In this document: piece after piece, positions 1 through 44,647 of the stretch
How positions within the stretch are numbered: position 1 is the first letter of the stretch
Layout: each line of letters starts with the position of its first letter
Origin: an uncultured Bacteroidota bacterium
GTDB lineage: Bacteria > Bacteroidota > Bacteroidia > AKYH767-A > JABDAW01
Length of the DNA stretch: 44,647 nt
Assembly: GCA_903844645.1 (NCBI GenBank)
Contig: CAIMUP010000069.1
Location: forward strand, 1 to 44,647
Direction: 5' to 3'
Made by a program: the position numbers and the translations under genes
Notes under the pieces: model-generated
Told to the model about the DNA's origin: nothing
Database searches by the model: none
Seen by the model: only the letters and a program-made list of their open reading frames with translations

Positions 1-506
1 AGCTTTCGAAGGATCAACAGGCAAAGGGGTGCTTCCGACAGCATCCATGCTCATTTGAATTTGATGAGGACCGGTTCCTTTCATGCGATACAAACAAGAG
101 TTTGGAAACGGTCCATCCAGCAATTCATCCTGACGAGGACCTTTACTGGTATGTGTTTTCAACTCCATATCAAAACTATCAACGATTTCCTCAACATGGG
201 CTTCGTTTGCAGGATCATTAACCAATGCTTGCGCCTTTAAACGATAAGATTCGATGTCGCCATCCATGATGCTTACTTTTCCATCACGCTGCGCAATGGT
301 TTTGGTAGGCGGGATGGTTTTTGTTGCTGCCTCATAATCGGTAGCATCTTTAATATGATTCGCAAAATCCACAATCAAAGGACTGGGCGTGTACCAATCC
401 AGGTGCTGGTACCTATTGCTGCTTTAATGGAGTTGGCTTTAGCAATTTTGCCGGTTACATCTCTTGGTTCGTGAACCACTACTTCGTATTTTGGGTGCAT
501 GCTCAT
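1..506 (-). pseudogene. Unrecognised protein, partial, with an apparent frameshift
   Basis: Reading minus from the ATG at 504-506, the product begins MSMHPKYEVVVHEPRDVTG and stops at 375-377. Another minus frame opens at about 424 and stays open to the window edge, with convincing protein sequence (for example LDWYTPSPLIVDFANHIK, then KAQALVNDPANEAHVEEIVD). The two halves join if one base is missing between about 377 and 424. I see no slippery heptamer there that would suggest programmed frameshifting, so a real disruption or a sequencing error is more likely. A -7 box lies at 553-560. I do not recognise the family. The downstream end is outside the window. Confidence 0.55.
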
Positions 507-552
507 TTTTTTATTTATTATTTTTTAGTCTTTATTTTTTTAATTCAGGGGG

Positions 553-560
553 CAAAGATA
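553..560 (-). promoter_or_regulatory. -7 promoter box TATCTTTG
   Basis: The minus strand reads TATCTTTG, a full match to the Bacteroidota -7 element TAnnTTTG, about 47 bases before the ATG at 506. No clear -33 TTTG is seen. Confidence 0.55.
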
Positions 561-577
561 TATATATATTTGATAAC

Positions 578-1156
578 CTAATCGGCAATGATGTCCGACA
601 GCTTTAACTCAAAGCCTGGCAAAACATCATCGCCTGTAAGAATTTCTTCGAATGACTTTTTGATAATTTCGGAATTGGGTTTGTAGATATAGGTTGTTCT
701 TTCAGAGGGATCAACTAACCAGCCGAGCTTGCAACCATTTTCCATCCAGCAGTCCATCTTTGCCTGCTGCTTTTTTAATGTATCTGACTTTGACCGAACT
801 TCTATAATAAACTCGGGGCAGAGATAAGGGAATTTCTCTTGATCAATTTCCGGTATTTTAGCAATTTGTTCATTGCTAACCCATGCCACATCCGGTGCAA
901 ACATGGAACCGTCCGGTAAATAATATCCGCCACTTGGTCCGGTTATCTCACCTAATTGGGTTTTATCATTCCAAATCGCAACCTTGGTAATAATTTTTGT
1001 CTCCTTAACGCTTATCAATCGTCCTGTTGGTGCCATAATGATTATATTTTTATGTTTATCTCTTTCAAATCTGATGTCCCTATTTTCATCACAAAGTTGA
1101 AAAAACTGATCATCGGTAAGATTCAGAGAATTTGTTTGAATGATTATTTCTTCCAT
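578..1156 (-). CDS. Uma2 family (DUF820) predicted nuclease-fold protein
   Basis: 192 residues, the usual Uma2 length. Uma2 proteins share a PD-(D/E)XK restriction-endonuclease-like fold, but their biological role is unsettled. Visible landmarks are the APDVAWV motif with Asp89, the FIIEVRSKSDT motif with Glu119, and a late GWLVDP strand followed by TYIYKP, all in the expected order. No signal peptide, so it is probably cytoplasmic. It is monocistronic: a -7 box lies 23 bases upstream, the purQ-asnS operon ends at 1207 behind it, and the frameshifted gene follows 71 bases downstream. Bacteroidota and cyanobacteria often carry many stand-alone Uma2 copies, so no partner gene is expected. Confidence 0.85.
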   Translation of the reverse strand: MEEIIIQTNSLNLTDDQFFQLCDENRDIRFERDKHKNIIIMAPTGRLISVKETKIITKVAIWNDKTQLGEITGPSGGYYLPDGSMFAPDVAWVSNEQIAKIPEIDQEKFPYLCPEFIIEVRSKSDTLKKQQAKMDCWMENGCKLGWLVDPSERTTYIYKPNSEIIKKSFEEILTGDDVLPGFELKLSDIIAD

Positions 1157-1178
1157 TTGTTTGTTTTTATTAAGATTG

Positions 1179-1186
1179 CAAAGATA
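1179..1186 (-). promoter_or_regulatory. -7 promoter box TATCTTTG for the Uma2 gene
   Basis: Minus strand TATCTTTG, 23 bases before the ATG at 1156. It lies in the 50-base gap after the asnS stop and gives the Uma2 gene its own promoter. Confidence 0.6.
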
Positions 1187-1206
1187 TTAAAAGTAATGGG
1201 ATGAGT

Positions 1207-2604
1207 TTAAAATTCCGCGTTCTTCGGTGTCCGTGGGAATGGAATCACATCGCGGATATTTCCCATTCCGGTGACGAATAAAATCAGTCGTTCGAAGCCT
1301 AATCCGAAGCCGGCATGTGGGCAAGTGCCGTATTTGCGGGTTTCGAGATACCACCATACATCTTTTTCGTGGATGCCCATCTCGCGGATGCGCATTAATA
1401 ATTTATCGTGGTCTTCCTCGCGCTGCGAACCGCCAATGATTTCGCCGATGCCGGGGAAGAGAACGTCCATCGCTTTTACGGTCTTTCCGTCTTCTGAAAG
1501 TTTCATGTAGAAGGCTTTTATTTGCTTGGGATAATGGGTGAGAATGACCGGGCGTTTGAAGTGTTTCTCGACTAAATATCGTTCGTGTTCTGACTGCAAA
1601 TCAGCACCCCAATCCACCGGAAATTCGAAGGGATGATTGCTCTCTTTTAATATCTCCACGGCTTGGGTATAAGTCAGTCGCTCGAAGCTTTCTTCCACCA
1701 CAAAACGGAGGCGGGAGAGCAACTCGTTTTCGTACATCTTCTCGAGGAATTCCAAATCATCCATGCAATGCGTGAGGGCATAATTGATGAGGTATTTCAG
1801 GAAGTCCTCTGCGAGATCCATGTTATCCACTAGGTCATTGAAAGCAACCTCCGGCTCAATCATCCAGAACTCGGCAAGATGTCTCGCGGTATTGGAATTC
1901 TCGGCTCGGAATGTCGGACCGAAAGTATAAACTTTCGTCAATGCCAATGCCGCCAACTCCGCTTCCAACTGCCCGGAAACAGTGAGGTTGGTTTCCTTGC
2001 CAAAGAAATCTTCAGCGTAATTCACTGCACCGGTTTCTGTCTTGGGAGGATTGATTGGATCAAGTGTAGTTACGCGAAACATTGCACCTGCACCTTCTGC
2101 ATCAGAGCCTGTAATAATAGGAGAATGGATGTTATAAAAACCATTATCATTAAAGTATTTATGAATGGCATAAGACATCGCGTGACGAATGCGCAACACT
2201 GCCCCGAAAGTATTGGTACGAGGGCGAAGATGAGCAATCTCACGAAGGAATTCCAGTGTATGACCTTTCTTTTGCAGCGGATAAACTTCGGCATCTGCAG
2301 TACCATAAACTTCGATAGTCGTCGCTTGTATTTCTACCGATTGTCCCTGTCCCTGGCTCTGAACTAATGTGCCTGTAACGGAAATGCAGGAGCCGGTAGT
2401 GATCAGTTTAATCATGTTCTCATCGAAGTTCGCAAGTTCTGCCACGATTTGAATTCCATGAATAATGGAGCCATCATTGAGGTTAATAAAAGCTAATGAT
2501 TTATTGCCGCGTTTGGTGCGTACCCAGCCTTTCACGTTCACTTCAATGTTGAATTCTTTCGCATGAAGCAGTTCTTTAATGGGAGTTCTTTTTATTGGAT
2601 ACAT
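1207..2604 (-). CDS. asnS: Asparaginyl-tRNA synthetase
   Basis: 465 residues, full length for bacterial AsnRS, which charges tRNA-Asn with asparagine in the cytoplasm. An N-terminal OB-fold anticodon-binding domain (about residues 20-105, with [10 protein letters not shown]) precedes a class II catalytic core. Motif 2 reads [17 protein letters not shown]; the AENS and EFWM elements mark AsnRS rather than AspRS. Motif 3 is GFGLGFERL, followed by the AsnRS-type ending [10 protein letters not shown]. It starts 9 bases after the purQ stop, so the two are probably co-transcribed. With AsnRS encoded here, the GatB in this window is more likely needed for Gln-tRNA-Gln than for Asn-tRNA-Asn (inference). 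Confidence 0.97.
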
Positions 2605-2613
2605 ACTAATATA

Positions 2614-3312
2614 TTATATAAATTTCAAAACAGCGTTTAACATGGAATCCAAAATAACCTTGGCAGAAGTATTGCCCAATTCAGCATCAGAAGCACGTTC
2701 CGGATGCGGCATCATTCCAAAGACATTACGACCTTCATTGCAGACACCGGCAATGTTTTCAATCGCACCATTGGGATTAGATTCGGGAGTAATATTTCCA
2801 TCCGCATCGCAATAACGAAAGAGGACTTGTTTGTTTTCATTCAACTTCTTGAGCGTGGCTTCATCAGCATAATAAGAACCTTCGCCATGCGCAATAGGAA
2901 CCTTGATAACTTGATTATGTTCAATCATCGAAGTTACCAAAGCATCATAAGTTTGAGCTTTGATGTGAACATTTTTACAGATGAATTTATGATTGGTATT
3001 ATGCAACAAAGCACCTGGTAATAAACCAGCCTCACAAAGCACCTGGAAGCCATTGCATACACCAAAAACCAGCCCGCCTTTGTTTGCGAATTCAATCACA
3101 TTTTCCATAATCGGAGAGAAGCGCGCAATAGCTCCAGAACGAAGATAATCGCCAAAAGAAAACCCACCGGGAAGGATGATCATATCGCAGTTTTGCAAGT
3201 CGTGGTCTTTATGCCAAAGTTCCACAACATCCAGCTCCATCAAGTCTTTCAAGACATAAATCATATCCTGATCACAATTAGAACCAGGGAAAATTACTAC
3301 ACCAAATTTCAT
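2614..3312 (-). CDS. purQ: Phosphoribosylformylglycinamidine synthase subunit PurQ
   Basis: 232 residues. This is the glutaminase subunit of the PurLQS complex in de novo purine synthesis; it releases ammonia from glutamine to form FGAM. It shows the class I glutamine amidotransferase triad: Cys86 in FGVCNGFQ, and His203 and Glu205 in MPHPERASD. The N terminus MKFGVVIFPGSNCD and the oxyanion segment PGGFSFGDYLRSGA are typical of PurQ. It is first in a two-gene unit with asnS. The small PurQ means this organism uses the split PurL/PurQ/PurS enzyme; purS and purL are not in the window. Confidence 0.96.
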   Translation of the reverse strand: MKFGVVIFPGSNCDQDMIYVLKDLMELDVVELWHKDHDLQNCDMIILPGGFSFGDYLRSGAIARFSPIMENVIEFANKGGLVFGVCNGFQVLCEAGLLPGALLHNTNHKFICKNVHIKAQTYDALVTSMIEHNQVIKVPIAHGEGSYYADEATLKKLNENKQVLFRYCDADGNITPESNPNGAIENIAGVCNEGRNVFGMMPHPERASDAELGNTSAKVILDSMLNAVLKFI

Positions 3313-3337
3313 ATCGTTTTTATTAGTTATTCGGCTG

Positions 3338-3345
3338 CAAATCTA
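3338..3345 (-). promoter_or_regulatory. -7 promoter box TAGATTTG for purQ-asnS
   Basis: Minus strand TAGATTTG, 26 bases before the purQ ATG, inside the divergent gap with the sigma factor gene. Confidence 0.6.
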
Positions 3346-3512
3346 CTAAAAGGGTTTGAAGTTTAAAGGCTAAGGTTTAAAGTTGTGATACATTATACCC
3401 ATTATACCTCCATCCCTTTCACCCTTTATTCTTTTGTAAGATTGTAACCATAAATTTAAATTTTCGTTAAAGGCTTCAGTTACGAGAATGGAACATTAAT
3501 ACGCATGATACA

Positions 3513-4376
3513 ATGAGACAGCTAAAAATTATTAAACAAGTGACCAACCGCGAGACGGTTTCGCTTGACAAGTATCTTTCTGAAATAGCAAAAGTAGAAC
3601 TCCTAAACCTGGATCAGGAAGTTGAGTTGGTAAAGAAAATAAGGAACGGCGACATGAAGGCTTTGGAACGCCTTACTAAGGCTAACCTGCGATTCGTGGT
3701 GTCTGTTTCGAAGCAATATCAGAACCAAGGATTGACATTGGGAGATTTAATTAATGAAGGTAACCTTGGCTTGATTAAGGCGGCTCAAAAGTTCGATGAG
3801 ACGCGAGGATTTAAGTTTATTTCCTACGCCGTTTGGTGGATTCGGCAATCTATTTTGCAGGCTCTTGCAGAAAATTCTCGAATCGTACGATTGCCCTTGA
3901 ATCGCATCGGAGCTATCAGTAAAATCCGTAAGGTTTACGATAAATTAGAGCAAGAATTTGAGCGCGAGCCTTCGGCAAATGAACTTTCTGATGTATTAAA
4001 TATTGATGAGAGCGATATTCGCGATGCCTTGCGGATGTCGAAGCGCCACCTTTCGATGGATGCTCCGGTAACGGAAGATGAGGAAAGCAATATGCTTGAT
4101 TTTTTGGAAAGTAACGACCCGAATACTCCCGATTTGGAGTTATTAAAAGAGTCATTATGCAAGGATTTAGCCCGAGCATTGGCGACATTGTCGAAGAAAG
4201 AATCGGAAATAATTCACGATTTCTACGGATTAAATGCGCAGATACCATTAACAATGGAAGAACTTGCGATAAAATACGACCTGTCCCAAGAGCGGATTCG
4301 TCAGATCAAAGAGAAGGGATTGAGGCGGCTGAAACACACCTCGCGCAGCAATGTGCTGAAGGCTTACTTAGGATAA
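3513..4376 (+). CDS. rpoD: Primary RNA polymerase sigma factor (RpoD/SigA, Bacteroidota type)
   Basis: 287 residues, without the acidic region 1.1 of proteobacterial sigma-70, as is usual for the Bacteroidota housekeeping sigma. Region 1.2 contains SLDKYLSEIAKVELL. Region 2 includes GLTLGDLINEGNLGL and then FISYAVWWIRQSI, the -10 reading and melting element. Region 3 covers KVYDKLEQEFEREPSANEL. Region 4 ends with the helix-turn-helix LSQERIRQIKEKGLRRLK. This is the factor expected to read the TAnnTTTG boxes listed here. It is monocistronic and followed by a strong hairpin terminator. Confidence 0.95.
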   Translation: MRQLKIIKQVTNRETVSLDKYLSEIAKVELLNLDQEVELVKKIRNGDMKALERLTKANLRFVVSVSKQYQNQGLTLGDLINEGNLGLIKAAQKFDETRGFKFISYAVWWIRQSILQALAENSRIVRLPLNRIGAISKIRKVYDKLEQEFEREPSANELSDVLNIDESDIRDALRMSKRHLSMDAPVTEDEESNMLDFLESNDPNTPDLELLKESLCKDLARALATLSKKESEIIHDFYGLNAQIPLTMEELAIKYDLSQERIRQIKEKGLRRLKHTSRSNVLKAYLG

Positions 4377-4408
4377 TTTGTTTAATTTGTTTAGTTATTT
4401 GTTTAGAG

Positions 4409-4437
4409 AGAGGACTTCCCCGAGTCCTCTTTTTTTT
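4409..4437 (+). terminator. Rho-independent terminator after rpoD
   Basis: An 8-bp perfect stem, AGAGGACT (4409-4416) with AGTCCTCT (4423-4430), has a 6-base loop and is followed by a T run to 4437. It lies 33 bases past the rpoD stop. Confidence 0.9.
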
Positions 4438-4708
4438 GTCCCTATTCCCAGCGATTATTTTTAAAAATTCGTGTTGGATCGTTTCTGTTATTTTATTAAA
4501 TAATACGATTTTTCAGTGTCGTGATGGTTTCATTCCCCAAGTTCATTCTGTAAGATTTATCCAAAATTAGCGGAAACTTTTGTCGCCTTCGCGGGCTTCC
4601 AGGAATTTTCTCCAAAGCCGGATTTCGATCTTCATTACATACCGATAAAAGTGATTAATAAGATGATATAATGCTATTTATGGGTTTTACTTCGTGGTTT
4701 AGTTTATG
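4438..4708. other. Spacer between convergent genes; no clear gene
   Basis: No convincing gene. On the minus strand a 36-codon stretch without an ATG at its head (about 4568-4675) reads like protein (LYHLINHFYRYVMKIEI) and may be a remnant or a tiny gene starting at an internal ATG. The evidence is too weak to call it. Confidence 0.4.
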
Positions 4709-4813
4709 CCAAAACGTAAACACCTTTTACCAAAACGTAAACACCTTTTACCAAAACTTAAACAAGCTTTACCAAAACTTAAACATGTTTTTCCAAAACT
4801 TAAACAGTGTTTG
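4709..4813. repeat. 21-bp tandem array, 5 units
   Basis: Five contiguous 21-bp units begin at 4709, 4730, 4751, 4772 and 4793. Each starts CCAAAAC(G/T)TAAACA and ends in a variable T-rich tail. The tail tends to complement the AAACA of its own unit (AAACATGTTT in unit 4, AAACAGTGTTT in unit 5), so each unit carries a small dyad. The array lies between the convergent rpoD and DUF5723 genes. Units do not match any other array in the window, but the period does. Confidence 0.95.
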
Positions 4814-4876
4814 AGAAAATTTCGGGTAGGTTTTATGATTTTAACCCCTGGAAAAGTTGGAGCTAATGTTATTTAA

Positions 4877-6232
4877 TTAAAAGAAAGTGGCGGTGAAGCT
4901 AATCGTCAAATCGGTGCCTGTGGCGAGGTGGCTGAACATTAATCCTCCTAAATTATCGGAGCCGATGCTGATTCTTTTTCGCGACCAATAAAGGCTGGCA
5001 TAAGGACCGAAAACGAAGCGATTGTATCCGCCATAAGCGGTGGACATGCCGAGGTTCAGGGTGTGCCCGAAGCTGTGGGTGTACCCTCCGGCAATGAAGG
5101 GATTGACCGTGGTTCCGGGCAAATTGCTGAAGCCCTGGATGTAGGTCAGGAAGACGGAATTCATGGCGTAATCGCCCTTTTTGGTGTCTGTAATTATCTG
5201 TTGAAATTCGGCAAGGAGGTTGATTTTTGGGCTTACCGGTATCTTGTAAGAACCGCCTGGGGTTATTTGTGGAATGAAAATAGTGGTCAGCTGGTTGGGG
5301 TCAATTTTGATGTCTCCAAAGAGGTTGCTGACGATGGCTCCGGTGTAGTTTTCGAGGGAATCTTTGTGGTAAGAAACGATGTCTTTGTCGAATGTTACGA
5401 AGTTCAAATCGGTCAAACTGGCGGCAAAAGTGAGGTTTGAATTTGGATAATATGAGAGGCTTAAATCGAACCCGTAGCCCTTGCCAGCGGGGTTGAAGAG
5501 GTCGAAATTTTCATTGGCTCTCGAGGTTTTAATGTCATAATTGAAGCCGACCGCGACGGTGTCGCCAAGGGAAGTGGTGCGGATGGAAAAATCTTTATTG
5601 GTCATGTACATGGAGCCAATTCCTTGAATATATTTTGCGCGGATGCCTACTCGCAGTTCCTTTTCGTGCTCATCGCCAAAGATGGTGAAGGCACTCCCAA
5701 ACGCGTATTCTCGGATATAATTTACGTTGATCGCAAAGGGATCGAGCTGCACCGTTTGCCCTCGGAACTGGTAATTTCCGTGCCACATTAGCTTCGCCAT
5801 ATTTTGCGAAAGCACCATGTTTGAAGCCACTTTGTCATCCACCGAAAGCGTGAAGACGACATGCTTTTCATCCTTCGGGGTGTTGTATTGATATGCCAAA
5901 GCGAAGACCTGCATGTCCTGCCCGAAGCCAAGAATATTGTCTCCCTTGAGCTTGCTGATAATGGTATTTACTTGCGCATTGTTGATTTCTTTATTTTTGT
6001 TGAGGTCTTGAATGGAGCCATAGTCGAACGTATTATTTCCGAGCCATACATAGTAATTCATACCTGCCTGAATATGATGTTTGCCGAGGTCAAGCTCGGA
6101 AGTAAACATCCGATTATTGATGTCGTGCTGGCTGTTATAAAAGGTTCCGATGTTGTATTGTCCAAAGGAATTGGCTGCTAAAAAGAGCAAGCCAAGGGCG
6201 AGAAGCAGGGTATTAAGATTTATATTTTTCAT
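4877..6232 (-). CDS. DUF5723 family predicted outer-membrane protein
   Basis: 451 residues. A Sec signal peptide covers residues 1 to about 24 (LLLALGLLFLAANSFGQ), then a mature start resembling other DUF5723 proteins (NSQHDINNRMFTSELDLGKHH). The rest alternates polar and hydrophobic beta-strand segments and ends LTISFTATFF; a terminal aromatic residue is typical of beta-barrels handed to the BAM complex. The function of DUF5723 is not known. The preceding lipoprotein gene stops 17 bases upstream, so the two probably form an operon and may act together at the outer membrane (inference). Confidence 0.75.
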   Translation of the reverse strand: MKNINLNTLLLALGLLFLAANSFGQYNIGTFYNSQHDINNRMFTSELDLGKHHIQAGMNYYVWLGNNTFDYGSIQDLNKNKEINNAQVNTIISKLKGDNILGFGQDMQVFALAYQYNTPKDEKHVVFTLSVDDKVASNMVLSQNMAKLMWHGNYQFRGQTVQLDPFAINVNYIREYAFGSAFTIFGDEHEKELRVGIRAKYIQGIGSMYMTNKDFSIRTTSLGDTVAVGFNYDIKTSRANENFDLFNPAGKGYGFDLSLSYYPNSNLTFAASLTDLNFVTFDKDIVSYHKDSLENYTGAIVSNLFGDIKIDPNQLTTIFIPQITPGGSYKIPVSPKINLLAEFQQIITDTKKGDYAMNSVFLTYIQGFSNLPGTTVNPFIAGGYTHSFGHTLNLGMSTAYGGYNRFVFGPYASLYWSRKRISIGSDNLGGLMFSHLATGTDLTISFTATFF

Positions 6233-6249
6233 GATGTGTGTTGTTTCGA

Positions 6250-7275
6250 TTAATTTAATTTGACTTGCAGATGTCCTACTAATAACAGCTTGATGGCATC
6301 GTTTTTCGATAAGGTAATACCCTGGGCCCCATTCTTAACTCTAAGGTTGGAATATATGAATCTTGAATCAACCAAGTGCTTCAACTTAATATCCGTGAAC
6401 GTAAAAACGAGGGAAGCTAAACTGGGTTGTGTTGAACTTGTTCGCTGTGGAATAAAAGTTCCACCATCGAAAAGGGAATCTATAATGGTGTGATCAGCCC
6501 TTAAAAAATAAAACTGAAGATTCATATTAAACGGCAACCCATTGGTAATAAAAACAGTGATTGTGTCTTCGCCCAACATTTGAGTTTTTACCTTATATCC
6601 TTGCAAGCTAAACTCTGATGTGTCCCGTAATTCTAAAGTATCAGGAAGAATAGTGCAACCTGAAAGAGAAGCATTTTCAAGGAAAGCGGACACTGTAAAA
6701 CTTTCATTACCGGTAATATGTACTGCCCCATTACTGGCGGCTGTAGAGAGATTTGTAACGGTTAATAAGAGATCGTTTTCGATTGTTTTCCCTGACAGAT
6801 CAACACCTGTCGTATATTGATAATGCCCACCGTTTGCAGGGACATCAGCATTAAGCTGCACATGCATCAGGACAACGCCGCTTATAGAATCAGTCAACGT
6901 AATCCATGCCCCAGTCTTTAATGTTATAGGCATATTATTATCTAAAGTAAAATACAACATCCCGGTTTCTAATGTCAAAGCCTTGAAAGCATTAAACAAT
7001 TGAAAATGGAACGCAGGCAAGGTATCTATCGGACCTAATGCCGGAATCGGAAAGGTTCCCGTGGCAGTATCAATTTTACTGAATGTAATTGATGCAGCAC
7101 CTTTTAAAGTTTTCATCTGCACAATTTTGTTCCCGTTGGCGGAGGTGTTTACGAGGGGTCCTAAGAGATCCATATCCCAATTCGGGACGTTTACTGCATC
7201 AGGAGCGAATTTACAGGATGCCATTACCATCAGTAGCAGGCATGGTATCAGGAGTTTTTGTTTCATCTTTTTCAT
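6250..7275 (-). CDS. Predicted surface or outer-membrane lipoprotein, unrecognised family
   Basis: 341 residues. The signal peptide ends in a lipobox, MVMASC, with the lipidated Cys at about residue 21. The mature part begins KFAPDAVNVPNWDMDLLGPL and looks all-beta, rich in Thr, Leu and Asn. I do not recognise the domain. Two ATGs three codons apart (7275 and 7266) could both serve. A TAATTTCG box lies upstream at 7303-7310. It sits directly upstream of the DUF5723 barrel gene; lipoprotein plus barrel pairs are common in Bacteroidota envelope operons, but the role here is unknown. Confidence 0.8.
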   Translation of the reverse strand: MKKMKQKLLIPCLLLMVMASCKFAPDAVNVPNWDMDLLGPLVNTSANGNKIVQMKTLKGAASITFSKIDTATGTFPIPALGPIDTLPAFHFQLFNAFKALTLETGMLYFTLDNNMPITLKTGAWITLTDSISGVVLMHVQLNADVPANGGHYQYTTGVDLSGKTIENDLLLTVTNLSTAASNGAVHITGNESFTVSAFLENASLSGCTILPDTLELRDTSEFSLQGYKVKTQMLGEDTITVFITNGLPFNMNLQFYFLRADHTIIDSLFDGGTFIPQRTSSTQPSLASLVFTFTDIKLKHLVDSRFIYSNLRVKNGAQGITLSKNDAIKLLLVGHLQVKLN

Positions 7276-7302
7276 GGTGAATTATCTTTATTTTATTTAG
7301 GG

Positions 7303-7310
7303 CGAAATTA
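7303..7310 (-). promoter_or_regulatory. Possible -7 box TAATTTCG for the lipoprotein-DUF5723 pair
   Basis: One mismatch to TAnnTTTG, 28 bases before the ATG at 7275. The same variant occurs ahead of lpdA (40903-40910). Confidence 0.4.
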
Positions 7311-7359
7311 CAAAATTTTATTAAAGTCCTTTTGTACGAGGATTCGCCTTGAAAGTTTA

Positions 7360-8187
7360 TCAACGATATATAATCTCAAGCCGTGGGTTCACAATATTGA
7401 TATTTGTTGGAAGGGCGGTATAGATATCAATATACAAAGTCTCTAACTTATGAAGCTTTGAAATGCTCGAAGGGATGGAGAGAAGGATACCGCTATGAGC
7501 CAAGTCAAGTTCCACCATAACAGTTAATTGCCCAATCTCATCAGGTAATTCGGTTAATTGATTCTTGCCGACATAAAGAAACCGAATATGTTTCCAACTG
7601 CCTATTTCTTTAGGTAAAGCAGTTAGTTGGTTTTCTTCGAGATGAACCAACTCGAGGTAACCTAACTTCCCTATTTCTGGCGGTAAATATTTAATATAGT
7701 TATACATCATATCCAATTCGCGGAGTTCAAGCAAATCGCCCAGTTCTATTGGCAGGCTATCTATCCTATTATATTTAAACGAAAGCAGCCGAAGGCTTTG
7801 CAACTTCCCTATTTCGTGGGGCAACCGCTTTAGTTTATTGGCACTTAATACTAACTCTTCGAGGTTCTCCAGATTACCGATTTCCTTAGGGAGAGAATCC
7901 AATTTGTTTTCAAATATATTCAATCGTTTCAGGTGTTTTAGCATCCCGATTTCGGGGGGAAGGGTCTTGAGGTTATTATTATTCAGATCCAATTCAACGA
8001 GATTATGCAACTTCCCAATATCCGCAGACAACTCGCTAAGATGCTGATGCCCGAGCTTTAGTTTATACACATTCATAGAATCCATCACGGCTTCGTGGAG
8101 GTTATTAAAGGTGCGCCGAAAGCTCTGTGCATGGGCAAAGTGCATTAAAAGTAGCATCATTATAAGAAACAGTTTCTTGGAATTCAT
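7360..8187 (-). CDS. Secreted leucine-rich repeat protein
   Basis: 275 residues. A signal peptide (LFLIMMLLLMHFAHAQS) is followed by about eight or nine tandem leucine-rich repeats of 23 residues with the pattern LPxEIGxLxxLxxLxLxxNxL (for example LPKEIGNLENLEELVLSANKL). The C terminus drifts from the consensus (SIPSSISKLHKLETLYID). Such LRR proteins form curved solenoids that bind partners; no catalytic domain is present. It could be a periplasmic or surface adhesion or recognition module. It lies between gatB and the lipoprotein gene without obvious coupling to either. Confidence 0.9.
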   Translation of the reverse strand: MNSKKLFLIMMLLLMHFAHAQSFRRTFNNLHEAVMDSMNVYKLKLGHQHLSELSADIGKLHNLVELDLNNNNLKTLPPEIGMLKHLKRLNIFENKLDSLPKEIGNLENLEELVLSANKLKRLPHEIGKLQSLRLLSFKYNRIDSLPIELGDLLELRELDMMYNYIKYLPPEIGKLGYLELVHLEENQLTALPKEIGSWKHIRFLYVGKNQLTELPDEIGQLTVMVELDLAHSGILLSIPSSISKLHKLETLYIDIYTALPTNINIVNPRLEIIYR

Positions 8188-8245
8188 CTTCTTATTTATC
8201 GAATTCGGAATACTTGTTTTCTTATTAAATAGATGTTAGAACCCG

Positions 8246-9703
8246 CTAATATGCCAAGGCTTCGATTAACAATTTATTGGCTACTTTTGGGTCTGCTTTG
8301 CCTTTGCTTAGCTTCATCACTTCGCCCATAAACAGCCCGATTAAGCCTATTTTGCCTGCTTTATATTCCAACACTTTATCAGGATATTTCGATAGGGCTT
8401 GTTCAATGAATTCTTTCAGTGCGTGGTCATCGCTTTCTTGTATTAAATTCATCGTTTCGGCAATCGCCAGTGGCGTTTTATCTGATGAAAGAACCATCTC
8501 GGGAAACACCTTTTGCACTGCCACCGAATGGCTTATTTTTCCTTCTTCTATTAGAACGATCAGCGATGCCATGCGGGATGCGGAGACGGGGAAATCAACC
8601 ATCTCGATAGCCATTTCATTAAGATAAGATTTGATAGGTCCCATCACCATATTGGCGGCAGATTTATAGTTCGTAGTATGTTTAATTAATTCATTAAAAT
8701 AATCCGAAACCTCTTTCGCATCGGTCAAGACGGTGGCATCATAAACCGATAAATGATATTCAGAAACATACTGCTTAAACAAGGCATCGGGCAGGGTTGG
8801 GAGCTTCGCCCTTACGGTATTTATGTAGGCTTCTTTGATAATTATCGGTGGCAGATCAGGCTCTGGAAAGTACCGATAATCATTCGCCATTTCTTTGCTG
8901 CGCATTACGAAAGTGGTTCCGGCAACGGCATCGAAGCTGCGGGTATCTTGGCTGATAGAGCCGCCTGATTCGAGTTCGTCTATCTGTCGTTTTATCTCGT
9001 ATTCGATAGCCCTTTGCACGTTCCGCATAGAGTTCATATTCTTTACCTCACATCGTTTGCCGAGTTTGGTATCGCCCTTTAATCGTACTGAAACATTGGC
9101 ATCGCAGCGCATAGATCCTTCTTCTAAATTGCCATCGCAGATGTCAAGATACTTCACCAATTTCCGCATTTCGGTAACGTATTGGAACGCCTCTTCTCCG
9201 CTCCTTAATTCTGGCTCTGAAACGACCTCCAACAAAGGAACTCCGGCTCTATTCAAATCTATTAAAGAGGCAAACGGGTCTACATCGTGAATGGATTTGC
9301 CTGCATCTTCTTCCATGTGGATACGTGTTAAAGAAACCTGCTTCTCTGCGCCGTTTTTATCTTTAATCGTAAGATAGCCTCCGGTACAAATCGGGGTGGT
9401 ATCTTGCGTTATTTGATAGCCTTTGGGGAGGTCGGCATAGAAGTAATTCTTTCGGGCATATCCATTGACTTCGCGGATGTCGCAATGCAATGCCAAGCCC
9501 AGCAGTACGGCGTTTTCGACTACTTGCTTGTTCACCATCGGCAGCGTTCCGGGATGCCCTAAAGAGATGGGCGAAACATGAGAATTGGGCATGCCGCCGT
9601 AGCTTGCCGAATCCGATGAATAGGCTTTGCTTTTGGTATTTAATTGGATATGTATTTCCAATCCGATTACCGGTTCGTATTTATCGTAAATGGTTTCATT
9701 CAT
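8246..9703 (-). CDS. gatB: Asp/Glu-tRNA amidotransferase subunit B
   Basis: 485 residues, full length. GatB is the tRNA-binding and kinase-like subunit of GatCAB, which converts Glu-tRNA-Gln (or Asp-tRNA-Asn) to the amide. Hallmarks are YEPVIGLEIHIQL near the N terminus, the EDAGKS segment, DLNRAGVPLLEVVSEPE, GSMRCDANVSVR, CEVKNMNSMRNV and NDYRYFPEPDLPP, then the helical YqeY-like tail ending KVANKLLIEALAY. gatA and gatC are not adjacent. The start codon lies only 7 bases from a perfect -7 box, so the mRNA should be nearly leaderless. Confidence 0.97.
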   Translation of the reverse strand: MNETIYDKYEPVIGLEIHIQLNTKSKAYSSDSASYGGMPNSHVSPISLGHPGTLPMVNKQVVENAVLLGLALHCDIREVNGYARKNYFYADLPKGYQITQDTTPICTGGYLTIKDKNGAEKQVSLTRIHMEEDAGKSIHDVDPFASLIDLNRAGVPLLEVVSEPELRSGEEAFQYVTEMRKLVKYLDICDGNLEEGSMRCDANVSVRLKGDTKLGKRCEVKNMNSMRNVQRAIEYEIKRQIDELESGGSISQDTRSFDAVAGTTFVMRSKEMANDYRYFPEPDLPPIIIKEAYINTVRAKLPTLPDALFKQYVSEYHLSVYDATVLTDAKEVSDYFNELIKHTTNYKSAANMVMGPIKSYLNEMAIEMVDFPVSASRMASLIVLIEEGKISHSVAVQKVFPEMVLSSDKTPLAIAETMNLIQESDDHALKEFIEQALSKYPDKVLEYKAGKIGLIGLFMGEVMKLSKGKADPKVANKLLIEALAY

Positions 9704-9710
9704 AGCGGCG

Positions 9711-9718
9711 CAAAGATA
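9711..9718 (-). promoter_or_regulatory. -7 promoter box TATCTTTG for gatB, very close to the start codon
   Basis: Minus strand TATCTTTG at 9718-9711 with the ATG at 9703-9701. Transcription starting about 5-8 bases after the box would leave a leader of only a few bases. Confidence 0.65.
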
Positions 9719-9782
9719 AGAATTCGATTACTATTATTTATCACTAACAAGATTTTTTTTGGTATCGCGAACAATGCGTTGC

Positions 9783-10055
9783 GTATCTTGAGGAATGAAC
9801 TTGGTATCTTGAGGAATGAACTTGGAATTTCAAGTCTTCTACTTGGAATTTCAAGTCCTCAACTTGGTATTTTCAGTCCTCAACTTGGAATCTGAAGGGA
9901 AAAGTTTGGAACATTAAGCCATGAAACACGTGTTTTATGCCTTAATGTTCCAAACTTTTCCCTTGGAATTCCAAATTTAATCCTCGAAATTCCAAATTTA
10001 ATCCTTGAAATACCAAGTTCATTACATAAGATACCAAATGCAGAAGCCGAGATTC
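9783..10055. repeat. 21-bp array that inverts about its centre, 13 units
   Basis: Units begin every 21 bases from 9783 to 10035. The seven left units start G(A/T)AT or GAAC and most end ACTTG or GTTTG. The six right units start CAA and most end in ATTC or ATAC, the reverse-complement pattern. The switch falls exactly on a unit boundary (9929/9930). The innermost unit pair matches as inverse complement at 19 of 21 bases and the next at 18 of 21; outer pairs are more diverged. It occupies the gap between the O-antigen ligase stop and the gatB promoter. Confidence 0.93.
9897..9962. repeat. 66-bp near-perfect palindrome at the array centre
   Basis: Arms of 33 bases pair with only two mismatches (9919/9940 and 9923/9936). 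The centre is CACGTG with no spacer. The outer ends are GGGAAAAGTTTGG and CCAAACTTTTCCC. As RNA it would form a long hairpin with no T run, so it is not a standard terminator. As DNA it could extrude a cruciform. Confidence 0.97.
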
Positions 10056-10117
10056 CGAATATCGAAAAGCGGCATCGTAACGCGTGTTTTCTATGTGATA
10101 AAATTAGGGGAGAAAAT

Positions 10118-11545
10118 CTATGCCGTTTCCTCTTTCTTAGCATGATAAACATCCATCGCGACAAGCATCGCAACGAAGCCCCAGAACGGAACGGAGGCTT
10201 TATCGGTATCCAAGAAATCGTTCATAATACCATGCACAAAATAAGTTATCAGCCCCAATAAAAGCCCTAAGGTAAGGAGCCGAATCTCCTTATCTTTCGC
10301 CCGAATATATAATCGCGAAGCACGATAAATAATGGCAAGAACCATAAGGATAAAAGTGAGAGCACCAATCAAACCAGAATCGGCAAGGGGCTGCAAATAT
10401 TCGCTGTGGGCATTGCCCTTGTCGCCTGCATTCGTGCTGATAATCGTCTTCTCCTTAGAATGTTGGAAAGGGGCATATTTAAAGGAATAAGTACCCGGTC
10501 CCCAGCCCAATATCGGCTTCACTTTGAACATCCGAATAGCGCAATTCCACCGGTTAATCCGTTCTACATTCGAGGCATCAGTAGAGATATTCGAGATAGA
10601 CTGAACGTGCTTCGTAATATCCGTTGATGAATCCTGATGATTGCGCTCGAGTTTCATCATAATCTGGGTTTGGAAGATAAAAAACAATACAATCGCCATC
10701 GCCACCCCACCAACGATTAGGGAGGTCTTCACTCGGAATAAAAAAATCAGATAAACAGCAACCGCCACAGCTAATCCGATCCATGCCGCACGGGTATAAG
10801 AAAGATAAAGAGCTACGGCAAACAAACAAGTGATGAAAAAAGCGAAGATGCGCGTAATAGCGGTGTATTTCGCATTAAATATAAACCCGATAAAGACAGG
10901 AACAAACAGACAAATAACAGCTGCATAAGCGGTATGATCGTTATAAAAAGGGCTCATCACCCATATCGCAGAACGCTCCCCAAAACCAAAGGTGGAATGC
11001 CGGTAAATAGTGTAAAAAATAACGAGAATAAGGGAGCTGGTATAAATCCAAATGAACTTCTTAATATTGTGATAATTGAAGAACAATTGCGTCGCCAAAA
11101 AGTAGAATGAAGTAACAAACCAGAGCCTCGAAAGGAAGAACTTAAACGACACCACGGGCAAGGTACTACTGATACAGGTAATGAACATCCAAGCGAGGTT
11201 GAGAATCAGGAAAATAGTTACCGGATGATTAATAATTCGTTTGTCGAAGGTCCTTTCATAGATCAATTTCGCGAAGAAAATTATCATCAAACCAAACATA
11301 AGCGGCTCGACCGGCAGGCTTAGTCCTAAGTTGAACTCGCTATTCTTTAAGTTAATAGCAAGCGGTGTCATGAAGACCACAATGAACATTAAAATATCTA
11401 TCGAAAAGATGGCTAAAACAACAATTAATAAAGCCATCGGCAGTAACGGAAACCAGTAGAATTCATTAGCCAGGAAGATTACATTCAGCACGATGAAAAG
11501 CGCACTTATTCCGTACAGCCAACGAAGTTTTATTTGATGAATCAT
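10118..11545 (-). CDS. O-antigen ligase/polymerase family membrane protein (Wzy_C)
   Basis: 475 residues with about 10-12 hydrophobic spans. The large periplasmic loop carries the Wzy/WaaL signature region: GWGPGTYSFKYAPF, then NAHSEYLQPLADSGLIGA, with the conserved H-S-E. Members either ligate undecaprenyl-linked O-antigen to lipid A core or polymerise repeat units; sequence alone does not decide which. It starts 21 bases after the stop of the second Wzz-like gene and is probably the last gene of a three-gene transcript promoted at 13680-13687. No glycosyltransferase or flippase lies beside it. Confidence 0.88.
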   Translation of the reverse strand: MIHQIKLRWLYGISALFIVLNVIFLANEFYWFPLLPMALLIVVLAIFSIDILMFIVVFMTPLAINLKNSEFNLGLSLPVEPLMFGLMIIFFAKLIYERTFDKRIINHPVTIFLILNLAWMFITCISSTLPVVSFKFFLSRLWFVTSFYFLATQLFFNYHNIKKFIWIYTSSLILVIFYTIYRHSTFGFGERSAIWVMSPFYNDHTAYAAVICLFVPVFIGFIFNAKYTAITRIFAFFITCLFAVALYLSYTRAAWIGLAVAVAVYLIFLFRVKTSLIVGGVAMAIVLFFIFQTQIMMKLERNHQDSSTDITKHVQSISNISTDASNVERINRWNCAIRMFKVKPILGWGPGTYSFKYAPFQHSKEKTIISTNAGDKGNAHSEYLQPLADSGLIGALTFILMVLAIIYRASRLYIRAKDKEIRLLTLGLLLGLITYFVHGIMNDFLDTDKASVPFWGFVAMLVAMDVYHAKKEETA

Positions 11546-11566
11546 ACCAGCGCGTTGTTTAAGGAA

Positions 11567-12517
11567 TTAAGAATGCTTAGCCCTATCCATATACCCAATA
11601 ATAAAATATGCTACGAGCAAGGAAGAGAGTGTAGAAATAACCACAATCAGCCACCTTACGGGGTATGTTTTCTTATCTGCCGGATAAGGCTTTGTAATAA
11701 TATTAGAATAGGTCAGTATTTTCTCTACATCCTTGATAGCATTCTCATATTGATTCTTTATATCGTTATAACTGCCCCGTACTCGCCACAAATGTTCATT
11801 GATAGAAACAAAATCGCCACCATATTCTTCCAAGTTCTTAATCATTTGCCGAGCCTCGGTCAGGGCTTGCGAATTAGTCGTCTTCGACAGCATCTCGTAA
11901 TACTCTTTCGTGAGTTCCTTCGATTGCAAATCGTAACTGATAATCCCGTATTTCGTCCTGATATTCTTAACGAGTGCTTCCATCGAATCCATTTCTGTTT
12001 TCTTCCTATCCAATTGCCCTTTGATAATCTTCACCAGTTCTTCCGACTTCTCGCGTTGAAGGCTCTTCGCCTTTTTATTCATCAAATCAATAATAGTATC
12101 CACCATCGCAGACGCAATGAACGGATTTTTATCCAACACACTCACCTCCACAGATTGAAATTCATTCCGCGAAAAACTAATATTATCATTATAAACCTCT
12201 ATCAAGTGCGACAACGAATATTTATCCTTCGTCGAATCAATATCGTAATGCTTCATCAGGCTGAAAATACGAAACATATCCCTCCGAATATCATCCGACT
12301 GAAGCACCTGTATCATCTGTTCCGTAGGGCTTTCACCCGCATAAGGAATAATATTCGACGGATACAGAATAGCAAACGATTTATACTTCGATTCTATAAA
12401 TGTCGGTCCCGAAAATATCAAGGAAACCCCCATCGCCAAAAATCCTATCACCAAAAAATGCACCCTCCACCGATTCAACAACTGAAGTATATTCGTAGCG
12501 TTCATATTATTTTCCAT
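11567..12517 (-). CDS. Wzz-type polysaccharide chain-length protein, second paralogue
   Basis: 316 residues. An N-terminal membrane span (about residues 16-36, HFLVIGFLAMGVSLIF) and a C-terminal span (WLIVVISTLSSLLVAYFIIGY, about 288-308) bracket a helical, coiled-coil-rich periplasmic domain, the Wzz topology. PY motifs (KPYPADKKTYPVRW) precede the second span. There is no tyrosine kinase domain. It is clearly related to the 372-residue protein encoded just upstream; both share the IRRDMF or IRDRVI, LM(K/R)HY and SFSR(N/T)EF segments. It likely controls polymer length for the neighbouring Wzy_C protein. Confidence 0.85.
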   Translation of the reverse strand: MENNMNATNILQLLNRWRVHFLVIGFLAMGVSLIFSGPTFIESKYKSFAILYPSNIIPYAGESPTEQMIQVLQSDDIRRDMFRIFSLMKHYDIDSTKDKYSLSHLIEVYNDNISFSRNEFQSVEVSVLDKNPFIASAMVDTIIDLMNKKAKSLQREKSEELVKIIKGQLDRKKTEMDSMEALVKNIRTKYGIISYDLQSKELTKEYYEMLSKTTNSQALTEARQMIKNLEEYGGDFVSINEHLWRVRGSYNDIKNQYENAIKDVEKILTYSNIITKPYPADKKTYPVRWLIVVISTLSSLLVAYFIIGYMDRAKHS

Positions 12518-12535
12518 AAAGTAGTAAATAGTAGG

Positions 12536-13654
12536 TTAAGATCGTTTAAACTGTGCATAACTCTCCATCCCGATCAACACCAACACACTTAAAAACAATG
12601 CCGACAAAGTAGAAAACAAAACAATCAGCCACCGGATAGGATAACTCTTCTTTTCCGCCTTAACCGCTTTATTCACCACAAACTTATTCGACAAGGTCTC
12701 ATCCAAATCTATCTTCGCCTTCGCAAATTTCTCTCGCAAATCAGCCAATGCTTTCCGTTGCCAACCCATTTCCTGCGCCATCGAAACATTCGCCCCGCCA
12801 TACTTCGCAAAATTATCCAATGCCGCCTTCATACTCTTCATTTTCGCTTCCGCTCCCTTAATCCGAGCCTTCGTAGCGATCACCAACGTATCTTCCTCCT
12901 TCCGATATTTCTGCAAAATCGGCAAACCCGCCGTTTCATTCTCATAAACCGACGACGCCTTCGTATATTCCTCATTATACATCGCCGATTGAGACTCATA
13001 ATCAAAAATCCCTTTCGACCGCAGATATTGCATCGTATCCTCAATCTCCTGCATCCGTTTCCGCTTATCCTGATATGCCGCCTCCACAATATTATATGCC
13101 TGCCAAGCCCGTTCATGCTGAATCTTCGTCTTCATCGAATCCACCAAATCAGAAATAGTATTCGCCATATTCGCCGCCAATTCCGGATTCTCATCCAAAA
13201 CCTCAATCTGAACAGACATAAACTCCGTCCTGCTAAACGAAACATTCGATTCAAACTCCTTCCGAACCCGAGTTTGAGGATAATCCGACGAAGCATCAAT
13301 CCGATAATGCCTCATCAAATCAAATTTCTCAATCACCCGATCCCGAATTTCATCCGAATTCAAAATCTGAAGCAACTGCTCCGCCTGCTCCTCCTTCCCA
13401 AATTTCAAAACATCCTGCTCCTCCTCTACAGCCCCCAACAACGCCTTCGAAATAGAATTCGTACTCGAAGGAAAAAGAATAACAGCCGATTTAAACTTCG
13501 GTTTAATAAAAGCCGAACTCGAGAAAATCGTCGCGCCCAACGCCGCCACCGCAGCAATAATTAATAAATGCCATTTCCATTTAATAATAAAAATAAACAA
13601 GTTCGAGGCATCCATATAATTTGCCCTCCGCGGAGTGTTTTGTAAATCGTTCAT
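12536..13654 (-). CDS. Wzz-type polysaccharide chain-length protein, first paralogue
   Basis: 372 residues from the ATG at 13654; a TTG one codon earlier is less likely to be the start. Membrane spans near residues 26-46 (WHLLIIAAVAALGATIF) and at the C terminus (WLIVLFSTLSALFLSVLVL) flank a long helical periplasmic region with coiled-coil-like stretches (VEAAYQDKRKRMQEIEDTM). It has about 50 more residues than its neighbour, partly an insert after the first span (EEEQDVLKFGKEEQAEQL). Two tandem Wzz-like proteins may form a mixed oligomer or set two modal lengths (inference). Its plus strand is extremely C-rich and G-poor. Confidence 0.85.
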   Translation of the reverse strand: MNDLQNTPRRANYMDASNLFIFIIKWKWHLLIIAAVAALGATIFSSSAFIKPKFKSAVILFPSSTNSISKALLGAVEEEQDVLKFGKEEQAEQLLQILNSDEIRDRVIEKFDLMRHYRIDASSDYPQTRVRKEFESNVSFSRTEFMSVQIEVLDENPELAANMANTISDLVDSMKTKIQHERAWQAYNIVEAAYQDKRKRMQEIEDTMQYLRSKGIFDYESQSAMYNEEYTKASSVYENETAGLPILQKYRKEEDTLVIATKARIKGAEAKMKSMKAALDNFAKYGGANVSMAQEMGWQRKALADLREKFAKAKIDLDETLSNKFVVNKAVKAEKKSYPIRWLIVLFSTLSALFLSVLVLIGMESYAQFKRS

Positions 13655-13679
13655 CAAAGTAATATTTATTTAAGGAGCG

Positions 13680-13687
13680 CAAAAATA
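13680..13687 (-). promoter_or_regulatory. -7 promoter box TATTTTTG for the wzz-wzz-ligase unit
   Basis: Minus strand TATTTTTG, 26 bases before the ATG at 13654. Confidence 0.55.
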
Positions 13688-13729
13688 GAAAATAATTGGA
13701 ATAAATCCCCCACAACCCGCAAACACGCC

Positions 13730-13769
13730 GGTCAGGATTTGGTTTCCGCTAGTCAGGATTTGTAATCCC
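13730..13769 (+). repeat. Two REP-like GTCAGGATTTG motifs
   Basis: GGTCAGGATTTGG at 13730 is followed by TTTCC, and AGTCAGGATTTGTAATCCC lies at 13751-13769. Both are degenerate copies of a hairpin motif whose best copy is at 33590-33612. Confidence 0.6.
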
Positions 13770-13834
13770 ACCCTCTCCGTGAATCTCCTTTTTTCTCTGT
13801 GAAATTCTTTTTAATCAGAGAATCTGTGGCTATA

Positions 13835-13852
13835 AACCTCTTTTGGGAGGTT
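13835..13852 (+). other. Small hairpin before the array leader
   Basis: AACCTC (13835-13840) pairs with GAGGTT (13847-13852) around a TTTTGG loop, directly before the conserved leader. The second leader copy lacks this hairpin. Confidence 0.4.
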
Positions 13853-13853
13853 A

Positions 13854-13887
13854 AAAATTTTAACTAAAAACCCACATTCTCCAAAAT
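13854..13887 (+). repeat. Array leader, copy 1
   Basis: AAAATTTTAACTAAAAA, then CCCACAT, then CT and AAAAT, ending where the first 21-bp unit begins. The same block, with one extra A and small differences, precedes the unrelated array at 36407. Finding it in front of two arrays with different units suggests it belongs to the element rather than to either neighbouring gene. Confidence 0.75.
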
Positions 13888-14053
13888 GGGCGATAAACTC
13901 GACCACATGGGCGATAAACTAACACGCATGGGCGATAATCTAACACACATGGGCGATAAACTCGAACACATGGGCAATAAACTCGACCACATGGGCGATA
14001 AACTCGACCACATGGACGATAAACTCGACCACATGGGCAATAATCTCTCCGCC
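13886..14053 (+). repeat. 21-bp tandem array, 8 units
   Basis: Units start at 13886 and every 21 bases to 14033, each beginning ATGG(G/A)C(G/A)ATAA and usually ending CTCGACCAC. Changes cluster at a few sites (GCGAT or GCAAT; CTCGACCAC or CTAACACGC). One frame encodes heptads such as MGDKLDH, but the frame has no gene-like start or end. It lies in the divergent gap between the wzz unit and accC. Confidence 0.95.
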
Positions 14054-14072
14054 GGTCAGGATTTGCAATCCC
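14054..14072 (+). repeat. REP-like motif GGTCAGGATTTGCAATCCC
   Basis: It follows the last unit of the array at 13886 directly. GGATT pairs with AATCC around a short loop. Confidence 0.55.
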
Positions 14073-14094
14073 CTATATGTAATTCATAATTCAA

Positions 14095-14312
14095 TTATGG
14101 CGCGTCCCCGGCTGCCTCCCACCAAAGTCCCCACCAAATGGCAGCCACGGTCGGGCTGTTCGGGGGTACCGTACCTGCCTGCCACCAGAAAAGTCCCCAC
14201 CAAAAGGCAGGCACCAAGCCCCTACCATCCCTCGCGCAGCAGACGACCCAGTCCATAAACCACACAAGCATCCTGACAAACAATCGCCCCTTCGCGATTT
14301 CCTGTCAGGTTG
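14095..14312 (+). repeat. Structured dispersed repeat, copy 1
   Basis: About 218 bases beginning TTATGGCGCGTCCCCGGC and ending TTTCCTGTCAGGTTG. It matches 35989-36256 in the same orientation, with many blocks identical (GGCAGCCACGGTC, CGGGGGTACCG, CAAGCCCCTACCATCCCTCG, CCCCTTCGCGATTTCCTGT). It contains an internal near-duplication of CCCCACCAAA(A/T)GGCAG. It is G+C-rich compared with its surroundings. The minus strand is open in two frames (GLVPAFWWGLF and similar), but this appears to be a by-product. It is not recognisable as an IS or a known RNA family. Confidence 0.85.
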
Positions 14313-14313
14313 C
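14268..14313 (+). ncRNA. Hairpin at the 3' end of the dispersed repeat, copy 1
   Basis: The outer stem GCATCCTGACA pairs with TGTCAGGTTGC (one T/T mismatch). A symmetric 3x3 internal loop follows, then an inner stem AATCGC/GCGATT and a CCCTTC loop. The copy at 36208 keeps the same architecture with a partly different outer stem. It is structured as DNA or RNA; transcription is not shown. Confidence 0.5.
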
Positions 14314-14323
14314 ATTCAATATT

Positions 14324-14806
14324 CCAAGTTACGACCAATGAAATCCAAGTTACGACGAATGAAATTGAAGTTACGACGAATGAAATTGAAGTTACGACGA
14401 ATGAAATCCAAGTTACGACCAATGAAATTCAAGTTACGACGAACATATTCCAAGTTACGACGAACATATTCCAAGTTACGACGAACATATTCCAAGTTAC
14501 GACCAACATATTCCAAGTTACGACCAACATATTCCAAGTTACGACCAACATATTCTAAGTTACGACCAACATATTCTAAGTTACGACCAACATATTCCAA
14601 GTTACGACGAACATATTCTAAGTTACGACCAACATATTCCAAGTTACGACGAACATATTCTAAGTTACGACCAACATATTCCAAAACCAAACGACAATAT
14701 ATTCAAGCCAAACGACAATATATACAAGCCAAACGACAATATCCCAAAACCCAACGAACATATTTCAAAACCCAACGAAGGTATTTAATAAAACGTAACG
14801 AACTTT
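14324..14806 (+). repeat. 21-bp tandem array, 23 units, two unit families in one register
   Basis: Seventeen units (14324-14680) share AAGTTACGAC(C/G)AA. The first five mostly continue TGAAAT and the later ones CATATT. From 14681 the units change to AAACGACAATAT or CCCAACGAACATATT forms but keep the 21-base step to 14785, with a sixth degenerate unit ending at 14806. The array ends 3 bases before the accC -7 box, so accC's upstream promoter region is built from array DNA. Confidence 0.95.
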
Positions 14807-14809
14807 TTG

Positions 14810-14817
14810 CATCTTTG
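14810..14817 (+). promoter_or_regulatory. -7 box CATCTTTG for accC
   Basis: One mismatch to TAnnTTTG, 23 bases before the ATG at 14840. Because the alternative ATG at 14807 lies at this box, 14840 is the preferred start. Confidence 0.55.
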
Positions 14818-14839
14818 CCTCCCTCCAATAAAATCAAAG

Positions 14840-16333
14840 ATGAATAAAATACTAATAGCCAACCGCGGCGAAATAGCCCTCCGCATCATGCGATCTGCCA
14901 AAGAAATGGGCATCAAAACAGTCGCCGTATTCTCCGAAGCCGACCGGAATTCCCCCCATGTCCGCTATGCCGACGAAGCAATCTGCATCGGACCATCCCC
15001 CTCCAACCAAAGTTATTTGGTAATGGAAAAAATAATTAATGCCGCCAAAACCACCCATGCCGACGGCATCCATCCCGGATACGGATTCCTGTCCGAAAAC
15101 GCAATATTCGCCAGGAAAGTCAAAGAAGCAGGCATCATCTTCATCGGTCCCTCCCCCGAATCAATGGAAATGATGGGCGATAAACTCTCCGCCAAAGCCG
15201 CAGCCAAAAAATATAATATCCCCCTCGTTCCTGGCACCGATTATGCCATTCAAGATATTGACAAAGCAAAGATAGTAGCACAAGAAGTCGGCTTCCCCAT
15301 CCTCATCAAAGCCTCTGCCGGAGGTGGCGGCAAAGGAATGAGAGTAGTAAATACGATAGAAGACTTTGAAGAACAAATGAAACTTGCCGCCTCCGAAGCC
15401 CTTTCCTCATTCGGCGATGGATCCGTGTTCATCGAAAGATATGTCGCCGCCCCTCGCCACATAGAGATTCAAGTTCTTGGAGATACCCACGGCAATATCG
15501 TTTATCTTTTCGAAAGAGAATGCTCTATCCAGCGCAGGCATCAAAAAGTAGTGGAAGAAGCACCCTCCTCCTGCCTCACTCCCGAACTACGGAAGGCAAT
15601 GGGAGAATGCGCCGTCATGGTTGCCAAAGCATGCAACTACATCGGGGCAGGCACCGTCGAGTTTTTGATGGATGAAAAGATGAACTTCTACTTCCTCGAA
15701 ATGAATACCCGCCTTCAGGTAGAACATCCGGTAACCGAATTAATAACCGGAAAAGACCTCGTGAAGGAACAGATCAAGGTGGCTCGCGGCGAGAAATTAT
15801 CCTTTACACAAGAAGACCTCAAGATAATTGGTCACGCCATAGAGATTCGTGTTTGCGCCGAAGACCCAACCAATAATTTCCTCCCCGATACCGGCACTTT
15901 AACCACCTACCAAATTCCGAAAGGAGCAGGTGTAAGAGTGGATGACGGCTTCGAGGAAGGCATGGAAATACCTATCTTCTACGACAATATGATTGCAAAA
16001 TTAATTACCTACGGACACAACCGCGAAGAAGCCATCCAAAGAATGATTCGAGCCATAGACGAATATAAGATTACCGGCATAGAAACCACACTACCCTTCT
16101 GCAAGTTTGTAATGATGCACGAGAATTTCAGGAATGGTAACTTCGATACGAACTTCATCAAGAATTATTTCCAACCAGATGATCTTCTCTCTTCCAATGC
16201 CGATGAGGAAATTGTGGCTGCCCTGCTCGGTGCCAAGTTGATGAATGAAAATAATCAGAGCCATCATTCCGTTCTCGAACCTGCTATTGAAAATGACAGC
16301 AGATGGAAGAAAAATCGGGGAACGGAATCCTAA
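14840..16333 (+). CDS. accC: Biotin carboxylase subunit of acetyl-CoA (acyl-CoA) carboxylase
   Basis: 497 residues from MNKILIANRGEIALRI. It carboxylates biotin on its carrier protein using ATP and bicarbonate, the first step of fatty-acid synthesis. The ATP-grasp core shows Lys157, the glycine-rich loop GGGGKG (161-166), ERECSIQRRHQK, and the catalytic segment EMNTRLQVEHP with Glu287, Asn289, Arg291 and Glu295. It has about 45 residues beyond the E. coli enzyme at the C terminus (from about FQPDDLLSS on). accB is not adjacent, so it may instead serve a propionyl- or other acyl-CoA carboxylase. Codons at the 5' end are markedly C-rich, fading toward the 3' end. Confidence 0.93.
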   Translation: MNKILIANRGEIALRIMRSAKEMGIKTVAVFSEADRNSPHVRYADEAICIGPSPSNQSYLVMEKIINAAKTTHADGIHPGYGFLSENAIFARKVKEAGIIFIGPSPESMEMMGDKLSAKAAAKKYNIPLVPGTDYAIQDIDKAKIVAQEVGFPILIKASAGGGGKGMRVVNTIEDFEEQMKLAASEALSSFGDGSVFIERYVAAPRHIEIQVLGDTHGNIVYLFERECSIQRRHQKVVEEAPSSCLTPELRKAMGECAVMVAKACNYIGAGTVEFLMDEKMNFYFLEMNTRLQVEHPVTELITGKDLVKEQIKVARGEKLSFTQEDLKIIGHAIEIRVCAEDPTNNFLPDTGTLTTYQIPKGAGVRVDDGFEEGMEIPIFYDNMIAKLITYGHNREEAIQRMIRAIDEYKITGIETTLPFCKFVMMHENFRNGNFDTNFIKNYFQPDDLLSSNADEEIVAALLGAKLMNENNQSHHSVLEPAIENDSRWKKNRGTES

Positions 16334-16371
16334 AAAAGAATAAAACACAAGCTTAACATACCGCAAGGAAT

Positions 16372-17004
16372 ATGAAATTCTTAGTTACATGGTCTTTGTT
16401 CTTTACTGTTTTTAGTAATTTTTTCCCAAGCACCGCTTATTCACAGAAAGATACTGCGAGAATCACCGTTACCGCTGAAGTTATCGGGACCGATACTTTG
16501 CCTTTGATGTTGATAAAACCCTATGATGTCATCGAGAAGCCTGATCCCGAGGCGATCAAAAAATTAAATGAAATGAATCGTCTTTTTGTCAATGTCAGCA
16601 AGGTATTGCCCTATGCCCGTGCCGCGAAAACCATGTTGGATGAAATAAAAACAACCATCGCTACGATGAATACTAAAAGGGAGAAAAAAGAGTATATCAA
16701 GGCTAAGGAGAAAGAATTAAAGGAGCAATTCACTGCTGACCTAAAGAATCTCACAGTAACGCAGGGCAGGATATTAATTAAGCTCATTGATCGGGAAACG
16801 GGAGAGACATCGTATGAACTGGTCAAGGAGCTTCGCGGAACTTTGGCGGCAACTGTTTGGCAGGGCATCGCTCAAGTTTTTGGGGAAGACCTCAAGACAA
16901 ATTATGACACCCTTGGCGAGGATAAAGCGGTGGAACAAATCATAAGACGCATAGATTCTACGGGATTCAAACCGCTCCTGATTAAGAGCAAAGCCAAGCA
17001 ATAA
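16372..17004 (+). CDS. DUF4294 domain-containing exported protein
   Basis: 210 residues. A signal peptide covers about residues 1-24 (TWSLFFTVFSNFFPSTAYSQ). The DUF4294 region has the usual landmarks: KPYDVIEKPDPEAIKKLNEM, the KVLPYARAAKTMLDEI helix, a Lys/Glu-rich helix (KREKKEYIKAKEKEL) and LTVTQGRILIKLIDRET. DUF4294 is nearly confined to Bacteroidota and its function is unknown; it is predicted periplasmic. It begins 38 bases after accC and may be co-transcribed with it. Confidence 0.88.
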   Translation: MKFLVTWSLFFTVFSNFFPSTAYSQKDTARITVTAEVIGTDTLPLMLIKPYDVIEKPDPEAIKKLNEMNRLFVNVSKVLPYARAAKTMLDEIKTTIATMNTKREKKEYIKAKEKELKEQFTADLKNLTVTQGRILIKLIDRETGETSYELVKELRGTLAATVWQGIAQVFGEDLKTNYDTLGEDKAVEQIIRRIDSTGFKPLLIKSKAKQ

Positions 17005-17113
17005 ATTTTTTCTATTCCCTCTGATTCCCTGCGAAAGATTCGTTTCATTTTTCGAGAAACATGATCTTACTTGAGTGAAACTTTACACGATACTTTCTTT
17101 ACCGATATTTCGT

Positions 17114-17121
17114 TAGATTTG
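17114..17121 (+). promoter_or_regulatory. -7 promoter box TAGATTTG for the DUF4153 gene
   Basis: Exact TAnnTTTG match, 25 bases before the ATG at 17147. Confidence 0.6.
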
Positions 17122-17146
17122 CTTCTTAATAATTAAAAATACAGCC

Positions 17147-19045
17147 ATGACTTTTCCTTCTGTTTCCAAATTAATTCACCATGCTAAGGGAACCTTCCTT
17201 CGTTTCCCCTTTGCTATTTTAATCTCTGCCCTGGGCGTATGGTTCGGGTTCAAAATGATTGACCGAAGTTATGATCTTATCTTAGCAAAGGACTCCTTGA
17301 ATGATGCCCTAATGACCTGTGCCTTGGGGCTTCCGCTATTTATTGCCATTACCTTGATGATGGAACGGAGAGCGTTTTCATTGGTTTCCAAAATCCTTGT
17401 TCAGGTCCTCGCTTCGGCACTTTTATTCGGATATTATTTCCTGTTCAAAGGGCATGCGCTTACCGAGGATTACGTTCGATTTTTTGTCCTTAATGCAGGC
17501 TTGCATTTCTTTGTCGCCTTTGCGCCGTTCATCGCCGTGGGGGAGGTCAATGGTTTCTGGCAATACAATAAAACCTTGTTCCTTCGCATCATTGTTTCGG
17601 GCATCTATACGGGTGTCTTGTTTGCCGGCTTGTGCATTGCCTTAGTAGCGATAGACAACCTGCTCGGGGTGCATATCAATAGCAATACCTACTTGCGTCT
17701 GTGGATGGTGATGGCGGGGATTTTCAACACCTGCTTTTTCCTTGCCGGGATGCCTGAAAATTTCGAGGAATTAAACGCGTCGGATGAGTACCCGAAGGGA
17801 TTAAAAATATTTACGCAATTCGTCCTCCTGCCGCTGGTTACGGTCTATCTCACGATACTCTATCTTTACATAGGCAAGATATTTATTAATCTTTCCTTAC
17901 CCCATGGTTGGGTTTCGACACTCGTTATTTGTTTCAGTACGGTCGGGGTACTGTCGTTGCTGCTTATTTTTCCAATCAAGAATCGGGAGGAGAACCGATG
18001 GATCGTATCTTATTCTAAATGGTTCTATCTGGCATTATTTCCGCTCATTGTTTTAATGTTCGTTTCGATTCAGAAAAGGATAGCAGACTATGGAATTACT
18101 GAAGACAGATACTATGTCCTTCTACTGGCGGTGTGGCTGACTTTCATAGCCTTTTATTTTACTTTTTCGAGGGCTAAAAATATTAAATTAATACCAATGA
18201 CTTTAGCCGCAATATGCTTCCTATCCGTGGCAGGACCGTGGTCTGCTCCGACGGTATCTATCCATTCTCAAAGAGGGCGGCTGATGACAGATTTAGAGAA
18301 AGAAAAAATATTCATAAACCACAAGCTTGCCAAAGCAACCGTGCCGATGGCGGACAGTATAGCGAATAAAATAGCAGACCAATTTTATTATCTTTTGCAG
18401 ACGCATGGTATCAAAGCGATACAGCCCTTAATGGTTGATAATTTAGATTCGATTATGAATGTGAAGAAGAAAAAATATGCGTCGAGATATGATAACGAAT
18501 ATGCTATCCGCGAATTAATTCGGAATAAATATTTGTCTGACAAACCTTACATTCCTTACAATCCCGATGCTCCGGATACGGGTTATTCCTCCATCAAAAG
18601 GAACTTTAAAATTACCTCTACCGTGAATGATAATATCCCGATAAAAGTGAAAGGATATGATCTTGTTTTGCCCGTGGATATTGATTTATCGGACTATGTG
18701 TCGAACTTCCCGTCGGTCCCGTTTTTTAATTTTAAAGGAGAGGAAATACGCATGATCACGACCTATTATAAAGCATCGAAAACGCTGCTTATTATGGATG
18801 ACGATTTGAATAAATGCTACTTTCCGTTGGCAGAATTTGTGGACAATAAAATTAAAAAAGATACCGCGCATCATGTTCGTGATGAAAATATTTTCCTTTA
18901 TTTTGCAGATGATCTGATGGAGATGACGCAAGAAAATAATACGATGAAAGTATCGCTCATCATGAAGTCTATCGAATTCAAAACGCAATACGATTCGACC
19001 GACATCGAGTGGCTTCATGCCAATGCGTTGATACATTATAAATAG
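17147..19045 (+). CDS. DUF4153 domain-containing membrane protein
   Basis: 632 residues. The first ~395 hold about eleven membrane spans (for example FPFAILISALGVWFGF and FVAFAPFIAVGEVNGFW), as in the Bacteroidota DUF4153 family. The C-terminal ~230 residues are soluble and begin after VAGPWSAPTVSIHSQ with the segment LEKEKIFINHKLAKAT. The function is unknown. It has its own promoter, and a hairpin lies between it and the convergent gene. Confidence 0.85.
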   Translation: MTFPSVSKLIHHAKGTFLRFPFAILISALGVWFGFKMIDRSYDLILAKDSLNDALMTCALGLPLFIAITLMMERRAFSLVSKILVQVLASALLFGYYFLFKGHALTEDYVRFFVLNAGLHFFVAFAPFIAVGEVNGFWQYNKTLFLRIIVSGIYTGVLFAGLCIALVAIDNLLGVHINSNTYLRLWMVMAGIFNTCFFLAGMPENFEELNASDEYPKGLKIFTQFVLLPLVTVYLTILYLYIGKIFINLSLPHGWVSTLVICFSTVGVLSLLLIFPIKNREENRWIVSYSKWFYLALFPLIVLMFVSIQKRIADYGITEDRYYVLLLAVWLTFIAFYFTFSRAKNIKLIPMTLAAICFLSVAGPWSAPTVSIHSQRGRLMTDLEKEKIFINHKLAKATVPMADSIANKIADQFYYLLQTHGIKAIQPLMVDNLDSIMNVKKKKYASRYDNEYAIRELIRNKYLSDKPYIPYNPDAPDTGYSSIKRNFKITSTVNDNIPIKVKGYDLVLPVDIDLSDYVSNFPSVPFFNFKGEEIRMITTYYKASKTLLIMDDDLNKCYFPLAEFVDNKIKKDTAHHVRDENIFLYFADDLMEMTQENNTMKVSLIMKSIEFKTQYDSTDIEWLHANALIHYK

Positions 19046-19093
19046 CGGGAATTAGTGGGTTGAAATTTCATCAATCATGATCTTACTCAAACA

Positions 19094-19122
19094 AAAAGGG
19101 AACCGTTTCCGATTCCCCTTTC
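19094..19122. terminator. Likely bidirectional terminator between convergent genes
   Basis: AAAGGGAACCG pairs with CGATTCCCCTTT around a TTTC loop, with one bulge and one mismatch. It is flanked by an A run on the left and CTTTCT on the right, so it could stop transcription in both directions. Confidence 0.65.
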
Positions 19123-19151
19123 TATAATACTAAATAGTAGGATATTTATTA

Positions 19152-20087
19152 TTATACGATGATCTTCACCAACCGAATAATGATGGTGGAAATACTTCCT
19201 TCGGTAGTGGTTATTAGCGTTGATTTATCGGTATAATCTATGCGAGATGAATTAATGATCAATGCTCCAAAAGCCTCGGTATTAATGGTCGCTTCGCCAT
19301 TCGCATTCCCCGTGTCTTGTGCTCCGGTCTCATCCAATTCTGCCAGCACTCCTCCCAATGTCAATCCGGTAACATCATCTACATACCGGATATTTATTAC
19401 GGACAGATTGCCCACCGAAATCCATACCAAGCCCCAATTTCCGCCACGAATATGTTGTTGTTCTTTGGTCAGGGTATCATATTTTCCTTCCACTTCATTC
19501 GATATAGTTAGCAGAATCGGTGCGGCAGTAGCGGCAAGGGTTCTCAAGGTGGAATCTGCTGTGTCGTGATTATGGATGGCAGTGGTACGAAGGATGATGG
19601 ATGCTTTCAATGTTGCCAATGCAGCTACCACTCTCGACACCCGTGCGTAGGCGGGGCGACCGGCAAGCACTCGAGCAGCCTCGCCATCAATAATTACTTT
19701 TGCTACCGCCATCGCTTTCGCCTCCGATTTCACGTCTGGCAAAATAGGGCGACCAGGGTTCATCCCATAGAAGGTGAAATCCGAGGAAATATAAATTCCT
19801 TCCTTCACATCGCCTTTGAAATTCCGCAAACAATTCCGAATAACGAGCGACAGGAATTCGTATTTAATTTTGGTATCCGACACTGCTGCCGACTGTAGTC
19901 CGCCGGTAGAAAACCATGAAATCCGATCGTTATGGAATGCCGGTGAAATAGTATTAAACAAAGTAATAGTACCCCCATTTAAGGTAATATCCCCAACGAG
20001 CGGATGTGCTATCCGTTCCACTATTGCATCAATCATGATGTCTTTCTGGCGGTCTGACCGCGCTCTTCTGATTACAAAATTAGCCAT
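19152..20087 (-). CDS. Unrecognised 311-residue protein
   Basis: Starts MANFVIRRARSDRQKDIMIDAIVERIAHP. I do not recognise it. The middle is helical and Ala-rich (ARVSRVVAALATLKASIILR, a tryptophan pair in GGNWGLVWISVG). The C-terminal third reads like a beta-sandwich with LTLGGVLAELDE and NANGEATINTEAFGALII, loosely resembling carboxypeptidase-regulatory-like (transthyretin-type) repeats. There is no signal peptide, lipobox or membrane span. Codon use looks native and continuous, so it is very likely expressed. It is convergent with DUF4153, and the 42-bp array lies upstream. Confidence 0.8.
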   Translation of the reverse strand: MANFVIRRARSDRQKDIMIDAIVERIAHPLVGDITLNGGTITLFNTISPAFHNDRISWFSTGGLQSAAVSDTKIKYEFLSLVIRNCLRNFKGDVKEGIYISSDFTFYGMNPGRPILPDVKSEAKAMAVAKVIIDGEAARVLAGRPAYARVSRVVAALATLKASIILRTTAIHNHDTADSTLRTLAATAAPILLTISNEVEGKYDTLTKEQQHIRGGNWGLVWISVGNLSVINIRYVDDVTGLTLGGVLAELDETGAQDTGNANGEATINTEAFGALIINSSRIDYTDKSTLITTTEGSISTIIIRLVKIIV

Positions 20088-20172
20088 TTTCTCTTATTTT
20101 AATTGTTATATTTAATTTTTATTAATTGTAGCATGTTGTAATACCTTGCAAAACTAAATCGCTTAGACCCTT

Positions 20173-20592
20173 GCAATACTTTGTGGAGGTATAAATTTTT
20201 TCGCCGATACCGTTGCAATACCTTGCGAGGGTATAAGTTTTTTCGCCGATACCATTGCAATACCTTGCGGGGGTATAAGTTTTTTCGCGGATAGCGTTGC
20301 AATACCTTGCAGGGGTATAAATTTTTTCGCGGATACCGTTGTATTGTTTTACAAGGGTGTAATTTATTTCGCTCATATCGATATTCAACCTTGTTTCGGT
20401 AGAATTTTTACTCCTTATATATAGGGTCGAACAAGACCATGCTTTATTTAATGTACTATAAGTAGTGGTCGAACAAGACCGTGTTTTATTTAATCTATTA
20501 TAAGGAGTGGTCGAACAAGACCATGTTTTATTTAATGTACTAAAACAGAAGTTCGTTCCTGCATCAGGCAAACAATTTTCGGGGACTACTTT
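20173..20592. repeat. 42-bp (2 x 21) tandem array with two unit families in one register
   Basis: Ten steps of 42 bases from 20173. The first four units contain GCAATAC(C/T)TTG, a GGTATAA element and TTTTTTCGC; ATACC/GGTAT form a dyad in most. Degenerate units follow at 20341 and 20383. From 20425 three units start GGTCGAACAAGACC, itself a GGTC/GACC dyad, followed by TTTTATTTAAT or CTTTATTTAAT. A decayed unit starts at 20551. The change of family occurs without loss of the 42-base step. A 159-codon minus ORF crosses the array (20122-20601), but its repeat content makes coding doubtful. Confidence 0.93.
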
Positions 20593-20618
20593 GCGATTCA
20601 TGGCGCAAAATAAATCTT

Positions 20619-20906
20619 TTAATGTATCCCACTACCACCCTTAGGGATACATACCCACAAAGGAAATTTGATTTTGTACCTGGCGCGCCTCACCTGAAAA
20701 GCATTTCTTTTAACTCCCCATTTGGCTTTAAACATCTGCCAGGTAAACGAATTGCCGATGTCCGTTTCCATATCCTCTTCATCGAAAATCTTTTGTACGG
20801 CAGCGAAAAAAGGCATTCCCGTACCTACTTCCTTGAGGAATCCCTCAATAGATTTCCTATCGAAGGTCTTAATAAAAATCTGCACCATTTCGGTATGTTC
20901 ACTCAT
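20619..20906 (-). CDS. Unrecognised 95-residue protein
   Basis: Starts MSEHTEMVQIFIKTFDRKSIEGFLKEVGTG. It has an acidic, helical first half (AVQKIFDEEDMETDIG) and a basic second half (KAKWGVKRNAFQVRRARYKIKF). There is no signal peptide or membrane span. I know no family for it. It stands alone between the 42-bp array and a further isolated repeat unit at 20971, so it is bracketed by related repeat DNA. The composition looks coding, but a short ORF in a repeat neighbourhood carries some risk. Confidence 0.6.
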   Translation of the reverse strand: MSEHTEMVQIFIKTFDRKSIEGFLKEVGTGMPFFAAVQKIFDEEDMETDIGNSFTWQMFKAKWGVKRNAFQVRRARYKIKFPLWVCIPKGGSGIH

Positions 20907-20970
20907 AATATTTTTATTTGTTAAAGGTTCGCATTAAATTATTTTTGGTAAAAATACGCAAACCTTGGGA

Positions 20971-21009
20971 GGTCGAACAAGCTTGTGGTTTATGGTATTA
21001 AATAGTACC
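20971..21009. repeat. Isolated copy of the GGTCGAACAAG repeat unit
   Basis: Resembles the second-family units of the 42-bp array (GGTCGAACAAG, then a TTTAT-type core and TATTAAATAGTACC). Its start is exactly 420 bases, ten 42-bp steps, from the unit at 20551, on the far side of the 95-residue gene. Confidence 0.65.
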
Positions 21010-21072
21010 ATTTAATACCCTTGATTTTAGTCAACGGAAAAAAAGATGACGAGGATTAGTATTAATAAACTT

Positions 21073-21750
21073 TTAATTATCCACAATTTGCCCATCCATC
21101 ATGTGGATCGTGCGGTCAGAATTTTTGGCGAAGTCCTGGTCGTGGGTAACGGCGATGATGGTATGCCCTTTGGCGGTGGAAAGTTCTTTGAAAATATTGA
21201 ATATCGTTTGGGCATTGGCGGAGTCGAGGTTGCCTGTCGGTTCATCTGCCATGATGATGGTGGGTTCATTGATCAATGCCCTTGCTATGGCGACGCGTTG
21301 CTGTTGACCGCCGCTTAATTTGGAGGAAACTTTATGACCGAATGTGTCCATGCCGACGAGCTTGAGTTTTTCGTTTGCGAGTTCCCTAATTTCTTTTTCG
21401 GAATGGATGCCGAGGCGTTGTGCAGGGATCATTACGTTTTGGAGTACCGTGAATTCGGGCAGGAGAAAATGGAATTGGAATACGAATCCGATGTTTTTAT
21501 TTCTGAATCTGGCGAGTTGATTTTGGGATAGCCCGGTAACTACGGTGTCGTTGATGGTTATCGTTCCTTTGTAATCGGTATCTAGGGTGGATAGGAGGTA
21601 TAGTAGGGTTGATTTGCCGCATCCTGATTTGCCATTAATGGTAACGAATTCGGATTTGATGATGTCTATCGAGATGTTGTTTAGAACTTGGAATTTATCC
21701 GGTTCATGGAAGAATTTATTGAGCTTTTCTGCTTTTAATATGATGCTCAT
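21073..21750 (-). CDS. ABC transporter ATP-binding protein, LolD/MacB type
   Basis: 225 residues. It is the motor subunit of a type VII (MacB/LolCDE-like) ABC system. Walker A is GKSGCGKS (40-47), the Q-loop is near FQFHFLLPEF, the signature is LSGGQ (145-149), Walker B is IIMADE (165-170) and the switch His is His203. The segment DEPTGNLD is typical of this subfamily. It begins 9 bases after the permease stop and ends a three-gene exporter operon. Substrate unknown: a lipoprotein, peptide or small-molecule efflux role are all possible. Confidence 0.93.
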   Translation of the reverse strand: MSIILKAEKLNKFFHEPDKFQVLNNISIDIIKSEFVTINGKSGCGKSTLLYLLSTLDTDYKGTITINDTVVTGLSQNQLARFRNKNIGFVFQFHFLLPEFTVLQNVMIPAQRLGIHSEKEIRELANEKLKLVGMDTFGHKVSSKLSGGQQQRVAIARALINEPTIIMADEPTGNLDSANAQTIFNIFKELSTAKGHTIIAVTHDQDFAKNSDRTIHMMDGQIVDN

Positions 21751-21759
21751 GGGTTAGAA

Positions 21760-23016
21760 TTATCCTCGTAAAATAGCGACTGGGTCTATCTTAGAAGCCT
21801 TTACCGAGGGCATAAAACCGGCTATGAAGGTGGTTACAATGCCGAACATCATCGCGAAAATATAATGCTTCGGTTCAAAGATAACCGGGAAGAATTTGAG
21901 GGAGATATTTTCGTTTTTCGGGAACGGTACTTGGGATAAAAGATAGGACAGTGTGAAGCCGAGAATGATACCCGTTAAGGCTCCGAGAACTCCGATGACT
22001 AATGATTGGGAAAGGAATATTTGGATGATGTCTTTCCTCGCAAAGCATTGTGCCTTGAGGATGGCGATGTCTTTCATCTTGGAATTGATGGTCATGGTCA
22101 TGATATTATAAATGCCAAACCCGGCAACAATCAACAGGGTGATGGAAACGACGTAGGTAAGCACATCTCGGATGAGAAAAGAAGCCATAATGGAAGCGTT
22201 TGAAGTCTCCCAATCATCGGCTTTGTAGGCATATTTTGTTTGGAACGATTTGGCGTAGGCAGAAGCTAAGTGAATGTCTTTTAATTTCACGTTTATATCG
22301 GTAATATAGCTGCGATCTTTGCCCAATAGTTGTTGTACACTGGCGGTATTCACATAGCTTTTGATGTTATCAATGGTACCGATTCCGATTTGGAATGTTC
22401 CTTCAATCCGAAACCTCATAAATGTTCCGGTAGGCGTTGCAAGGTTCACCATATCCCCCACTCTTACGTTTAATTTGTCGGTTAATCCTTGCCCCATCAA
22501 GATACCGTTGTTGGATGTTAAGAGATTTTCGACTCTTCCTGTAATCATTTTTTCTTTTAGCCCGTATAGCTGCGCCTCCTGCATAATGTCCACCCCATCT
22601 ATCAAACCATTTATCTGGACAGGTCCATAATTATAAAACACTTGTGTGCTTAAATGTGGCGAAACCGCGGCTACATCAGGGTTTTGCATCAAGTCATTAA
22701 TAATAAGTTCGGCATTGCGGATGTTTAGATTAACATGTTTCGGTTTTGGATGATGAATCATAATCAGCTCTCCGCTTTTATAATAATCTCCCGCGACAGT
22801 GCGTGTATAATCCGTCTTAACATCGTTGTAAATATGAATATCCGGAGTGGCTTGTAGCATAGTATCTTCCAAAAACTTGTTAACCCCTTTCATAAAGCTG
22901 ATCATCAAAATAAACATCGCGATACCAAAGGTAACTCCCAACATAGCCACCAGCGTTTGCTTCTTCCGAGAGAGAAGATGCGTCCTGGATATTTGAAGAT
23001 TAACCGGTAAGGACAT
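21760..23016 (-). CDS. ABC transporter permease, MacB/FtsX family
   Basis: 418 residues. An N-terminal cytoplasmic elbow and span (QTLVAMLGVTFGIAMFILM) lead to a large periplasmic MacB-type domain (about 50-280). Three C-terminal spans follow in the FtsX domain (YVVSITLLIVAGFGIYNIM, SLVIGVLGALTGIILGF, FAMMFGIVTTFIAGF), and the end is KASKIDPVAILRG, the usual signature. It starts 3 bases after the adaptor stop. With the adaptor and ATPase it forms a mechanotransmission-type exporter; no TolC-like channel is encoded here. Confidence 0.92.
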   Translation of the reverse strand: MSLPVNLQISRTHLLSRKKQTLVAMLGVTFGIAMFILMISFMKGVNKFLEDTMLQATPDIHIYNDVKTDYTRTVAGDYYKSGELIMIHHPKPKHVNLNIRNAELIINDLMQNPDVAAVSPHLSTQVFYNYGPVQINGLIDGVDIMQEAQLYGLKEKMITGRVENLLTSNNGILMGQGLTDKLNVRVGDMVNLATPTGTFMRFRIEGTFQIGIGTIDNIKSYVNTASVQQLLGKDRSYITDINVKLKDIHLASAYAKSFQTKYAYKADDWETSNASIMASFLIRDVLTYVVSITLLIVAGFGIYNIMTMTINSKMKDIAILKAQCFARKDIIQIFLSQSLVIGVLGALTGIILGFTLSYLLSQVPFPKNENISLKFFPVIFEPKHYIFAMMFGIVTTFIAGFMPSVKASKIDPVAILRG

Positions 23017-23019
23017 AAA

Positions 23020-24123
23020 TTAATTGCTAACGGAAGTACAAACTATCTCTGTGTTTTCATCTATGCCGCTAAGAATCTCGACATCATCGAGAGTCATGAT
23101 ACCTGTCTTTATTTGTACTGATTTTTTTTCGGAAGCCGTCTTGATTCTCACGCTGTCTTCACCAATTAATACAGAGCGCGGAATGATTAGGATATGTTCT
23201 TTTTTCTGTATAATAATATTTGCTTCAACAGAAGAATGAATGTACGGCATTGCCACTGAATCCGGCAACATAGCATCTACCCGAAAAGTCTGATCACCTT
23301 CATTCATCACAGGATAGATCATAGAAATATGCGCTGTGTAAATCTTATCCGTAGTTACATCAATTTTCAGCAGCGCAACCTGACCAATTTGTATTTTATC
23401 AATGTCTTGTTGATCAACTGACAAGCGAATAATTCGTTTCCGTTTCTTCCCAAGCAATGCCATCAATTCCCCCGCTCTTACTGCCTCACCTTTCTCTTTG
23501 AATGTTTGAAATACCGTGCCGCTACTATCGCTTTTTATGTAATAATTATTCAATCCTTCCTTGGCAGCCGTCAATTGGCTTTGTGCTGTGGTGAGGGCGA
23601 GTTGCAAATCATTCTTTGCAGCTATTATTCGCTCATCTGCCGACTTTTTTTGATTCAAAGAAATGGTATAGGCAAGCTTTGCATTATCATAAGTTGTCTT
23701 GCTCACTGCGTCTTCCTTCAATAGGTTTGCATATCTAATAAAATTTAAGGAATCATTCACCAATTTAGTTGCAGCATTCTGTATTATAAGTCTCAAATCA
23801 TTCAATAAAGGAGAGGAATTCGAGAGGTTTACCGCTGCATTATTATAGGCTGTCTGTGCAGCCGCCAAAACCGCACTTTGTGATTCATTATTAACGACAT
23901 AAACGATCCCTCCGGCAGCAATCGAATCGCCGTCTCGAACTTTCTTTTCGGTAATAATTCCATTACTTAATGCGAAGACTTTATATTCGCTTTCAGGCAA
24001 CACAAACCCAGAAGCATACACCGTTTCCACAATATTTTTAAAGACCGGATGGATGGTTTTTTCGTGCTTACAAGAGGCATTAAAGAGAACAACAATGATG
24101 ATAAGATAGAGATACTTCTTCAT
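23020..24123 (-). CDS. Efflux periplasmic adaptor lipoprotein (HlyD/MacA-like)
   Basis: 367 residues from MKKYLYLIIIVVLFNASC, a lipoprotein signal with the modified Cys at about residue 18. The family layout is visible: a beta-barrel and lipoyl half-motif (GFVLPESEYKVFALSNGIITEKKVRDGDSI), a long helical hairpin (about 80-190), the second lipoyl half (YYIKSDSSGTVFQTFKEKGEAV) and a beta-barrel (RLSVDQQDIDKIQIGQ). An ORF start at 24150 would lie inside the -7 box, so 24123 is preferred. It is the first gene of the exporter operon. Confidence 0.9.
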   Translation of the reverse strand: MKKYLYLIIIVVLFNASCKHEKTIHPVFKNIVETVYASGFVLPESEYKVFALSNGIITEKKVRDGDSIAAGGIVYVVNNESQSAVLAAAQTAYNNAAVNLSNSSPLLNDLRLIIQNAATKLVNDSLNFIRYANLLKEDAVSKTTYDNAKLAYTISLNQKKSADERIIAAKNDLQLALTTAQSQLTAAKEGLNNYYIKSDSSGTVFQTFKEKGEAVRAGELMALLGKKRKRIIRLSVDQQDIDKIQIGQVALLKIDVTTDKIYTAHISMIYPVMNEGDQTFRVDAMLPDSVAMPYIHSSVEANIIIQKKEHILIIPRSVLIGEDSVRIKTASEKKSVQIKTGIMTLDDVEILSGIDENTEIVCTSVSN

Positions 24124-24147
24124 AAATAAAATTTTTTGATAACTGCG

Positions 24148-24155
24148 CAAAGTTA
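24148..24155 (-). promoter_or_regulatory. -7 promoter box TAACTTTG for the exporter operon
   Basis: Exact TAnnTTTG match on the minus strand, 25 bases before the ATG at 24123. Confidence 0.6.
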
Positions 24156-24199
24156 GCTAATTTTTGGATGGTATAATAAAATACTATTCCTGTTAAACA

Positions 24200-25615
24200 T
24201 CAATTTAATTCATACAAAGAATACCCTCTCGACCGTTCTACCCAATGATTAAAATTAAAGCGCATGATCCAAGCCGGATAGGCAGCATACTTCAAGGTTT
24301 TAGTTCCTTTAATTTCATTTAATATTGCCTCATTATTAGTAATGAAAAGCTGCTTGGCACTGTGGTCATGAGGTATCTCATCAATGGATTTCAACTTTAC
24401 AATTTCCATATTATCTCTCTTGTAATAATGTATGTGAATATATAATAATTCATCCACATAATAAAGTTTTACAGGCTCATTATACTCTGAATAAATAGTA
24501 TGGAATAAAGGTATAATATTATTAGCTGGCTTCGCAGCAATGGTGATTAAAAACACACTATTCACCACCAAAAATAGTTTGACAACAATTCTACATGCTC
24601 TATAATCCACGAATTTTTTATTCCATTTCATCTGAATTATCTCAATAGATTTTATGATCACTATGGGAACGAAACCAATGATAGGAAAGAGGAATCGAAG
24701 CTCTTTATGTCCGATGATACAGTGGATAAAAAGATACGGAAAAACAGTCCAAGTGAGTATATCTTTTCGCATGAAAATAAAAACAATAAGGAAGCTCGCG
24801 ATATAAAGAATACTAAAGGGAGGAGCAGCTTGCAGAAACACATCTTGAGCATAATACCACCAAGGGTCGGTACCGAATTCAGAGACCTTATTTTGCAAAA
24901 TATTCTGATCCAAATAATGCCACGAAGTGAAGGTCCACGTTTCATAAAACCATCTATCTATCAGCACTCCAATCCCTGTGGATAGAAGGATTCCGAGAAT
25001 TAATAACACGGTGTTGGTTTTGTTTTTAGCAAAAAATATTTGCCATAAAATTAATCCGCCAATAAGAAATCCGCATTGGTATCTGAAGATAAAAGAAAGC
25101 CCAAACAACATGCCGATATAGAGATATGAAATCGGTTTTAACGACTTATTATTTAGCAATGAAAATGCAATTAAAAAAATAGTACCAGACCAATTTTCGG
25201 AAGAAAACCGGACATTATTATAGATCATAAACCACAAGAAAAATGAGAGGAAAAGAAACCATTTTTTCAGTGTATAATCAGTGATATTTTTGATGTAAGT
25301 TTGATAGATAAGATACATTCCGAGGAATGCCAAGGCAGCAGAAAGCAATCGCATAAAGAATACGATAGTAAAAGGATTTGAGATGCCTGCATGATGAAAA
25401 AAATCGGTTATTAATACAGCTATTGCAGGCTGAATTGCTGGTCGCATCTGAGCATGATATTCCCATGGTAAATCATTGGCAGGGGTTATGTTTAATTTTA
25501 ATCCCGCAAATTCGAGCAACTGATAATGCTCATCTAATTGATGATAGCCTACTGAAAAAAAGGAAGCGATTATCAAGACAATACCTGAACAAATATAGAC
25601 ATATTTTTCTTTCAT
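24200..25615 (-). CDS. GT-C fold mannosyltransferase, GT22-like
   Basis: 471 residues with about ten membrane spans. After the first span comes YHQLDEHYQLLEFAG; an acidic DE pair (Asp28, Glu29) in the first loop is the GT-C catalytic hallmark, and the following LPWEYHAQMRPAIQP matches the GT22 (ALG9/ALG12/PIG-B) pattern. These enzymes move mannose from a polyprenyl-phosphate carrier on the outer face of the membrane. The acceptor is unknown; a surface glycan or lipoglycan is likely. It is transcribed alone from the box at 25692 and ends 76 bases before the exporter operon starts. Confidence 0.8.
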   Translation of the reverse strand: MKEKYVYICSGIVLIIASFFSVGYHQLDEHYQLLEFAGLKLNITPANDLPWEYHAQMRPAIQPAIAVLITDFFHHAGISNPFTIVFFMRLLSAALAFLGMYLIYQTYIKNITDYTLKKWFLFLSFFLWFMIYNNVRFSSENWSGTIFLIAFSLLNNKSLKPISYLYIGMLFGLSFIFRYQCGFLIGGLILWQIFFAKNKTNTVLLILGILLSTGIGVLIDRWFYETWTFTSWHYLDQNILQNKVSEFGTDPWWYYAQDVFLQAAPPFSILYIASFLIVFIFMRKDILTWTVFPYLFIHCIIGHKELRFLFPIIGFVPIVIIKSIEIIQMKWNKKFVDYRACRIVVKLFLVVNSVFLITIAAKPANNIIPLFHTIYSEYNEPVKLYYVDELLYIHIHYYKRDNMEIVKLKSIDEIPHDHSAKQLFITNNEAILNEIKGTKTLKYAAYPAWIMRFNFNHWVERSRGYSLYELN

Positions 25616-25691
25616 AATGCACTAATTTTTTTAATCAAATGGGATGAAAATATCATCTGTTTTTATGCCTTTATTCTTGTGTATTTCGCTG

Positions 25692-25699
25692 CAAAGATA
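25692..25699 (-). promoter_or_regulatory. -7 promoter box TATCTTTG for the mannosyltransferase gene
   Basis: Exact match on the minus strand, 77 bases before the ATG at 25615, giving a leader of about 65-70 bases, unusually long for this window. Confidence 0.55.
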
Positions 25700-25981
25700 T
25701 ACAATAAAAGGGATGCTATGATGAATGAAACCTTCGATACAAACAGCCTATTACATCCGTATTTTCTAATTTAAATTTGTTACAATTAAAATCGGACCAT
25801 GTAAAATCAGGAACTATTTTAACACCAATTTACCTCGCTCATTTTTTATTTCTTTGTTTCTCATTTAATGCCATTTTTATGCCCCGTTTCCCCTGAATCT
25901 ACCCATTTTATACCTGTTTCGACACTCTGCTATGTATCTAAAGTGCTGATTTGTATAAGTAAAACACGACATAGAGGATTT
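25700..25981. other. A/T-rich spacer, no gene seen
   Basis: No ORF of note, no T-tailed hairpin and no promoter box beyond the one at 25692. The last part (about 25934-25981) may contain decayed 21-bp units (GTATCTAAAGTG), in keeping with the array that follows. Confidence 0.5.
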
Positions 25982-26107
25982 AGTAACTAAATGGTCGCAA
26001 TAAGTATCTAAATGGTCGCAGTTAGATACAAAATGCTTGCAACGAGATATAAATAGCTTGCAGTCGGAACCATTTTGCTCATAGTCAGATAAATTTAGCA
26101 TATTTAC
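25982..26107. repeat. 21-bp tandem array, 4 clear and 2 decayed units
   Basis: Units at 25982, 26003, 26024 and 26045 follow AG(T/A)(A/T)AC or AGTATC, then TAAATGGTCGCA or AAAATGCTTGCA. Two weaker units follow to 26107 (both keep a TTTTGC or TTAGC core). TATCTAA (26006-26012) and TTAGATA form an inverted pair 10 bases apart. It lies between the mannosyltransferase promoter and the end of the BNR gene. Confidence 0.85.
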
Positions 26108-26245
26108 AAGAGCATTTTTATCCTTTATAAATCAAAAAAAAGGGGATTAACTTGCCCAAAGTTCGGCACTTTGATTAAGTTAATTTCAGACAAAATGGTT
26201 ATTAATAAAAGAGGTTGGGAGAAGCAACAAAAATTAGTTCGGAAA

Positions 26246-29200
26246 TTAATCTATCCCCTGATTATTACTAAAAAGAGGAAAGAAAAAATTGACATGATTC
26301 GGAGTGCTCGCATTGGTATTTTTCTGTTTATCGTAGTCCTCTTGAGAAAGAATATGCAGTTGCGAAATCTTTGATTTAACAAGTTGCGAATTGATTTTAT
26401 TAAGATCATTTTTCCAGATACCATCAGCAATTTCCTGTTGTTTTTTGAGTTCATAATCGAGACCTTTAATCCTATCCAATTGAGAGTCGGTAGGTCGCCC
26501 ATCATAGCCAACAACAGACCAGTAAAGTTCACTTAGTTTCTCCCTGATACGTTCTTCTCCAGTGATAGATTGACCTTCTTTCGTAGCAATTAATTCCTTT
26601 TTTATCTTCTCTATTTTAGCTGAATAATCTTGCAATGATTTCTTGAGAGAAGCATCGTTGGTAGTCTTAATAATCAGCCTCACACTGTCCAACGTATTCG
26701 ATAATTGCTGATTGAAGAAAGCAAGTTCTTCGGTCATGTCATAGACATCTTTGACTGATTTTTGATGCATGGCTATATCATCATCAGTATGCTGCGTAAG
26801 AGGATCTTTTATCAAGGTCATTGTACCGGTATAGGTCTTATCTCCTTTAGTTAGTTTAATAGTATAAGTTCCAGGCTCAACAAGGGGTCCGAAAAAGCCG
26901 GAACCATCTATCCGAACTCCCCTCGCAACGCGGGGTGGCTTCATCCTCATGCTCCATGTAATCCTGTTGATACCCTTTCGTTTAGTTGATGGAACAGTAC
27001 CCAATGAAACACCGTTTTTATCGAAGATTTCGACTTTTAATTCACCGGTAGTAACACGGTCTTTGAGGTAATAAATTATAGGACATTCTTCTGTAGAATT
27101 AGGTCCCACAAAACCACCTGCACTTGGAAACGCACCACCCCAATGTCCACCAGTAACAGGAGTAGGACACGTGGTTAGAATAGTAACATCGGCATTAAGA
27201 ACTTCGGGAGTCAATTGTCGCAACAGAGATATATCATCAACGATCATAACACCACGCCCATGTGTAGCAAGAACAAGGTCATTAGTCTTCGGTGAAATCT
27301 GAATATCACGAACACCTACGGGAGGTATCTTGGCATTCATGTTAGCCCAGTTTTCTCCACCATTAATGGAAACATATAATCCGAATTCCGTACCCAAAAA
27401 CAACAGTTGGGGATTGATTAAATCCTCTTTTATTATATGAGCATAGCCGGCATGAAGATCCACAGTATTCATTAGACTCCATGTCTTGCCTTGATCACTG
27501 GATTTCATGCAATAAGTATTCATATCGCCGTAATAATGATTATCAAAAGTAGCATAGACAACATCCTTGTTATACTTACTCGGCTCTATGCTGCTAACCC
27601 ATGTCTGTGCAGGGATTCCTTTGATGTTTGTATTGATTTTTTTCCAGGTCTTTCCATTGTCTAAAGTGAGTTGCAAATTACCATCGTCGGTTCCTGCATA
27701 AATCATATTTTCATCGAAAGGAGATTCAGCAACAGTGAAGATAGTGCAATGATTTTCGGCAGAAGAATTATCAGTAGTAACGCCACCGCTTTCCTCTTGC
27801 TTTTGTTTGAGCGAATCATTGGTGGTAAGATCAGGAGAAATGCGATTCCATGTCCTGCCTTGATTGGAAGACTGATAAAGATATTGAGCACCCATATAAA
27901 GCTTCTTAGAAGGTGAAACATATAAAGGAGTATTCCAATTAAACCGCAGCTTCGGCTCACCCTTTAAGGGCTGTGGTTGAATATCTTGATACTCGTTTAA
28001 CTTCCTATTGCCGCGGGATGCGTGACCTCCCTGGTATTCTGAATAAACTATGTTATTGTCATTCGGATCAGGGCAAGCCCAGAAGCCGTCTCCACCGCCA
28101 ATGTTATGCCAATCACCGTTCTTAATCCCGCCAATACTCTGCGATGCAGCAACCCATGAGCCATTATCCTGAAGCCCTCCGTAAACATTATAAGGACTCG
28201 CATTATCAAGAGCAACATGATAAAACATAGACACAGGAATATTGTTTAAGAACAACCAATTATTACCTTTATCCATAGACATATAAATCCCTCCATCAGT
28301 TCCCAACATGAGATGAGAAGGGTTGTTCGGATCAATCCAGAAAGCATGATGGTCGCTGTGAATCCAGCCACCTTCCTGCGAAGCTTCTTTGAAAGAACGA
28401 CCGCCATCTTCACTAATAGAAAGCGACCACGCAGGACGATAAACACGCATCGGATTGGTTGGATCAACAGCTATAACACTGAAGTAAAATGGACGACCTT
28501 CCACATTGTTATTACTGCCTTGTTCTGTCCAACTATCACCGCCATTAGTAGATAGATAAAGACTCGTTTTCTTTGCTTCAACAATAGCAAAAAGATTATC
28601 AGGCTGACTCGGTGCAAGTGCCAATGCTACACGCCCAAAGTCCGTTGTTGGCAAGCCATTCGATAACTTCTTCCAAGTTTTTCCTCCATCAATACTTTTA
28701 TAAACAGCACTACCTTTTCCTCCCGAAGAAAATGAATAAGGTGTACGGCGAAACTCCCAAGAACTAGCGTAAATTATACTTGGATTATTCGGATTAATCA
28801 GCACCTCTGCAACACCAGTTTTTTCATCTACATAAAGAATCTTTTCCCAAGTCTTTCCGCCATCGGTTGTCTTGTATAATCCACGATTCTTGGAGTTACT
28901 CCAAAGCGGTCCTGGAACTGCAACATAAACCTCATCGCTGTTCTTAGGATTAATAGCAATACGACTAATATGTTCAGAAGAATCCAAACCAACCTTCTCC
29001 CAATTATCCCCGCCATCAGTGGATTTGAAGAGACCAGTTCCAATGCTGACACTGTTCCGCATGTTTGATTCACCGGTTCCACACCAAATGGTTTCAGGAC
29101 TATTCTGATCAACAGTTAATGCCCCGATACTCTGACAATATTTATCAAAAATCGGTTTAAACAAAGTGCCACCTGTAGTACTCTTCCAGATGCCTCCGCC

Positions 29201-29401
29201 AGCAGTCCCGACATACATGATTCGTGGATCTTTATTGTTAGCATCAATAGCGGTGATTCGCCCGCCCATCACGGCAGGACCGATGCTTCGAGCTTCCATC
29301 ATACCAAGCGTTCCGCTGGTAATTTTAGGAGTCGTCTGCGCGAAAACTCCATTAGCGATAATAAAAATTATCAAACTAAAAGACAAGATAAATTTCTTCA
29401 T
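26246..29401 (-). CDS. Large secreted BNR/sortilin-type beta-propeller protein
   Basis: 1051 residues with a signal peptide (FILSFSLIIFIIANGVFAQ). About ten Asp-box/BNR motifs are visible, such as STDGGDNWEKV, TTDGGKTWEKI, SIDGGKTWKKL, STNGGDSWTEQ and SSDQGKTWSLM, giving a double beta-propeller like the VPS10/sortilin or xyloglucanase fold. Annotation pipelines often call these glycosyl hydrolases, but the acidic catalytic pair cannot be confirmed here. After about residue 740 come an all-beta domain (KVEIFDKNGVSLGTVPS) and a helical C-terminal region (EELAFFNQQLSNTLDSVR). The LolA-like gene ends 48 bases upstream, suggesting co-transcription. Confidence 0.88.
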   Translation of the reverse strand: MKKFILSFSLIIFIIANGVFAQTTPKITSGTLGMMEARSIGPAVMGGRITAIDANNKDPRIMYVGTAGGGIWKSTTGGTLFKPIFDKYCQSIGALTVDQNSPETIWCGTGESNMRNSVSIGTGLFKSTDGGDNWEKVGLDSSEHISRIAINPKNSDEVYVAVPGPLWSNSKNRGLYKTTDGGKTWEKILYVDEKTGVAEVLINPNNPSIIYASSWEFRRTPYSFSSGGKGSAVYKSIDGGKTWKKLSNGLPTTDFGRVALALAPSQPDNLFAIVEAKKTSLYLSTNGGDSWTEQGSNNNVEGRPFYFSVIAVDPTNPMRVYRPAWSLSISEDGGRSFKEASQEGGWIHSDHHAFWIDPNNPSHLMLGTDGGIYMSMDKGNNWLFLNNIPVSMFYHVALDNASPYNVYGGLQDNGSWVAASQSIGGIKNGDWHNIGGGDGFWACPDPNDNNIVYSEYQGGHASRGNRKLNEYQDIQPQPLKGEPKLRFNWNTPLYVSPSKKLYMGAQYLYQSSNQGRTWNRISPDLTTNDSLKQKQEESGGVTTDNSSAENHCTIFTVAESPFDENMIYAGTDDGNLQLTLDNGKTWKKINTNIKGIPAQTWVSSIEPSKYNKDVVYATFDNHYYGDMNTYCMKSSDQGKTWSLMNTVDLHAGYAHIIKEDLINPQLLFLGTEFGLYVSINGGENWANMNAKIPPVGVRDIQISPKTNDLVLATHGRGVMIVDDISLLRQLTPEVLNADVTILTTCPTPVTGGHWGGAFPSAGGFVGPNSTEECPIIYYLKDRVTTGELKVEIFDKNGVSLGTVPSTKRKGINRITWSMRMKPPRVARGVRIDGSGFFGPLVEPGTYTIKLTKGDKTYTGTMTLIKDPLTQHTDDDIAMHQKSVKDVYDMTEELAFFNQQLSNTLDSVRLIIKTTNDASLKKSLQDYSAKIEKIKKELIATKEGQSITGEERIREKLSELYWSVVGYDGRPTDSQLDRIKGLDYELKKQQEIADGIWKNDLNKINSQLVKSKISQLHILSQEDYDKQKNTNASTPNHVNFFFPLFSNNQGID

Positions 29402-29449
29402 AGTTAATATGATTTAATTAAGATTAAAGAAAGTTTTATTTAGAGTTGC

Positions 29450-30214
29450 TTATTTCTTATCGCCACCCGCAGGCGTTGTGGCGGCAGTGGTTGCAGGCAT
29501 CTTGAAGATACTATTTTCTATCTTCGGATTCACTTCTATCGTATCAAAAGTAACGGCTTGCCCTTGTGCGGCACCGGCTTCGCGTTCGTCCATCGTGTAG
29601 GCAAACATGATTCCATCTACCTTTTTATAATTCGATAAAAGGACATCGCTGGATACTTCTTTTTCTTTCATCTTGTGCTTGCTAGTAACCTTCAAAGGCA
29701 TGTAGCTGCTGGCATCCAGGAACCATGTCTCGACATCGCCATTCTTTTTTGTGAGCTTAAGTTTAAAGGTTTCGGTGCCTTCCATGTCGTCTTTTCCGAG
29801 AAGAACAACGGTGCTGCCTTTGGCTTTGTAATTAAACAATCCGCCTTGAATATCCATCTGGGTACTCATCTGTTGGATGGTTTCTTTGTCCATTCTTTCG
29901 GCATCTTTTTTGCCGCCAAATGGCATTACATACCAGCCGCTATCGCCGTCAATACACTGAATCATGGTCATTCCCTGCATCTCCATCTCGAGGCGAAATC
30001 CTTTATCATTAAGGATATACATGGTCATCGGAGCCTTCATATTCGGACCAATATCCACCATAGCTTTCATCTTAATGGATTTAAGATTAGCAATTTTTTC
30101 TTTGCCACCCCGAGCGTCAATGGCTTTGTTAATAACATCATCTGCCGTTTGTGCGAATGAAATGGAAACACCCATCAGGAGGGCTACTACGGTAATTTTA
30201 ATTTTCTTTATCAT
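29450..30214 (-). CDS. LolA-fold exported protein (outer-membrane lipoprotein-sorting-like)
   Basis: 254 residues. A signal peptide (ITVVALLMGVSISFAQT) precedes a single domain with the LolA/LolB-like half-barrel pattern: VINKAIDARGGKEKIANLKSI, then strands such as FRLEMEMQGMTMIQCIDG, a WFLDASSYMPLKVTSKHK strand and VDGIMFAYTMDE. Bacteroidota encode many such proteins besides LolA; most are uncharacterised. The C terminus is low-complexity Ala/Thr/Pro. It is probably co-transcribed with the BNR protein gene. Confidence 0.83.
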   Translation of the reverse strand: MIKKIKITVVALLMGVSISFAQTADDVINKAIDARGGKEKIANLKSIKMKAMVDIGPNMKAPMTMYILNDKGFRLEMEMQGMTMIQCIDGDSGWYVMPFGGKKDAERMDKETIQQMSTQMDIQGGLFNYKAKGSTVVLLGKDDMEGTETFKLKLTKKNGDVETWFLDASSYMPLKVTSKHKMKEKEVSSDVLLSNYKKVDGIMFAYTMDEREAGAAQGQAVTFDTIEVNPKIENSIFKMPATTAATTPAGGDKK

Positions 30215-30252
30215 GTTAATTTTTGGTTAGTTTGTATAATTATTTAGAGCGA

Positions 30253-30260
30253 CAAAATTA
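30253..30260 (-). promoter_or_regulatory. -7 promoter box TAATTTTG for the LolA-like gene
   Basis: Exact match on the minus strand, 39 bases before the ATG at 30214. Confidence 0.55.
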
Positions 30261-30364
30261 GCAAGAATATTTGTAATCAGAATCCTTTTATCAATTATTT
30301 AACAGGAATTAACTTAAATGCGAATTCCGACACTGGTAATTTCCTTGATACCGAGACCTCTTGA

Positions 30365-30637
30365 AGCGTCAGGTGACCTCATCGGGTGTTTGAGAGACCT
30401 CATCGAGTGTTTGAGAGACCTCATCAAGTGTTTGAGAGACCTCATCGAGTGTTTGAGAGACCTCATCGACACTTTGAGAGACCTCATCGAGTGTTTGAGA
30501 GACCTCATCGAGTGTTTGAGAGACCTCATCGGGTGTTTGAGAGACCTCATCAAGTGTTTGAGAGACCTCATCGAGTGTTTGAGAGACCTCATCGAGTGTT
30601 TGAGAGACCTCATCGAGTGTTTGAGAGACCTCATCGA
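30365..30637. repeat. 21-bp tandem array, 13 units
   Basis: The first, partial unit is at 30365; twelve near-identical units run from 30386 to 30637. The invariant core is TTTGAGAGACCTCATC and almost all variation is in one triplet after it (GAG, AAG, GGG or GAC). TGAG and CTCA form a dyad around AGAC. Both strands stay open across the array, giving false ORFs of over 100 codons. It sits in the divergent gap between the LolA-like gene and the epimerase gene. Confidence 0.97.
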
Positions 30638-30757
30638 CTACTATTGCCTATTTTAAGACTGAATGATAAGAAAACAGGTGATAGTATCGAAATCATCAAA
30701 AACAACCGTATTCCTTCCATTATTACCTCGCCACAGAATGCCAAACAAGCCAAATAA

Positions 30758-30961
30758 ATTAAAATACCACTTCATAACTACCCCCATTATTTGGCTAAAA
30801 ATCGTGTTTTGGAGGGAAACTCCTATCGAATTTTGAAATTTACGAATGCTAAGGGAGAAGAATTGGAGGTGTTTTTCTTTAAAAAAGATGGTCGGGATGC
30901 CTGTTTTCAAGTGAGTAGCTTCTACAGATTTTACATTGTTACCATAAGTTTCGCTAATTAA
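30758..30961 (+). pseudogene. Possible gene remnant
   Basis: An open stretch of 67 codons with no ATG at its head ends at TAA (30959-30961). Its sequence is protein-like (EGNSYRILKFTNAKGEELEVFFFKKDGRD, shown in part as RILKFTNAKGEELEVFFFKK). The preceding stop at 30755-30757 and the nearby array suggest the 5' part was lost. I do not recognise the family. An overlapping minus ORF (30653-30967) looks less coding. Confidence 0.35.
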
Positions 30962-30999
30962 TATCATCTTGTATTATTCCTGAATAGCTTTTAAAAAGA

Positions 31000-31007
31000 T
31001 AGTTTTG
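31000..31007 (+). promoter_or_regulatory. -7 promoter box TAGTTTTG for the epimerase gene
   Basis: Exact match, 21 bases before the ATG at 31029. Confidence 0.6.
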
Positions 31008-31028
31008 CAGGCTTAATTTGGAATAATA

Positions 31029-32051
31029 ATGATATTAATAACGGGCGGCACGGGGATTTTAGGATCGAGGCTTTTATTCGATTTGGTAAAGAATGGCGAA
31101 CCTATTCGAGCCATTTCCCGATCCACAAACCATGCTATTGTCGAAAAAACTTTTAAAATCTACGCCCCCGACAATTACAAAAAGTTGCTTGATACCATCG
31201 AATGGGTGCATGGCGATATTACCGATTTGGTTTCGTTGGAGGGCGCAATGGACGGCATTACGAAGGTATATCATTGCGCAGGATTTGTTTCGTTTCATCC
31301 TTCGGATTATAATAAGATGATGAAAATAAATGTCGAAGGCACCGAAAATATGGTGAATATTTGTTTGGAAAAAGGTGTTGAGAAATTTGTTCATGTCAGC
31401 TCCATCGCCGCCATCGGAAGGCTGAAACAAGGCGAATTAATTTCCGAAGAAACCCATTGGAAAACATCGGCTGCCAACACCGGATATGCCATCAGTAAGT
31501 ACGGTGCCGAGCGTGAGGTTTGGCGTGGAACAGCCGAAGGATTGAATGCCGTCATCGTCAATCCTGGAGTCATCATCGCACCCGGCAATTGGAATGATAA
31601 TACACCCGCAATGTTCAACCTGGTATGGCGCGGATTGCCCGTATTTACCGAAGGTGTGAATGCTTTTGTGGATGCCCGCGATGTGAGCAAAGCAATGATT
31701 GAATTAATGGAAAGCAGCATCCATAGCGAACGATTTATCCTTACATCAGAGAATGTTTCTTTCAAAGATTTCTTTGCCCACATTGCCGATGGATTGCATA
31801 AGCCCCAAGCAAGGATAAGGGTCGGAAAAACCTTGTCGAACATCGGCTGGAGATTGCTTGCGATGAAAGGGTTCTTCACCAATTCAAGACCTGCCATTAC
31901 CAAAGAAACCGCCATGGCTTCGGTGAGTAAATATTACTATTCCAATGCAAAAATCAAGAAAGCTATCGGCATTGAATTCATCCCGATGAAGCAAAGCATA
32001 AAAGATGTTTGCAAGGTCTTTTTGAAGGAACATAATGAAGGTAATTCATGA
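31029..32051 (+). CDS. NAD-dependent epimerase/dehydratase (extended SDR, 3-beta-HSD-like)
   Basis: 340 residues. The N-terminal Rossmann motif GGTGILG (residues 6-12) binds NAD(P). VHGDITD is the adenine-ribose strand, YHCAGFVSF matches the NAG-type motif, and the catalytic set is Ser124/125 in HVSSIAAIG with Tyr153 and Lys157 in GYAISKYGAE. VNPGVIIAPG follows as in sugar epimerases and dihydroflavonol reductase-like SDRs. The substrate cannot be assigned. Monocistronic, with the sensor kinase 90 bases downstream. Confidence 0.9.
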   Translation: MILITGGTGILGSRLLFDLVKNGEPIRAISRSTNHAIVEKTFKIYAPDNYKKLLDTIEWVHGDITDLVSLEGAMDGITKVYHCAGFVSFHPSDYNKMMKINVEGTENMVNICLEKGVEKFVHVSSIAAIGRLKQGELISEETHWKTSAANTGYAISKYGAEREVWRGTAEGLNAVIVNPGVIIAPGNWNDNTPAMFNLVWRGLPVFTEGVNAFVDARDVSKAMIELMESSIHSERFILTSENVSFKDFFAHIADGLHKPQARIRVGKTLSNIGWRLLAMKGFFTNSRPAITKETAMASVSKYYYSNAKIKKAIGIEFIPMKQSIKDVCKVFLKEHNEGNS

Positions 32052-32141
32052 ATCTCAAGGATGATGAATTCTCATGTCGCAATAAAATACTAATTTTATC
32101 CCTTTGGAATTAATAAAAACCCCGAGCAGCAGCAGTACGAA

Positions 32142-33299
32142 ATGAATATTTACAGACGGAAACAAATTTGGAAAACCATCTTGCTTTGCACAGCCCTGAT
32201 TATTGGCAGTGCATCGCTTTGGTACACTAATAAATTAGTAAGGAAATTGAGCACAGAAGAGAAGAAACGCGTGGAACTTTGGGCGAAGGCAACACAGCAA
32301 TTAGCTAACATTAATGACATAGGAACAGACTTTAGTTTCCTATCCGATGTCATACAAAATAATACTACGATACCAGTTATTCTCGCTGACGAAAAAGACA
32401 AGATCACCAGCTTCAGAAACCTTGATACCATTCAGGCAAACAAGCCCGGTTATCTGGAAGATCAGTTGAAGGTCATGAAGTCACATAATCATCCCATCGA
32501 GATTGATTTAGGTAAAGGAAAGAAGAATTATATTTACTACAACGACTCCATTTTATTGATCCAATTGAAGTATTATCCCTTCTTTCAATTGGGGGTAATT
32601 GCCTTGTTTATTTTGGTTTCTTATTTAGCTTTTAATTCTTCTCGAAAGGCGGAACAAAATCAGGTATGGATAGGCATGTCGAAGGAAACGGCGCATCAGT
32701 TGGGTACTCCGATTTCATCCTTGTTGGCTTGGTTGGAGTTGATGAAGATGCGAGGAATGGATAAAGAAATGATCACTGAAATTGAAAAGGATGTTTCGAG
32801 ATTAGAGACTATTACCGATCGTTTCTCGAAGGTCGGGTCGGCACCTGCATTGCAAAAAGAAAATTTGAATGATGTAGTGAAACATATCTTGGATTATATC
32901 AAAAGCCGGTCTTCAGAGAAGGTTAGTTTTTATATTTCATCGCCGCAGAAGGATGCTATCTATGCTGATATTAATGTTCCTCTTTTCGAGTGGGTGCTGG
33001 AGAATTTATTAAAAAATGCCGTGGATGCGATGAATGGTTCAGGCAACATTACTATTACTTTGCAAGACCAACAGCAGTTTGTTTACGTAGATGTTGCCGA
33101 TACCGGAAAAGGAATTACTAAAGGTAAGTTCAAAACCATCTTCAAGCCGGGATATACGACCAAGAATCGAGGTTGGGGATTAGGATTATCGTTAGCAAAA
33201 AGAATTGTGGAGGAATACCACGACGGGCAAATCTTTGTCAAATCATCCGACATTAACAAAGGAACGACCTTCAGGATTGTATTAAAGAAATTGGTGTAA
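32142..33299 (+). CDS. Orphan sensor histidine kinase
   Basis: 385 residues. Span 1 (about 12-28) and span 2 (about 147-166) bracket a ~115-residue periplasmic sensor domain with no recognised fold. There is no HAMP domain. The phosphorylation region reads SKETAHQLGTPISS with His185; this variant H-box, with Q-L-G-T-P in place of E-I-R-T-P, is common in Bacteroidota kinases. ATP binding shows the N-box ENLLKNAVDAM (287-297), DTGKGI (320-325) and GWGLGLSLAKRI. No response regulator lies nearby, so its partner must be elsewhere. A strong hairpin follows. Confidence 0.92.
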   Translation: MNIYRRKQIWKTILLCTALIIGSASLWYTNKLVRKLSTEEKKRVELWAKATQQLANINDIGTDFSFLSDVIQNNTTIPVILADEKDKITSFRNLDTIQANKPGYLEDQLKVMKSHNHPIEIDLGKGKKNYIYYNDSILLIQLKYYPFFQLGVIALFILVSYLAFNSSRKAEQNQVWIGMSKETAHQLGTPISSLLAWLELMKMRGMDKEMITEIEKDVSRLETITDRFSKVGSAPALQKENLNDVVKHILDYIKSRSSEKVSFYISSPQKDAIYADINVPLFEWVLENLLKNAVDAMNGSGNITITLQDQQQFVYVDVADTGKGITKGKFKTIFKPGYTTKNRGWGLGLSLAKRIVEEYHDGQIFVKSSDINKGTTFRIVLKKLV

Positions 33300-33305
33300 A
33301 ATAAA

Positions 33306-33340
33306 AGCCACGAATTAAAGATTTAATTCGTGGCTCTTTG
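33306..33340 (+). terminator. Terminator after the sensor kinase gene
   Basis: A perfect 14-bp stem, AGCCACGAATTAAA (33306-33319) with TTTAATTCGTGGCT (33322-33335), followed by CTTTG. The T tail is short. Because the stem is symmetric it could also end transcription of the small minus gene that finishes at 33368. Confidence 0.8.
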
Positions 33341-33367
33341 ACTACCTTTAGTTTATTCTTCGTGGCA

Positions 33368-33481
33368 CTATCGCCCGAAACAAATCAAGGTAAAGATACA
33401 CCCGAGCAGGCAGATGAAATAGAGCAAAGCGACTCCTCCGCTGCCGCGTGTATCGAAATACGTTTCCATGAATTTTGACAT
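33368..33481 (-). CDS. 37-residue predicted membrane microprotein
   Basis: ATG at 33479-33481, stop TAG at 33368-33370. The product has a polar start (MSKFMETYFDTRGSGG) then one hydrophobic span (VALLYFICLLGCIFTLICF) and ends GR. The span is long enough to cross a membrane and contains three cysteines. A perfect -7 box lies 46 bases upstream and the terminator hairpin lies just past the stop, so promoter, ORF and terminator are all present. No family is known to me. Many confirmed bacterial microproteins are single-span membrane peptides of this size. Confidence 0.55.
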   Translation of the reverse strand: MSKFMETYFDTRGSGGVALLYFICLLGCIFTLICFGR

Positions 33482-33526
33482 ACTATTTTTGTTTTAAATT
33501 ATTAATGTACGATTATTATTGCGCGG

Positions 33527-33534
33527 CAAAATTA
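33527..33534 (-). promoter_or_regulatory. -7 promoter box TAATTTTG for the 37-residue gene
   Basis: Exact match on the minus strand, with GCGGCAAAATTAG context like the nadC promoter. Confidence 0.55.
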
Positions 33535-33589
33535 GAAAAATTTTATGAATTATGAATTACCTCTGCACCACGAACTTGCCATGGACGCT

Positions 33590-33612
33590 GGTTGGGATTT
33601 GTAATCCCGACC
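33590..33612. repeat. REP-like hairpin, best copy
   Basis: GGTTGGGATT pairs with AATCCCGACC around TGT: ten pairs including one G-T wobble. Related, more degenerate copies occur at 13730, 13751, 14054, 35482 and 35503. It lies 2 bases before the yihY stop on the minus strand and could also be a 3' processing or termination signal. Confidence 0.7.
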
Positions 33613-33614
33613 CA

Positions 33615-34556
33615 TTATTCAGTAACCGAACTTTTTAATTTTATCTTCTTGGCATTATCAATACTGGCATTTAATTCGAAACCGATAAGCAGAATTACGG
33701 CATTAAAATAAATCCAAAGCAAGATCACAATCAGCGTCCCAATGGAGCCATAAACTTTGTTGTAATTTCCAAAATTATTAACGTAATAAGTAAACAAAAT
33801 AGAGGTCAATAACGAAAGCAAAGTGGCTAAAGTAGAACCCGCTGATACGAATCTCCAATTATTTTTATTCGCAGGACCGAGGTAATAAAGAAATGAAATA
33901 ACGAGGAAGAAAAGTGCACAGATAATGATCCATCTACCGATCTTTATTGAAAACACGATGCTCCGTGTTTTGATCCACCCATGATGTACCATTTCATGCA
34001 GCAAATACTCCGTAAAAACAATCAAAGAAATAGAAATAATAACCATTATCGCAAAGGCAAAAACAAGAATTAAGGAGACAATATATTGCTGCAAAGGCTT
34101 CCGTGTTTCCACGTAATGATGCGATTTATTAAACGCATTGATAAGTGCATTGATGCCATTCGTAGAGAAGTAAATCGAAGCAACAAAACCAATAGATAAC
34201 AAGCCCCCGTGCTGGTGTTTTATAATATCGAAAATGGTGCTGTATGCCAGCTTGTATGCGTTATCTGGTAATAAATCTTTTATCAGTTGTAGTAGCTCAT
34301 CCTGAAAACCTTTGATAGGCAAGTAAGCAATCATCGTGAACAAGAAAATAATCGAAGGAAACAACGCTAAAAAAAAGGTGAACGCCAGAGCCGAAGCACG
34401 AGTAGTGATAGCTCCATTATAAATCCCTTTAAAGAAAAATTTAGTAACGTCAAACAAAGGTAACCCCTCGAATCCAGGCAACCGAATACGCTGCGTCAAC
34501 TTCACAAAAAGTGAAAAGAATTTAAACCGCACCAAGAAATTATAAACCCTACGCAT
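33615..34556 (-). CDS. YihY/virulence factor BrkB family membrane protein
   Basis: 313 residues from the ATG at 34556; a TTG codon before it is less likely the start. Six membrane spans are visible, with family landmarks NGAITTRASALAFTFFLALFPSIIF near residue 50 (shown in part as RASALAFTFFLALFPS), YFSTNGINALINAFN, YYLGPANKNNWRFVSAGS, and a final span with YGSIGTLIVILLWIYFNA. The family was once called RNase BN in error; its real role is unknown. It starts 6 bases after the nadC stop and forms an operon with it. Confidence 0.9.
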   Translation of the reverse strand: MRRVYNFLVRFKFFSLFVKLTQRIRLPGFEGLPLFDVTKFFFKGIYNGAITTRASALAFTFFLALFPSIIFLFTMIAYLPIKGFQDELLQLIKDLLPDNAYKLAYSTIFDIIKHQHGGLLSIGFVASIYFSTNGINALINAFNKSHHYVETRKPLQQYIVSLILVFAFAIMVIISISLIVFTEYLLHEMVHHGWIKTRSIVFSIKIGRWIIICALFFLVISFLYYLGPANKNNWRFVSAGSTLATLLSLLTSILFTYYVNNFGNYNKVYGSIGTLIVILLWIYFNAVILLIGFELNASIDNAKKIKLKSSVTE

Positions 34557-34562
34557 CAAATA

Positions 34563-35405
34563 TTAATAAGCTTTTAAACTCATATCCAAACTACTGTAAG
34601 AATGCGTCAAAGCCCCCATCGAAACATAATCAACACCACACCTCGCATAGTCCAAAATAGTATCCCCGGTAATGTTTCCCGAAGCCTCCGTTTCATACTT
34701 ATCTCCAATCATTTCAACCGCTATTTTAAGATCATCAATACTGAAATTATCCAGCATAATCCTATTGATACCACCCACCGAAAGTATCTCTTCTACCTCA
34801 ACAATATTCCTCGCCTCAACCTCAATCTTCAAATCTTTCCCAAACAATTCTCGGTAAGCAATAGCAGCACCAATAGCATTAGAAATCCCACCCGCAAAAT
34901 CAATATGATTATCCTTGATCATCATCATATCATACAACCCAAAACGATGATTCATCCCACCCCCAATCCCCACCGCCATCTTCTCAAACACCCGAAAATT
35001 AGGAGTCGTTTTACGCGTATCCAAAAGCCTCGTTTTATAACCCCCAAGCAACCTCACCAACCCATTCGTCTTCGTCGCGATACCACTCATCCGCTGCATA
35101 CAATTCAAAACCAAACGCTCCGCCATCAAAATAGACCTCGCACTGCCCTCCACATAAAAAGCCACATCCCCAACCCCAACAAATGCCCCATCATTAATAA
35201 ACACCGACAACCGCAACGAATCATCCACCAACCCAAAAATCCTCTCCGCAACCATCACCCCAGCCAAAACCCCCTCACCCTTAACAATAAGTTTCGCCTT
35301 AGACATACTCCCCTCACCAATCGTAGCCAAAGAAGTAACATCCCCAGCCCCAACATCCTCCGCCAAAGCCAATCTCAAATAATCATCCAATTCAGTCATC
35401 ACCAT
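34563..35405 (-). CDS. nadC: Nicotinate-nucleotide pyrophosphorylase (quinolinate phosphoribosyltransferase)
   Basis: 280 residues. It converts quinolinate and PRPP to nicotinate mononucleotide, CO2 and pyrophosphate in de novo NAD synthesis. Landmarks: LAEDVGAGDVTS, ERLVLNCMQRMSGIAT, the phosphate and quinolinate site LLDTRKTTPNFR, NHRFGLYDMMMIKDNHI, EVEARN, IMLDNFS and the terminal YVSMGALTHS. The start could be ATG 35405 or ATG 35399. The plus strand over this gene is extremely C-rich, and a 293-codon antisense ORF results. A -7 box is at 35422. Confidence 0.95.
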   Translation of the reverse strand: MVMTELDDYLRLALAEDVGAGDVTSLATIGEGSMSKAKLIVKGEGVLAGVMVAERIFGLVDDSLRLSVFINDGAFVGVGDVAFYVEGSARSILMAERLVLNCMQRMSGIATKTNGLVRLLGGYKTRLLDTRKTTPNFRVFEKMAVGIGGGMNHRFGLYDMMMIKDNHIDFAGGISNAIGAAIAYRELFGKDLKIEVEARNIVEVEEILSVGGINRIMLDNFSIDDLKIAVEMIGDKYETEASGNITGDTILDYARCGVDYVSMGALTHSYSSLDMSLKAY

Positions 35406-35421
35406 TATATTTTCAAAGCCG

Positions 35422-35429
35422 CAAAATTA
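35422..35429 (-). promoter_or_regulatory. -7 promoter box TAATTTTG for nadC-yihY
   Basis: Exact match on the minus strand, 17 bases before the ATG at 35405; if this start is used the leader is about 10 bases. Confidence 0.55.
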
Positions 35430-35481
35430 GAATATAAAAAAAGAAATCAGAAACACACCCTAATGCGCTTCAAATTCCCAT

Positions 35482-35525
35482 AGTCTGGATTTGTAATCCG
35501 CTGGTCAGGATTTGCAACCCCGACC
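35482..35525. repeat. Two REP-like motifs between nadC and the DUF4783 gene
   Basis: AGTCTGGATTTGTAATCCG (35482-35500) and GGTCAGGATTTGCAACCCC followed by GACC (35503-35525). Both are imperfect versions of the hairpin at 33590. Confidence 0.6.
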
Positions 35526-35536
35526 CCAATCTCCCC

Positions 35537-35926
35537 CTACTGCTTCTCAAACCTCAACTCCTGAATAATATTCCTCCCACCAACCTGCTTAATATAACAA
35601 TAAGTCCGCAACGACCCACCCTGCACCGTCAACAAACTCCCAATAGCATAAGAAGCCCCATCCTTAGACGTCCCCTTATGCAAAATAGAAAACGATTTCG
35701 GAGTATTCTTCACAAAAAAATCCCTCAAAATAATCTGCGCCTGCGCCCTACTATAAACATCCTCCTGCGCCAAAATCGTCAAATCAACAGTAGAACCAAA
35801 AAACTCCCCAATCAACCCACTATTCCCAGCCCTAATCGCAGAACTAATATCATCATACACATCAAAAGCCCAAACATTCAAGCTCAACCCAATCAACACA
35901 CCAACAATCACAATCACCTTTTTCAT
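35537..35926 (-). CDS. DUF4783 domain-containing exported protein
   Basis: 129 residues from the ATG at 35926. A signal peptide (VIVIVGVLIGLSLNVWAF) precedes a single compact NTF2/SnoaL-like domain: DISSAIRAGNSGLIGEFF, STVDLTILAQEDVYSRAQAQ, FFVKNTPKSFSILHKGTS and the closing YCYIKQVGGRNIIQELRFEKQ. DUF4783 is found in Bacteroidota and its function is unknown. A longer ORF to 36202 runs into the dispersed repeat (its extra N terminus is repeat DNA read as GLVAAFWWGLFGG), so the short start is preferred. Confidence 0.88.
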   Translation of the reverse strand: MKKVIVIVGVLIGLSLNVWAFDVYDDISSAIRAGNSGLIGEFFGSTVDLTILAQEDVYSRAQAQIILRDFFVKNTPKSFSILHKGTSKDGASYAIGSLLTVQGGSLRTYCYIKQVGGRNIIQELRFEKQ

Positions 35927-35988
35927 AACACTATTTTTTTTCCAAACACATACAAAAATCAAGCCAACTTTCCCAACCCCAAACCCAC

Positions 35989-36256
35989 TTATGGCGCGTC
36001 CCCGGCAGCCTCCCCACCAAAGACCCCACCAAAAGGCAGCCACGGTCAGGCTGTCCGGGGGTACCGTTGCCGCCTCCCCACCGAAAAGTCCCCACCAAAA
36101 GGCAGCAACCAAGCCCCTACCATCCCTCGCGCAGTAAAACCCAACCATCCCCCAAAACCCACACCATCCAAACAACCCGATACCAACCAAACAAACAATC
36201 ACCCCCCGATTTCATCCTGACAGGCAATAGCCCCTTCGCGATTTCCTGTAAGGTTG
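35989..36256 (+). repeat. Structured dispersed repeat, copy 2
   Basis: Begins TTATGGCGCGTCCCCGGC and ends TTTCCTGTAAGGTTG. It matches 14095-14312 in the same orientation; it is about 50 bases longer because of A/C-rich insert sequence after CCATCCCTCGCGCAG. The blocks TGGCGCGTCCCCGGC, AAAAGTCCCCACCAAAAGGC and CCCCTTCGCGATTTCCTGT are shared exactly. It lies 62 bases upstream of the DUF4783 ATG, so any DUF4783 promoter lies in or next to it. Confidence 0.85.
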
Positions 36257-36261
36257 AAATC
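36208..36261 (+). ncRNA. Hairpin at the 3' end of the dispersed repeat, copy 2
   Basis: GATTTCA (36208-36214) pairs perfectly with TGAAATC (36255-36261). The stem continues through a T/T mismatch to CCTGACA/TGTAAGG (one mismatch), a 3x3 internal loop, AATAGC/GCGATT (one mismatch) and the CCCTTC loop. Compared with copy 1 a G-C pair in the outer stem is replaced by T-A on both sides. Confidence 0.5.
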
Positions 36262-36388
36262 CAAGCAAATACACCCCACCCCAAAATTCCAAGATCCTAT
36301 CATAATCAAAGAATTAACAAACCGAAAAACCAAAACCAAAAACTCCGATAGACATACTCAAAATAATTGATAATCACTACAATCAGGC

Positions 36389-36422
36389 AAAATTTTAACT
36401 AAAAAACCCACATCTGTAAAAT
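36389..36422 (+). repeat. Array leader, copy 2
   Basis: AAAATTTTAACTAAAAAA, then CCCACATCTG, then TAAAAT. Compared with 13854-13887 it differs by one extra A, one fewer T and two base changes. It overlaps the first, decayed 21-bp unit. No gene starts or ends in it. Confidence 0.75.
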
Positions 36423-36595
36423 ATAGCATCACAGTGAGTTTGTATAGCAAATAATCCAATTTGTACCCCACCAAATCACATTCATACCCCACCAAATCAC
36501 ATTCATACCCCACCAAATCCAATTCATAGAGCAAATAATCCAGTTTGTACCCCACCGAATCGCATTCACACCCCACCGAAATACTCTTATAGAAA
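36407..36595 (+). repeat. 21-bp tandem array, 9 units, two alternating unit types
   Basis: Units begin every 21 bases from 36407. One type starts AAATAATCCA(A/G)TTTGTA and the other ACC(A/G)AATC(A/G)CATTCA; they alternate in blocks, joined by CCCC or AGC ends. The order suggests duplication of a multi-unit block. It ends 32 bases before the NrnA -7 box. Confidence 0.93.
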
Positions 36596-36626
36596 ACAAA
36601 CTCCCCGCCACTTCCCACACAAAGGC

Positions 36627-36634
36627 TATTTTTG
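36627..36634 (+). promoter_or_regulatory. -7 promoter box TATTTTTG for the NrnA-FKBP operon
   Basis: Exact match, 24 bases before the ATG at 36658. Confidence 0.6.
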
Positions 36635-36657
36635 CCCCTCAATAAAGATAAATATAT

Positions 36658-37689
36658 ATGCCCCACAATAACAGATTCCCCTACCAGCAAATGCTGCCAG
36701 TAATCAAATTACTCGATGCCCCTAAAAAAATTATCATCACCACCCATCACAAACCTGATGGCGATGCCATGGGATCCTCATTAGCCATTTACAATTATCT
36801 AAAAGCAAAAGGACATAACCCTACTATCATCACCCCATCCGACTACCCCGAATTCCTCTATTGGCTACCCGGAAACGAACATGTAATAGAATACCCAAAA
36901 CAAATGGAAGCCTCCCAAAAACTCTTCGACGAAGCCGAAATAATCTTCTGCCTCGACTACAATAACCCGAATAGAACCGAGACTTTAGAAACAGTAATCG
37001 TAAACTCCAAAGCCAAGAAAATATTAATTGATCATCACCTTCATCCAGCCCCTTTCTGCGATTATACTTTCTCATATCCCCTCTCCTGCGCCACTTGCGA
37101 GTTAGTCTATCAATTCATTGTCGCCATGGAAGATGCATCAGTAATTAATAAAGCCATTGCCGAATGTATCTACTGCGGAATAATGACCGACACCAACTCT
37201 TTTCGCTTCGAAACAATGACAGCCGACACCCATAGAATTGTAGCTGACCTAATGGATAAAGGAGCCGAGAATTATAAGATTCATGAAAACGTGTTCGACA
37301 ATTTTTCTTTCGACAGGATGAAAATGGTAGGCTTTAGTTTGTTTAATAAGTTGCGTATGATACCCCAATTCAAGACCGCATTTATCAGTCTTTCCAAAGA
37401 AGATATTGCAGAATTCGACAGTACCACCGGAGATACCGAAGGCATCGTTAATATGGCTCTCGCAATAAAAGATGTGAAGCTCGCCGCATTCTTTTATGAG
37501 ACTCCTAAATTGATAAAAATATCTCTTCGTTCCAGAGGAGAGTTCTCAGTAAAAGAAATGGCGCAAACATATTTTGAAGGTGGCGGTCATCGCAATGCGG
37601 CAGGAGGAAAAGCATACACTTCTTTGGATGATGCCATTAATAAATTCGTTAGTATTCTTCCGGAATATCGTGATGAATTATTGAAATAA
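36658..37689 (+). CDS. DHH/DHHA1 phosphoesterase, NrnA-type (nanoRNase/pAp phosphatase)
   Basis: 343 residues. Two domains: DHH with HHKPDGDAMGSS (Asp34, Asp36), CLDYNNP near 98-104, DHH at 125-127 in LIDHHLHP and GIMTDTNSFRF, then DHHA1 with GGGHRNAAGG near residue 310. These metal-binding residues match enzymes that degrade 2-5-mer RNAs and dephosphorylate 3'-phosphoadenosine 5'-phosphate; some relatives hydrolyse c-di-AMP breakdown products. No membrane span. It forms an operon with the FKBP lipoprotein gene, 6 bases downstream. Its 5' codons are C-rich, fading along the gene. Confidence 0.92.
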   Translation: MPHNNRFPYQQMLPVIKLLDAPKKIIITTHHKPDGDAMGSSLAIYNYLKAKGHNPTIITPSDYPEFLYWLPGNEHVIEYPKQMEASQKLFDEAEIIFCLDYNNPNRTETLETVIVNSKAKKILIDHHLHPAPFCDYTFSYPLSCATCELVYQFIVAMEDASVINKAIAECIYCGIMTDTNSFRFETMTADTHRIVADLMDKGAENYKIHENVFDNFSFDRMKMVGFSLFNKLRMIPQFKTAFISLSKEDIAEFDSTTGDTEGIVNMALAIKDVKLAAFFYETPKLIKISLRSRGEFSVKEMAQTYFEGGGHRNAAGGKAYTSLDDAINKFVSILPEYRDELLK

Positions 37690-37695
37690 GCTAAG

Positions 37696-38250
37696 ATGTT
37701 TCAATCGCATTTATTGTTTAAATCATCCGTACTGATTTTATTCCTTACTATCCTTATCTCCTGTAATACCAACCAAACCCATACCACTACCATTGATTTG
37801 AATGCCCCAACTTCTGATAGTTTGAAAGAGGCGATGATTAACAATAATAGAGCAGGGATGCAGCAAGAAGCGAATGCCATAACTATTTATGTAAAGAAAA
37901 GAGGTTGGAATATGAATACTTCGGGCACGGGTTTGAGGTATGAAATATATCATGAAGGAGCGGGTAAATCATTCCCAAAGAAAGGCGACTTCGCTACGGT
38001 CGCTTATACTTTATCTTTGTTAGATGGAACAATGATTTCAAATGTTACTACAATCAATCCAGAAATATTTCAGATAGGTAAAGCCTCTGTTCCTCGTGGT
38101 TTGGAGGAAGGAATTACTTTTATGAAAGCGGGAGACAAAGCCCATTTAGTCCTCCCGAAACATCTTGCTTTTGGCTTGGTAGGTGATGATAAAAAGATAC
38201 CTTCCAATTCTATTCTTTGCTATGATGTGGAATTAGTGTCGGTGAAGTAA
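37696..38250 (+). CDS. FKBP-type peptidyl-prolyl isomerase lipoprotein
   Basis: 184 residues. Lipoprotein signal (LILFLTILISC, Cys23), a Thr-rich linker, a helical N-terminal stretch and an FKBP domain from about 95 to the end: KKGDFATVAYTLSLLDGTMI, VPRGLEEGITFMKAGDKAHL, LAFGLVGDDKKIPSNSIL, YDVELVSVK. It should catalyse proline isomerisation during folding in the periplasm or at the outer membrane. It resembles gliding-motility-associated GldI-type FKBPs in layout, but that assignment needs phylogeny. It probably shares a transcript with the NrnA-type gene. Confidence 0.88.
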   Translation: MFQSHLLFKSSVLILFLTILISCNTNQTHTTTIDLNAPTSDSLKEAMINNNRAGMQQEANAITIYVKKRGWNMNTSGTGLRYEIYHEGAGKSFPKKGDFATVAYTLSLLDGTMISNVTTINPEIFQIGKASVPRGLEEGITFMKAGDKAHLVLPKHLAFGLVGDDKKIPSNSILCYDVELVSVK

Positions 38251-38342
38251 AGTATGCTTCACTATTCTTAAAAATACAAAACAATATATTCACCCCTTCC
38301 GCCCCGATTTCCAAATCTTTGTTGGGCTTTATCAAAATACAA

Positions 38343-38849
38343 TCAAGATTCTTCATTCCTCTTTTTCACTTCCGTATTCATCAAAATAACAATTGTATAA
38401 ATAGCAAACTTAACTAATGGTTTATCTTTATCTTCGAATTGAGACTTAATCTCTTTATAGCCTTCAACCAAGAGTTCAAGAAAGGAAACTATCTCATATT
38501 GCTTTGCTTCTTTTGAGGATGAATGGATAACCTTTTTCAGTAATTTTGTTTTTCTCTCCCTCATGATATACGCCGAATATTCCTGATCAAAATCTCTTAC
38601 CGTTTGTTCTTCTATTAATGATATTTCGCCATATTCATATTCATAACAACGAACAATAAGGATAAAGATAAAGTTGAGCATCCGGTGTTCATTTTCTGTA
38701 ATATTACTATGAACTAAACTAAAAAGATAAGATTGAATAATCGGTTGTTTATCTTGCATCTGTAATACGAATAAGCGTAGTTGTTCAGGATTTAATTTTG
38801 TTATAAATCCATGTACACTTACTAATGTTTCATTTGTAATTGAGTTCAT
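38343..38849 (-). CDS. Unrecognised 168-residue protein
   Basis: From the ATG at 38849 (a TTG precedes it): MNSITNETLVSVHGFITKLNPEQLRLFV. It looks all-helical and charged (EHRMLNFIFILIVRCYEYEYGEIS, shown in part as ILIVRCYEYEYGEIS; SSKEAKQYEIVSFLELLVEGYKEI in the second half). No signal peptide; one moderately hydrophobic helix is probably buried core. No family known. It is divergent from the next unknown gene with a 109-base gap, so the two might be co-regulated. Confidence 0.75.
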   Translation of the reverse strand: MNSITNETLVSVHGFITKLNPEQLRLFVLQMQDKQPIIQSYLFSLVHSNITENEHRMLNFIFILIVRCYEYEYGEISLIEEQTVRDFDQEYSAYIMRERKTKLLKKVIHSSSKEAKQYEIVSFLELLVEGYKEIKSQFEDKDKPLVKFAIYTIVILMNTEVKKRNEES

Positions 38850-38881
38850 CAATCCTTACGATTACTCTTTTTAATTCGCCG

Positions 38882-38889
38882 CAAAGATA
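38882..38889 (-). promoter_or_regulatory. -7 promoter box TATCTTTG for the 168-residue gene
   Basis: Exact match on the minus strand, 33 bases before the ATG at 38849. Confidence 0.6.
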
Positions 38890-38958
38890 CTTTTAGTTAT
38901 GGTAGTGATATAGATTCCTCCTTTCTGCGTTCTATCCCTTCACTATATAAAATTTAGT

Positions 38959-39525
38959 ATGCATCATAAAGTAACCATTATCTATCATCCCAATAAAGGA
39001 GGGAAGGATAAAATAGTAATCGTTGAAATAATTCTTGGTGATGGCATGAATCAAATCGGAAGGTCTATAAGGGAGCAACTGCACAATATTATTAACTCCA
39101 TAGACTTTGGTCCGGAGGTGGTAGATGTGAGACTAAATATTGGTGCTATCCAAGTGAAATTAGACGAGATTTATGAGAACGCCGAACGATTCAAATTGGT
39201 AGTTACTGAATTGAAAAATCCATTGCATTTCGATTGGGAGGTAATCTGTACTTATTACCTCGATACAGTGAAAAAGATGGGTCATAAAGAAATCGCCGAA
39301 ATAATGAACTTTCCCGATGCAAGAGCCATCCGAACGATCCTCGGCAGAAGGTTGGAGGTCTTTGATGCCCATGATATTAAAGGGTATCACCGCGAATTTA
39401 TCAAACTTTATGGTCATCTGAATGACGAAATCGTCGCCTCCCTGATAGCCGTAATCTATGTAAAGGTAAAGAAAAAGGGAACCACCTATTTCCCTGTCAA
39501 AAAGCGTGGAATGGCAGATGAATAG
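38959..39525 (+). CDS. Unrecognised 188-residue protein
   Basis: Starts MHHKVTIIYHPNKGGKDKIVIVEIILG. The first ~95 residues look alpha/beta (VDVRLNIGAIQVKLDEIYENA). The second half has a possible helix-turn-helix (YYLDTVKKMGHKEIAEIMNF, then DARAIRTILGRRLEVFDA) and a basic tail (VKVKKKGTTYFPVKKRG). A DNA-binding role is possible but unproven. No signal peptide. The 21-bp array starts 64 bases downstream. Confidence 0.75.
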   Translation: MHHKVTIIYHPNKGGKDKIVIVEIILGDGMNQIGRSIREQLHNIINSIDFGPEVVDVRLNIGAIQVKLDEIYENAERFKLVVTELKNPLHFDWEVICTYYLDTVKKMGHKEIAEIMNFPDARAIRTILGRRLEVFDAHDIKGYHREFIKLYGHLNDEIVASLIAVIYVKVKKKGTTYFPVKKRGMADE

Positions 39526-39588
39526 CCGCTTTCAGAAGGTTTGATATGGTTTATTCAGAAACGAAAAATCAAAAGAGGTCAAAAAATC

Positions 39589-39840
39589 TTTAAAGATTCG
39601 TTTCATATCTTTAAAGATCCGTTTCATATCTTTAAAGATTCGTTTCATATCTTTAAAGATCCGTTTCACATCTTTAAAGATTCGTTTCATATCTTTAAAG
39701 ATTCGTTTCACATCTTTAAAGATTCGTTTCACATCTTTAATGATTCGTTTCATATCTTTAAAGATTCGTTTCACATCTTTAAAGATTCGTTTCACATCTT
39801 TAAAGATCCGTAACGAACTTTTAAAGATTTTTCGGTATCT
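39589..39840. repeat. 21-bp tandem array, 12 units, each with a 12-bp palindrome
   Basis: Ten close units from 39589 to 39798 repeat TTTAAAGAT(T/C)CGTTTCA(T/C)ATC; two decayed units follow in register to 39840. Each junction creates ATCTTTAAAGAT, a perfect 12-bp palindrome spaced every 21 bases; one unit has a T instead of an A in it (AATGAT). Variation is confined mainly to two C/T sites. It lies between two plus-strand genes. Confidence 0.97.
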
Positions 39841-39939
39841 AAACAGGGTAGGGGAGGGGGAATCAAACTTTTCATTGCCTCGAAGTTAGGAACTAAAACA
39901 AAGTTTTTAGGCATCATTTTTTTGTTCCGAACTTTTTTA

Positions 39940-39947
39940 TACTTTTG
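39940..39947 (+). promoter_or_regulatory. -7 promoter box TACTTTTG upstream of a possible small RNA
   Basis: Exact match. A TTTG at 39921-39924 lies upstream, though its spacing is shorter than the usual -33 element. No long ORF follows. Confidence 0.45.
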
Positions 39948-39952
39948 CCACG

Positions 39953-40014
39953 ATGTTTTTATATTGATAGGTTGATGAGAGGAAGCCTTCCGAAAGGAGG
40001 GCTTCTTTGTTTTA
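39953..40014 (+). ncRNA. Possible short RNA or leader with terminator-like hairpin
   Basis: After the -7 box comes about 60 bases containing a four-codon ORF (ATG TTT TTA TAT TGA) and a hairpin, GAAGCCTTC (39982-39990) with GAGGGCTTC (39997-40005; one G-T pair, loop CGAAAG), then TTTGTTTTA. Promoter, short transcript and terminator could make a small RNA of about 60 nt; alternatively it is an attenuator for the SRPBCC gene 205 bases downstream. Confidence 0.4.
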
Positions 40015-40219
40015 CTTTAATTACGACAGAGGAGAGATAGGTAGGACAATGAGGAAAAGAGGACTTCAGGAAAGCTTGGGAGATTGGGGAAAAAGGGAGT
40101 GGCGGTTTAACTTGTACACTTTTGGAAGTTTATTAAGGAGGAATTTGAAATTTAGAAACATCATAAAAACTTTTCCTTTCTTTGCAGCCTCAATTATTAA
40201 CAATTAAATTTAAAACATA
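40015..40219 (+). other. Spacer before the SRPBCC gene
   Basis: No supported gene; a 66-codon ORF here (40007-40207) has no family features. A weak -7-like TTTCTTTG lies at 40177-40184, 36 bases before the ATG at 40220. Confidence 0.4.
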
Positions 40220-40666
40220 ATGGAAAACAAAAATTACAATGCTACCCTCGAGGTAAGCCAATCAGCAAGCGAAGTATTCAAGAGTATTAACCAGGTTACA
40301 AAATGGTGGACAGAAAATTTAGAAGGCAGTTCAGAGAAACAAGATGATGTCTTTAAGTTGCTCTGGGGAGGAGAATCTTTTGTAACTTGTAAAATTGTGG
40401 AGTCTGTGCCCGACAAAAAAGTAATATGGCTCGTTACCGACTGCTATCTTGGTTGGATTAAAGACAAACACGAATGGACCAACACCAAAATGAGTTTCGA
40501 GATTTCAACAAATGGCAATGCTACTCAACTGAATTTTACCCATATCGGTTTAGTTCCCGAAGTAGAATGTTACAACGATTGCGTAAAAGGCTGGGACCAG
40601 TATATCAAAGGTAGTTTATTGAAATTCATTACCGAAGGCAGCGGACAACCGCAAAAGAAACAGTAG
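40220..40666 (+). CDS. SRPBCC (START-like, AHSA1-type) domain protein
   Basis: 148 residues, one domain. The helix-grip pattern is visible: NATLEVSQSASEVFKSINQVTKWWTENLEG at the start (shown in part as SASEVFKSINQVTKWW), then strands with VTCKIVESVPDKKVIWLV, MSFEISTNGNATQLNFTHIGL, and a C-terminal helix GWDQYIKGSLLKFI. SRPBCC proteins bind hydrophobic ligands in a deep cavity or act as co-chaperone-like factors; the ligand is unknown. Cytoplasmic. A 275-base gap follows with only the lpdA promoter box in it. Confidence 0.9.
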   Translation: MENKNYNATLEVSQSASEVFKSINQVTKWWTENLEGSSEKQDDVFKLLWGGESFVTCKIVESVPDKKVIWLVTDCYLGWIKDKHEWTNTKMSFEISTNGNATQLNFTHIGLVPEVECYNDCVKGWDQYIKGSLLKFITEGSGQPQKKQ

Positions 40667-40902
40667 TTGCATACCTTAATTAAAGAAGATGAAAGGAGAA
40701 AACCTTTCAGGAATCCATACTTTTATTCTTCGCATCCCACTCCTTTATATTAAGTGATAGGTACAGATGGCGAAGGAGAATGGATGACTCCTATCATGCG
40801 GAATGCACCTTTTGCATAAGATAAAGAGAAATTGAAATAAGAAATTTAGTAGAATTTGAAGAGGCTTCTCCTTTTTAATTGATATTTGTTTAAATCTTTT
40901 AG

Positions 40903-40910
40903 TAATTTCG
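40903..40910 (+). promoter_or_regulatory. Possible -7 box TAATTTCG for lpdA-asnB
   Basis: One mismatch to TAnnTTTG, 32 bases before the ATG at 40942. Confidence 0.45.
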
Positions 40911-40941
40911 CCCCACAAAAATAAAATTAGAAATCAAGAAT

Positions 40942-42330
40942 ATGAATTACGATTTAATAATTATAGGAAGCGGTCCTGCGGGATATGTAGCAGCCATCCG
41001 CGCTTCGCAATTAGGCATGAAAGTAGCCGTCATCGAACGCGAACGCCTCGGTGGAATCTGCCTCAATTGGGGATGTATCCCAACCAAAGCGTTGTTGAAA
41101 AGCGCACAAGTTTTTGAATACCTCAATCATGCCAGCGATTATGGGATAAAAGTTTCAGGCGGCGAGGCTGATTTCGGAGCGATAGTAAAACGATCTCGTG
41201 ATGTTGCAGACGGCATGAGTAAAGGGATTCAGTTCTTGTTTAAGAAGAATAAAATTGATTCGATTCTTGGTAATGGTAAATTGATTGCCGGAAAGAAAGT
41301 GGAGGTTAAAGATGCCGATGGAAAGGTTACTGTGTATGAAGCACCGCATATTATTATAGCTACCGGAGCGCGTTCGAGAGAACTTCCGAATCTCAAGCAA
41401 GATGGGAAAAAAATTATTGGATATAGGGAGGCGATGACTTTGGATAAACAACCGAAGTCTATGGTTGTTGTGGGATCGGGAGCTATTGGATCGGAGTTTG
41501 CCTACTTTTATAATGCCATTGGAACGAAGGTAACTTTGGTGGAGTTTCTTCCCAATCTTGTGCCTGTTGAAGATGAAGATGTGTCGAAACAATTGCTTCG
41601 CAGTTTCAAGAAACAAGGTATTGATGTGATGCTTGAATCCTCTGTGGAATCCGTTGATACATCAGGGAAGACGTGTAAAGTGAACATCAAAACAAAGAAT
41701 AGTAATGAAGTGGTAGAAGCGGATATTGTGCTGTCAGCCATAGGTATTATTGCTAATTTAGAAGGTATTGGTTTGGAAGATTTAGGTATCATTACCGATG
41801 CTGGAAAGATCATTGTGAATGCCTTTTATCAAACAAATATTCCTGGAATTTATGCCGTGGGAGATTGCACTCCCGGTCCTGCTCTTGCGCATGTTGGCTC
41901 GGCAGAAGGAATTATTTGTGTAGAGAAAATAGCCGGCAAGAACCCCGAACCATTGGATTATGGAAACATTCCGGGATGTACTTATTGCTCACCAGAGATT
42001 GCCTCAGTTGGTATGTCTGAGAAGAAAGCCAAAGAAGCTGGTTATGAATTAAAGATTGGTAAGTTTCCATTCACTGCATCCGGCAAGGCAAGTGCCGGAG
42101 GGAATAAGGATGGTTTTGTAAAATTAATTTTTGATGCTAAATATGGTGAGTTATTGGGTGCACACTTCATTGGTGCCAATGTAACTGAAATGATTGCCGA
42201 AATAGTTGTTGCAAGGAAATTAGAAACTACAGGACATGAATTGATAAAAGCTGTTCATCCTCACCCAACTATGTCTGAAGCAATTATGGAAGCCGCCGCA
42301 GATGCTTATAGTGAAGTGATTCATATTTAA
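40942..42330 (+). CDS. lpdA: Dihydrolipoyl dehydrogenase (E3)
   Basis: 462 residues. It reoxidises lipoamide in 2-oxoacid dehydrogenase or glycine-cleavage complexes, passing electrons to NAD. FAD site IIGSGPAGYVAAIRA; redox-active disulfide Cys40-Cys45 in GGICLNWGCIPTK; NAD site VVVGSGAIGSEFAYFY; second FAD motif GIYAVGDCT; active-site His441 and Glu446 in HPHPTMSEA at the C terminus. Full length. asnB begins 18 bases after its stop, so an operon is likely. No E1/E2 genes are adjacent. Confidence 0.96.
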   Translation: MNYDLIIIGSGPAGYVAAIRASQLGMKVAVIERERLGGICLNWGCIPTKALLKSAQVFEYLNHASDYGIKVSGGEADFGAIVKRSRDVADGMSKGIQFLFKKNKIDSILGNGKLIAGKKVEVKDADGKVTVYEAPHIIIATGARSRELPNLKQDGKKIIGYREAMTLDKQPKSMVVVGSGAIGSEFAYFYNAIGTKVTLVEFLPNLVPVEDEDVSKQLLRSFKKQGIDVMLESSVESVDTSGKTCKVNIKTKNSNEVVEADIVLSAIGIIANLEGIGLEDLGIITDAGKIIVNAFYQTNIPGIYAVGDCTPGPALAHVGSAEGIICVEKIAGKNPEPLDYGNIPGCTYCSPEIASVGMSEKKAKEAGYELKIGKFPFTASGKASAGGNKDGFVKLIFDAKYGELLGAHFIGANVTEMIAEIVVARKLETTGHELIKAVHPHPTMSEAIMEAAADAYSEVIHI

Positions 42331-42348
42331 TATCCTCTTAAAGAAATA

Positions 42349-44253
42349 ATGTGTGGTATCACAGGTGTTGTTGCTTTTACGAAAGAAGGAACAAACTATC
42401 TTGATAAGGTCAAACGATCTTGTGATACCTTAGCAAAACGTGGTCCTGATGCTGAAGGGATTTATCATCACAATCAAGTTGCGCTTGGGCATCGTCGGCT
42501 TTCTATCATTGATACAACAACCGCCGCGAATCAACCATTTACAGATCATACAGGTCGTTATACTATTATCTTTAATGGAGAATTTTTTAACTTCAAAGAA
42601 CATCGTGAAGCATTGATAAATGCAGGTGTTCCTTTAAGAACCCATAGCGATACAGAAGTTCTTTTAAATCTTTTTATTAAAGAAGGGGCTGCTTGTTTAA
42701 ATAAAGTAAATGGCTTCTTTTCCTTTGCAATTTATGACAAGGAAGAAGAGAAATTATTCATTGCCAGAGATAGAATCGGAGTGAAACCTTTATTGATTTA
42801 TCAGGATGCTGATAAGTTGCTCTTCGCCTCTGAAATGAAGGCAATCATGGCTTATGGTATTACTAAGGAAATTGATTTTACTTCCCTATACATTTATCTT
42901 CAATTGAATTATATTCCGGCTCCTCATTCTATTCTCAAGAATGTCAGGAAGCTGCTTCCAGGGCATTACATAGAAGTTCATAATGGTATTGTGAAGGATG
43001 TGGAATATTATAAAATACCTTTTGATTCCAAAGAAACTATTAAGCCCTTCAACGAACATTCTTATAACAAACAGAAGAATCATCTAAGAGATTTATTAGA
43101 AGAATCTGTTTCCAAGAGAATGGTTTCGGATGTTCCATTGGGTGCTTTTCTTTCGGGTGGCGTTGATTCAACTATCATTGTATCTATTGCATCTAAACTT
43201 GTTCCGAGTTTAAAAACATTTTGCATAGGCTTTAATGGCGATAAGAAATTTGATGAATCGAAAGATGCCGAAGCAGTTGCTAAGATGCACAAAACAGATC
43301 ATACTACCTTCCATTTATCCAATGATGATTTGCTTGGAAGCCTTCATGATATGCTTGATTATATTGATGAACCCTTCGCAGATTCATCAGCCATTGCAGT
43401 GAATATCTTGAGTAAATATACCCGTGAACATATCAAAGTTGCATTGTCCGGTGATGGTGCTGATGAATTGTTTGCTGGCTATAATAAACACCGCGCCGAA
43501 TGGCATATTCGCAACAACGGTTATCTAAGTTTATTAAAATATATCGAGCCATTATTAAGGATATTACCGAAGTCGAGACATACCAATACAGGAAATACAA
43601 TTAGACAAATGCACCGCTTTGCGCAAGGCGTAAAGTATAGTAGGGCGGTACGATACTGGTTATGGTGTACAATAACTAATGAGAAGGAGGCTTATAATTT
43701 AGTCAATAAAGAACATGATACTGGTCACTCACTTGTCAGGACTTTAAATTACATTAATCAAATCAATAATAATACTGGTAATTCTGACCTTAACGATGTC
43801 CTCTACTCCGATGTCCATTTAATCCTCCCAAACGACATGCTTACCAAAGTTGATATGAATTCAATGGCTCATGGCTTAGAAGTTCGCAACCCCTTCCTCG
43901 ACTATAAAGTAGTGGAATATGCCTTTCAAATTCCATCCGATTATAAGATAGACAAACACGCCTCCAAAAAGATTCTGAAGGATGCTTTTATAGATGCTTT
44001 TCCAAAAGAAATTCTTAACAAGAAGAAGCAAGGATTCGAGGTGCCCATGCTAAGATGGATTCAGAATGATTTGAAAACGCTGATAGATGAATTATTGAAT
44101 GATGACTTTATTATCGAACAAAATATCTTCAATCCTTCCGAAATAAAACGCCTCAAACAAAAGATCTATTCCAATGACCCGGGTGAAGTCCATGCCCAAA
44201 TCTGGGGCTTAATCGTTTTTCAATACTGGTGGAAAAAATACATCCAAGCCTAA
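42349..44253 (+). CDS. asnB: Asparagine synthase (glutamine-hydrolysing)
   Basis: 634 residues, the long form common in Bacteroidota. Cys2 is the Ntn glutaminase nucleophile after Met removal; RRLSIIDTTTAANQPF and FNGEFFNFKEHR line the glutamine site. The synthetase half has the PP-loop SGGVDS (269-274) and SGDGADELFAGYNKH. Complete active sites suggest a functional ATP-dependent enzyme making asparagine from aspartate. Relatives of this length also amidate sugars or peptides in surface-polysaccharide clusters, so free asparagine is likely but not certain. A 21-bp array begins 47 bases after the stop. Confidence 0.93.
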   Translation: MCGITGVVAFTKEGTNYLDKVKRSCDTLAKRGPDAEGIYHHNQVALGHRRLSIIDTTTAANQPFTDHTGRYTIIFNGEFFNFKEHREALINAGVPLRTHSDTEVLLNLFIKEGAACLNKVNGFFSFAIYDKEEEKLFIARDRIGVKPLLIYQDADKLLFASEMKAIMAYGITKEIDFTSLYIYLQLNYIPAPHSILKNVRKLLPGHYIEVHNGIVKDVEYYKIPFDSKETIKPFNEHSYNKQKNHLRDLLEESVSKRMVSDVPLGAFLSGGVDSTIIVSIASKLVPSLKTFCIGFNGDKKFDESKDAEAVAKMHKTDHTTFHLSNDDLLGSLHDMLDYIDEPFADSSAIAVNILSKYTREHIKVALSGDGADELFAGYNKHRAEWHIRNNGYLSLLKYIEPLLRILPKSRHTNTGNTIRQMHRFAQGVKYSRAVRYWLWCTITNEKEAYNLVNKEHDTGHSLVRTLNYINQINNNTGNSDLNDVLYSDVHLILPNDMLTKVDMNSMAHGLEVRNPFLDYKVVEYAFQIPSDYKIDKHASKKILKDAFIDAFPKEILNKKKQGFEVPMLRWIQNDLKTLIDELLNDDFIIEQNIFNPSEIKRLKQKIYSNDPGEVHAQIWGLIVFQYWWKKYIQA

Positions 44254-44300
44254 TCATTCCCCAAAACACGACCCCTCGAAATGCCGATTTTGGCTGTTGT

Positions 44301-44647
44301 TTTGGGAAAGTTGGGTGTTGATTGGGAAAAGCAGAAGGTCTCTTGGGAAAAGCAGAAGGGCTCTTGGGGAAAGCAGAAGGACTCTTGGGGAAAGCAGAAG
44401 GGCTCTTGGGGAGACCAAAGTTTCAACGTGGGTGACTAGAGTTAAAGGTGGGGTGACTGGAGTTAAAGGTGGGGTGACTGGAGTTAAAGGTGGGATGACT
44501 GGAGTTAAAGGTGGGATGACCGGAGTTAAAGGTGGGATGACCGGAGTTAAAGGTGGGATGACCGGAGTTAAAGGTGGGATGACCGGAGTTAAAGGTGGGA
44601 TGACCGGAGTTAAAGGTGGGATGACTAGAGTTAAAGGTGGGATGACC
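44301..44647. repeat. 21-bp tandem array with two unit families, running off the window
   Basis: From 44301 units step by 21. Four or five contain TTGGG(A/G)AAAGCAGAAGG(G/T/A)CTC (44322-44405), one is transitional (44406), and from 44427 the units become GGTG(A)CTAGAGTTAAAG and then GTGGGATGACCGGAGTTAAA forms. The register does not shift at the change. GGT and ACC form a dyad in the second family. The array continues past the window end. Confidence 0.95.

Follow-up and report, generated by a model that had tools for sequence, protein, structure and literature searches.

Tandem arrays of largely unrelated sequence share a 21-bp period in the intergenic DNA of an uncultured Bacteroidota bacterium

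Bacterial minisatellites are commonly ascribed to slippage and come in varied lengths. REP/BIME elements are defined by a shared palindromic sequence and the RAYT transposase, and at CRISPR loci Cas1-Cas2 copy a dyad-like repeat exactly, through staggered strand cuts and gap filling. As described in the accessible part of PMC4596501, BrickBuilt of Porphyromonas gingivalis is a minisatellite/MITE of 23-nt units (repeats of 22 and 41 nt are mentioned too) with one unit sequence, 19 copies and terminal inverted repeats, both ends being intact in only 4. In the sections of PMC9879509 available to us, the repeats of archaeal Borgs have differing unit lengths, are mostly perfect and lie about half in genes; of their intergenic units only 14–38% have a length that is a multiple of three, they are virtually absent from the host chromosome, and a formation process is inferred by the authors. 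The TAACTGA heptamer is one fixed sequence found in Beggiatoaceae, Cyanobacteria and some Bacteroidetes (excerpts of PMC4679880). The open-licence literature, in the portions accessible, provided no precedent for the arrays described below.

The stretch of DNA analysed here (the window) is a 44,647-bp contig of an uncultured Bacteroidota bacterium. An earlier note on it had claimed that the intergenic arrays at ten places share a 21-bp period although their sequences are unrelated. TRF found arrays at all ten places, with small shifts, and the common period is real and genome-wide. In the sampled part of the genome (G000; 1,134,351 bp, 30%), to which the genome-wide array counts refer, 331 of 399 tandem arrays had a period of 21 bp or a multiple of it, with 227 at 21, 62 at 42 and 28 at 63 bp, compared with 7 at 20 and 2 at 22 bp; the spectrum was without a peak at 18, 24 or 27. 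The histogram proposed in that note thus displays a sharp 21/42 peak with many unrelated consensuses. Both a genome-wide excess at 21 bp and a location mainly outside called ORFs, on which the claim had been staked, were found. Intergenic self-matching, measured over 355 kb, reached 0.413 at lag 21 against 0.275 expected (z = 71), with z of 4.5 and 4.1 at lags 20 and 22 and no signal at lags 7, 10, 11 and 14. Scaling up the 30% sample puts the total in the region of a thousand arrays. The statement that no array has another period holds for strong arrays; weak ones of 7, 9, 13, 14, 15 and 20 bp (TRF scores 40–50) exist in the window.

Clustering of the units of 276 arrays of at least 60 bp, at a threshold of at least 16/21, gave 214 sequence clusters, 172 of them singletons and the largest of 6 (30% sample). 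The arrays are therefore largely unrelated in sequence, with exceptions: those at 9819 and 9948 are inverted relatives, and diverged relatives of those at 30375, 20167 and 4709 occur at other loci of the genome. Taken together, the 214 clusters and the 331 multiples of 21 support the proposal of a mechanism or selection that targets the period and not the sequence. A single hidden motif was also considered (real score 0.596 vs 0.589 for the best of 12 dinucleotide shuffles, with 8 vs 4 restarts) and was dropped, since 4 of 25 dinucleotide shuffles attained the real score when given the same number of restarts.

Table 1 Arrays and dispersed modules in the window.
Feature	Position	Strand	Copies	Remarks
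21-bp array	4709–4806		4.7	unit CCAAAACTTAAACACCTTTTA; core CCAAAACnTAAACA conserved, 7-bp tail variable
Two adjoining 21-bp arrays	9783–9891			9783–9825 and 9819–9891
21-bp array	9948–10016			inverted relative of 9819–9891 (16/21)
21-bp array	13886–14047		7.7	unit ATGGGCGATAAACTCGACCAC
Dispersed module E220, ~220 bp	14094–14313	+		between two arrays
21-bp array	14319–14684		17.4	longest in the window
21-bp array	14676–14778		4.9	register of 14319–14684 kept, unit different
42-bp array	20167–20341		4.2
Second 42-bp array	20425–20542		2.8	other unit, same gap as 20167–20341
Weak 21-bp array	25982–26042		2.9	78%
21-bp array	30375–30637		12.5	unit GACCTCATCGAGTGTTTGAGA
Dispersed flank module of the 30375 array	30644–30813	+
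E220, partial copy	35989–36134	+		another piece at 36213–36256
Diverged 21-bp array	36453–36582		6.1	73% between copies, no indel
21-bp array	39586–39811		10.8	palindrome ATCTTTAAAGAT in most units
Three adjoining 21-bp arrays	44290–44647			reach the contig end

The features of the window are collected in Table 1, where the array at 20425 is an addition by TRF to the ten places. The array at 4709 has its diverged relative on contig C10 of G000 (39870–40020), and that at 20167 is 78% identical to a relative on C54 (39544–39723). TRF resolved the region 9783–10016 into three arrays, and a 178-bp quasi-palindrome (79%) occupies 9841–10018; the segment 39582–39832 is 70% identical to its reverse complement. 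At least 33 matches of at least 130 bp to E220 and at least 12 shorter pieces were counted in G000, a lower bound as 40 of 88 candidates were scored; none was found in genome G001. The last array of the contig matches contig-end arrays on C59 (94%) and C128 (99%); these are probably one broken array. No Rfam family matched the window at gathering score.

The 21-bp peak was present in two congeneric genomes, while a near relative, another genome of the family and 36 further genomes from the order were essentially without it in the stretches sampled; on present sampling the arrays are restricted to the genus. Among lengths of 17–30 bp the top count of the other genomes also falls at 21 (14 loci in 2.03 Mb), and 6 arrays of at least 63 bp occur there, 3 of them heptamer-built. 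Comparison of orthologous gene flanks within 700 bp, between G000 and a congener, gave 22 with an array in G000; the congener lacked it in 18, and in the 4 with an array in both genomes the units were unrelated in all 4. Array turnover is fast. Duplications of just two units (at least 18/21 matches, away from arrays of three or more units) numbered 20 at 21 bp in G000 against 0–1 at each length of 18–20 and 22–31 bp; they were equally sharp in G001 (18) and G002 (13), and none was seen in 87 kb of G041. There were also 20 at 14 bp, where the looser requirement of 12/14 matches sufficed, and 9 at 13 bp. In called genes (929 kb) the 6 counts at 21 bp represent 4 distinct loci, two of low complexity and two close to the start of a gene. 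Rather than births, the 20 two-unit loci could represent what is left of arrays that have decayed.

The arrays are mainly intergenic, as claimed: of the 270 with three or more units, 238 fall outside called ORFs; short ORFs contain 29 of the remainder, and ORFs of at least 250 aa the other 3. The ORF filter, which dropped ORFs more than 20% covered by arrays or low-scoring, favours this verdict, so both counts are given: before filtering 48 of the 331 arrays with multiples of 21 lay in called ORFs (33 in ORFs shorter than 250 aa; of the 15 in longer ORFs, 3 had three or more units), and after it 14. Most gaps of at least 300 bp in G000 hold a 21-bp or multiple array, and at 300–600 bp this applies to 54/77 tandem, 21/26 convergent and 23/29 divergent gene orientations. 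Array gaps are long even without their arrays, with a median of 364 bp of other DNA vs 54 bp in array-free gaps.

Units exceed shuffles in dyad symmetry, with z = 7.6 at period 21 and 13.4, 14.4 and 15.8 at 42, 63 and 84. An initial stem test had been weak for units of 21 bp, and in single units of this length the dyad signal is faint (p ≤ 0.02 in 3/172). Dyad-paired bases vary less (ratio 0.74 vs 1.006 ± 0.066), variable columns cluster within units (lag-1 z = 4.7, 61 arrays), and a weak common G+C profile surrounds the dyad axis (p = 0.0003, 48 arrays), this being exploratory as it came after thresholds had been chosen. Divergence between copies grows with their distance in the array, from 1.57 to about 2.6 of 21. 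Indels per substitution were 0.030 here vs 0.093 in 37 arrays of other genomes; a near-absence of indels in a smaller sample (0.019) shrank to this value on the larger one. Sub-periods were sought inside the units: one of 10.5 bp was not found, and an origin as three heptamers was rejected, there being no signal at lags 7 and 14 and a within-unit z of −2.6 at lag 7. Arrays fold somewhat better than column-permuted versions (90 drawn at random from those of at least 84 bp; mean z −0.76, 26% below −1.5 and 1% above 1.5). Selection on RNA hairpins was discarded, compensatory changes being not in excess (19/742; 0.0256 vs 0.0196 ± 0.0053). The dyad excess, the lower variation of dyad-paired bases, the relatedness of some arrays, the dispersed modules and the fast turnover are new here; the dyads, the modules and the genus limit on present sampling had escaped the earlier note.

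The explanation we favour, with a probability of roughly 0.4, is that these are lineage-specific bacterial minisatellites produced by duplication with a fixed 21-bp step. It is preferred because array lengths step sharply at 21 and its multiples and not at 20 or 22, because two-unit duplications are sharp at 21 in G000, G001 and G002, and because the arrays are free of a common sequence and carry unlike units beside shared flank modules. Fast turnover, the dyad excess, the less variable paired bases, local amplification (copies diverging with distance) and the concentration in long gaps point the same way. Duplication would act at dyad sites in intergenic DNA that tolerates it, an enzyme or complex seated on one DNA face at two-turn spacing setting the step. 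In the form deemed most likely, opposite strands would be nicked 21 bp apart at loosely dyad-symmetric sites; fill-in and ligation would then copy exactly the 21 bp between the nicks, remaking the site, and normal slippage or unequal exchange would extend the arrays by whole multiples (42, 63, 84). Arrays would survive where insertion does no harm, with fast loss or replacement. Against this, G000 yielded no match to the reverse-transcriptase family and a single partial one to the Y1 transposase, and of the RVT, Y1 transposase, MutS and HU families none marks the genus. The few genic 21-bp loci require that a fixed-step process avoid genes or be strongly purged there. Moreover, two-unit duplications peak at lengths other than 21 as well (14 and 13 bp), the dyad signal of single 21-bp units is weak, and other genomes also have their top count at 21.

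The main rival, possible but on balance unlikely, is that a protein binds or bends dyad-like sites every two turns, reading spacing and shape over sequence, so that duplications of all lengths arise and selection keeps those in phase. Two turns of B-DNA are 21 bp. Dyad symmetry, constraint on paired bases, clustered variable columns, the weak G+C profile, the lower indel rate than in other genomes and the presence of arrays in most 300–600 bp gaps of every gene orientation would all suit phased binding. Yet the orthologous flanks compared do not retain their arrays, an unexpected pattern for functional binding sites; births at lengths next to 21 bp hardly occur, and no 10-bp periodicity or motif better than dinucleotide shuffles was found in the units. 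HU-family copy number is ordinary, and the binder is putative. The two-turn idea of the earlier note finds support in the dyads, the less variable paired bases and the weak G+C profile; no named DNA-binding system is supported.

A bolder statement of the fixed-step reading seems improbable to us: a genus enzyme would read loose dyads, nick both strands 21 bp apart, at two turns on one face, and repeatedly copy the enclosed 21 bp. It would be an analogue of CRISPR repeat duplication that needs neither spacers nor a set sequence and that inserts satellite DNA between bacterial genes.

Descent from one ancestral 21-bp array, spread with leader and tail modules as a BrickBuilt-like mobile minisatellite and diverged by concerted evolution with the period kept and the sequence lost, is distinctly improbable. 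A dispersed module does lie within 60 bp of 91/271 arrays (30% sample), and copies of the flank module at 30644–30813 (81–98%) adjoin arrays at five further loci, where the units have diverged. Units are at least 15/21 alike in 14 of 82 shared-module sides, and module-to-array distances agree within 5 bp in 15 of 63 sides with unrelated units vs 7.7 expected (p = 0.0045), which is only suggestive of an array start at a set distance from the module. Nevertheless, dispersed similarity in non-array bases is not enriched (19.7% in array gaps vs 20.0% in array-free gaps), inverted repeats flank only 15/235 internal arrays, and E220 has no match in G001, though G001 has arrays. Flank modules are 88–93% identical between loci whose units sit at background similarity, as at L124:7780 and L240:3600 (flank 92% over 202 bp, units 9/21), a replacement that would be quicker than neutral concerted evolution allows. 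A reading as MITE-like elements looked strong at first from the recurring flanks and was later weakened by the lack of gap enrichment.

Translated repeat peptides are very improbable. Seven codons make up 21 bp, several arrays are traversed by ORFs, and open frames (4.27 of 6) exceed mononucleotide shuffles (3.85). However, dinucleotide shuffles give 4.20 (z = 1.4), codon phase is absent from the variation (z = −0.4), the share of synonymous changes is 0.433 vs 0.437 ± 0.019 in column-permuted controls and no peak occurs at 18, 24 or 27, so that the earlier verdict of non-coding arrays is upheld. A short-read assembly artefact is hardly credible either: the assembly is in 143 contigs and arrays take in 22 of the 47 contig ends examined, but the copies of an array carry substitutions relative to one another, two contig starts overlap exactly over 141 bp, suggesting that the assembly word was large, and the period recurs in two congeneric genomes.

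The arrays are common in length and not in sequence, which implies separate determinants of the two; the system would then be a mutational machine whose step can be measured, or else a code that organises the chromosome and is read through spacing. As contig ends often fall in arrays, similar systems may hide in other draft genomes.

Among known systems, BrickBuilt is similar in being intergenic minisatellites of about two helical turns in a Bacteroidota genome (PMC4596501, accessible part). Its non-repeat modules at the flanks may be a further likeness, a dispersed module lying near 91/271 arrays here without enrichment over array-free gaps. It differs in that one period here spans 214 clusters in 276 arrays; a dispersed common unit was not found (172 singletons in the 30% sample), and terminal inverted repeats occur at only 15/235 internal arrays, both ends being intact in 4/19 BrickBuilt copies themselves. 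Borg repeats are likewise numerous, fast-evolving and mutually unrelated across a genome, whereas here there is one length with its multiples (331/399), copies are imperfect and arrays are mainly intergenic, and varied lengths, perfect copies and a half-genic location were not observed (PMC9879509, in the sections available). The heptamer repeats, as far as PMC4679880 is accessible, also comprise many intergenic direct repeats of fixed period, Bacteroidetes included, but the 21-bp units have no 7-bp sub-period. In contrast to CRISPR, there are many unrelated units and no spacers, units standing head to tail in the 16 arrays inspected. REP/BIME features are missing in G000, with no shared unit sequence and a single partial Y1 transposase match. 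Last, while these are short dispersed bacterial arrays with a putative binder, they resemble eukaryotic satellite DNA of nucleosome-sized monomers, in which it is likewise length, more than sequence, that fits the chromatin unit (PMC8122249, in the part available).

Tandem-repeat calling (TRF) recovered arrays at every place named in the earlier note, at slightly shifted coordinates, and a second 42-bp array in the window. The 21-bp period described there was found genome-wide: in 1,134,351 bp of the source genome, G000 (the window and 60 further stretches), 331 of 399 arrays repeat every 21 bp or at a multiple of this (109 of 130 in a first sample of 355 kb), namely 21 bp in 227, 42 in 62, 63 in 28, 84 in 9, 105 in 1 and 126 in 4, and these arrays account for 4.2% of the sampled bases. 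Intergenic self-match in the 355 kb peaks at lags 21, 42, 63, 84, 105 and 126 (z = 71, 65, 48, 50, 33 and 33), the only other notable lags being 1–3 plus 20 and 22 (z = 4–5), and the lag-21 excess persists once called arrays are excluded (z = 7–11). Palindromic 14-bp repeats such as AAACTTTAAACCTT recur in G000, including the window gaps, often immediately before copies of the dispersed module E220, and the G000 sample holds 11 14-bp arrays. Among 90 arrays on contigs L032–L111, mainly of Bacteroidota, 13 were 7-bp and 11 were 14-bp, and some 21-bp arrays there were heptamer-built, unlike those of G000.

Gene calls came from a custom hexamer scorer instead of Prodigal. Before filtering, 283 of the 331 arrays lie outside called ORFs and 48 inside; ORFs below 250 aa hold 33 of the latter and longer ORFs the other 15 (just 3 of the 15 with at least three units). 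For all arrays of at least three units the counts are 238 outside, 29 in short and 3 in long ORFs. When ORFs more than 20% covered by arrays or scoring low were dropped, 317 arrays were outside genes and 14 inside (268 and 2 with at least three units). Arrays are present in 54 of 77 tandem, 21 of 26 convergent and 23 of 29 divergent gaps of 300–600 bp, so that no orientation is singled out, and in 0 of 423 gaps below 100 bp. Gaps with arrays are long even with the array subtracted (median 364 bp of non-array DNA vs 54 bp in array-free gaps). As 22 of the 47 contig ends examined lie inside an array, long arrays are probably under-counted in the sample; the window's end array matches those of contigs C59 (94%) and C128 (99%). 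GC skew is locally strong (as low as −0.58 per kb) in two window regions surrounding arrays, modules and neighbouring genes.

The claim that unit sequences are unrelated mostly held. With a cut-off of at least 16 of 21 matches (at least 15 inside one neighbourhood), 276 arrays of at least 60 bp form 214 clusters, 172 of them singletons, and no common motif was found in 161 non-redundant units, the score being equalled by 4 of 25 dinucleotide-shuffled sets at equal restarts. Some arrays are nevertheless kin, either as inverted relatives sharing a gap (in the window and on contigs L114, L127 and L126) or as members of a few families spread over the genome.

E220, a hairpin-rich-looking module of about 220 bp, has at least 33 matches of at least 130 bp and at least 12 shorter ones in G000, lower bounds from 40 scored of 88 candidates, with no match in genomes G001, G003 and G041 and one of 42 bp in G002. 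Several copies stand immediately 3' of genes, and several adjoin arrays with quite different units. A second dispersed module recurs at five further loci, each time adjoining a diverged 21-bp array; contig L218 has 97.6% of this flank in common but a different array unit. In 71 of 97 array pairs with a common flank module the units are at background similarity (at most 12/21), even where the module is 88–93% identical over 130–230 bp, and in 15 they match at 16–21 of 21 positions. Dispersed similarity covers 20.0% of bases in array-free gaps vs 19.7% in array gaps, and flanking inverted repeats occur in 15 of 235 arrays; the modules are thus mostly neighbours of the arrays, not carriers, a few families being exceptions.

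Coordinates of features in the window and on other contigs
Feature	Sequence	Position	Remark
E220	window	14094-14313	
E220 pieces	window	35989-36134; 36213-36256	
Second module	window	30644-30813	flanks the 30375 array
Inverted relatives	window	9819; 9948	share a gap
Arrays of dispersed families	window	4709; 20167; 30375	
GC-skew regions	window	12001-15000; 34001-37000	
14-bp palindromic repeats	L114; L129	11811; 10384	
Array with flipping cores	L121	18012	
Lysine-rich ORFs	L250; L114	13994-15064; 1756-2667	KKxA-like internal repeats
63-bp (3 x 21) array	L194	23-215	genome G027, another family of the order
Palindromic 21-bp array	L039	584-831	strong; 11.8 copies; MAG RH-23may17-600 (Bacteroidetes)

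G000 (3.84 Mb, 143 contigs, 98.7% complete) includes the window as contig C69, whose genes encode, by Pfam, a class II tRNA synthetase (D/K/N type), GatB and asparagine synthase. The relatives search ranked G001 and G002 (only 58% complete) in the same genus and G003 in the same family; the closest named match for one window protein, 75% identical, is in a Lake Pavin Bacteroidetes MAG (L063, in G041). MutS_V has a single match each in G000, G001 and G003, in a frame of MutS1 size, and none in G002; 27 of 41 genomes have at least two and 13 overall have one. Two lysine-rich ORFs, possibly histone-H1-like, are candidate DNA binders.

The density of 21-multiple arrays no shorter than 63 bp is 23.7 per 100 kb in G000 (269 arrays), 14.8 in G001 (23) and 9.5 in G002 (10). 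No such array occurred in 44 kb of G003 or 87 kb of G041, one occurred in 633 kb from 36 other genomes of the order (one stretch each; in G027) and six in 1.40 Mb over 79 other contigs, three of them heptamer-built. This sampling suggests a property of the genus, with isolated cases possible elsewhere. At 39 orthologous gene flanks of 700 bp, an array was present in G000 only at 10, in G001 only at 2, in both at 2 and in neither at 25; for G002 (33 flanks) the counts were 8, 1, 2 and 22. The units were unrelated at all four shared flanks (9–11/21 matching), and G041 had no array at six of six compared flanks that have one in G000.

The difference between copies grows with separation: it is 1.57 for adjacent copies (distance 1) and reaches about 2.6 at distance 7. 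Divergence is also higher in end copies (1.73 against 1.22), a pattern that local duplication would produce. The number of indels per substitution is 0.030 in the 21-multiple arrays (any indel in 34 of 235); it is higher in arrays from other genomes (0.093; n = 37) and in the non-21 arrays of G000 (0.22; n = 54).

Whole units exceed their shuffles in self-complementarity, with mean z = 7.6 at period 21 (172 arrays), 13.4 at 42 (62), 14.4 at 63 (27) and 15.8 at 84 (7); control 21-mers and 42-mers gave 0.3 and 2.0 in non-array intergenic DNA and 0.2 and −0.7 in coding DNA. Single 21-bp units are seldom significant individually, with 3 of 172 reaching p ≤ 0.02. Alternating inverted 21-mers can be read in several of the 42-bp arrays, and in one array TGTGTCACA-like cores are kept at 21-bp spacing and flip orientation. 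The ratio of dyad-paired to unpaired variation is 0.74 at periods 21 and 63 (130 arrays; 1.006 ± 0.066 expected) and 0.69 at period 42 (34 arrays; 0.97 ± 0.10), with no excess of compensatory double changes; variable unit columns cluster (lag-1 z = 4.7; 61 arrays of G000 and G001). An exploratory profile of the 48 most dyadic arrays of these genomes, about a half-integer axis, was G+C-poor at distances of 1.5 and 6.5 bases and G+C-rich at 4.5 and 8.5–10.5 (p = 0.0003).

We lean, with a probability of roughly 40%, towards a duplication process of fixed step, by which 21-bp duplications would be what is made. Away from arrays, 142 kb of intergenic DNA contains 20 two-unit 21-bp duplications of at least 85% identity and 0 or 1 at each of 18–20 and 22–31 bp; shorter duplications are present as well (20 at 14 bp, 9 at 13 bp). 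This peak, together with freely differing units, fast turnover and sites where insertion is tolerated, argues for such a process, while the lack of a clear 21-bp duplication inside a gene counts against it: 929 kb of called genes gave four distinct loci, of which two are low-complexity and the remaining two lie close to the start of a gene. A dyad-preferring dimer that nicks the opposite strands at a spacing of two turns would account at once for the period, the dyads and the freedom of sequence. The main rival, judged somewhat less probable, is that the duplications are instead what is kept, by selection for phased binding or bending arrays; the dyad constraint, the scarce indels and the presence of arrays in most long gaps would fit, but position is not conserved at the orthologous flanks compared and no candidate protein emerged. 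A coding reading is contradicted, and the non-coding nature proposed earlier upheld, by the absence of codon phase in copy variation (158 arrays, z = −0.42) and of synonymous excess in the best open frames (0.433 vs 0.437 ± 0.019; 92 arrays of period 21), and by open frames that exceed mononucleotide shuffles but equal dinucleotide ones (z = 1.4).

The open-access literature searched yielded no report of a genome with arrays of a common period and no common sequence. Three known systems each have one or more defining features that are absent here; among those found, the heptamer repeats of Beggiatoaceae (PMC4679880) are alike mainly in intergenic habit, the Borg tandem repeats (PMC9879509) are nearest in dynamics, and BrickBuilt (PMC4596501) is the nearest in Bacteroidota.

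What the first reader, a model, noticed from the sequence alone, without database searches (positions are those of the whole stretch)
9783..10055. An array that inverts at its centre without losing the 21-bp register
Thirteen units, seven in one orientation and six in the other, meet exactly at a unit boundary (9929/9930). Inner unit pairs are near-perfect inverse complements (19/21, then 18/21), and outer pairs are more diverged. Tandem slippage cannot invert units; this points to hairpin-templated growth or strand switching during replication that extends in 21-base steps, with the youngest copies in the middle.
Basis: partly seen in the sequence, partly recalled or inferred. Interest (0 to 1): 0.8.

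Follow-up and report, generated by a model that had tools for sequence, protein, structure and literature searches.

The report
Mirrored 21-bp repeat array around CACGTG
A soil or freshwater bacterial lineage fills most of its long gaps between genes with repeats that are always 21 letters long but spelled differently in each gap, and this one is a rarer mirrored form in which the repeats run outward in both directions from the palindrome CAC|GTG, a design seen again in its sister species.

Summary
The array is real and mirrored: 7+6 units of 21 bp about a dyad at 9929/9930, inner mirror pairs 19/21 and 18/21. Beyond the two inner units the arms are inverse runs of one unit family, but their unit order is no better than permuted, so the arms were not copied unit by unit. 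Two larger facts emerged. (1) The genome carries about one array per 4 kb with period 21 or 42 bp, none at 20 or 22; unit sequences are private to each array, and 51 of 63 intergenic gaps of 300 bp or more hold one. Two same-genus genomes have them too; sampled genomes outside the genus essentially do not. (2) Seven of eight single-dyad, gap-free mirrored arrays found in the genus have the centre CAC|GTG, in at least three unrelated arm families from three species; four homologous copies here keep one 21-bp phase from the dyad. Best explanation: outward arrays turn over in a fixed 21-nt step from a CAC|GTG palindrome whose hairpin is kept palindromic by template switching or selection. Coding, restriction avoidance and assembly artefact are disfavoured. 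What sets 21 bp, and why CAC|GTG, is unknown.

The parts
9783..9929 (-). left arm: seven 21-bp units, reading outward from the dyad on the minus strand
9930..10055 (+). right arm: six 21-bp units reading outward on the plus strand (the last one, 10035-10055, weak)
9927..9932 (.). CAC|GTG dyad centre, shared with mirrored arrays at G000:C113, C58, C8, C52, G002:C43, G001:C19 and C107
9909..9950 (.). central unit pair GAACATTAAGCCATGAAACAC|GTGTTTTATGCCTTAATGTTC, conserved in the four homologous loci of this genome
9895..9964 (.). near-perfect central hairpin predicted for single-stranded DNA (-28.7 kcal/mol for the 84-mer, z -11.4)
9783..9824 (-). left units 6 and 7, identical to each other (local unit duplication) and 18/21 to right unit 5
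10014..10034 (+). right unit 5, inverse partner of left units 6 and 7
8246..9703 (-). gatB, starting beyond the left end of the array
10118..11545 (-). Wzy_C (O-antigen ligase-like) gene, ending beyond the right end of the array
4693..4824 (.). other 21-bp array of the window, own unit
13873..14063 (.). other 21-bp array, own unit
14312..14796 (.). other 21-bp array, own unit
20151..20558 (.). two 42-bp-period arrays
30360..30653 (.). other 21-bp array, own unit
36436..36582 (.). other 21-bp array, own unit
39569..39834 (.). other 21-bp array whose unit contains the palindrome ATCTTTAAAGAT
44290..44647 (.). other 21-bp arrays, running to the contig end

Best explanation
The feature is a mirrored member of a genus-wide system of intergenic arrays whose unit length is fixed at 21 bp (or 42) while the unit sequence is private to each array. 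Two outward-facing runs of one unit family start at a CAC|GTG palindrome. Shown: the lattice, the inversion, the shared centre, the common phase from the dyad in four homologous copies, and the higher mirror identity near the centre. Inferred: each arm gains and loses units by tandem turnover in fixed 21-nt steps, set by some ruler that is not sequence (21 bp is two helical turns); the central 40-60 bp stay palindromic because the strand folds into a hairpin and template switching copies one arm onto the other (arm homogenisation and spacer inversion, known for quasi-palindromes), perhaps with added selection on the CAC|GTG site.
For: Strict period: in 383 kb of own genome 86 segments at best period 21 and 27 at 42, none at 20 or 22; 97 arrays there and 61 in a further 270 kb. 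Units private: pairwise similarity equals shuffles except for a handful of pairs, mostly arrays at contig ends. Genus-wide: 82 arrays in 488 kb of G001, 50 in 433 kb of G002, against 1 in 250 kb of other Bacteroidia and none at 21/42 in 89 kb of G003, same family. Excess dyad symmetry inside units, z about 7; 13 of 14 long palindromes lie in arrays, 0 in controls. Single units inverted inside otherwise direct arrays at L096 8753 and L092 6712, next to inverted unit ends, as spacer inversion predicts (mechanism PMC8604942). Unit 1 is closer to its mirror (18.1/21) than to its neighbour (11.1/21) over seven arrays. Common phase, common CAC|GTG. Whole-array gain or loss: own L095 3257-3483 against a 1-bp gene-to-gene gap in G001:C178.
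Against: Turnover is not seen happening: two copies of a different mirrored array (G000:C62 and C30) differ by 13% in sequence but have the same number of units, so it is slow or constrained. No 21-nt mutational ruler is known to me and no enzyme was identified. At this locus the outer-unit order gives no support for hairpin copying of whole arms. Template switching alone does not explain why the centre is CAC|GTG in unrelated arrays.
Confidence: 0.5

Rival explanations
1. Binding array: the dyad and the units are sites for a DNA-binding protein. A dimer sits on CAC|GTG and further copies bind outward every two helical turns on the same face, like an iteron or ParB-type array; selection keeps spacing and centre.
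For: CAC|GTG recurs at the centre of unrelated arrays; units start exactly at the dyad; in G001:C19 GAGG is kept every 21 bp for five to seven units per arm although the rest has diverged; column variation inside units is clustered; unit numbers unchanged between two copies 13% apart; 21 bp is two turns.
Against: Unit sequences are unrelated between arrays, so one sequence-specific protein cannot read them all; parS itself absent from loci held; no candidate protein identified.
Confidence: 0.25
2. Dispersed mobile element: the mirrored array is a MITE-like element that was copied to four places.
For: C69, C113, C58 and C8 share centre and arm family; C58 and C8 share 88 bp at 82%; another mirrored array exists as a 481-bp duplicate.
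Against: Copies share little beyond the core; no terminal inverted repeat or target duplication noticed; arms in other species are unrelated while the centre is the same; no dedicated transposase found (RAYT only as a partial match).
Confidence: 0.12
3. One-off fold-back: a single strand switch inverted an ordinary array here and the rest is neutral decay.
For: Centre is the best-paired part; fold-back is a known event.
Against: Four homologous loci with one centre and phase and the same CAC|GTG in sister species; first unit begins GTG whereas the other units of each array begin otherwise, which a fold-back at a unit boundary would not leave.
Confidence: 0.07
4. Transcription device: the hairpin acts as a bidirectional terminator or RNA stabiliser between wzy and gatB.
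For: Very stable fold; lies between the end of one gene and the upstream region of the next.
Against: No T-run at the hairpin; arrays occur in divergent, tandem and convergent gaps alike; does not explain the 21-bp rule.
Confidence: 0.06

Closest known systems
BrickBuilt minisatellite/MITE of Porphyromonas gingivalis (PMC4596501)
   Same: Bacteroidota; always intergenic; head-to-tail units of about two-turn size without spacers; inverted elements at the ends
   Different: BrickBuilt has one 23-nt unit found 19 times, with leader and tail; here each array has its own unit, roughly 900 arrays are expected by extrapolation, the period is 21/42, and the mirrored form has a central CAC|GTG dyad
Quasi-palindrome template-switch mutagenesis (PMC8604942; PMC7202029)
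   Same: Homogenises imperfect inverted-repeat arms and inverts the spacer; fits the near-perfect centres and the single inverted units
   Different: Does not set a 21-nt step, does not make arrays, does not choose CAC|GTG
Intergenic TAACTGA heptamer direct repeats of Beggiatoaceae, Cyanobacteria and some Bacteroidetes (PMC4679880)
   Same: Genome-wide intergenic direct repeats, also in some Bacteroidetes
   Different: One fixed 7-nt sequence; here the length is fixed and the sequence free
Iteron origins and parS/ParB sites (own knowledge)
   Same: Oriented sites about two helical turns apart; parS has a CACGTG core
   Different: Hundreds of chromosomal loci; centre flanks differ from parS; no replication or partition gene next to this array
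REP/BIME elements with RAYT transposases (own knowledge)
   Same: Intergenic palindromic repeats, sometimes in alternating orientation
   Different: No shared unit sequence; the RAYT domain family gives only one partial match in this genome

Membership tests
BrickBuilt MITE | the same 23-nt unit at all copies | tested here: not met
   period 21, units private to arrays
BrickBuilt MITE | intergenic location | tested here: met
MITE in general | terminal inverted repeats, target-site duplication, several near-identical copies | tested here: inconclusive
   four diverged copies sharing mainly the core; no TIR or duplication noticed by reading the edges; no empty site for this array available
parS | TGTTTCACGTGAAACA | tested here: not met
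   exact word absent from loci held; centre here is GAAACACGTGTTTT; the G002:C43 centre TTTTTCACGTGAAAAA is two mismatches away
REP/RAYT | genome-encoded RAYT (Y1_Tnp) protein | tested here: inconclusive
   one partial hit in G000, E 1.6e-12, positions 5-84 of 121
CRISPR array | repeats separated by unique spacers | tested here: not met
   units lie head to tail without spacers
intrinsic terminator | hairpin followed by a run of T | tested here: not met
   no such site at the array
described RNA family | Rfam match at gathering score | tested here: not met
   none in the window
quasi-palindrome template-switch site | imperfect inverted repeat | tested here: met
quasi-palindrome template-switch site | arm homogenisation or spacer inversion seen between ancestor and descendant | not testable with these tools
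   no close relative of this locus is held; single inverted units elsewhere are suggestive only

The most novel reading that the evidence does not exclude
This genus has a dedicated machine or physical constraint that builds and maintains intergenic arrays with a 21-nt ruler independent of sequence, and CAC|GTG is its nucleation or recognition site for outward growth or loading in both directions; the mirrored arrays are the complete form of the element.
Probability: 0.3. Interest if true: 0.92.

Novelty: new variant of a known kind. Interest (0 to 1): 0.75.

Why it matters
Known bacterial minisatellites repeat a sequence; here the conserved thing is a length. Several hundred to a thousand unrelated arrays (extrapolated from about 650 kb of this genome) with one exact period imply a 21-nt ruler in replication, repair or chromosome packing that ordinary slippage does not provide. 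The mirrored arrays give that system a possible starting point, CAC|GTG, and make it testable: change the centre, or find what binds it. The arrays also lie at many contig ends and create spurious open reading frames, which matters for assembling and annotating such genomes.

Tried and rejected
Coding repeats (7-residue frame): no codon-position signal, 8 of 70 arrays without any open frame. Restriction avoidance of CACGTG as reason for the centre: 12 observed, 14.3 expected. Canonical parS. RAYT/REP. Rfam RNAs. A motif common to all arrays (unit similarity at chance) or to unrelated CAC|GTG arrays. Strict unit-by-unit mirroring. Synteny: gatB and wzy lie on different contigs in both relatives, so there is no orthologous empty site for this array. 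MAFFT alignment of six centres came out gapped and was not used for a model. Covariance model R1 mostly finds any long hairpin; its hits were sorted by layout afterwards. Literature searches found no description of length-locked private arrays; only open-access text is held.

Full report
WHAT WAS CLAIMED. Thirteen 21-bp units at 9783-10055, seven in one orientation and six in the other, meeting at 9929/9930; inner pairs nearly perfect; grown by hairpin templating, youngest in the middle.

CHECK. The sequence and the repeat finder show the two arrays and a 113-nt inverted repeat without spacer. Mirror pairs outward from the centre score 19, 18, 13, 15, 13, 12 and 5 of 21. Outside the central 66 bp the arms still pair far above shuffles (64/114 against 31.5 +/- 4.7), so the inversion is not limited to the centre. 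The mirror order is: permuting the right-hand units does as well for units 3-6 (p=1.0), and a duplication-tolerant alignment of the outer units gives p=0.58. The arms are two outward runs of one unit family, not copies of each other unit by unit. Left units 6 and 7 are identical and match right unit 5 at 18/21. The stretch folds as RNA at -122.5 kcal/mol, z -14; the central 84 bases fold as DNA into a near-perfect hairpin from 9895 to 9964.

CONTEXT. The array lies between gatB (start side) and a Wzy_C gene (end side), both on the minus strand. The window belongs to a 3.84-Mb draft genome. Two same-genus genomes are held: G001 contains a contig with the length of CAIWCG010000214.1 (Umea1 MAG) and G002 one with the length of JABDAW010000013.1 (MAG BWOrgHeat_Nextera81_MAG6). 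In both, gatB and the wzy-like gene lie on different contigs.

THE LARGER SYSTEM. The window alone has about ten arrays with period 21 or 42. In 383 kb of this genome 97 arrays were found (4.9% of bases) and in a further 270 kb 61 (4.7%); G001 has 82 in 488 kb and G002 50 in 433 kb. A few of the first 21 stretches were picked because they matched the query; the second own set was picked by contig number only. The best period of 86 segments is 21 and of 27 is 42, with none at 20 or 22. Controls: one array in 250 kb of other Bacteroidia and none at 21/42 in 89 kb of the nearest other genus. Unit sequences are unrelated between arrays: pairwise similarity matches shuffled units except for a handful of pairs, mostly arrays at contig ends. 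Arrays occupy 51 of 63 gaps of 300 bp or longer and none of 160 gaps under 100 bp, in all gene orientations (genes approximated by long ORFs). They are not coding: variation has no codon-position bias. One orthologous gap holds only 1 bp in G001 and an array of about nine units here. Units have excess dyad symmetry (z about 7); long palindromes are concentrated in arrays, 13 of 14, with none in controls; single units can be inverted inside direct arrays without shifting the lattice (L096 8753, L092 6712).

THE MIRRORED CLASS. Searching the genome with this array returned other loci that proved to be mirrored too. Laid out from the dyad, C69 (this one), C113, C58 and C8 share a centre close to CATTAAGGCAYGAAACAC|GTGTTTCRTGCCTTAATG. 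Their arms share one phase: identity between arms of different loci is about 0.42 at offsets 0 and +/-21 and mostly 0.21-0.31 elsewhere. A fifth, C52, has CAC|GTG with other arms, and so do G002:C43 (unit TCAGTAAACTCCTATATTCAT) and G001:C19 and C107 (units beginning GAGG or GAAG). A scan that does not use the centre sequence gives eight single-dyad gap-free mirrored arrays in 1.57 Mb of genus sequence, seven of them with CAC|GTG (single-dyad status judged from the neighbour-dyad scores). Of the seven, C113, C58, C8 and G002:C43 lie in stretches fetched because they had matched this array or its model; G001:C19 and C107 do not. In each array the first unit begins GTG whereas the other units begin CAA, TTG, AGA, CGC, TCA or GAG/GAA, so CAC|GTG is not what a fold-back at a unit boundary would leave. 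Unrelated arms share no motif. Pooled over seven arrays the mirror identity falls outward (18.1 to 8.0 of 21), and unit 1 is closer to its mirror than to its neighbour (18.1 against 11.1). Two copies of a different mirrored array (centre GTG-t-CAC; C62 and C30) differ by 13% but have the same number of units, so turnover is not fast.

INTERPRETATION. Shown: a length-locked, sequence-free array system in one genus; a mirrored class with a recurrent CAC|GTG centre; central homogeneity with independent outer arms. Inferred: arms turn over in 21-nt steps by an unknown ruler (two helical turns); the centre is kept palindromic by hairpin template switching, a known process that homogenises arms and inverts spacers (PMC8604942), and possibly by selection on the site. 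Main rival: a protein that binds the dyad and phased units. The evidence does not separate these two.

KNOWN RELATIVES. BrickBuilt of P. gingivalis is nearest in anatomy but repeats one 23-nt unit; TAACTGA heptamer arrays repeat one sequence. None of the papers found describes fixed length with free sequence; only open-access text was searched. Remarks on helical turns, iterons, parS and REP elements are from my own knowledge.

LIMITS. Draft genomes and sampled stretches; C52 and G002:C43 were found with a model that contained the centre; orientation of units 3-5 is partly ambiguous because their core is itself palindromic; the expected number of arrays per genome is an extrapolation; no strain-level data.

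Noticed in passing
window 14301 and 36216; L086 3508 and 3827; L096 404; L215 4369-4406 and 5242-5279: A dispersed hairpin element like ATCCTGACAGGCAATCGCCCCTTCGCGATTTCCTGTCAGGTTG (about 2 x 21 bp): CCTGWCAGG occurs 23 times in 653 kb, 18 of them within 250 bp of an array although only 15% of the sequence is that near; 1 in 250 kb of controls.
   Followed up: partly
L096 7957-8077: Another palindromic element with arms of about 37 bp, matching more than 20 places in G001 and G002 on both strands; not a 21-bp array.
   Followed up: no
G000:C62 17831-18309 and G000:C30 12667-13145: A 481-bp duplicate holding a different mirrored array (centre GTG-t-CAC, units CACA...TGTGA); 87% identical, number of units unchanged.
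   Followed up: partly
L095 3218-3553 against G001:C178 5540-5611: An array present in this species and absent between the same two genes in the sister species, flanked here by a short inverted repeat TGATGGAA/TTCCATCA.
   Followed up: partly
L082 10485-10550: Perfect hairpin ending in GCAGATCGGAAG, which contains the start of a common sequencing adapter (AGATCGGAAG, from memory); natural terminator or assembly contamination.
   Followed up: no
window 7360-8187 (-): Leucine-rich-repeat protein next to gatB.
   Followed up: no
contig ends of G000, e.g. C17 end and C1 start, C9 end and C13 start: Many contigs end inside 21-bp arrays and units at different contig ends match, so the arrays probably break the assembly.
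   Followed up: partly
L086 3511-3840, L096 8711-8983, L086 16731-16982: Some direct arrays are enclosed by inverted flanking repeats; matches of score 24 or more in 7% of arrays against 0.4% of mismatched flanks.
   Followed up: partly

Follow-up and report, generated by a model that had tools for sequence, protein, structure and literature searches.

Several classes of repetitive DNA invite comparison with the arrays described here. REP and BIME elements, which are associated with RAYT (Y1) transposases, are short palindromes dispersed through intergenic DNA and sometimes clustered, while eukaryotic satellite DNA with higher-order repeats consists of monomer groups that are amplified in register, homogenised and turned over. 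The intergenic heptamer tandem repeats of prokaryotes, described in the SPADE survey (PMC6344855) and for the TAACTGA repeats (PMC4679880), have a period typical of the lineage and a function that is unexplained. Minisatellites or VNTRs, including the intergenic tandem repeats of Planctomycetota (PMC9426551), expand and contract, and slippage is their usual explanation.

The arrays of the uncultured Bacteroidota bacterium analyzed here (assembly GCA_903844645.1) share with the heptamer repeats their intergenic location, tandem arrangement and lineage-typical period, and a sister genus even has 7-bp arrays. They differ from them in having a quantum of 21 bp, units that change at nearly every locus and cells that are often palindromic, and in occupying about half of the longer gaps. 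In contrast to REP/BIME elements, they have no common palindromic consensus, are spaced strictly head to tail at 21 bp, and are accompanied by almost no Y1 transposase. As detected by Tandem Repeats Finder (TRF), they consist of head-to-tail tandem units of about 10-100 bp and in that respect resemble minisatellites; however, ordinary minisatellites have no period common to different loci, whereas here 92% of strong arrays have periods that are multiples of 21. Unlike eukaryotic satellites, they are bacterial, form hundreds of small intergenic arrays, are built on a monomer of two helical turns and have no sequence common to the loci. Whole cells are repeated without unique spacers, so the arrays do not qualify as CRISPR. 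A search of the open-access literature yielded no account of bacterial intergenic arrays with a 21-bp period.

Two repeat families in one intergenic gap

The window, i.e. the whole stretch of DNA analyzed (44,647 nucleotides of contig CAIMUP010000069.1), includes an array-bearing intergenic gap at 20088-20618, flanked by minus-strand ORFs 19152-20087 (311 aa) and 20619-20906 (95 aa). According to the preliminary description, two unrelated families of units in this gap keep one 42-bp register and are bridged by two degenerate units. Autocorrelation, the check proposed there, confirms the register. The top self-identity lags in the gap are 42, 84, 126, 168, 210 and 252, with peaks continuing in steps of 42 up to 294; identity at lag 42 reaches 0.609, the base being 0.272 (a difference of about 14 SD), lags 41 and 43 lie near the base, and lag 21 is at chance. 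Sliced every 42 bp, the gap yields ten in-phase cells from 20130 to 20549. The family A motif starts at 20173, 20215, 20257 and 20299 and the family B motif at 20425, 20467 and 20509; every difference is a multiple of 42, that from A to B being 252 = 6 x 42. The two families are indeed unrelated: in register they are identical at 14 of 42 positions, where shuffling expects 11.

Family A comprises four 42-bp cells on the plus strand (20172-20339; 38-41/42 to the consensus). Every cell has a pair of different palindromes, GCAATACCTTGC and GGTATAAATTTTTTCGCGGATACC, whose centres are 21 bp apart modulo 42. Family B comprises three cells on the same strand (20424-20549; 37-39/42 to the consensus) with palindromes GGTCGAACAAGACC and TTATTTAATGTACTATAA, the last cell carrying TGTTTTATTTAATGTACTAAAACA with a 7-bp stem. 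The two bridging cells (20340-20423, plus strand) are no artefact but decayed family A in register, matching the A consensus at 27/42 (20340) and at 21/42 (20382; shuffle p = 0.0005), with the best cyclic offset being 0 of 42 for each. The cell that follows B (20550-20591, plus strand) is weakly A-like in the same register (19/42, best at offset 0 of 42, p = 0.0045). Thus, with bridging and trailing cells both A-like at offset 0, B sits within an A grid that is decaying. A degenerate A-like cell (20130-20171, plus strand) lies upstream of the clear ones and matches the A consensus at 17/42 in register (p = 0.019), a weak assignment because another offset scores better (21/42).

The preliminary description had considered that amplification of one unit could hardly produce such an arrangement. 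This holds insofar as unrelated units do share a register, both here and elsewhere: at L010 16734-16985 and at the related L128 10857-11108, for example, a block of 8-9 cells belonging to one family is sandwiched in 21-bp register between cells of another. The puzzle itself has largely disappeared: since the bridging cells are decayed A, it is different cells of one inherited grid that have been amplified.

The "start" of a unit is arbitrary for unrelated sequences, and the register between A and B therefore needs an independent phase reference. Palindrome centres provide one. Modulo 21, both A centres lie at 18.5 and those of B at 19.5, with the last (7-bp-stem) B palindrome at 18.5. The centres thus fall on a common grid, and each 42-bp family pairs two different 21-bp cells, both having a dyad of their own. 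In a whole-genome search, family A was present at only one other locus, on contig C54, where A is again followed by B at a whole multiple of 42. In L018, which covers this locus, A lies at 9569, 9611, 9653 and 9695 and B at 9863, 9989 and 10031 (9863 - 9569 = 294 = 7 x 42), with about 126 bp between A and B that hold no clear repeat. From our reading of the ORFs, the neighbours of this second locus are presumably an rsmI-like methyltransferase and a CpsB-like phosphatase.

An isolated B-like copy lies beyond the 95-aa ORF on the plus strand (20971-20995), 462 = 11 x 42 bp past the last B cell, an agreement that could arise by chance (1 in 42); its distance from the first A cell is exactly 19 x 42 bp. 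The minus-strand ORF that spans the array (20122-20601, 159 aa) has no Pfam match and is probably spurious. The 311-aa protein has no Pfam match either; it belongs to a paralogous family with 3, 6 and 5 matches in this genome (G000) and its congeners G001 and G002, respectively, and some members of the family adjoin arrays.

The 21-bp quantum in the genome and its relatives

Beyond what the preliminary description had noticed, the quantum is 21 bp rather than 42, it is genome-wide, and its cells have symmetry centres. We surveyed 780 kb, about 20% of the genome (3.8 Mb, 98.7% complete), with TRF and defined strong arrays by a score of 100 or more. The period is divisible by 21 in 161 of 175 strong arrays (92%) and is 1 bp off a multiple of 21 in 7. 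A lag scan of the same 780 kb finds repeated 20-mers at lags of 21, 42, 63, 84, 105 and 126 in 5,139-15,644 windows each (14,972 at 21; 15,644 at 42; 9,238 at 63; 9,314 at 84), compared with at most 389 at any non-multiple; multiples of 3 other than multiples of 21 are nearly absent. There is no 7- or 14-bp sub-period, array identity at lags 7, 14, 28 and 35 being not above that at other lags. Phased A-tracts or a 10.5-bp sub-period were also considered and discarded, as lags 10 and 11 are not clearly raised. Unit sequences differ from one array to most others. Array density is 27.6 per 100 kb, which extrapolates to about 1,000 arrays in 3.8 Mb, and arrays cover about 29 kb as against 95 kb of intergenic DNA. 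By simple ORF-based gene calls, about half of the gaps of at least 100 bp hold arrays, and tandem, convergent and divergent gaps do so alike.

With all detected arrays masked, intergenic DNA still has its highest peak at lag 21 (8.2 SD in array-bearing gaps, 4.2 SD in gaps without arrays), followed by 42 and 63. We read it as decayed lattice. Isolated repeats at long lags were few, and only 5 of 38 fell at multiples of 21. A phase test of palindromic sub-arrays placed 7 of 7 at offset 0, all from only two regions.

In the window, further 21-bp arrays lie at 4709-4806 (the same family occurs at other loci in G001 and G002 with 73-86% identity), 9783-10034, 13886-14778, 30375-30637 (12.5 copies), 36453-36582 (6.1 copies), 39586-39811 (10.8 copies) and 44290-44647, where the arrays reach the contig end. 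The array at 9783-10034 is one large inverted repeat centred near 9929, and another array of this kind is found at L131 15540. The region 13886-14778 consists of three arrays with changing units (13886-14047, 14319-14684 and 14676-14778). For the gene next to the array at 30375-30637, the G002 orthologue is flanked on the corresponding side by a 42-bp array of unrelated sequence. The genomes of the genus are drafts in which contigs often end inside arrays, as observed in L008, L010, L012, L013, L015, L016, L022, L023 and L025; arrays thus break assemblies, and their copy numbers may be underestimates.

Other elements accompany the arrays. A dispersed hairpin, CCTGACAGGCAATCGCCCCTTCGCGATTTCCTGTCAGG, REP- or terminator-like, is frequently found beside them (window 14259-14318; L015 10430-10480; L010 ~3760-3830; L138 3230-3380). 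A conserved flank of about 130 bp comes before arrays with five different units (L020 3950-4100, L140 13990-14220, L017 12250-12400, L016 8270-8430, L138 16300-16480) and contains TAATTTTG, which fits the Bacteroidetes -7 promoter motif; within the genome, regions sharing a conserved flank carry arrays of different units. In addition, some leaders contain an inverted copy of the array unit, and between paralogous arrays this copy and the unit change together (L134 6731-7170 and 9825-10320; L024 13100-13240; L132 8659-8880). The conserved leader TTTTTCGCTGGA was tried as a genome-wide signal of arrays and dropped, since it occurs only twice.

The quantum is shared by two congeners: 29 of 31 strong arrays in G001 and 47 of 71 in G002 are at multiples of 21. 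Raw lag counts of G001 were excluded because they are inflated at every lag, a run of N being the probable cause. Most of the relatives sampled beyond the genus lack the pattern; these samples are small. G003, from another genus of the same family, has 7-bp arrays of varied sequence and no multiple of 21 among four strong arrays, and order mates have 3 of 10. GatB led to three named Bacteroidota MAGs. In one of them, isolate palsa_967 (G063), the two strong arrays both have periods divisible by 21; the arrays of the remaining two have periods of 7, 14 or 8n bp. Some 1 Mb of sequence surrounding GatB in other bacteria, nearly all of them Bacteroidota, contains 11 strong arrays, none of them at a multiple of 21. 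Another related Bacteroidota MAG, G061, has long 14-bp arrays of 14 and 43 copies (L270 9545-12504), which suggests that quanta differ between lineages and are multiples of 7.

The preliminary description had also proposed comparing the same locus in relatives, to see whether unit families swap while the spacing stays fixed. At eight distinct orthologous gene flanks that carry arrays in both the genome under study and a congener, all periods are multiples of 21 and the units are unrelated in seven; in the eighth they are related at 72%, in reverse orientation. Units are thereby seen to swap at fixed spacing on the same side of the same gene, though not necessarily at the same site, as similarity usually stops within about 80 bp past the gene and gene order is poorly conserved. 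Of 13 conserved neighbour pairs, in which the gap is orthologous on both sides, two have an array in the genome under study and none in G002.

Symmetry of the cells and rarity of indels

Palindromy exceeds expectation across the 161 arrays, whose best-axis complementarity is 0.557 compared with 0.496 +- 0.003 after column permutation, and stems of 21-bp units measure 4.08 compared with 3.51 +- 0.08 in dinucleotide shuffles. About 60% of arrays stay below 0.7 best-axis complementarity, so that a dyad per cell is a tendency and not a rule. Among 24 period-42 arrays whose halves are less than 30% identical, the distance between the two best centres is exactly 21.0 bp in 9 (0.37 expected, p = 5e-11) and within 1 bp of 21 in 12 (2.2 expected). 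Distinct types of double change are compensatory in 44 of 67 cases in stems, compared with 1205 of 3606 (33%) off axis, a test somewhat biased by the choice of the stem axis for maximal complementarity. Cells are kin by duplication, and the counts in several of these tests are therefore non-independent. An inverted unit copy is present in the flank of 30 of 137 arrays (about a fifth), compared with 1 of 137 in the control.

Template switching between the arms of quasipalindromes is documented and can yield compensatory changes without selection (PMC7202029, PMC8794818). Such switching likely contributes here. Read in the orientation of transcription, stem mismatches comprise 35 GT and 41 AC; this lack of strand preference indicates that the symmetry belongs to DNA and not to RNA.

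Indels are rare in arrays. In dispersed copies we counted 3 per 937 mismatches in arrays and 10 per 564 in flanks (Fisher p = 0.007; 13 events in total); in an earlier alignment with cheap gap costs the depletion in arrays was only two-fold. Taken together with the scarcity of periods that miss a multiple of 21 by 1 bp, this favours a constraint of two helical turns at the DNA level.

Possible origins of the lattice

We consider it probable that A and B arose one after the other, through in-register amplification of different cells within a single old lattice of 21-bp dyads, in which a DNA-level constraint acts on spacing and symmetry and leaves the sequence free. The gap would be occupied by this one lattice, whose cells measure 21 bp, or two turns of B-DNA, and in many cases contain a dyad. 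Cells would diverge through substitution, and groups of one, two or more would occasionally be re-amplified in tandem, as whole cells only, so that a new family such as B could be born inside or beside an older one such as A with the register kept. The same re-amplification may be at work in roughly every second one of the longer gaps between genes in this genus. Descent with in-register amplification is the simplest account of the A/B register; that length and dyad outlive sequence requires more. The constraint might come from a DNA-binding protein, dimeric and tolerant of sequence, that occupies one helix face every two turns, and an amplification or template-switch process with a 21-bp step would be nearly as likely.

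One alternative dispenses with both function and ruler. A single ancestral 21-bp dyad satellite would have spread through the genome and diverged, slippage and unequal exchange keeping periods at multiples of 21 and quasipalindrome template switching keeping the arms complementary. We regard this as unlikely, though it agrees with several observations: 110 of 157 arrays, taken with their flanks, resemble an array elsewhere within the 20% of the genome (a few being neighbours with overlapping flanks), arrays are independent of orientation, and the inverted copies at their edges look like template switching. However, only 7 of 175 periods differ by 1 bp from a multiple of 21, even though the sequences themselves no longer resemble one another, and array indels are depleted relative to flanks. 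Palindromes and compensatory changes could alternatively mean that the arrays are transcribed as chains of RNA hairpins, serving as stability, termination or processing signals. This is very improbable, given the absence of a G-U preference on the transcribed strand, with arrays homogeneous in this respect (chi2 32.8, df 39), the equal frequency of arrays in divergent, convergent and tandem gaps, and the failure of an Rfam search to match any known RNA family in the window. An apparent heterogeneity of mismatches between arrays (chi2 140, df 34) was due to duplicated cells in the count and disappears when each distinct type is counted once.

It is just as improbable that a mobile or enzyme-templated element (RAYT/REP, reverse transcriptase or DGR) writes the arrays, an idea suggested by the dispersal of copies and by arrays that share a conserved flank and not the unit. 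No PF00078 (reverse transcriptase) match exists in the 98.7% complete genome, and no target-site duplication or element ends were found. The genome has one partial Y1 transposase (PF01797, profile positions 5-84 of 121) and its congeners have mostly broken ones, whereas intact Y1 transposases occur in lineages without the lattice. We give still less credence to an assembly artefact or to repeats encoding heptapeptides, notions prompted by the many contigs that end inside arrays, the fragmentation of the drafts and the divisibility of 21 by 3. The cells are diverged, higher-order periods of 42 to 126 bp exist, remnants of the lattice persist in masked DNA, and the pattern recurs in several separate genomes while sister lineages are without it. 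As for coding, the excess of open frames disappears against dinucleotide shuffles (4.41 compared with 4.29 +- 0.07), and lags at other multiples of 3 are, as noted above, nearly absent.

Successive in-register amplification on an old lattice, constrained in spacing and symmetry, remains the reading we prefer for A and B. More tentatively, its extension to the whole genome is possible: the genus would keep a sequence-independent lattice of intergenic DNA with a dyad per two helical turns, which a putative architectural protein, itself symmetric, would read or an enzyme stepping by 21 bp would make. Spacing and symmetry would then be heritable, while the sequence could turn over freely.

For tandem repeats in bacteria, the usual explanation is slippage of a particular sequence, given separately for each locus; here length is conserved and sequence is not. 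As the length is kept across hundreds of loci and in several species, there appears to be something that maintains 21 bp and promotes two-fold symmetry. The favoured periods of bacterial intergenic repeats, those of the heptamers for example, become testable by comparison of sister lineages with 7-, 14- and 21-bp arrays. The cause, once found, would reveal either a new type of nucleoid organisation or a replication or recombination process with a fixed step.
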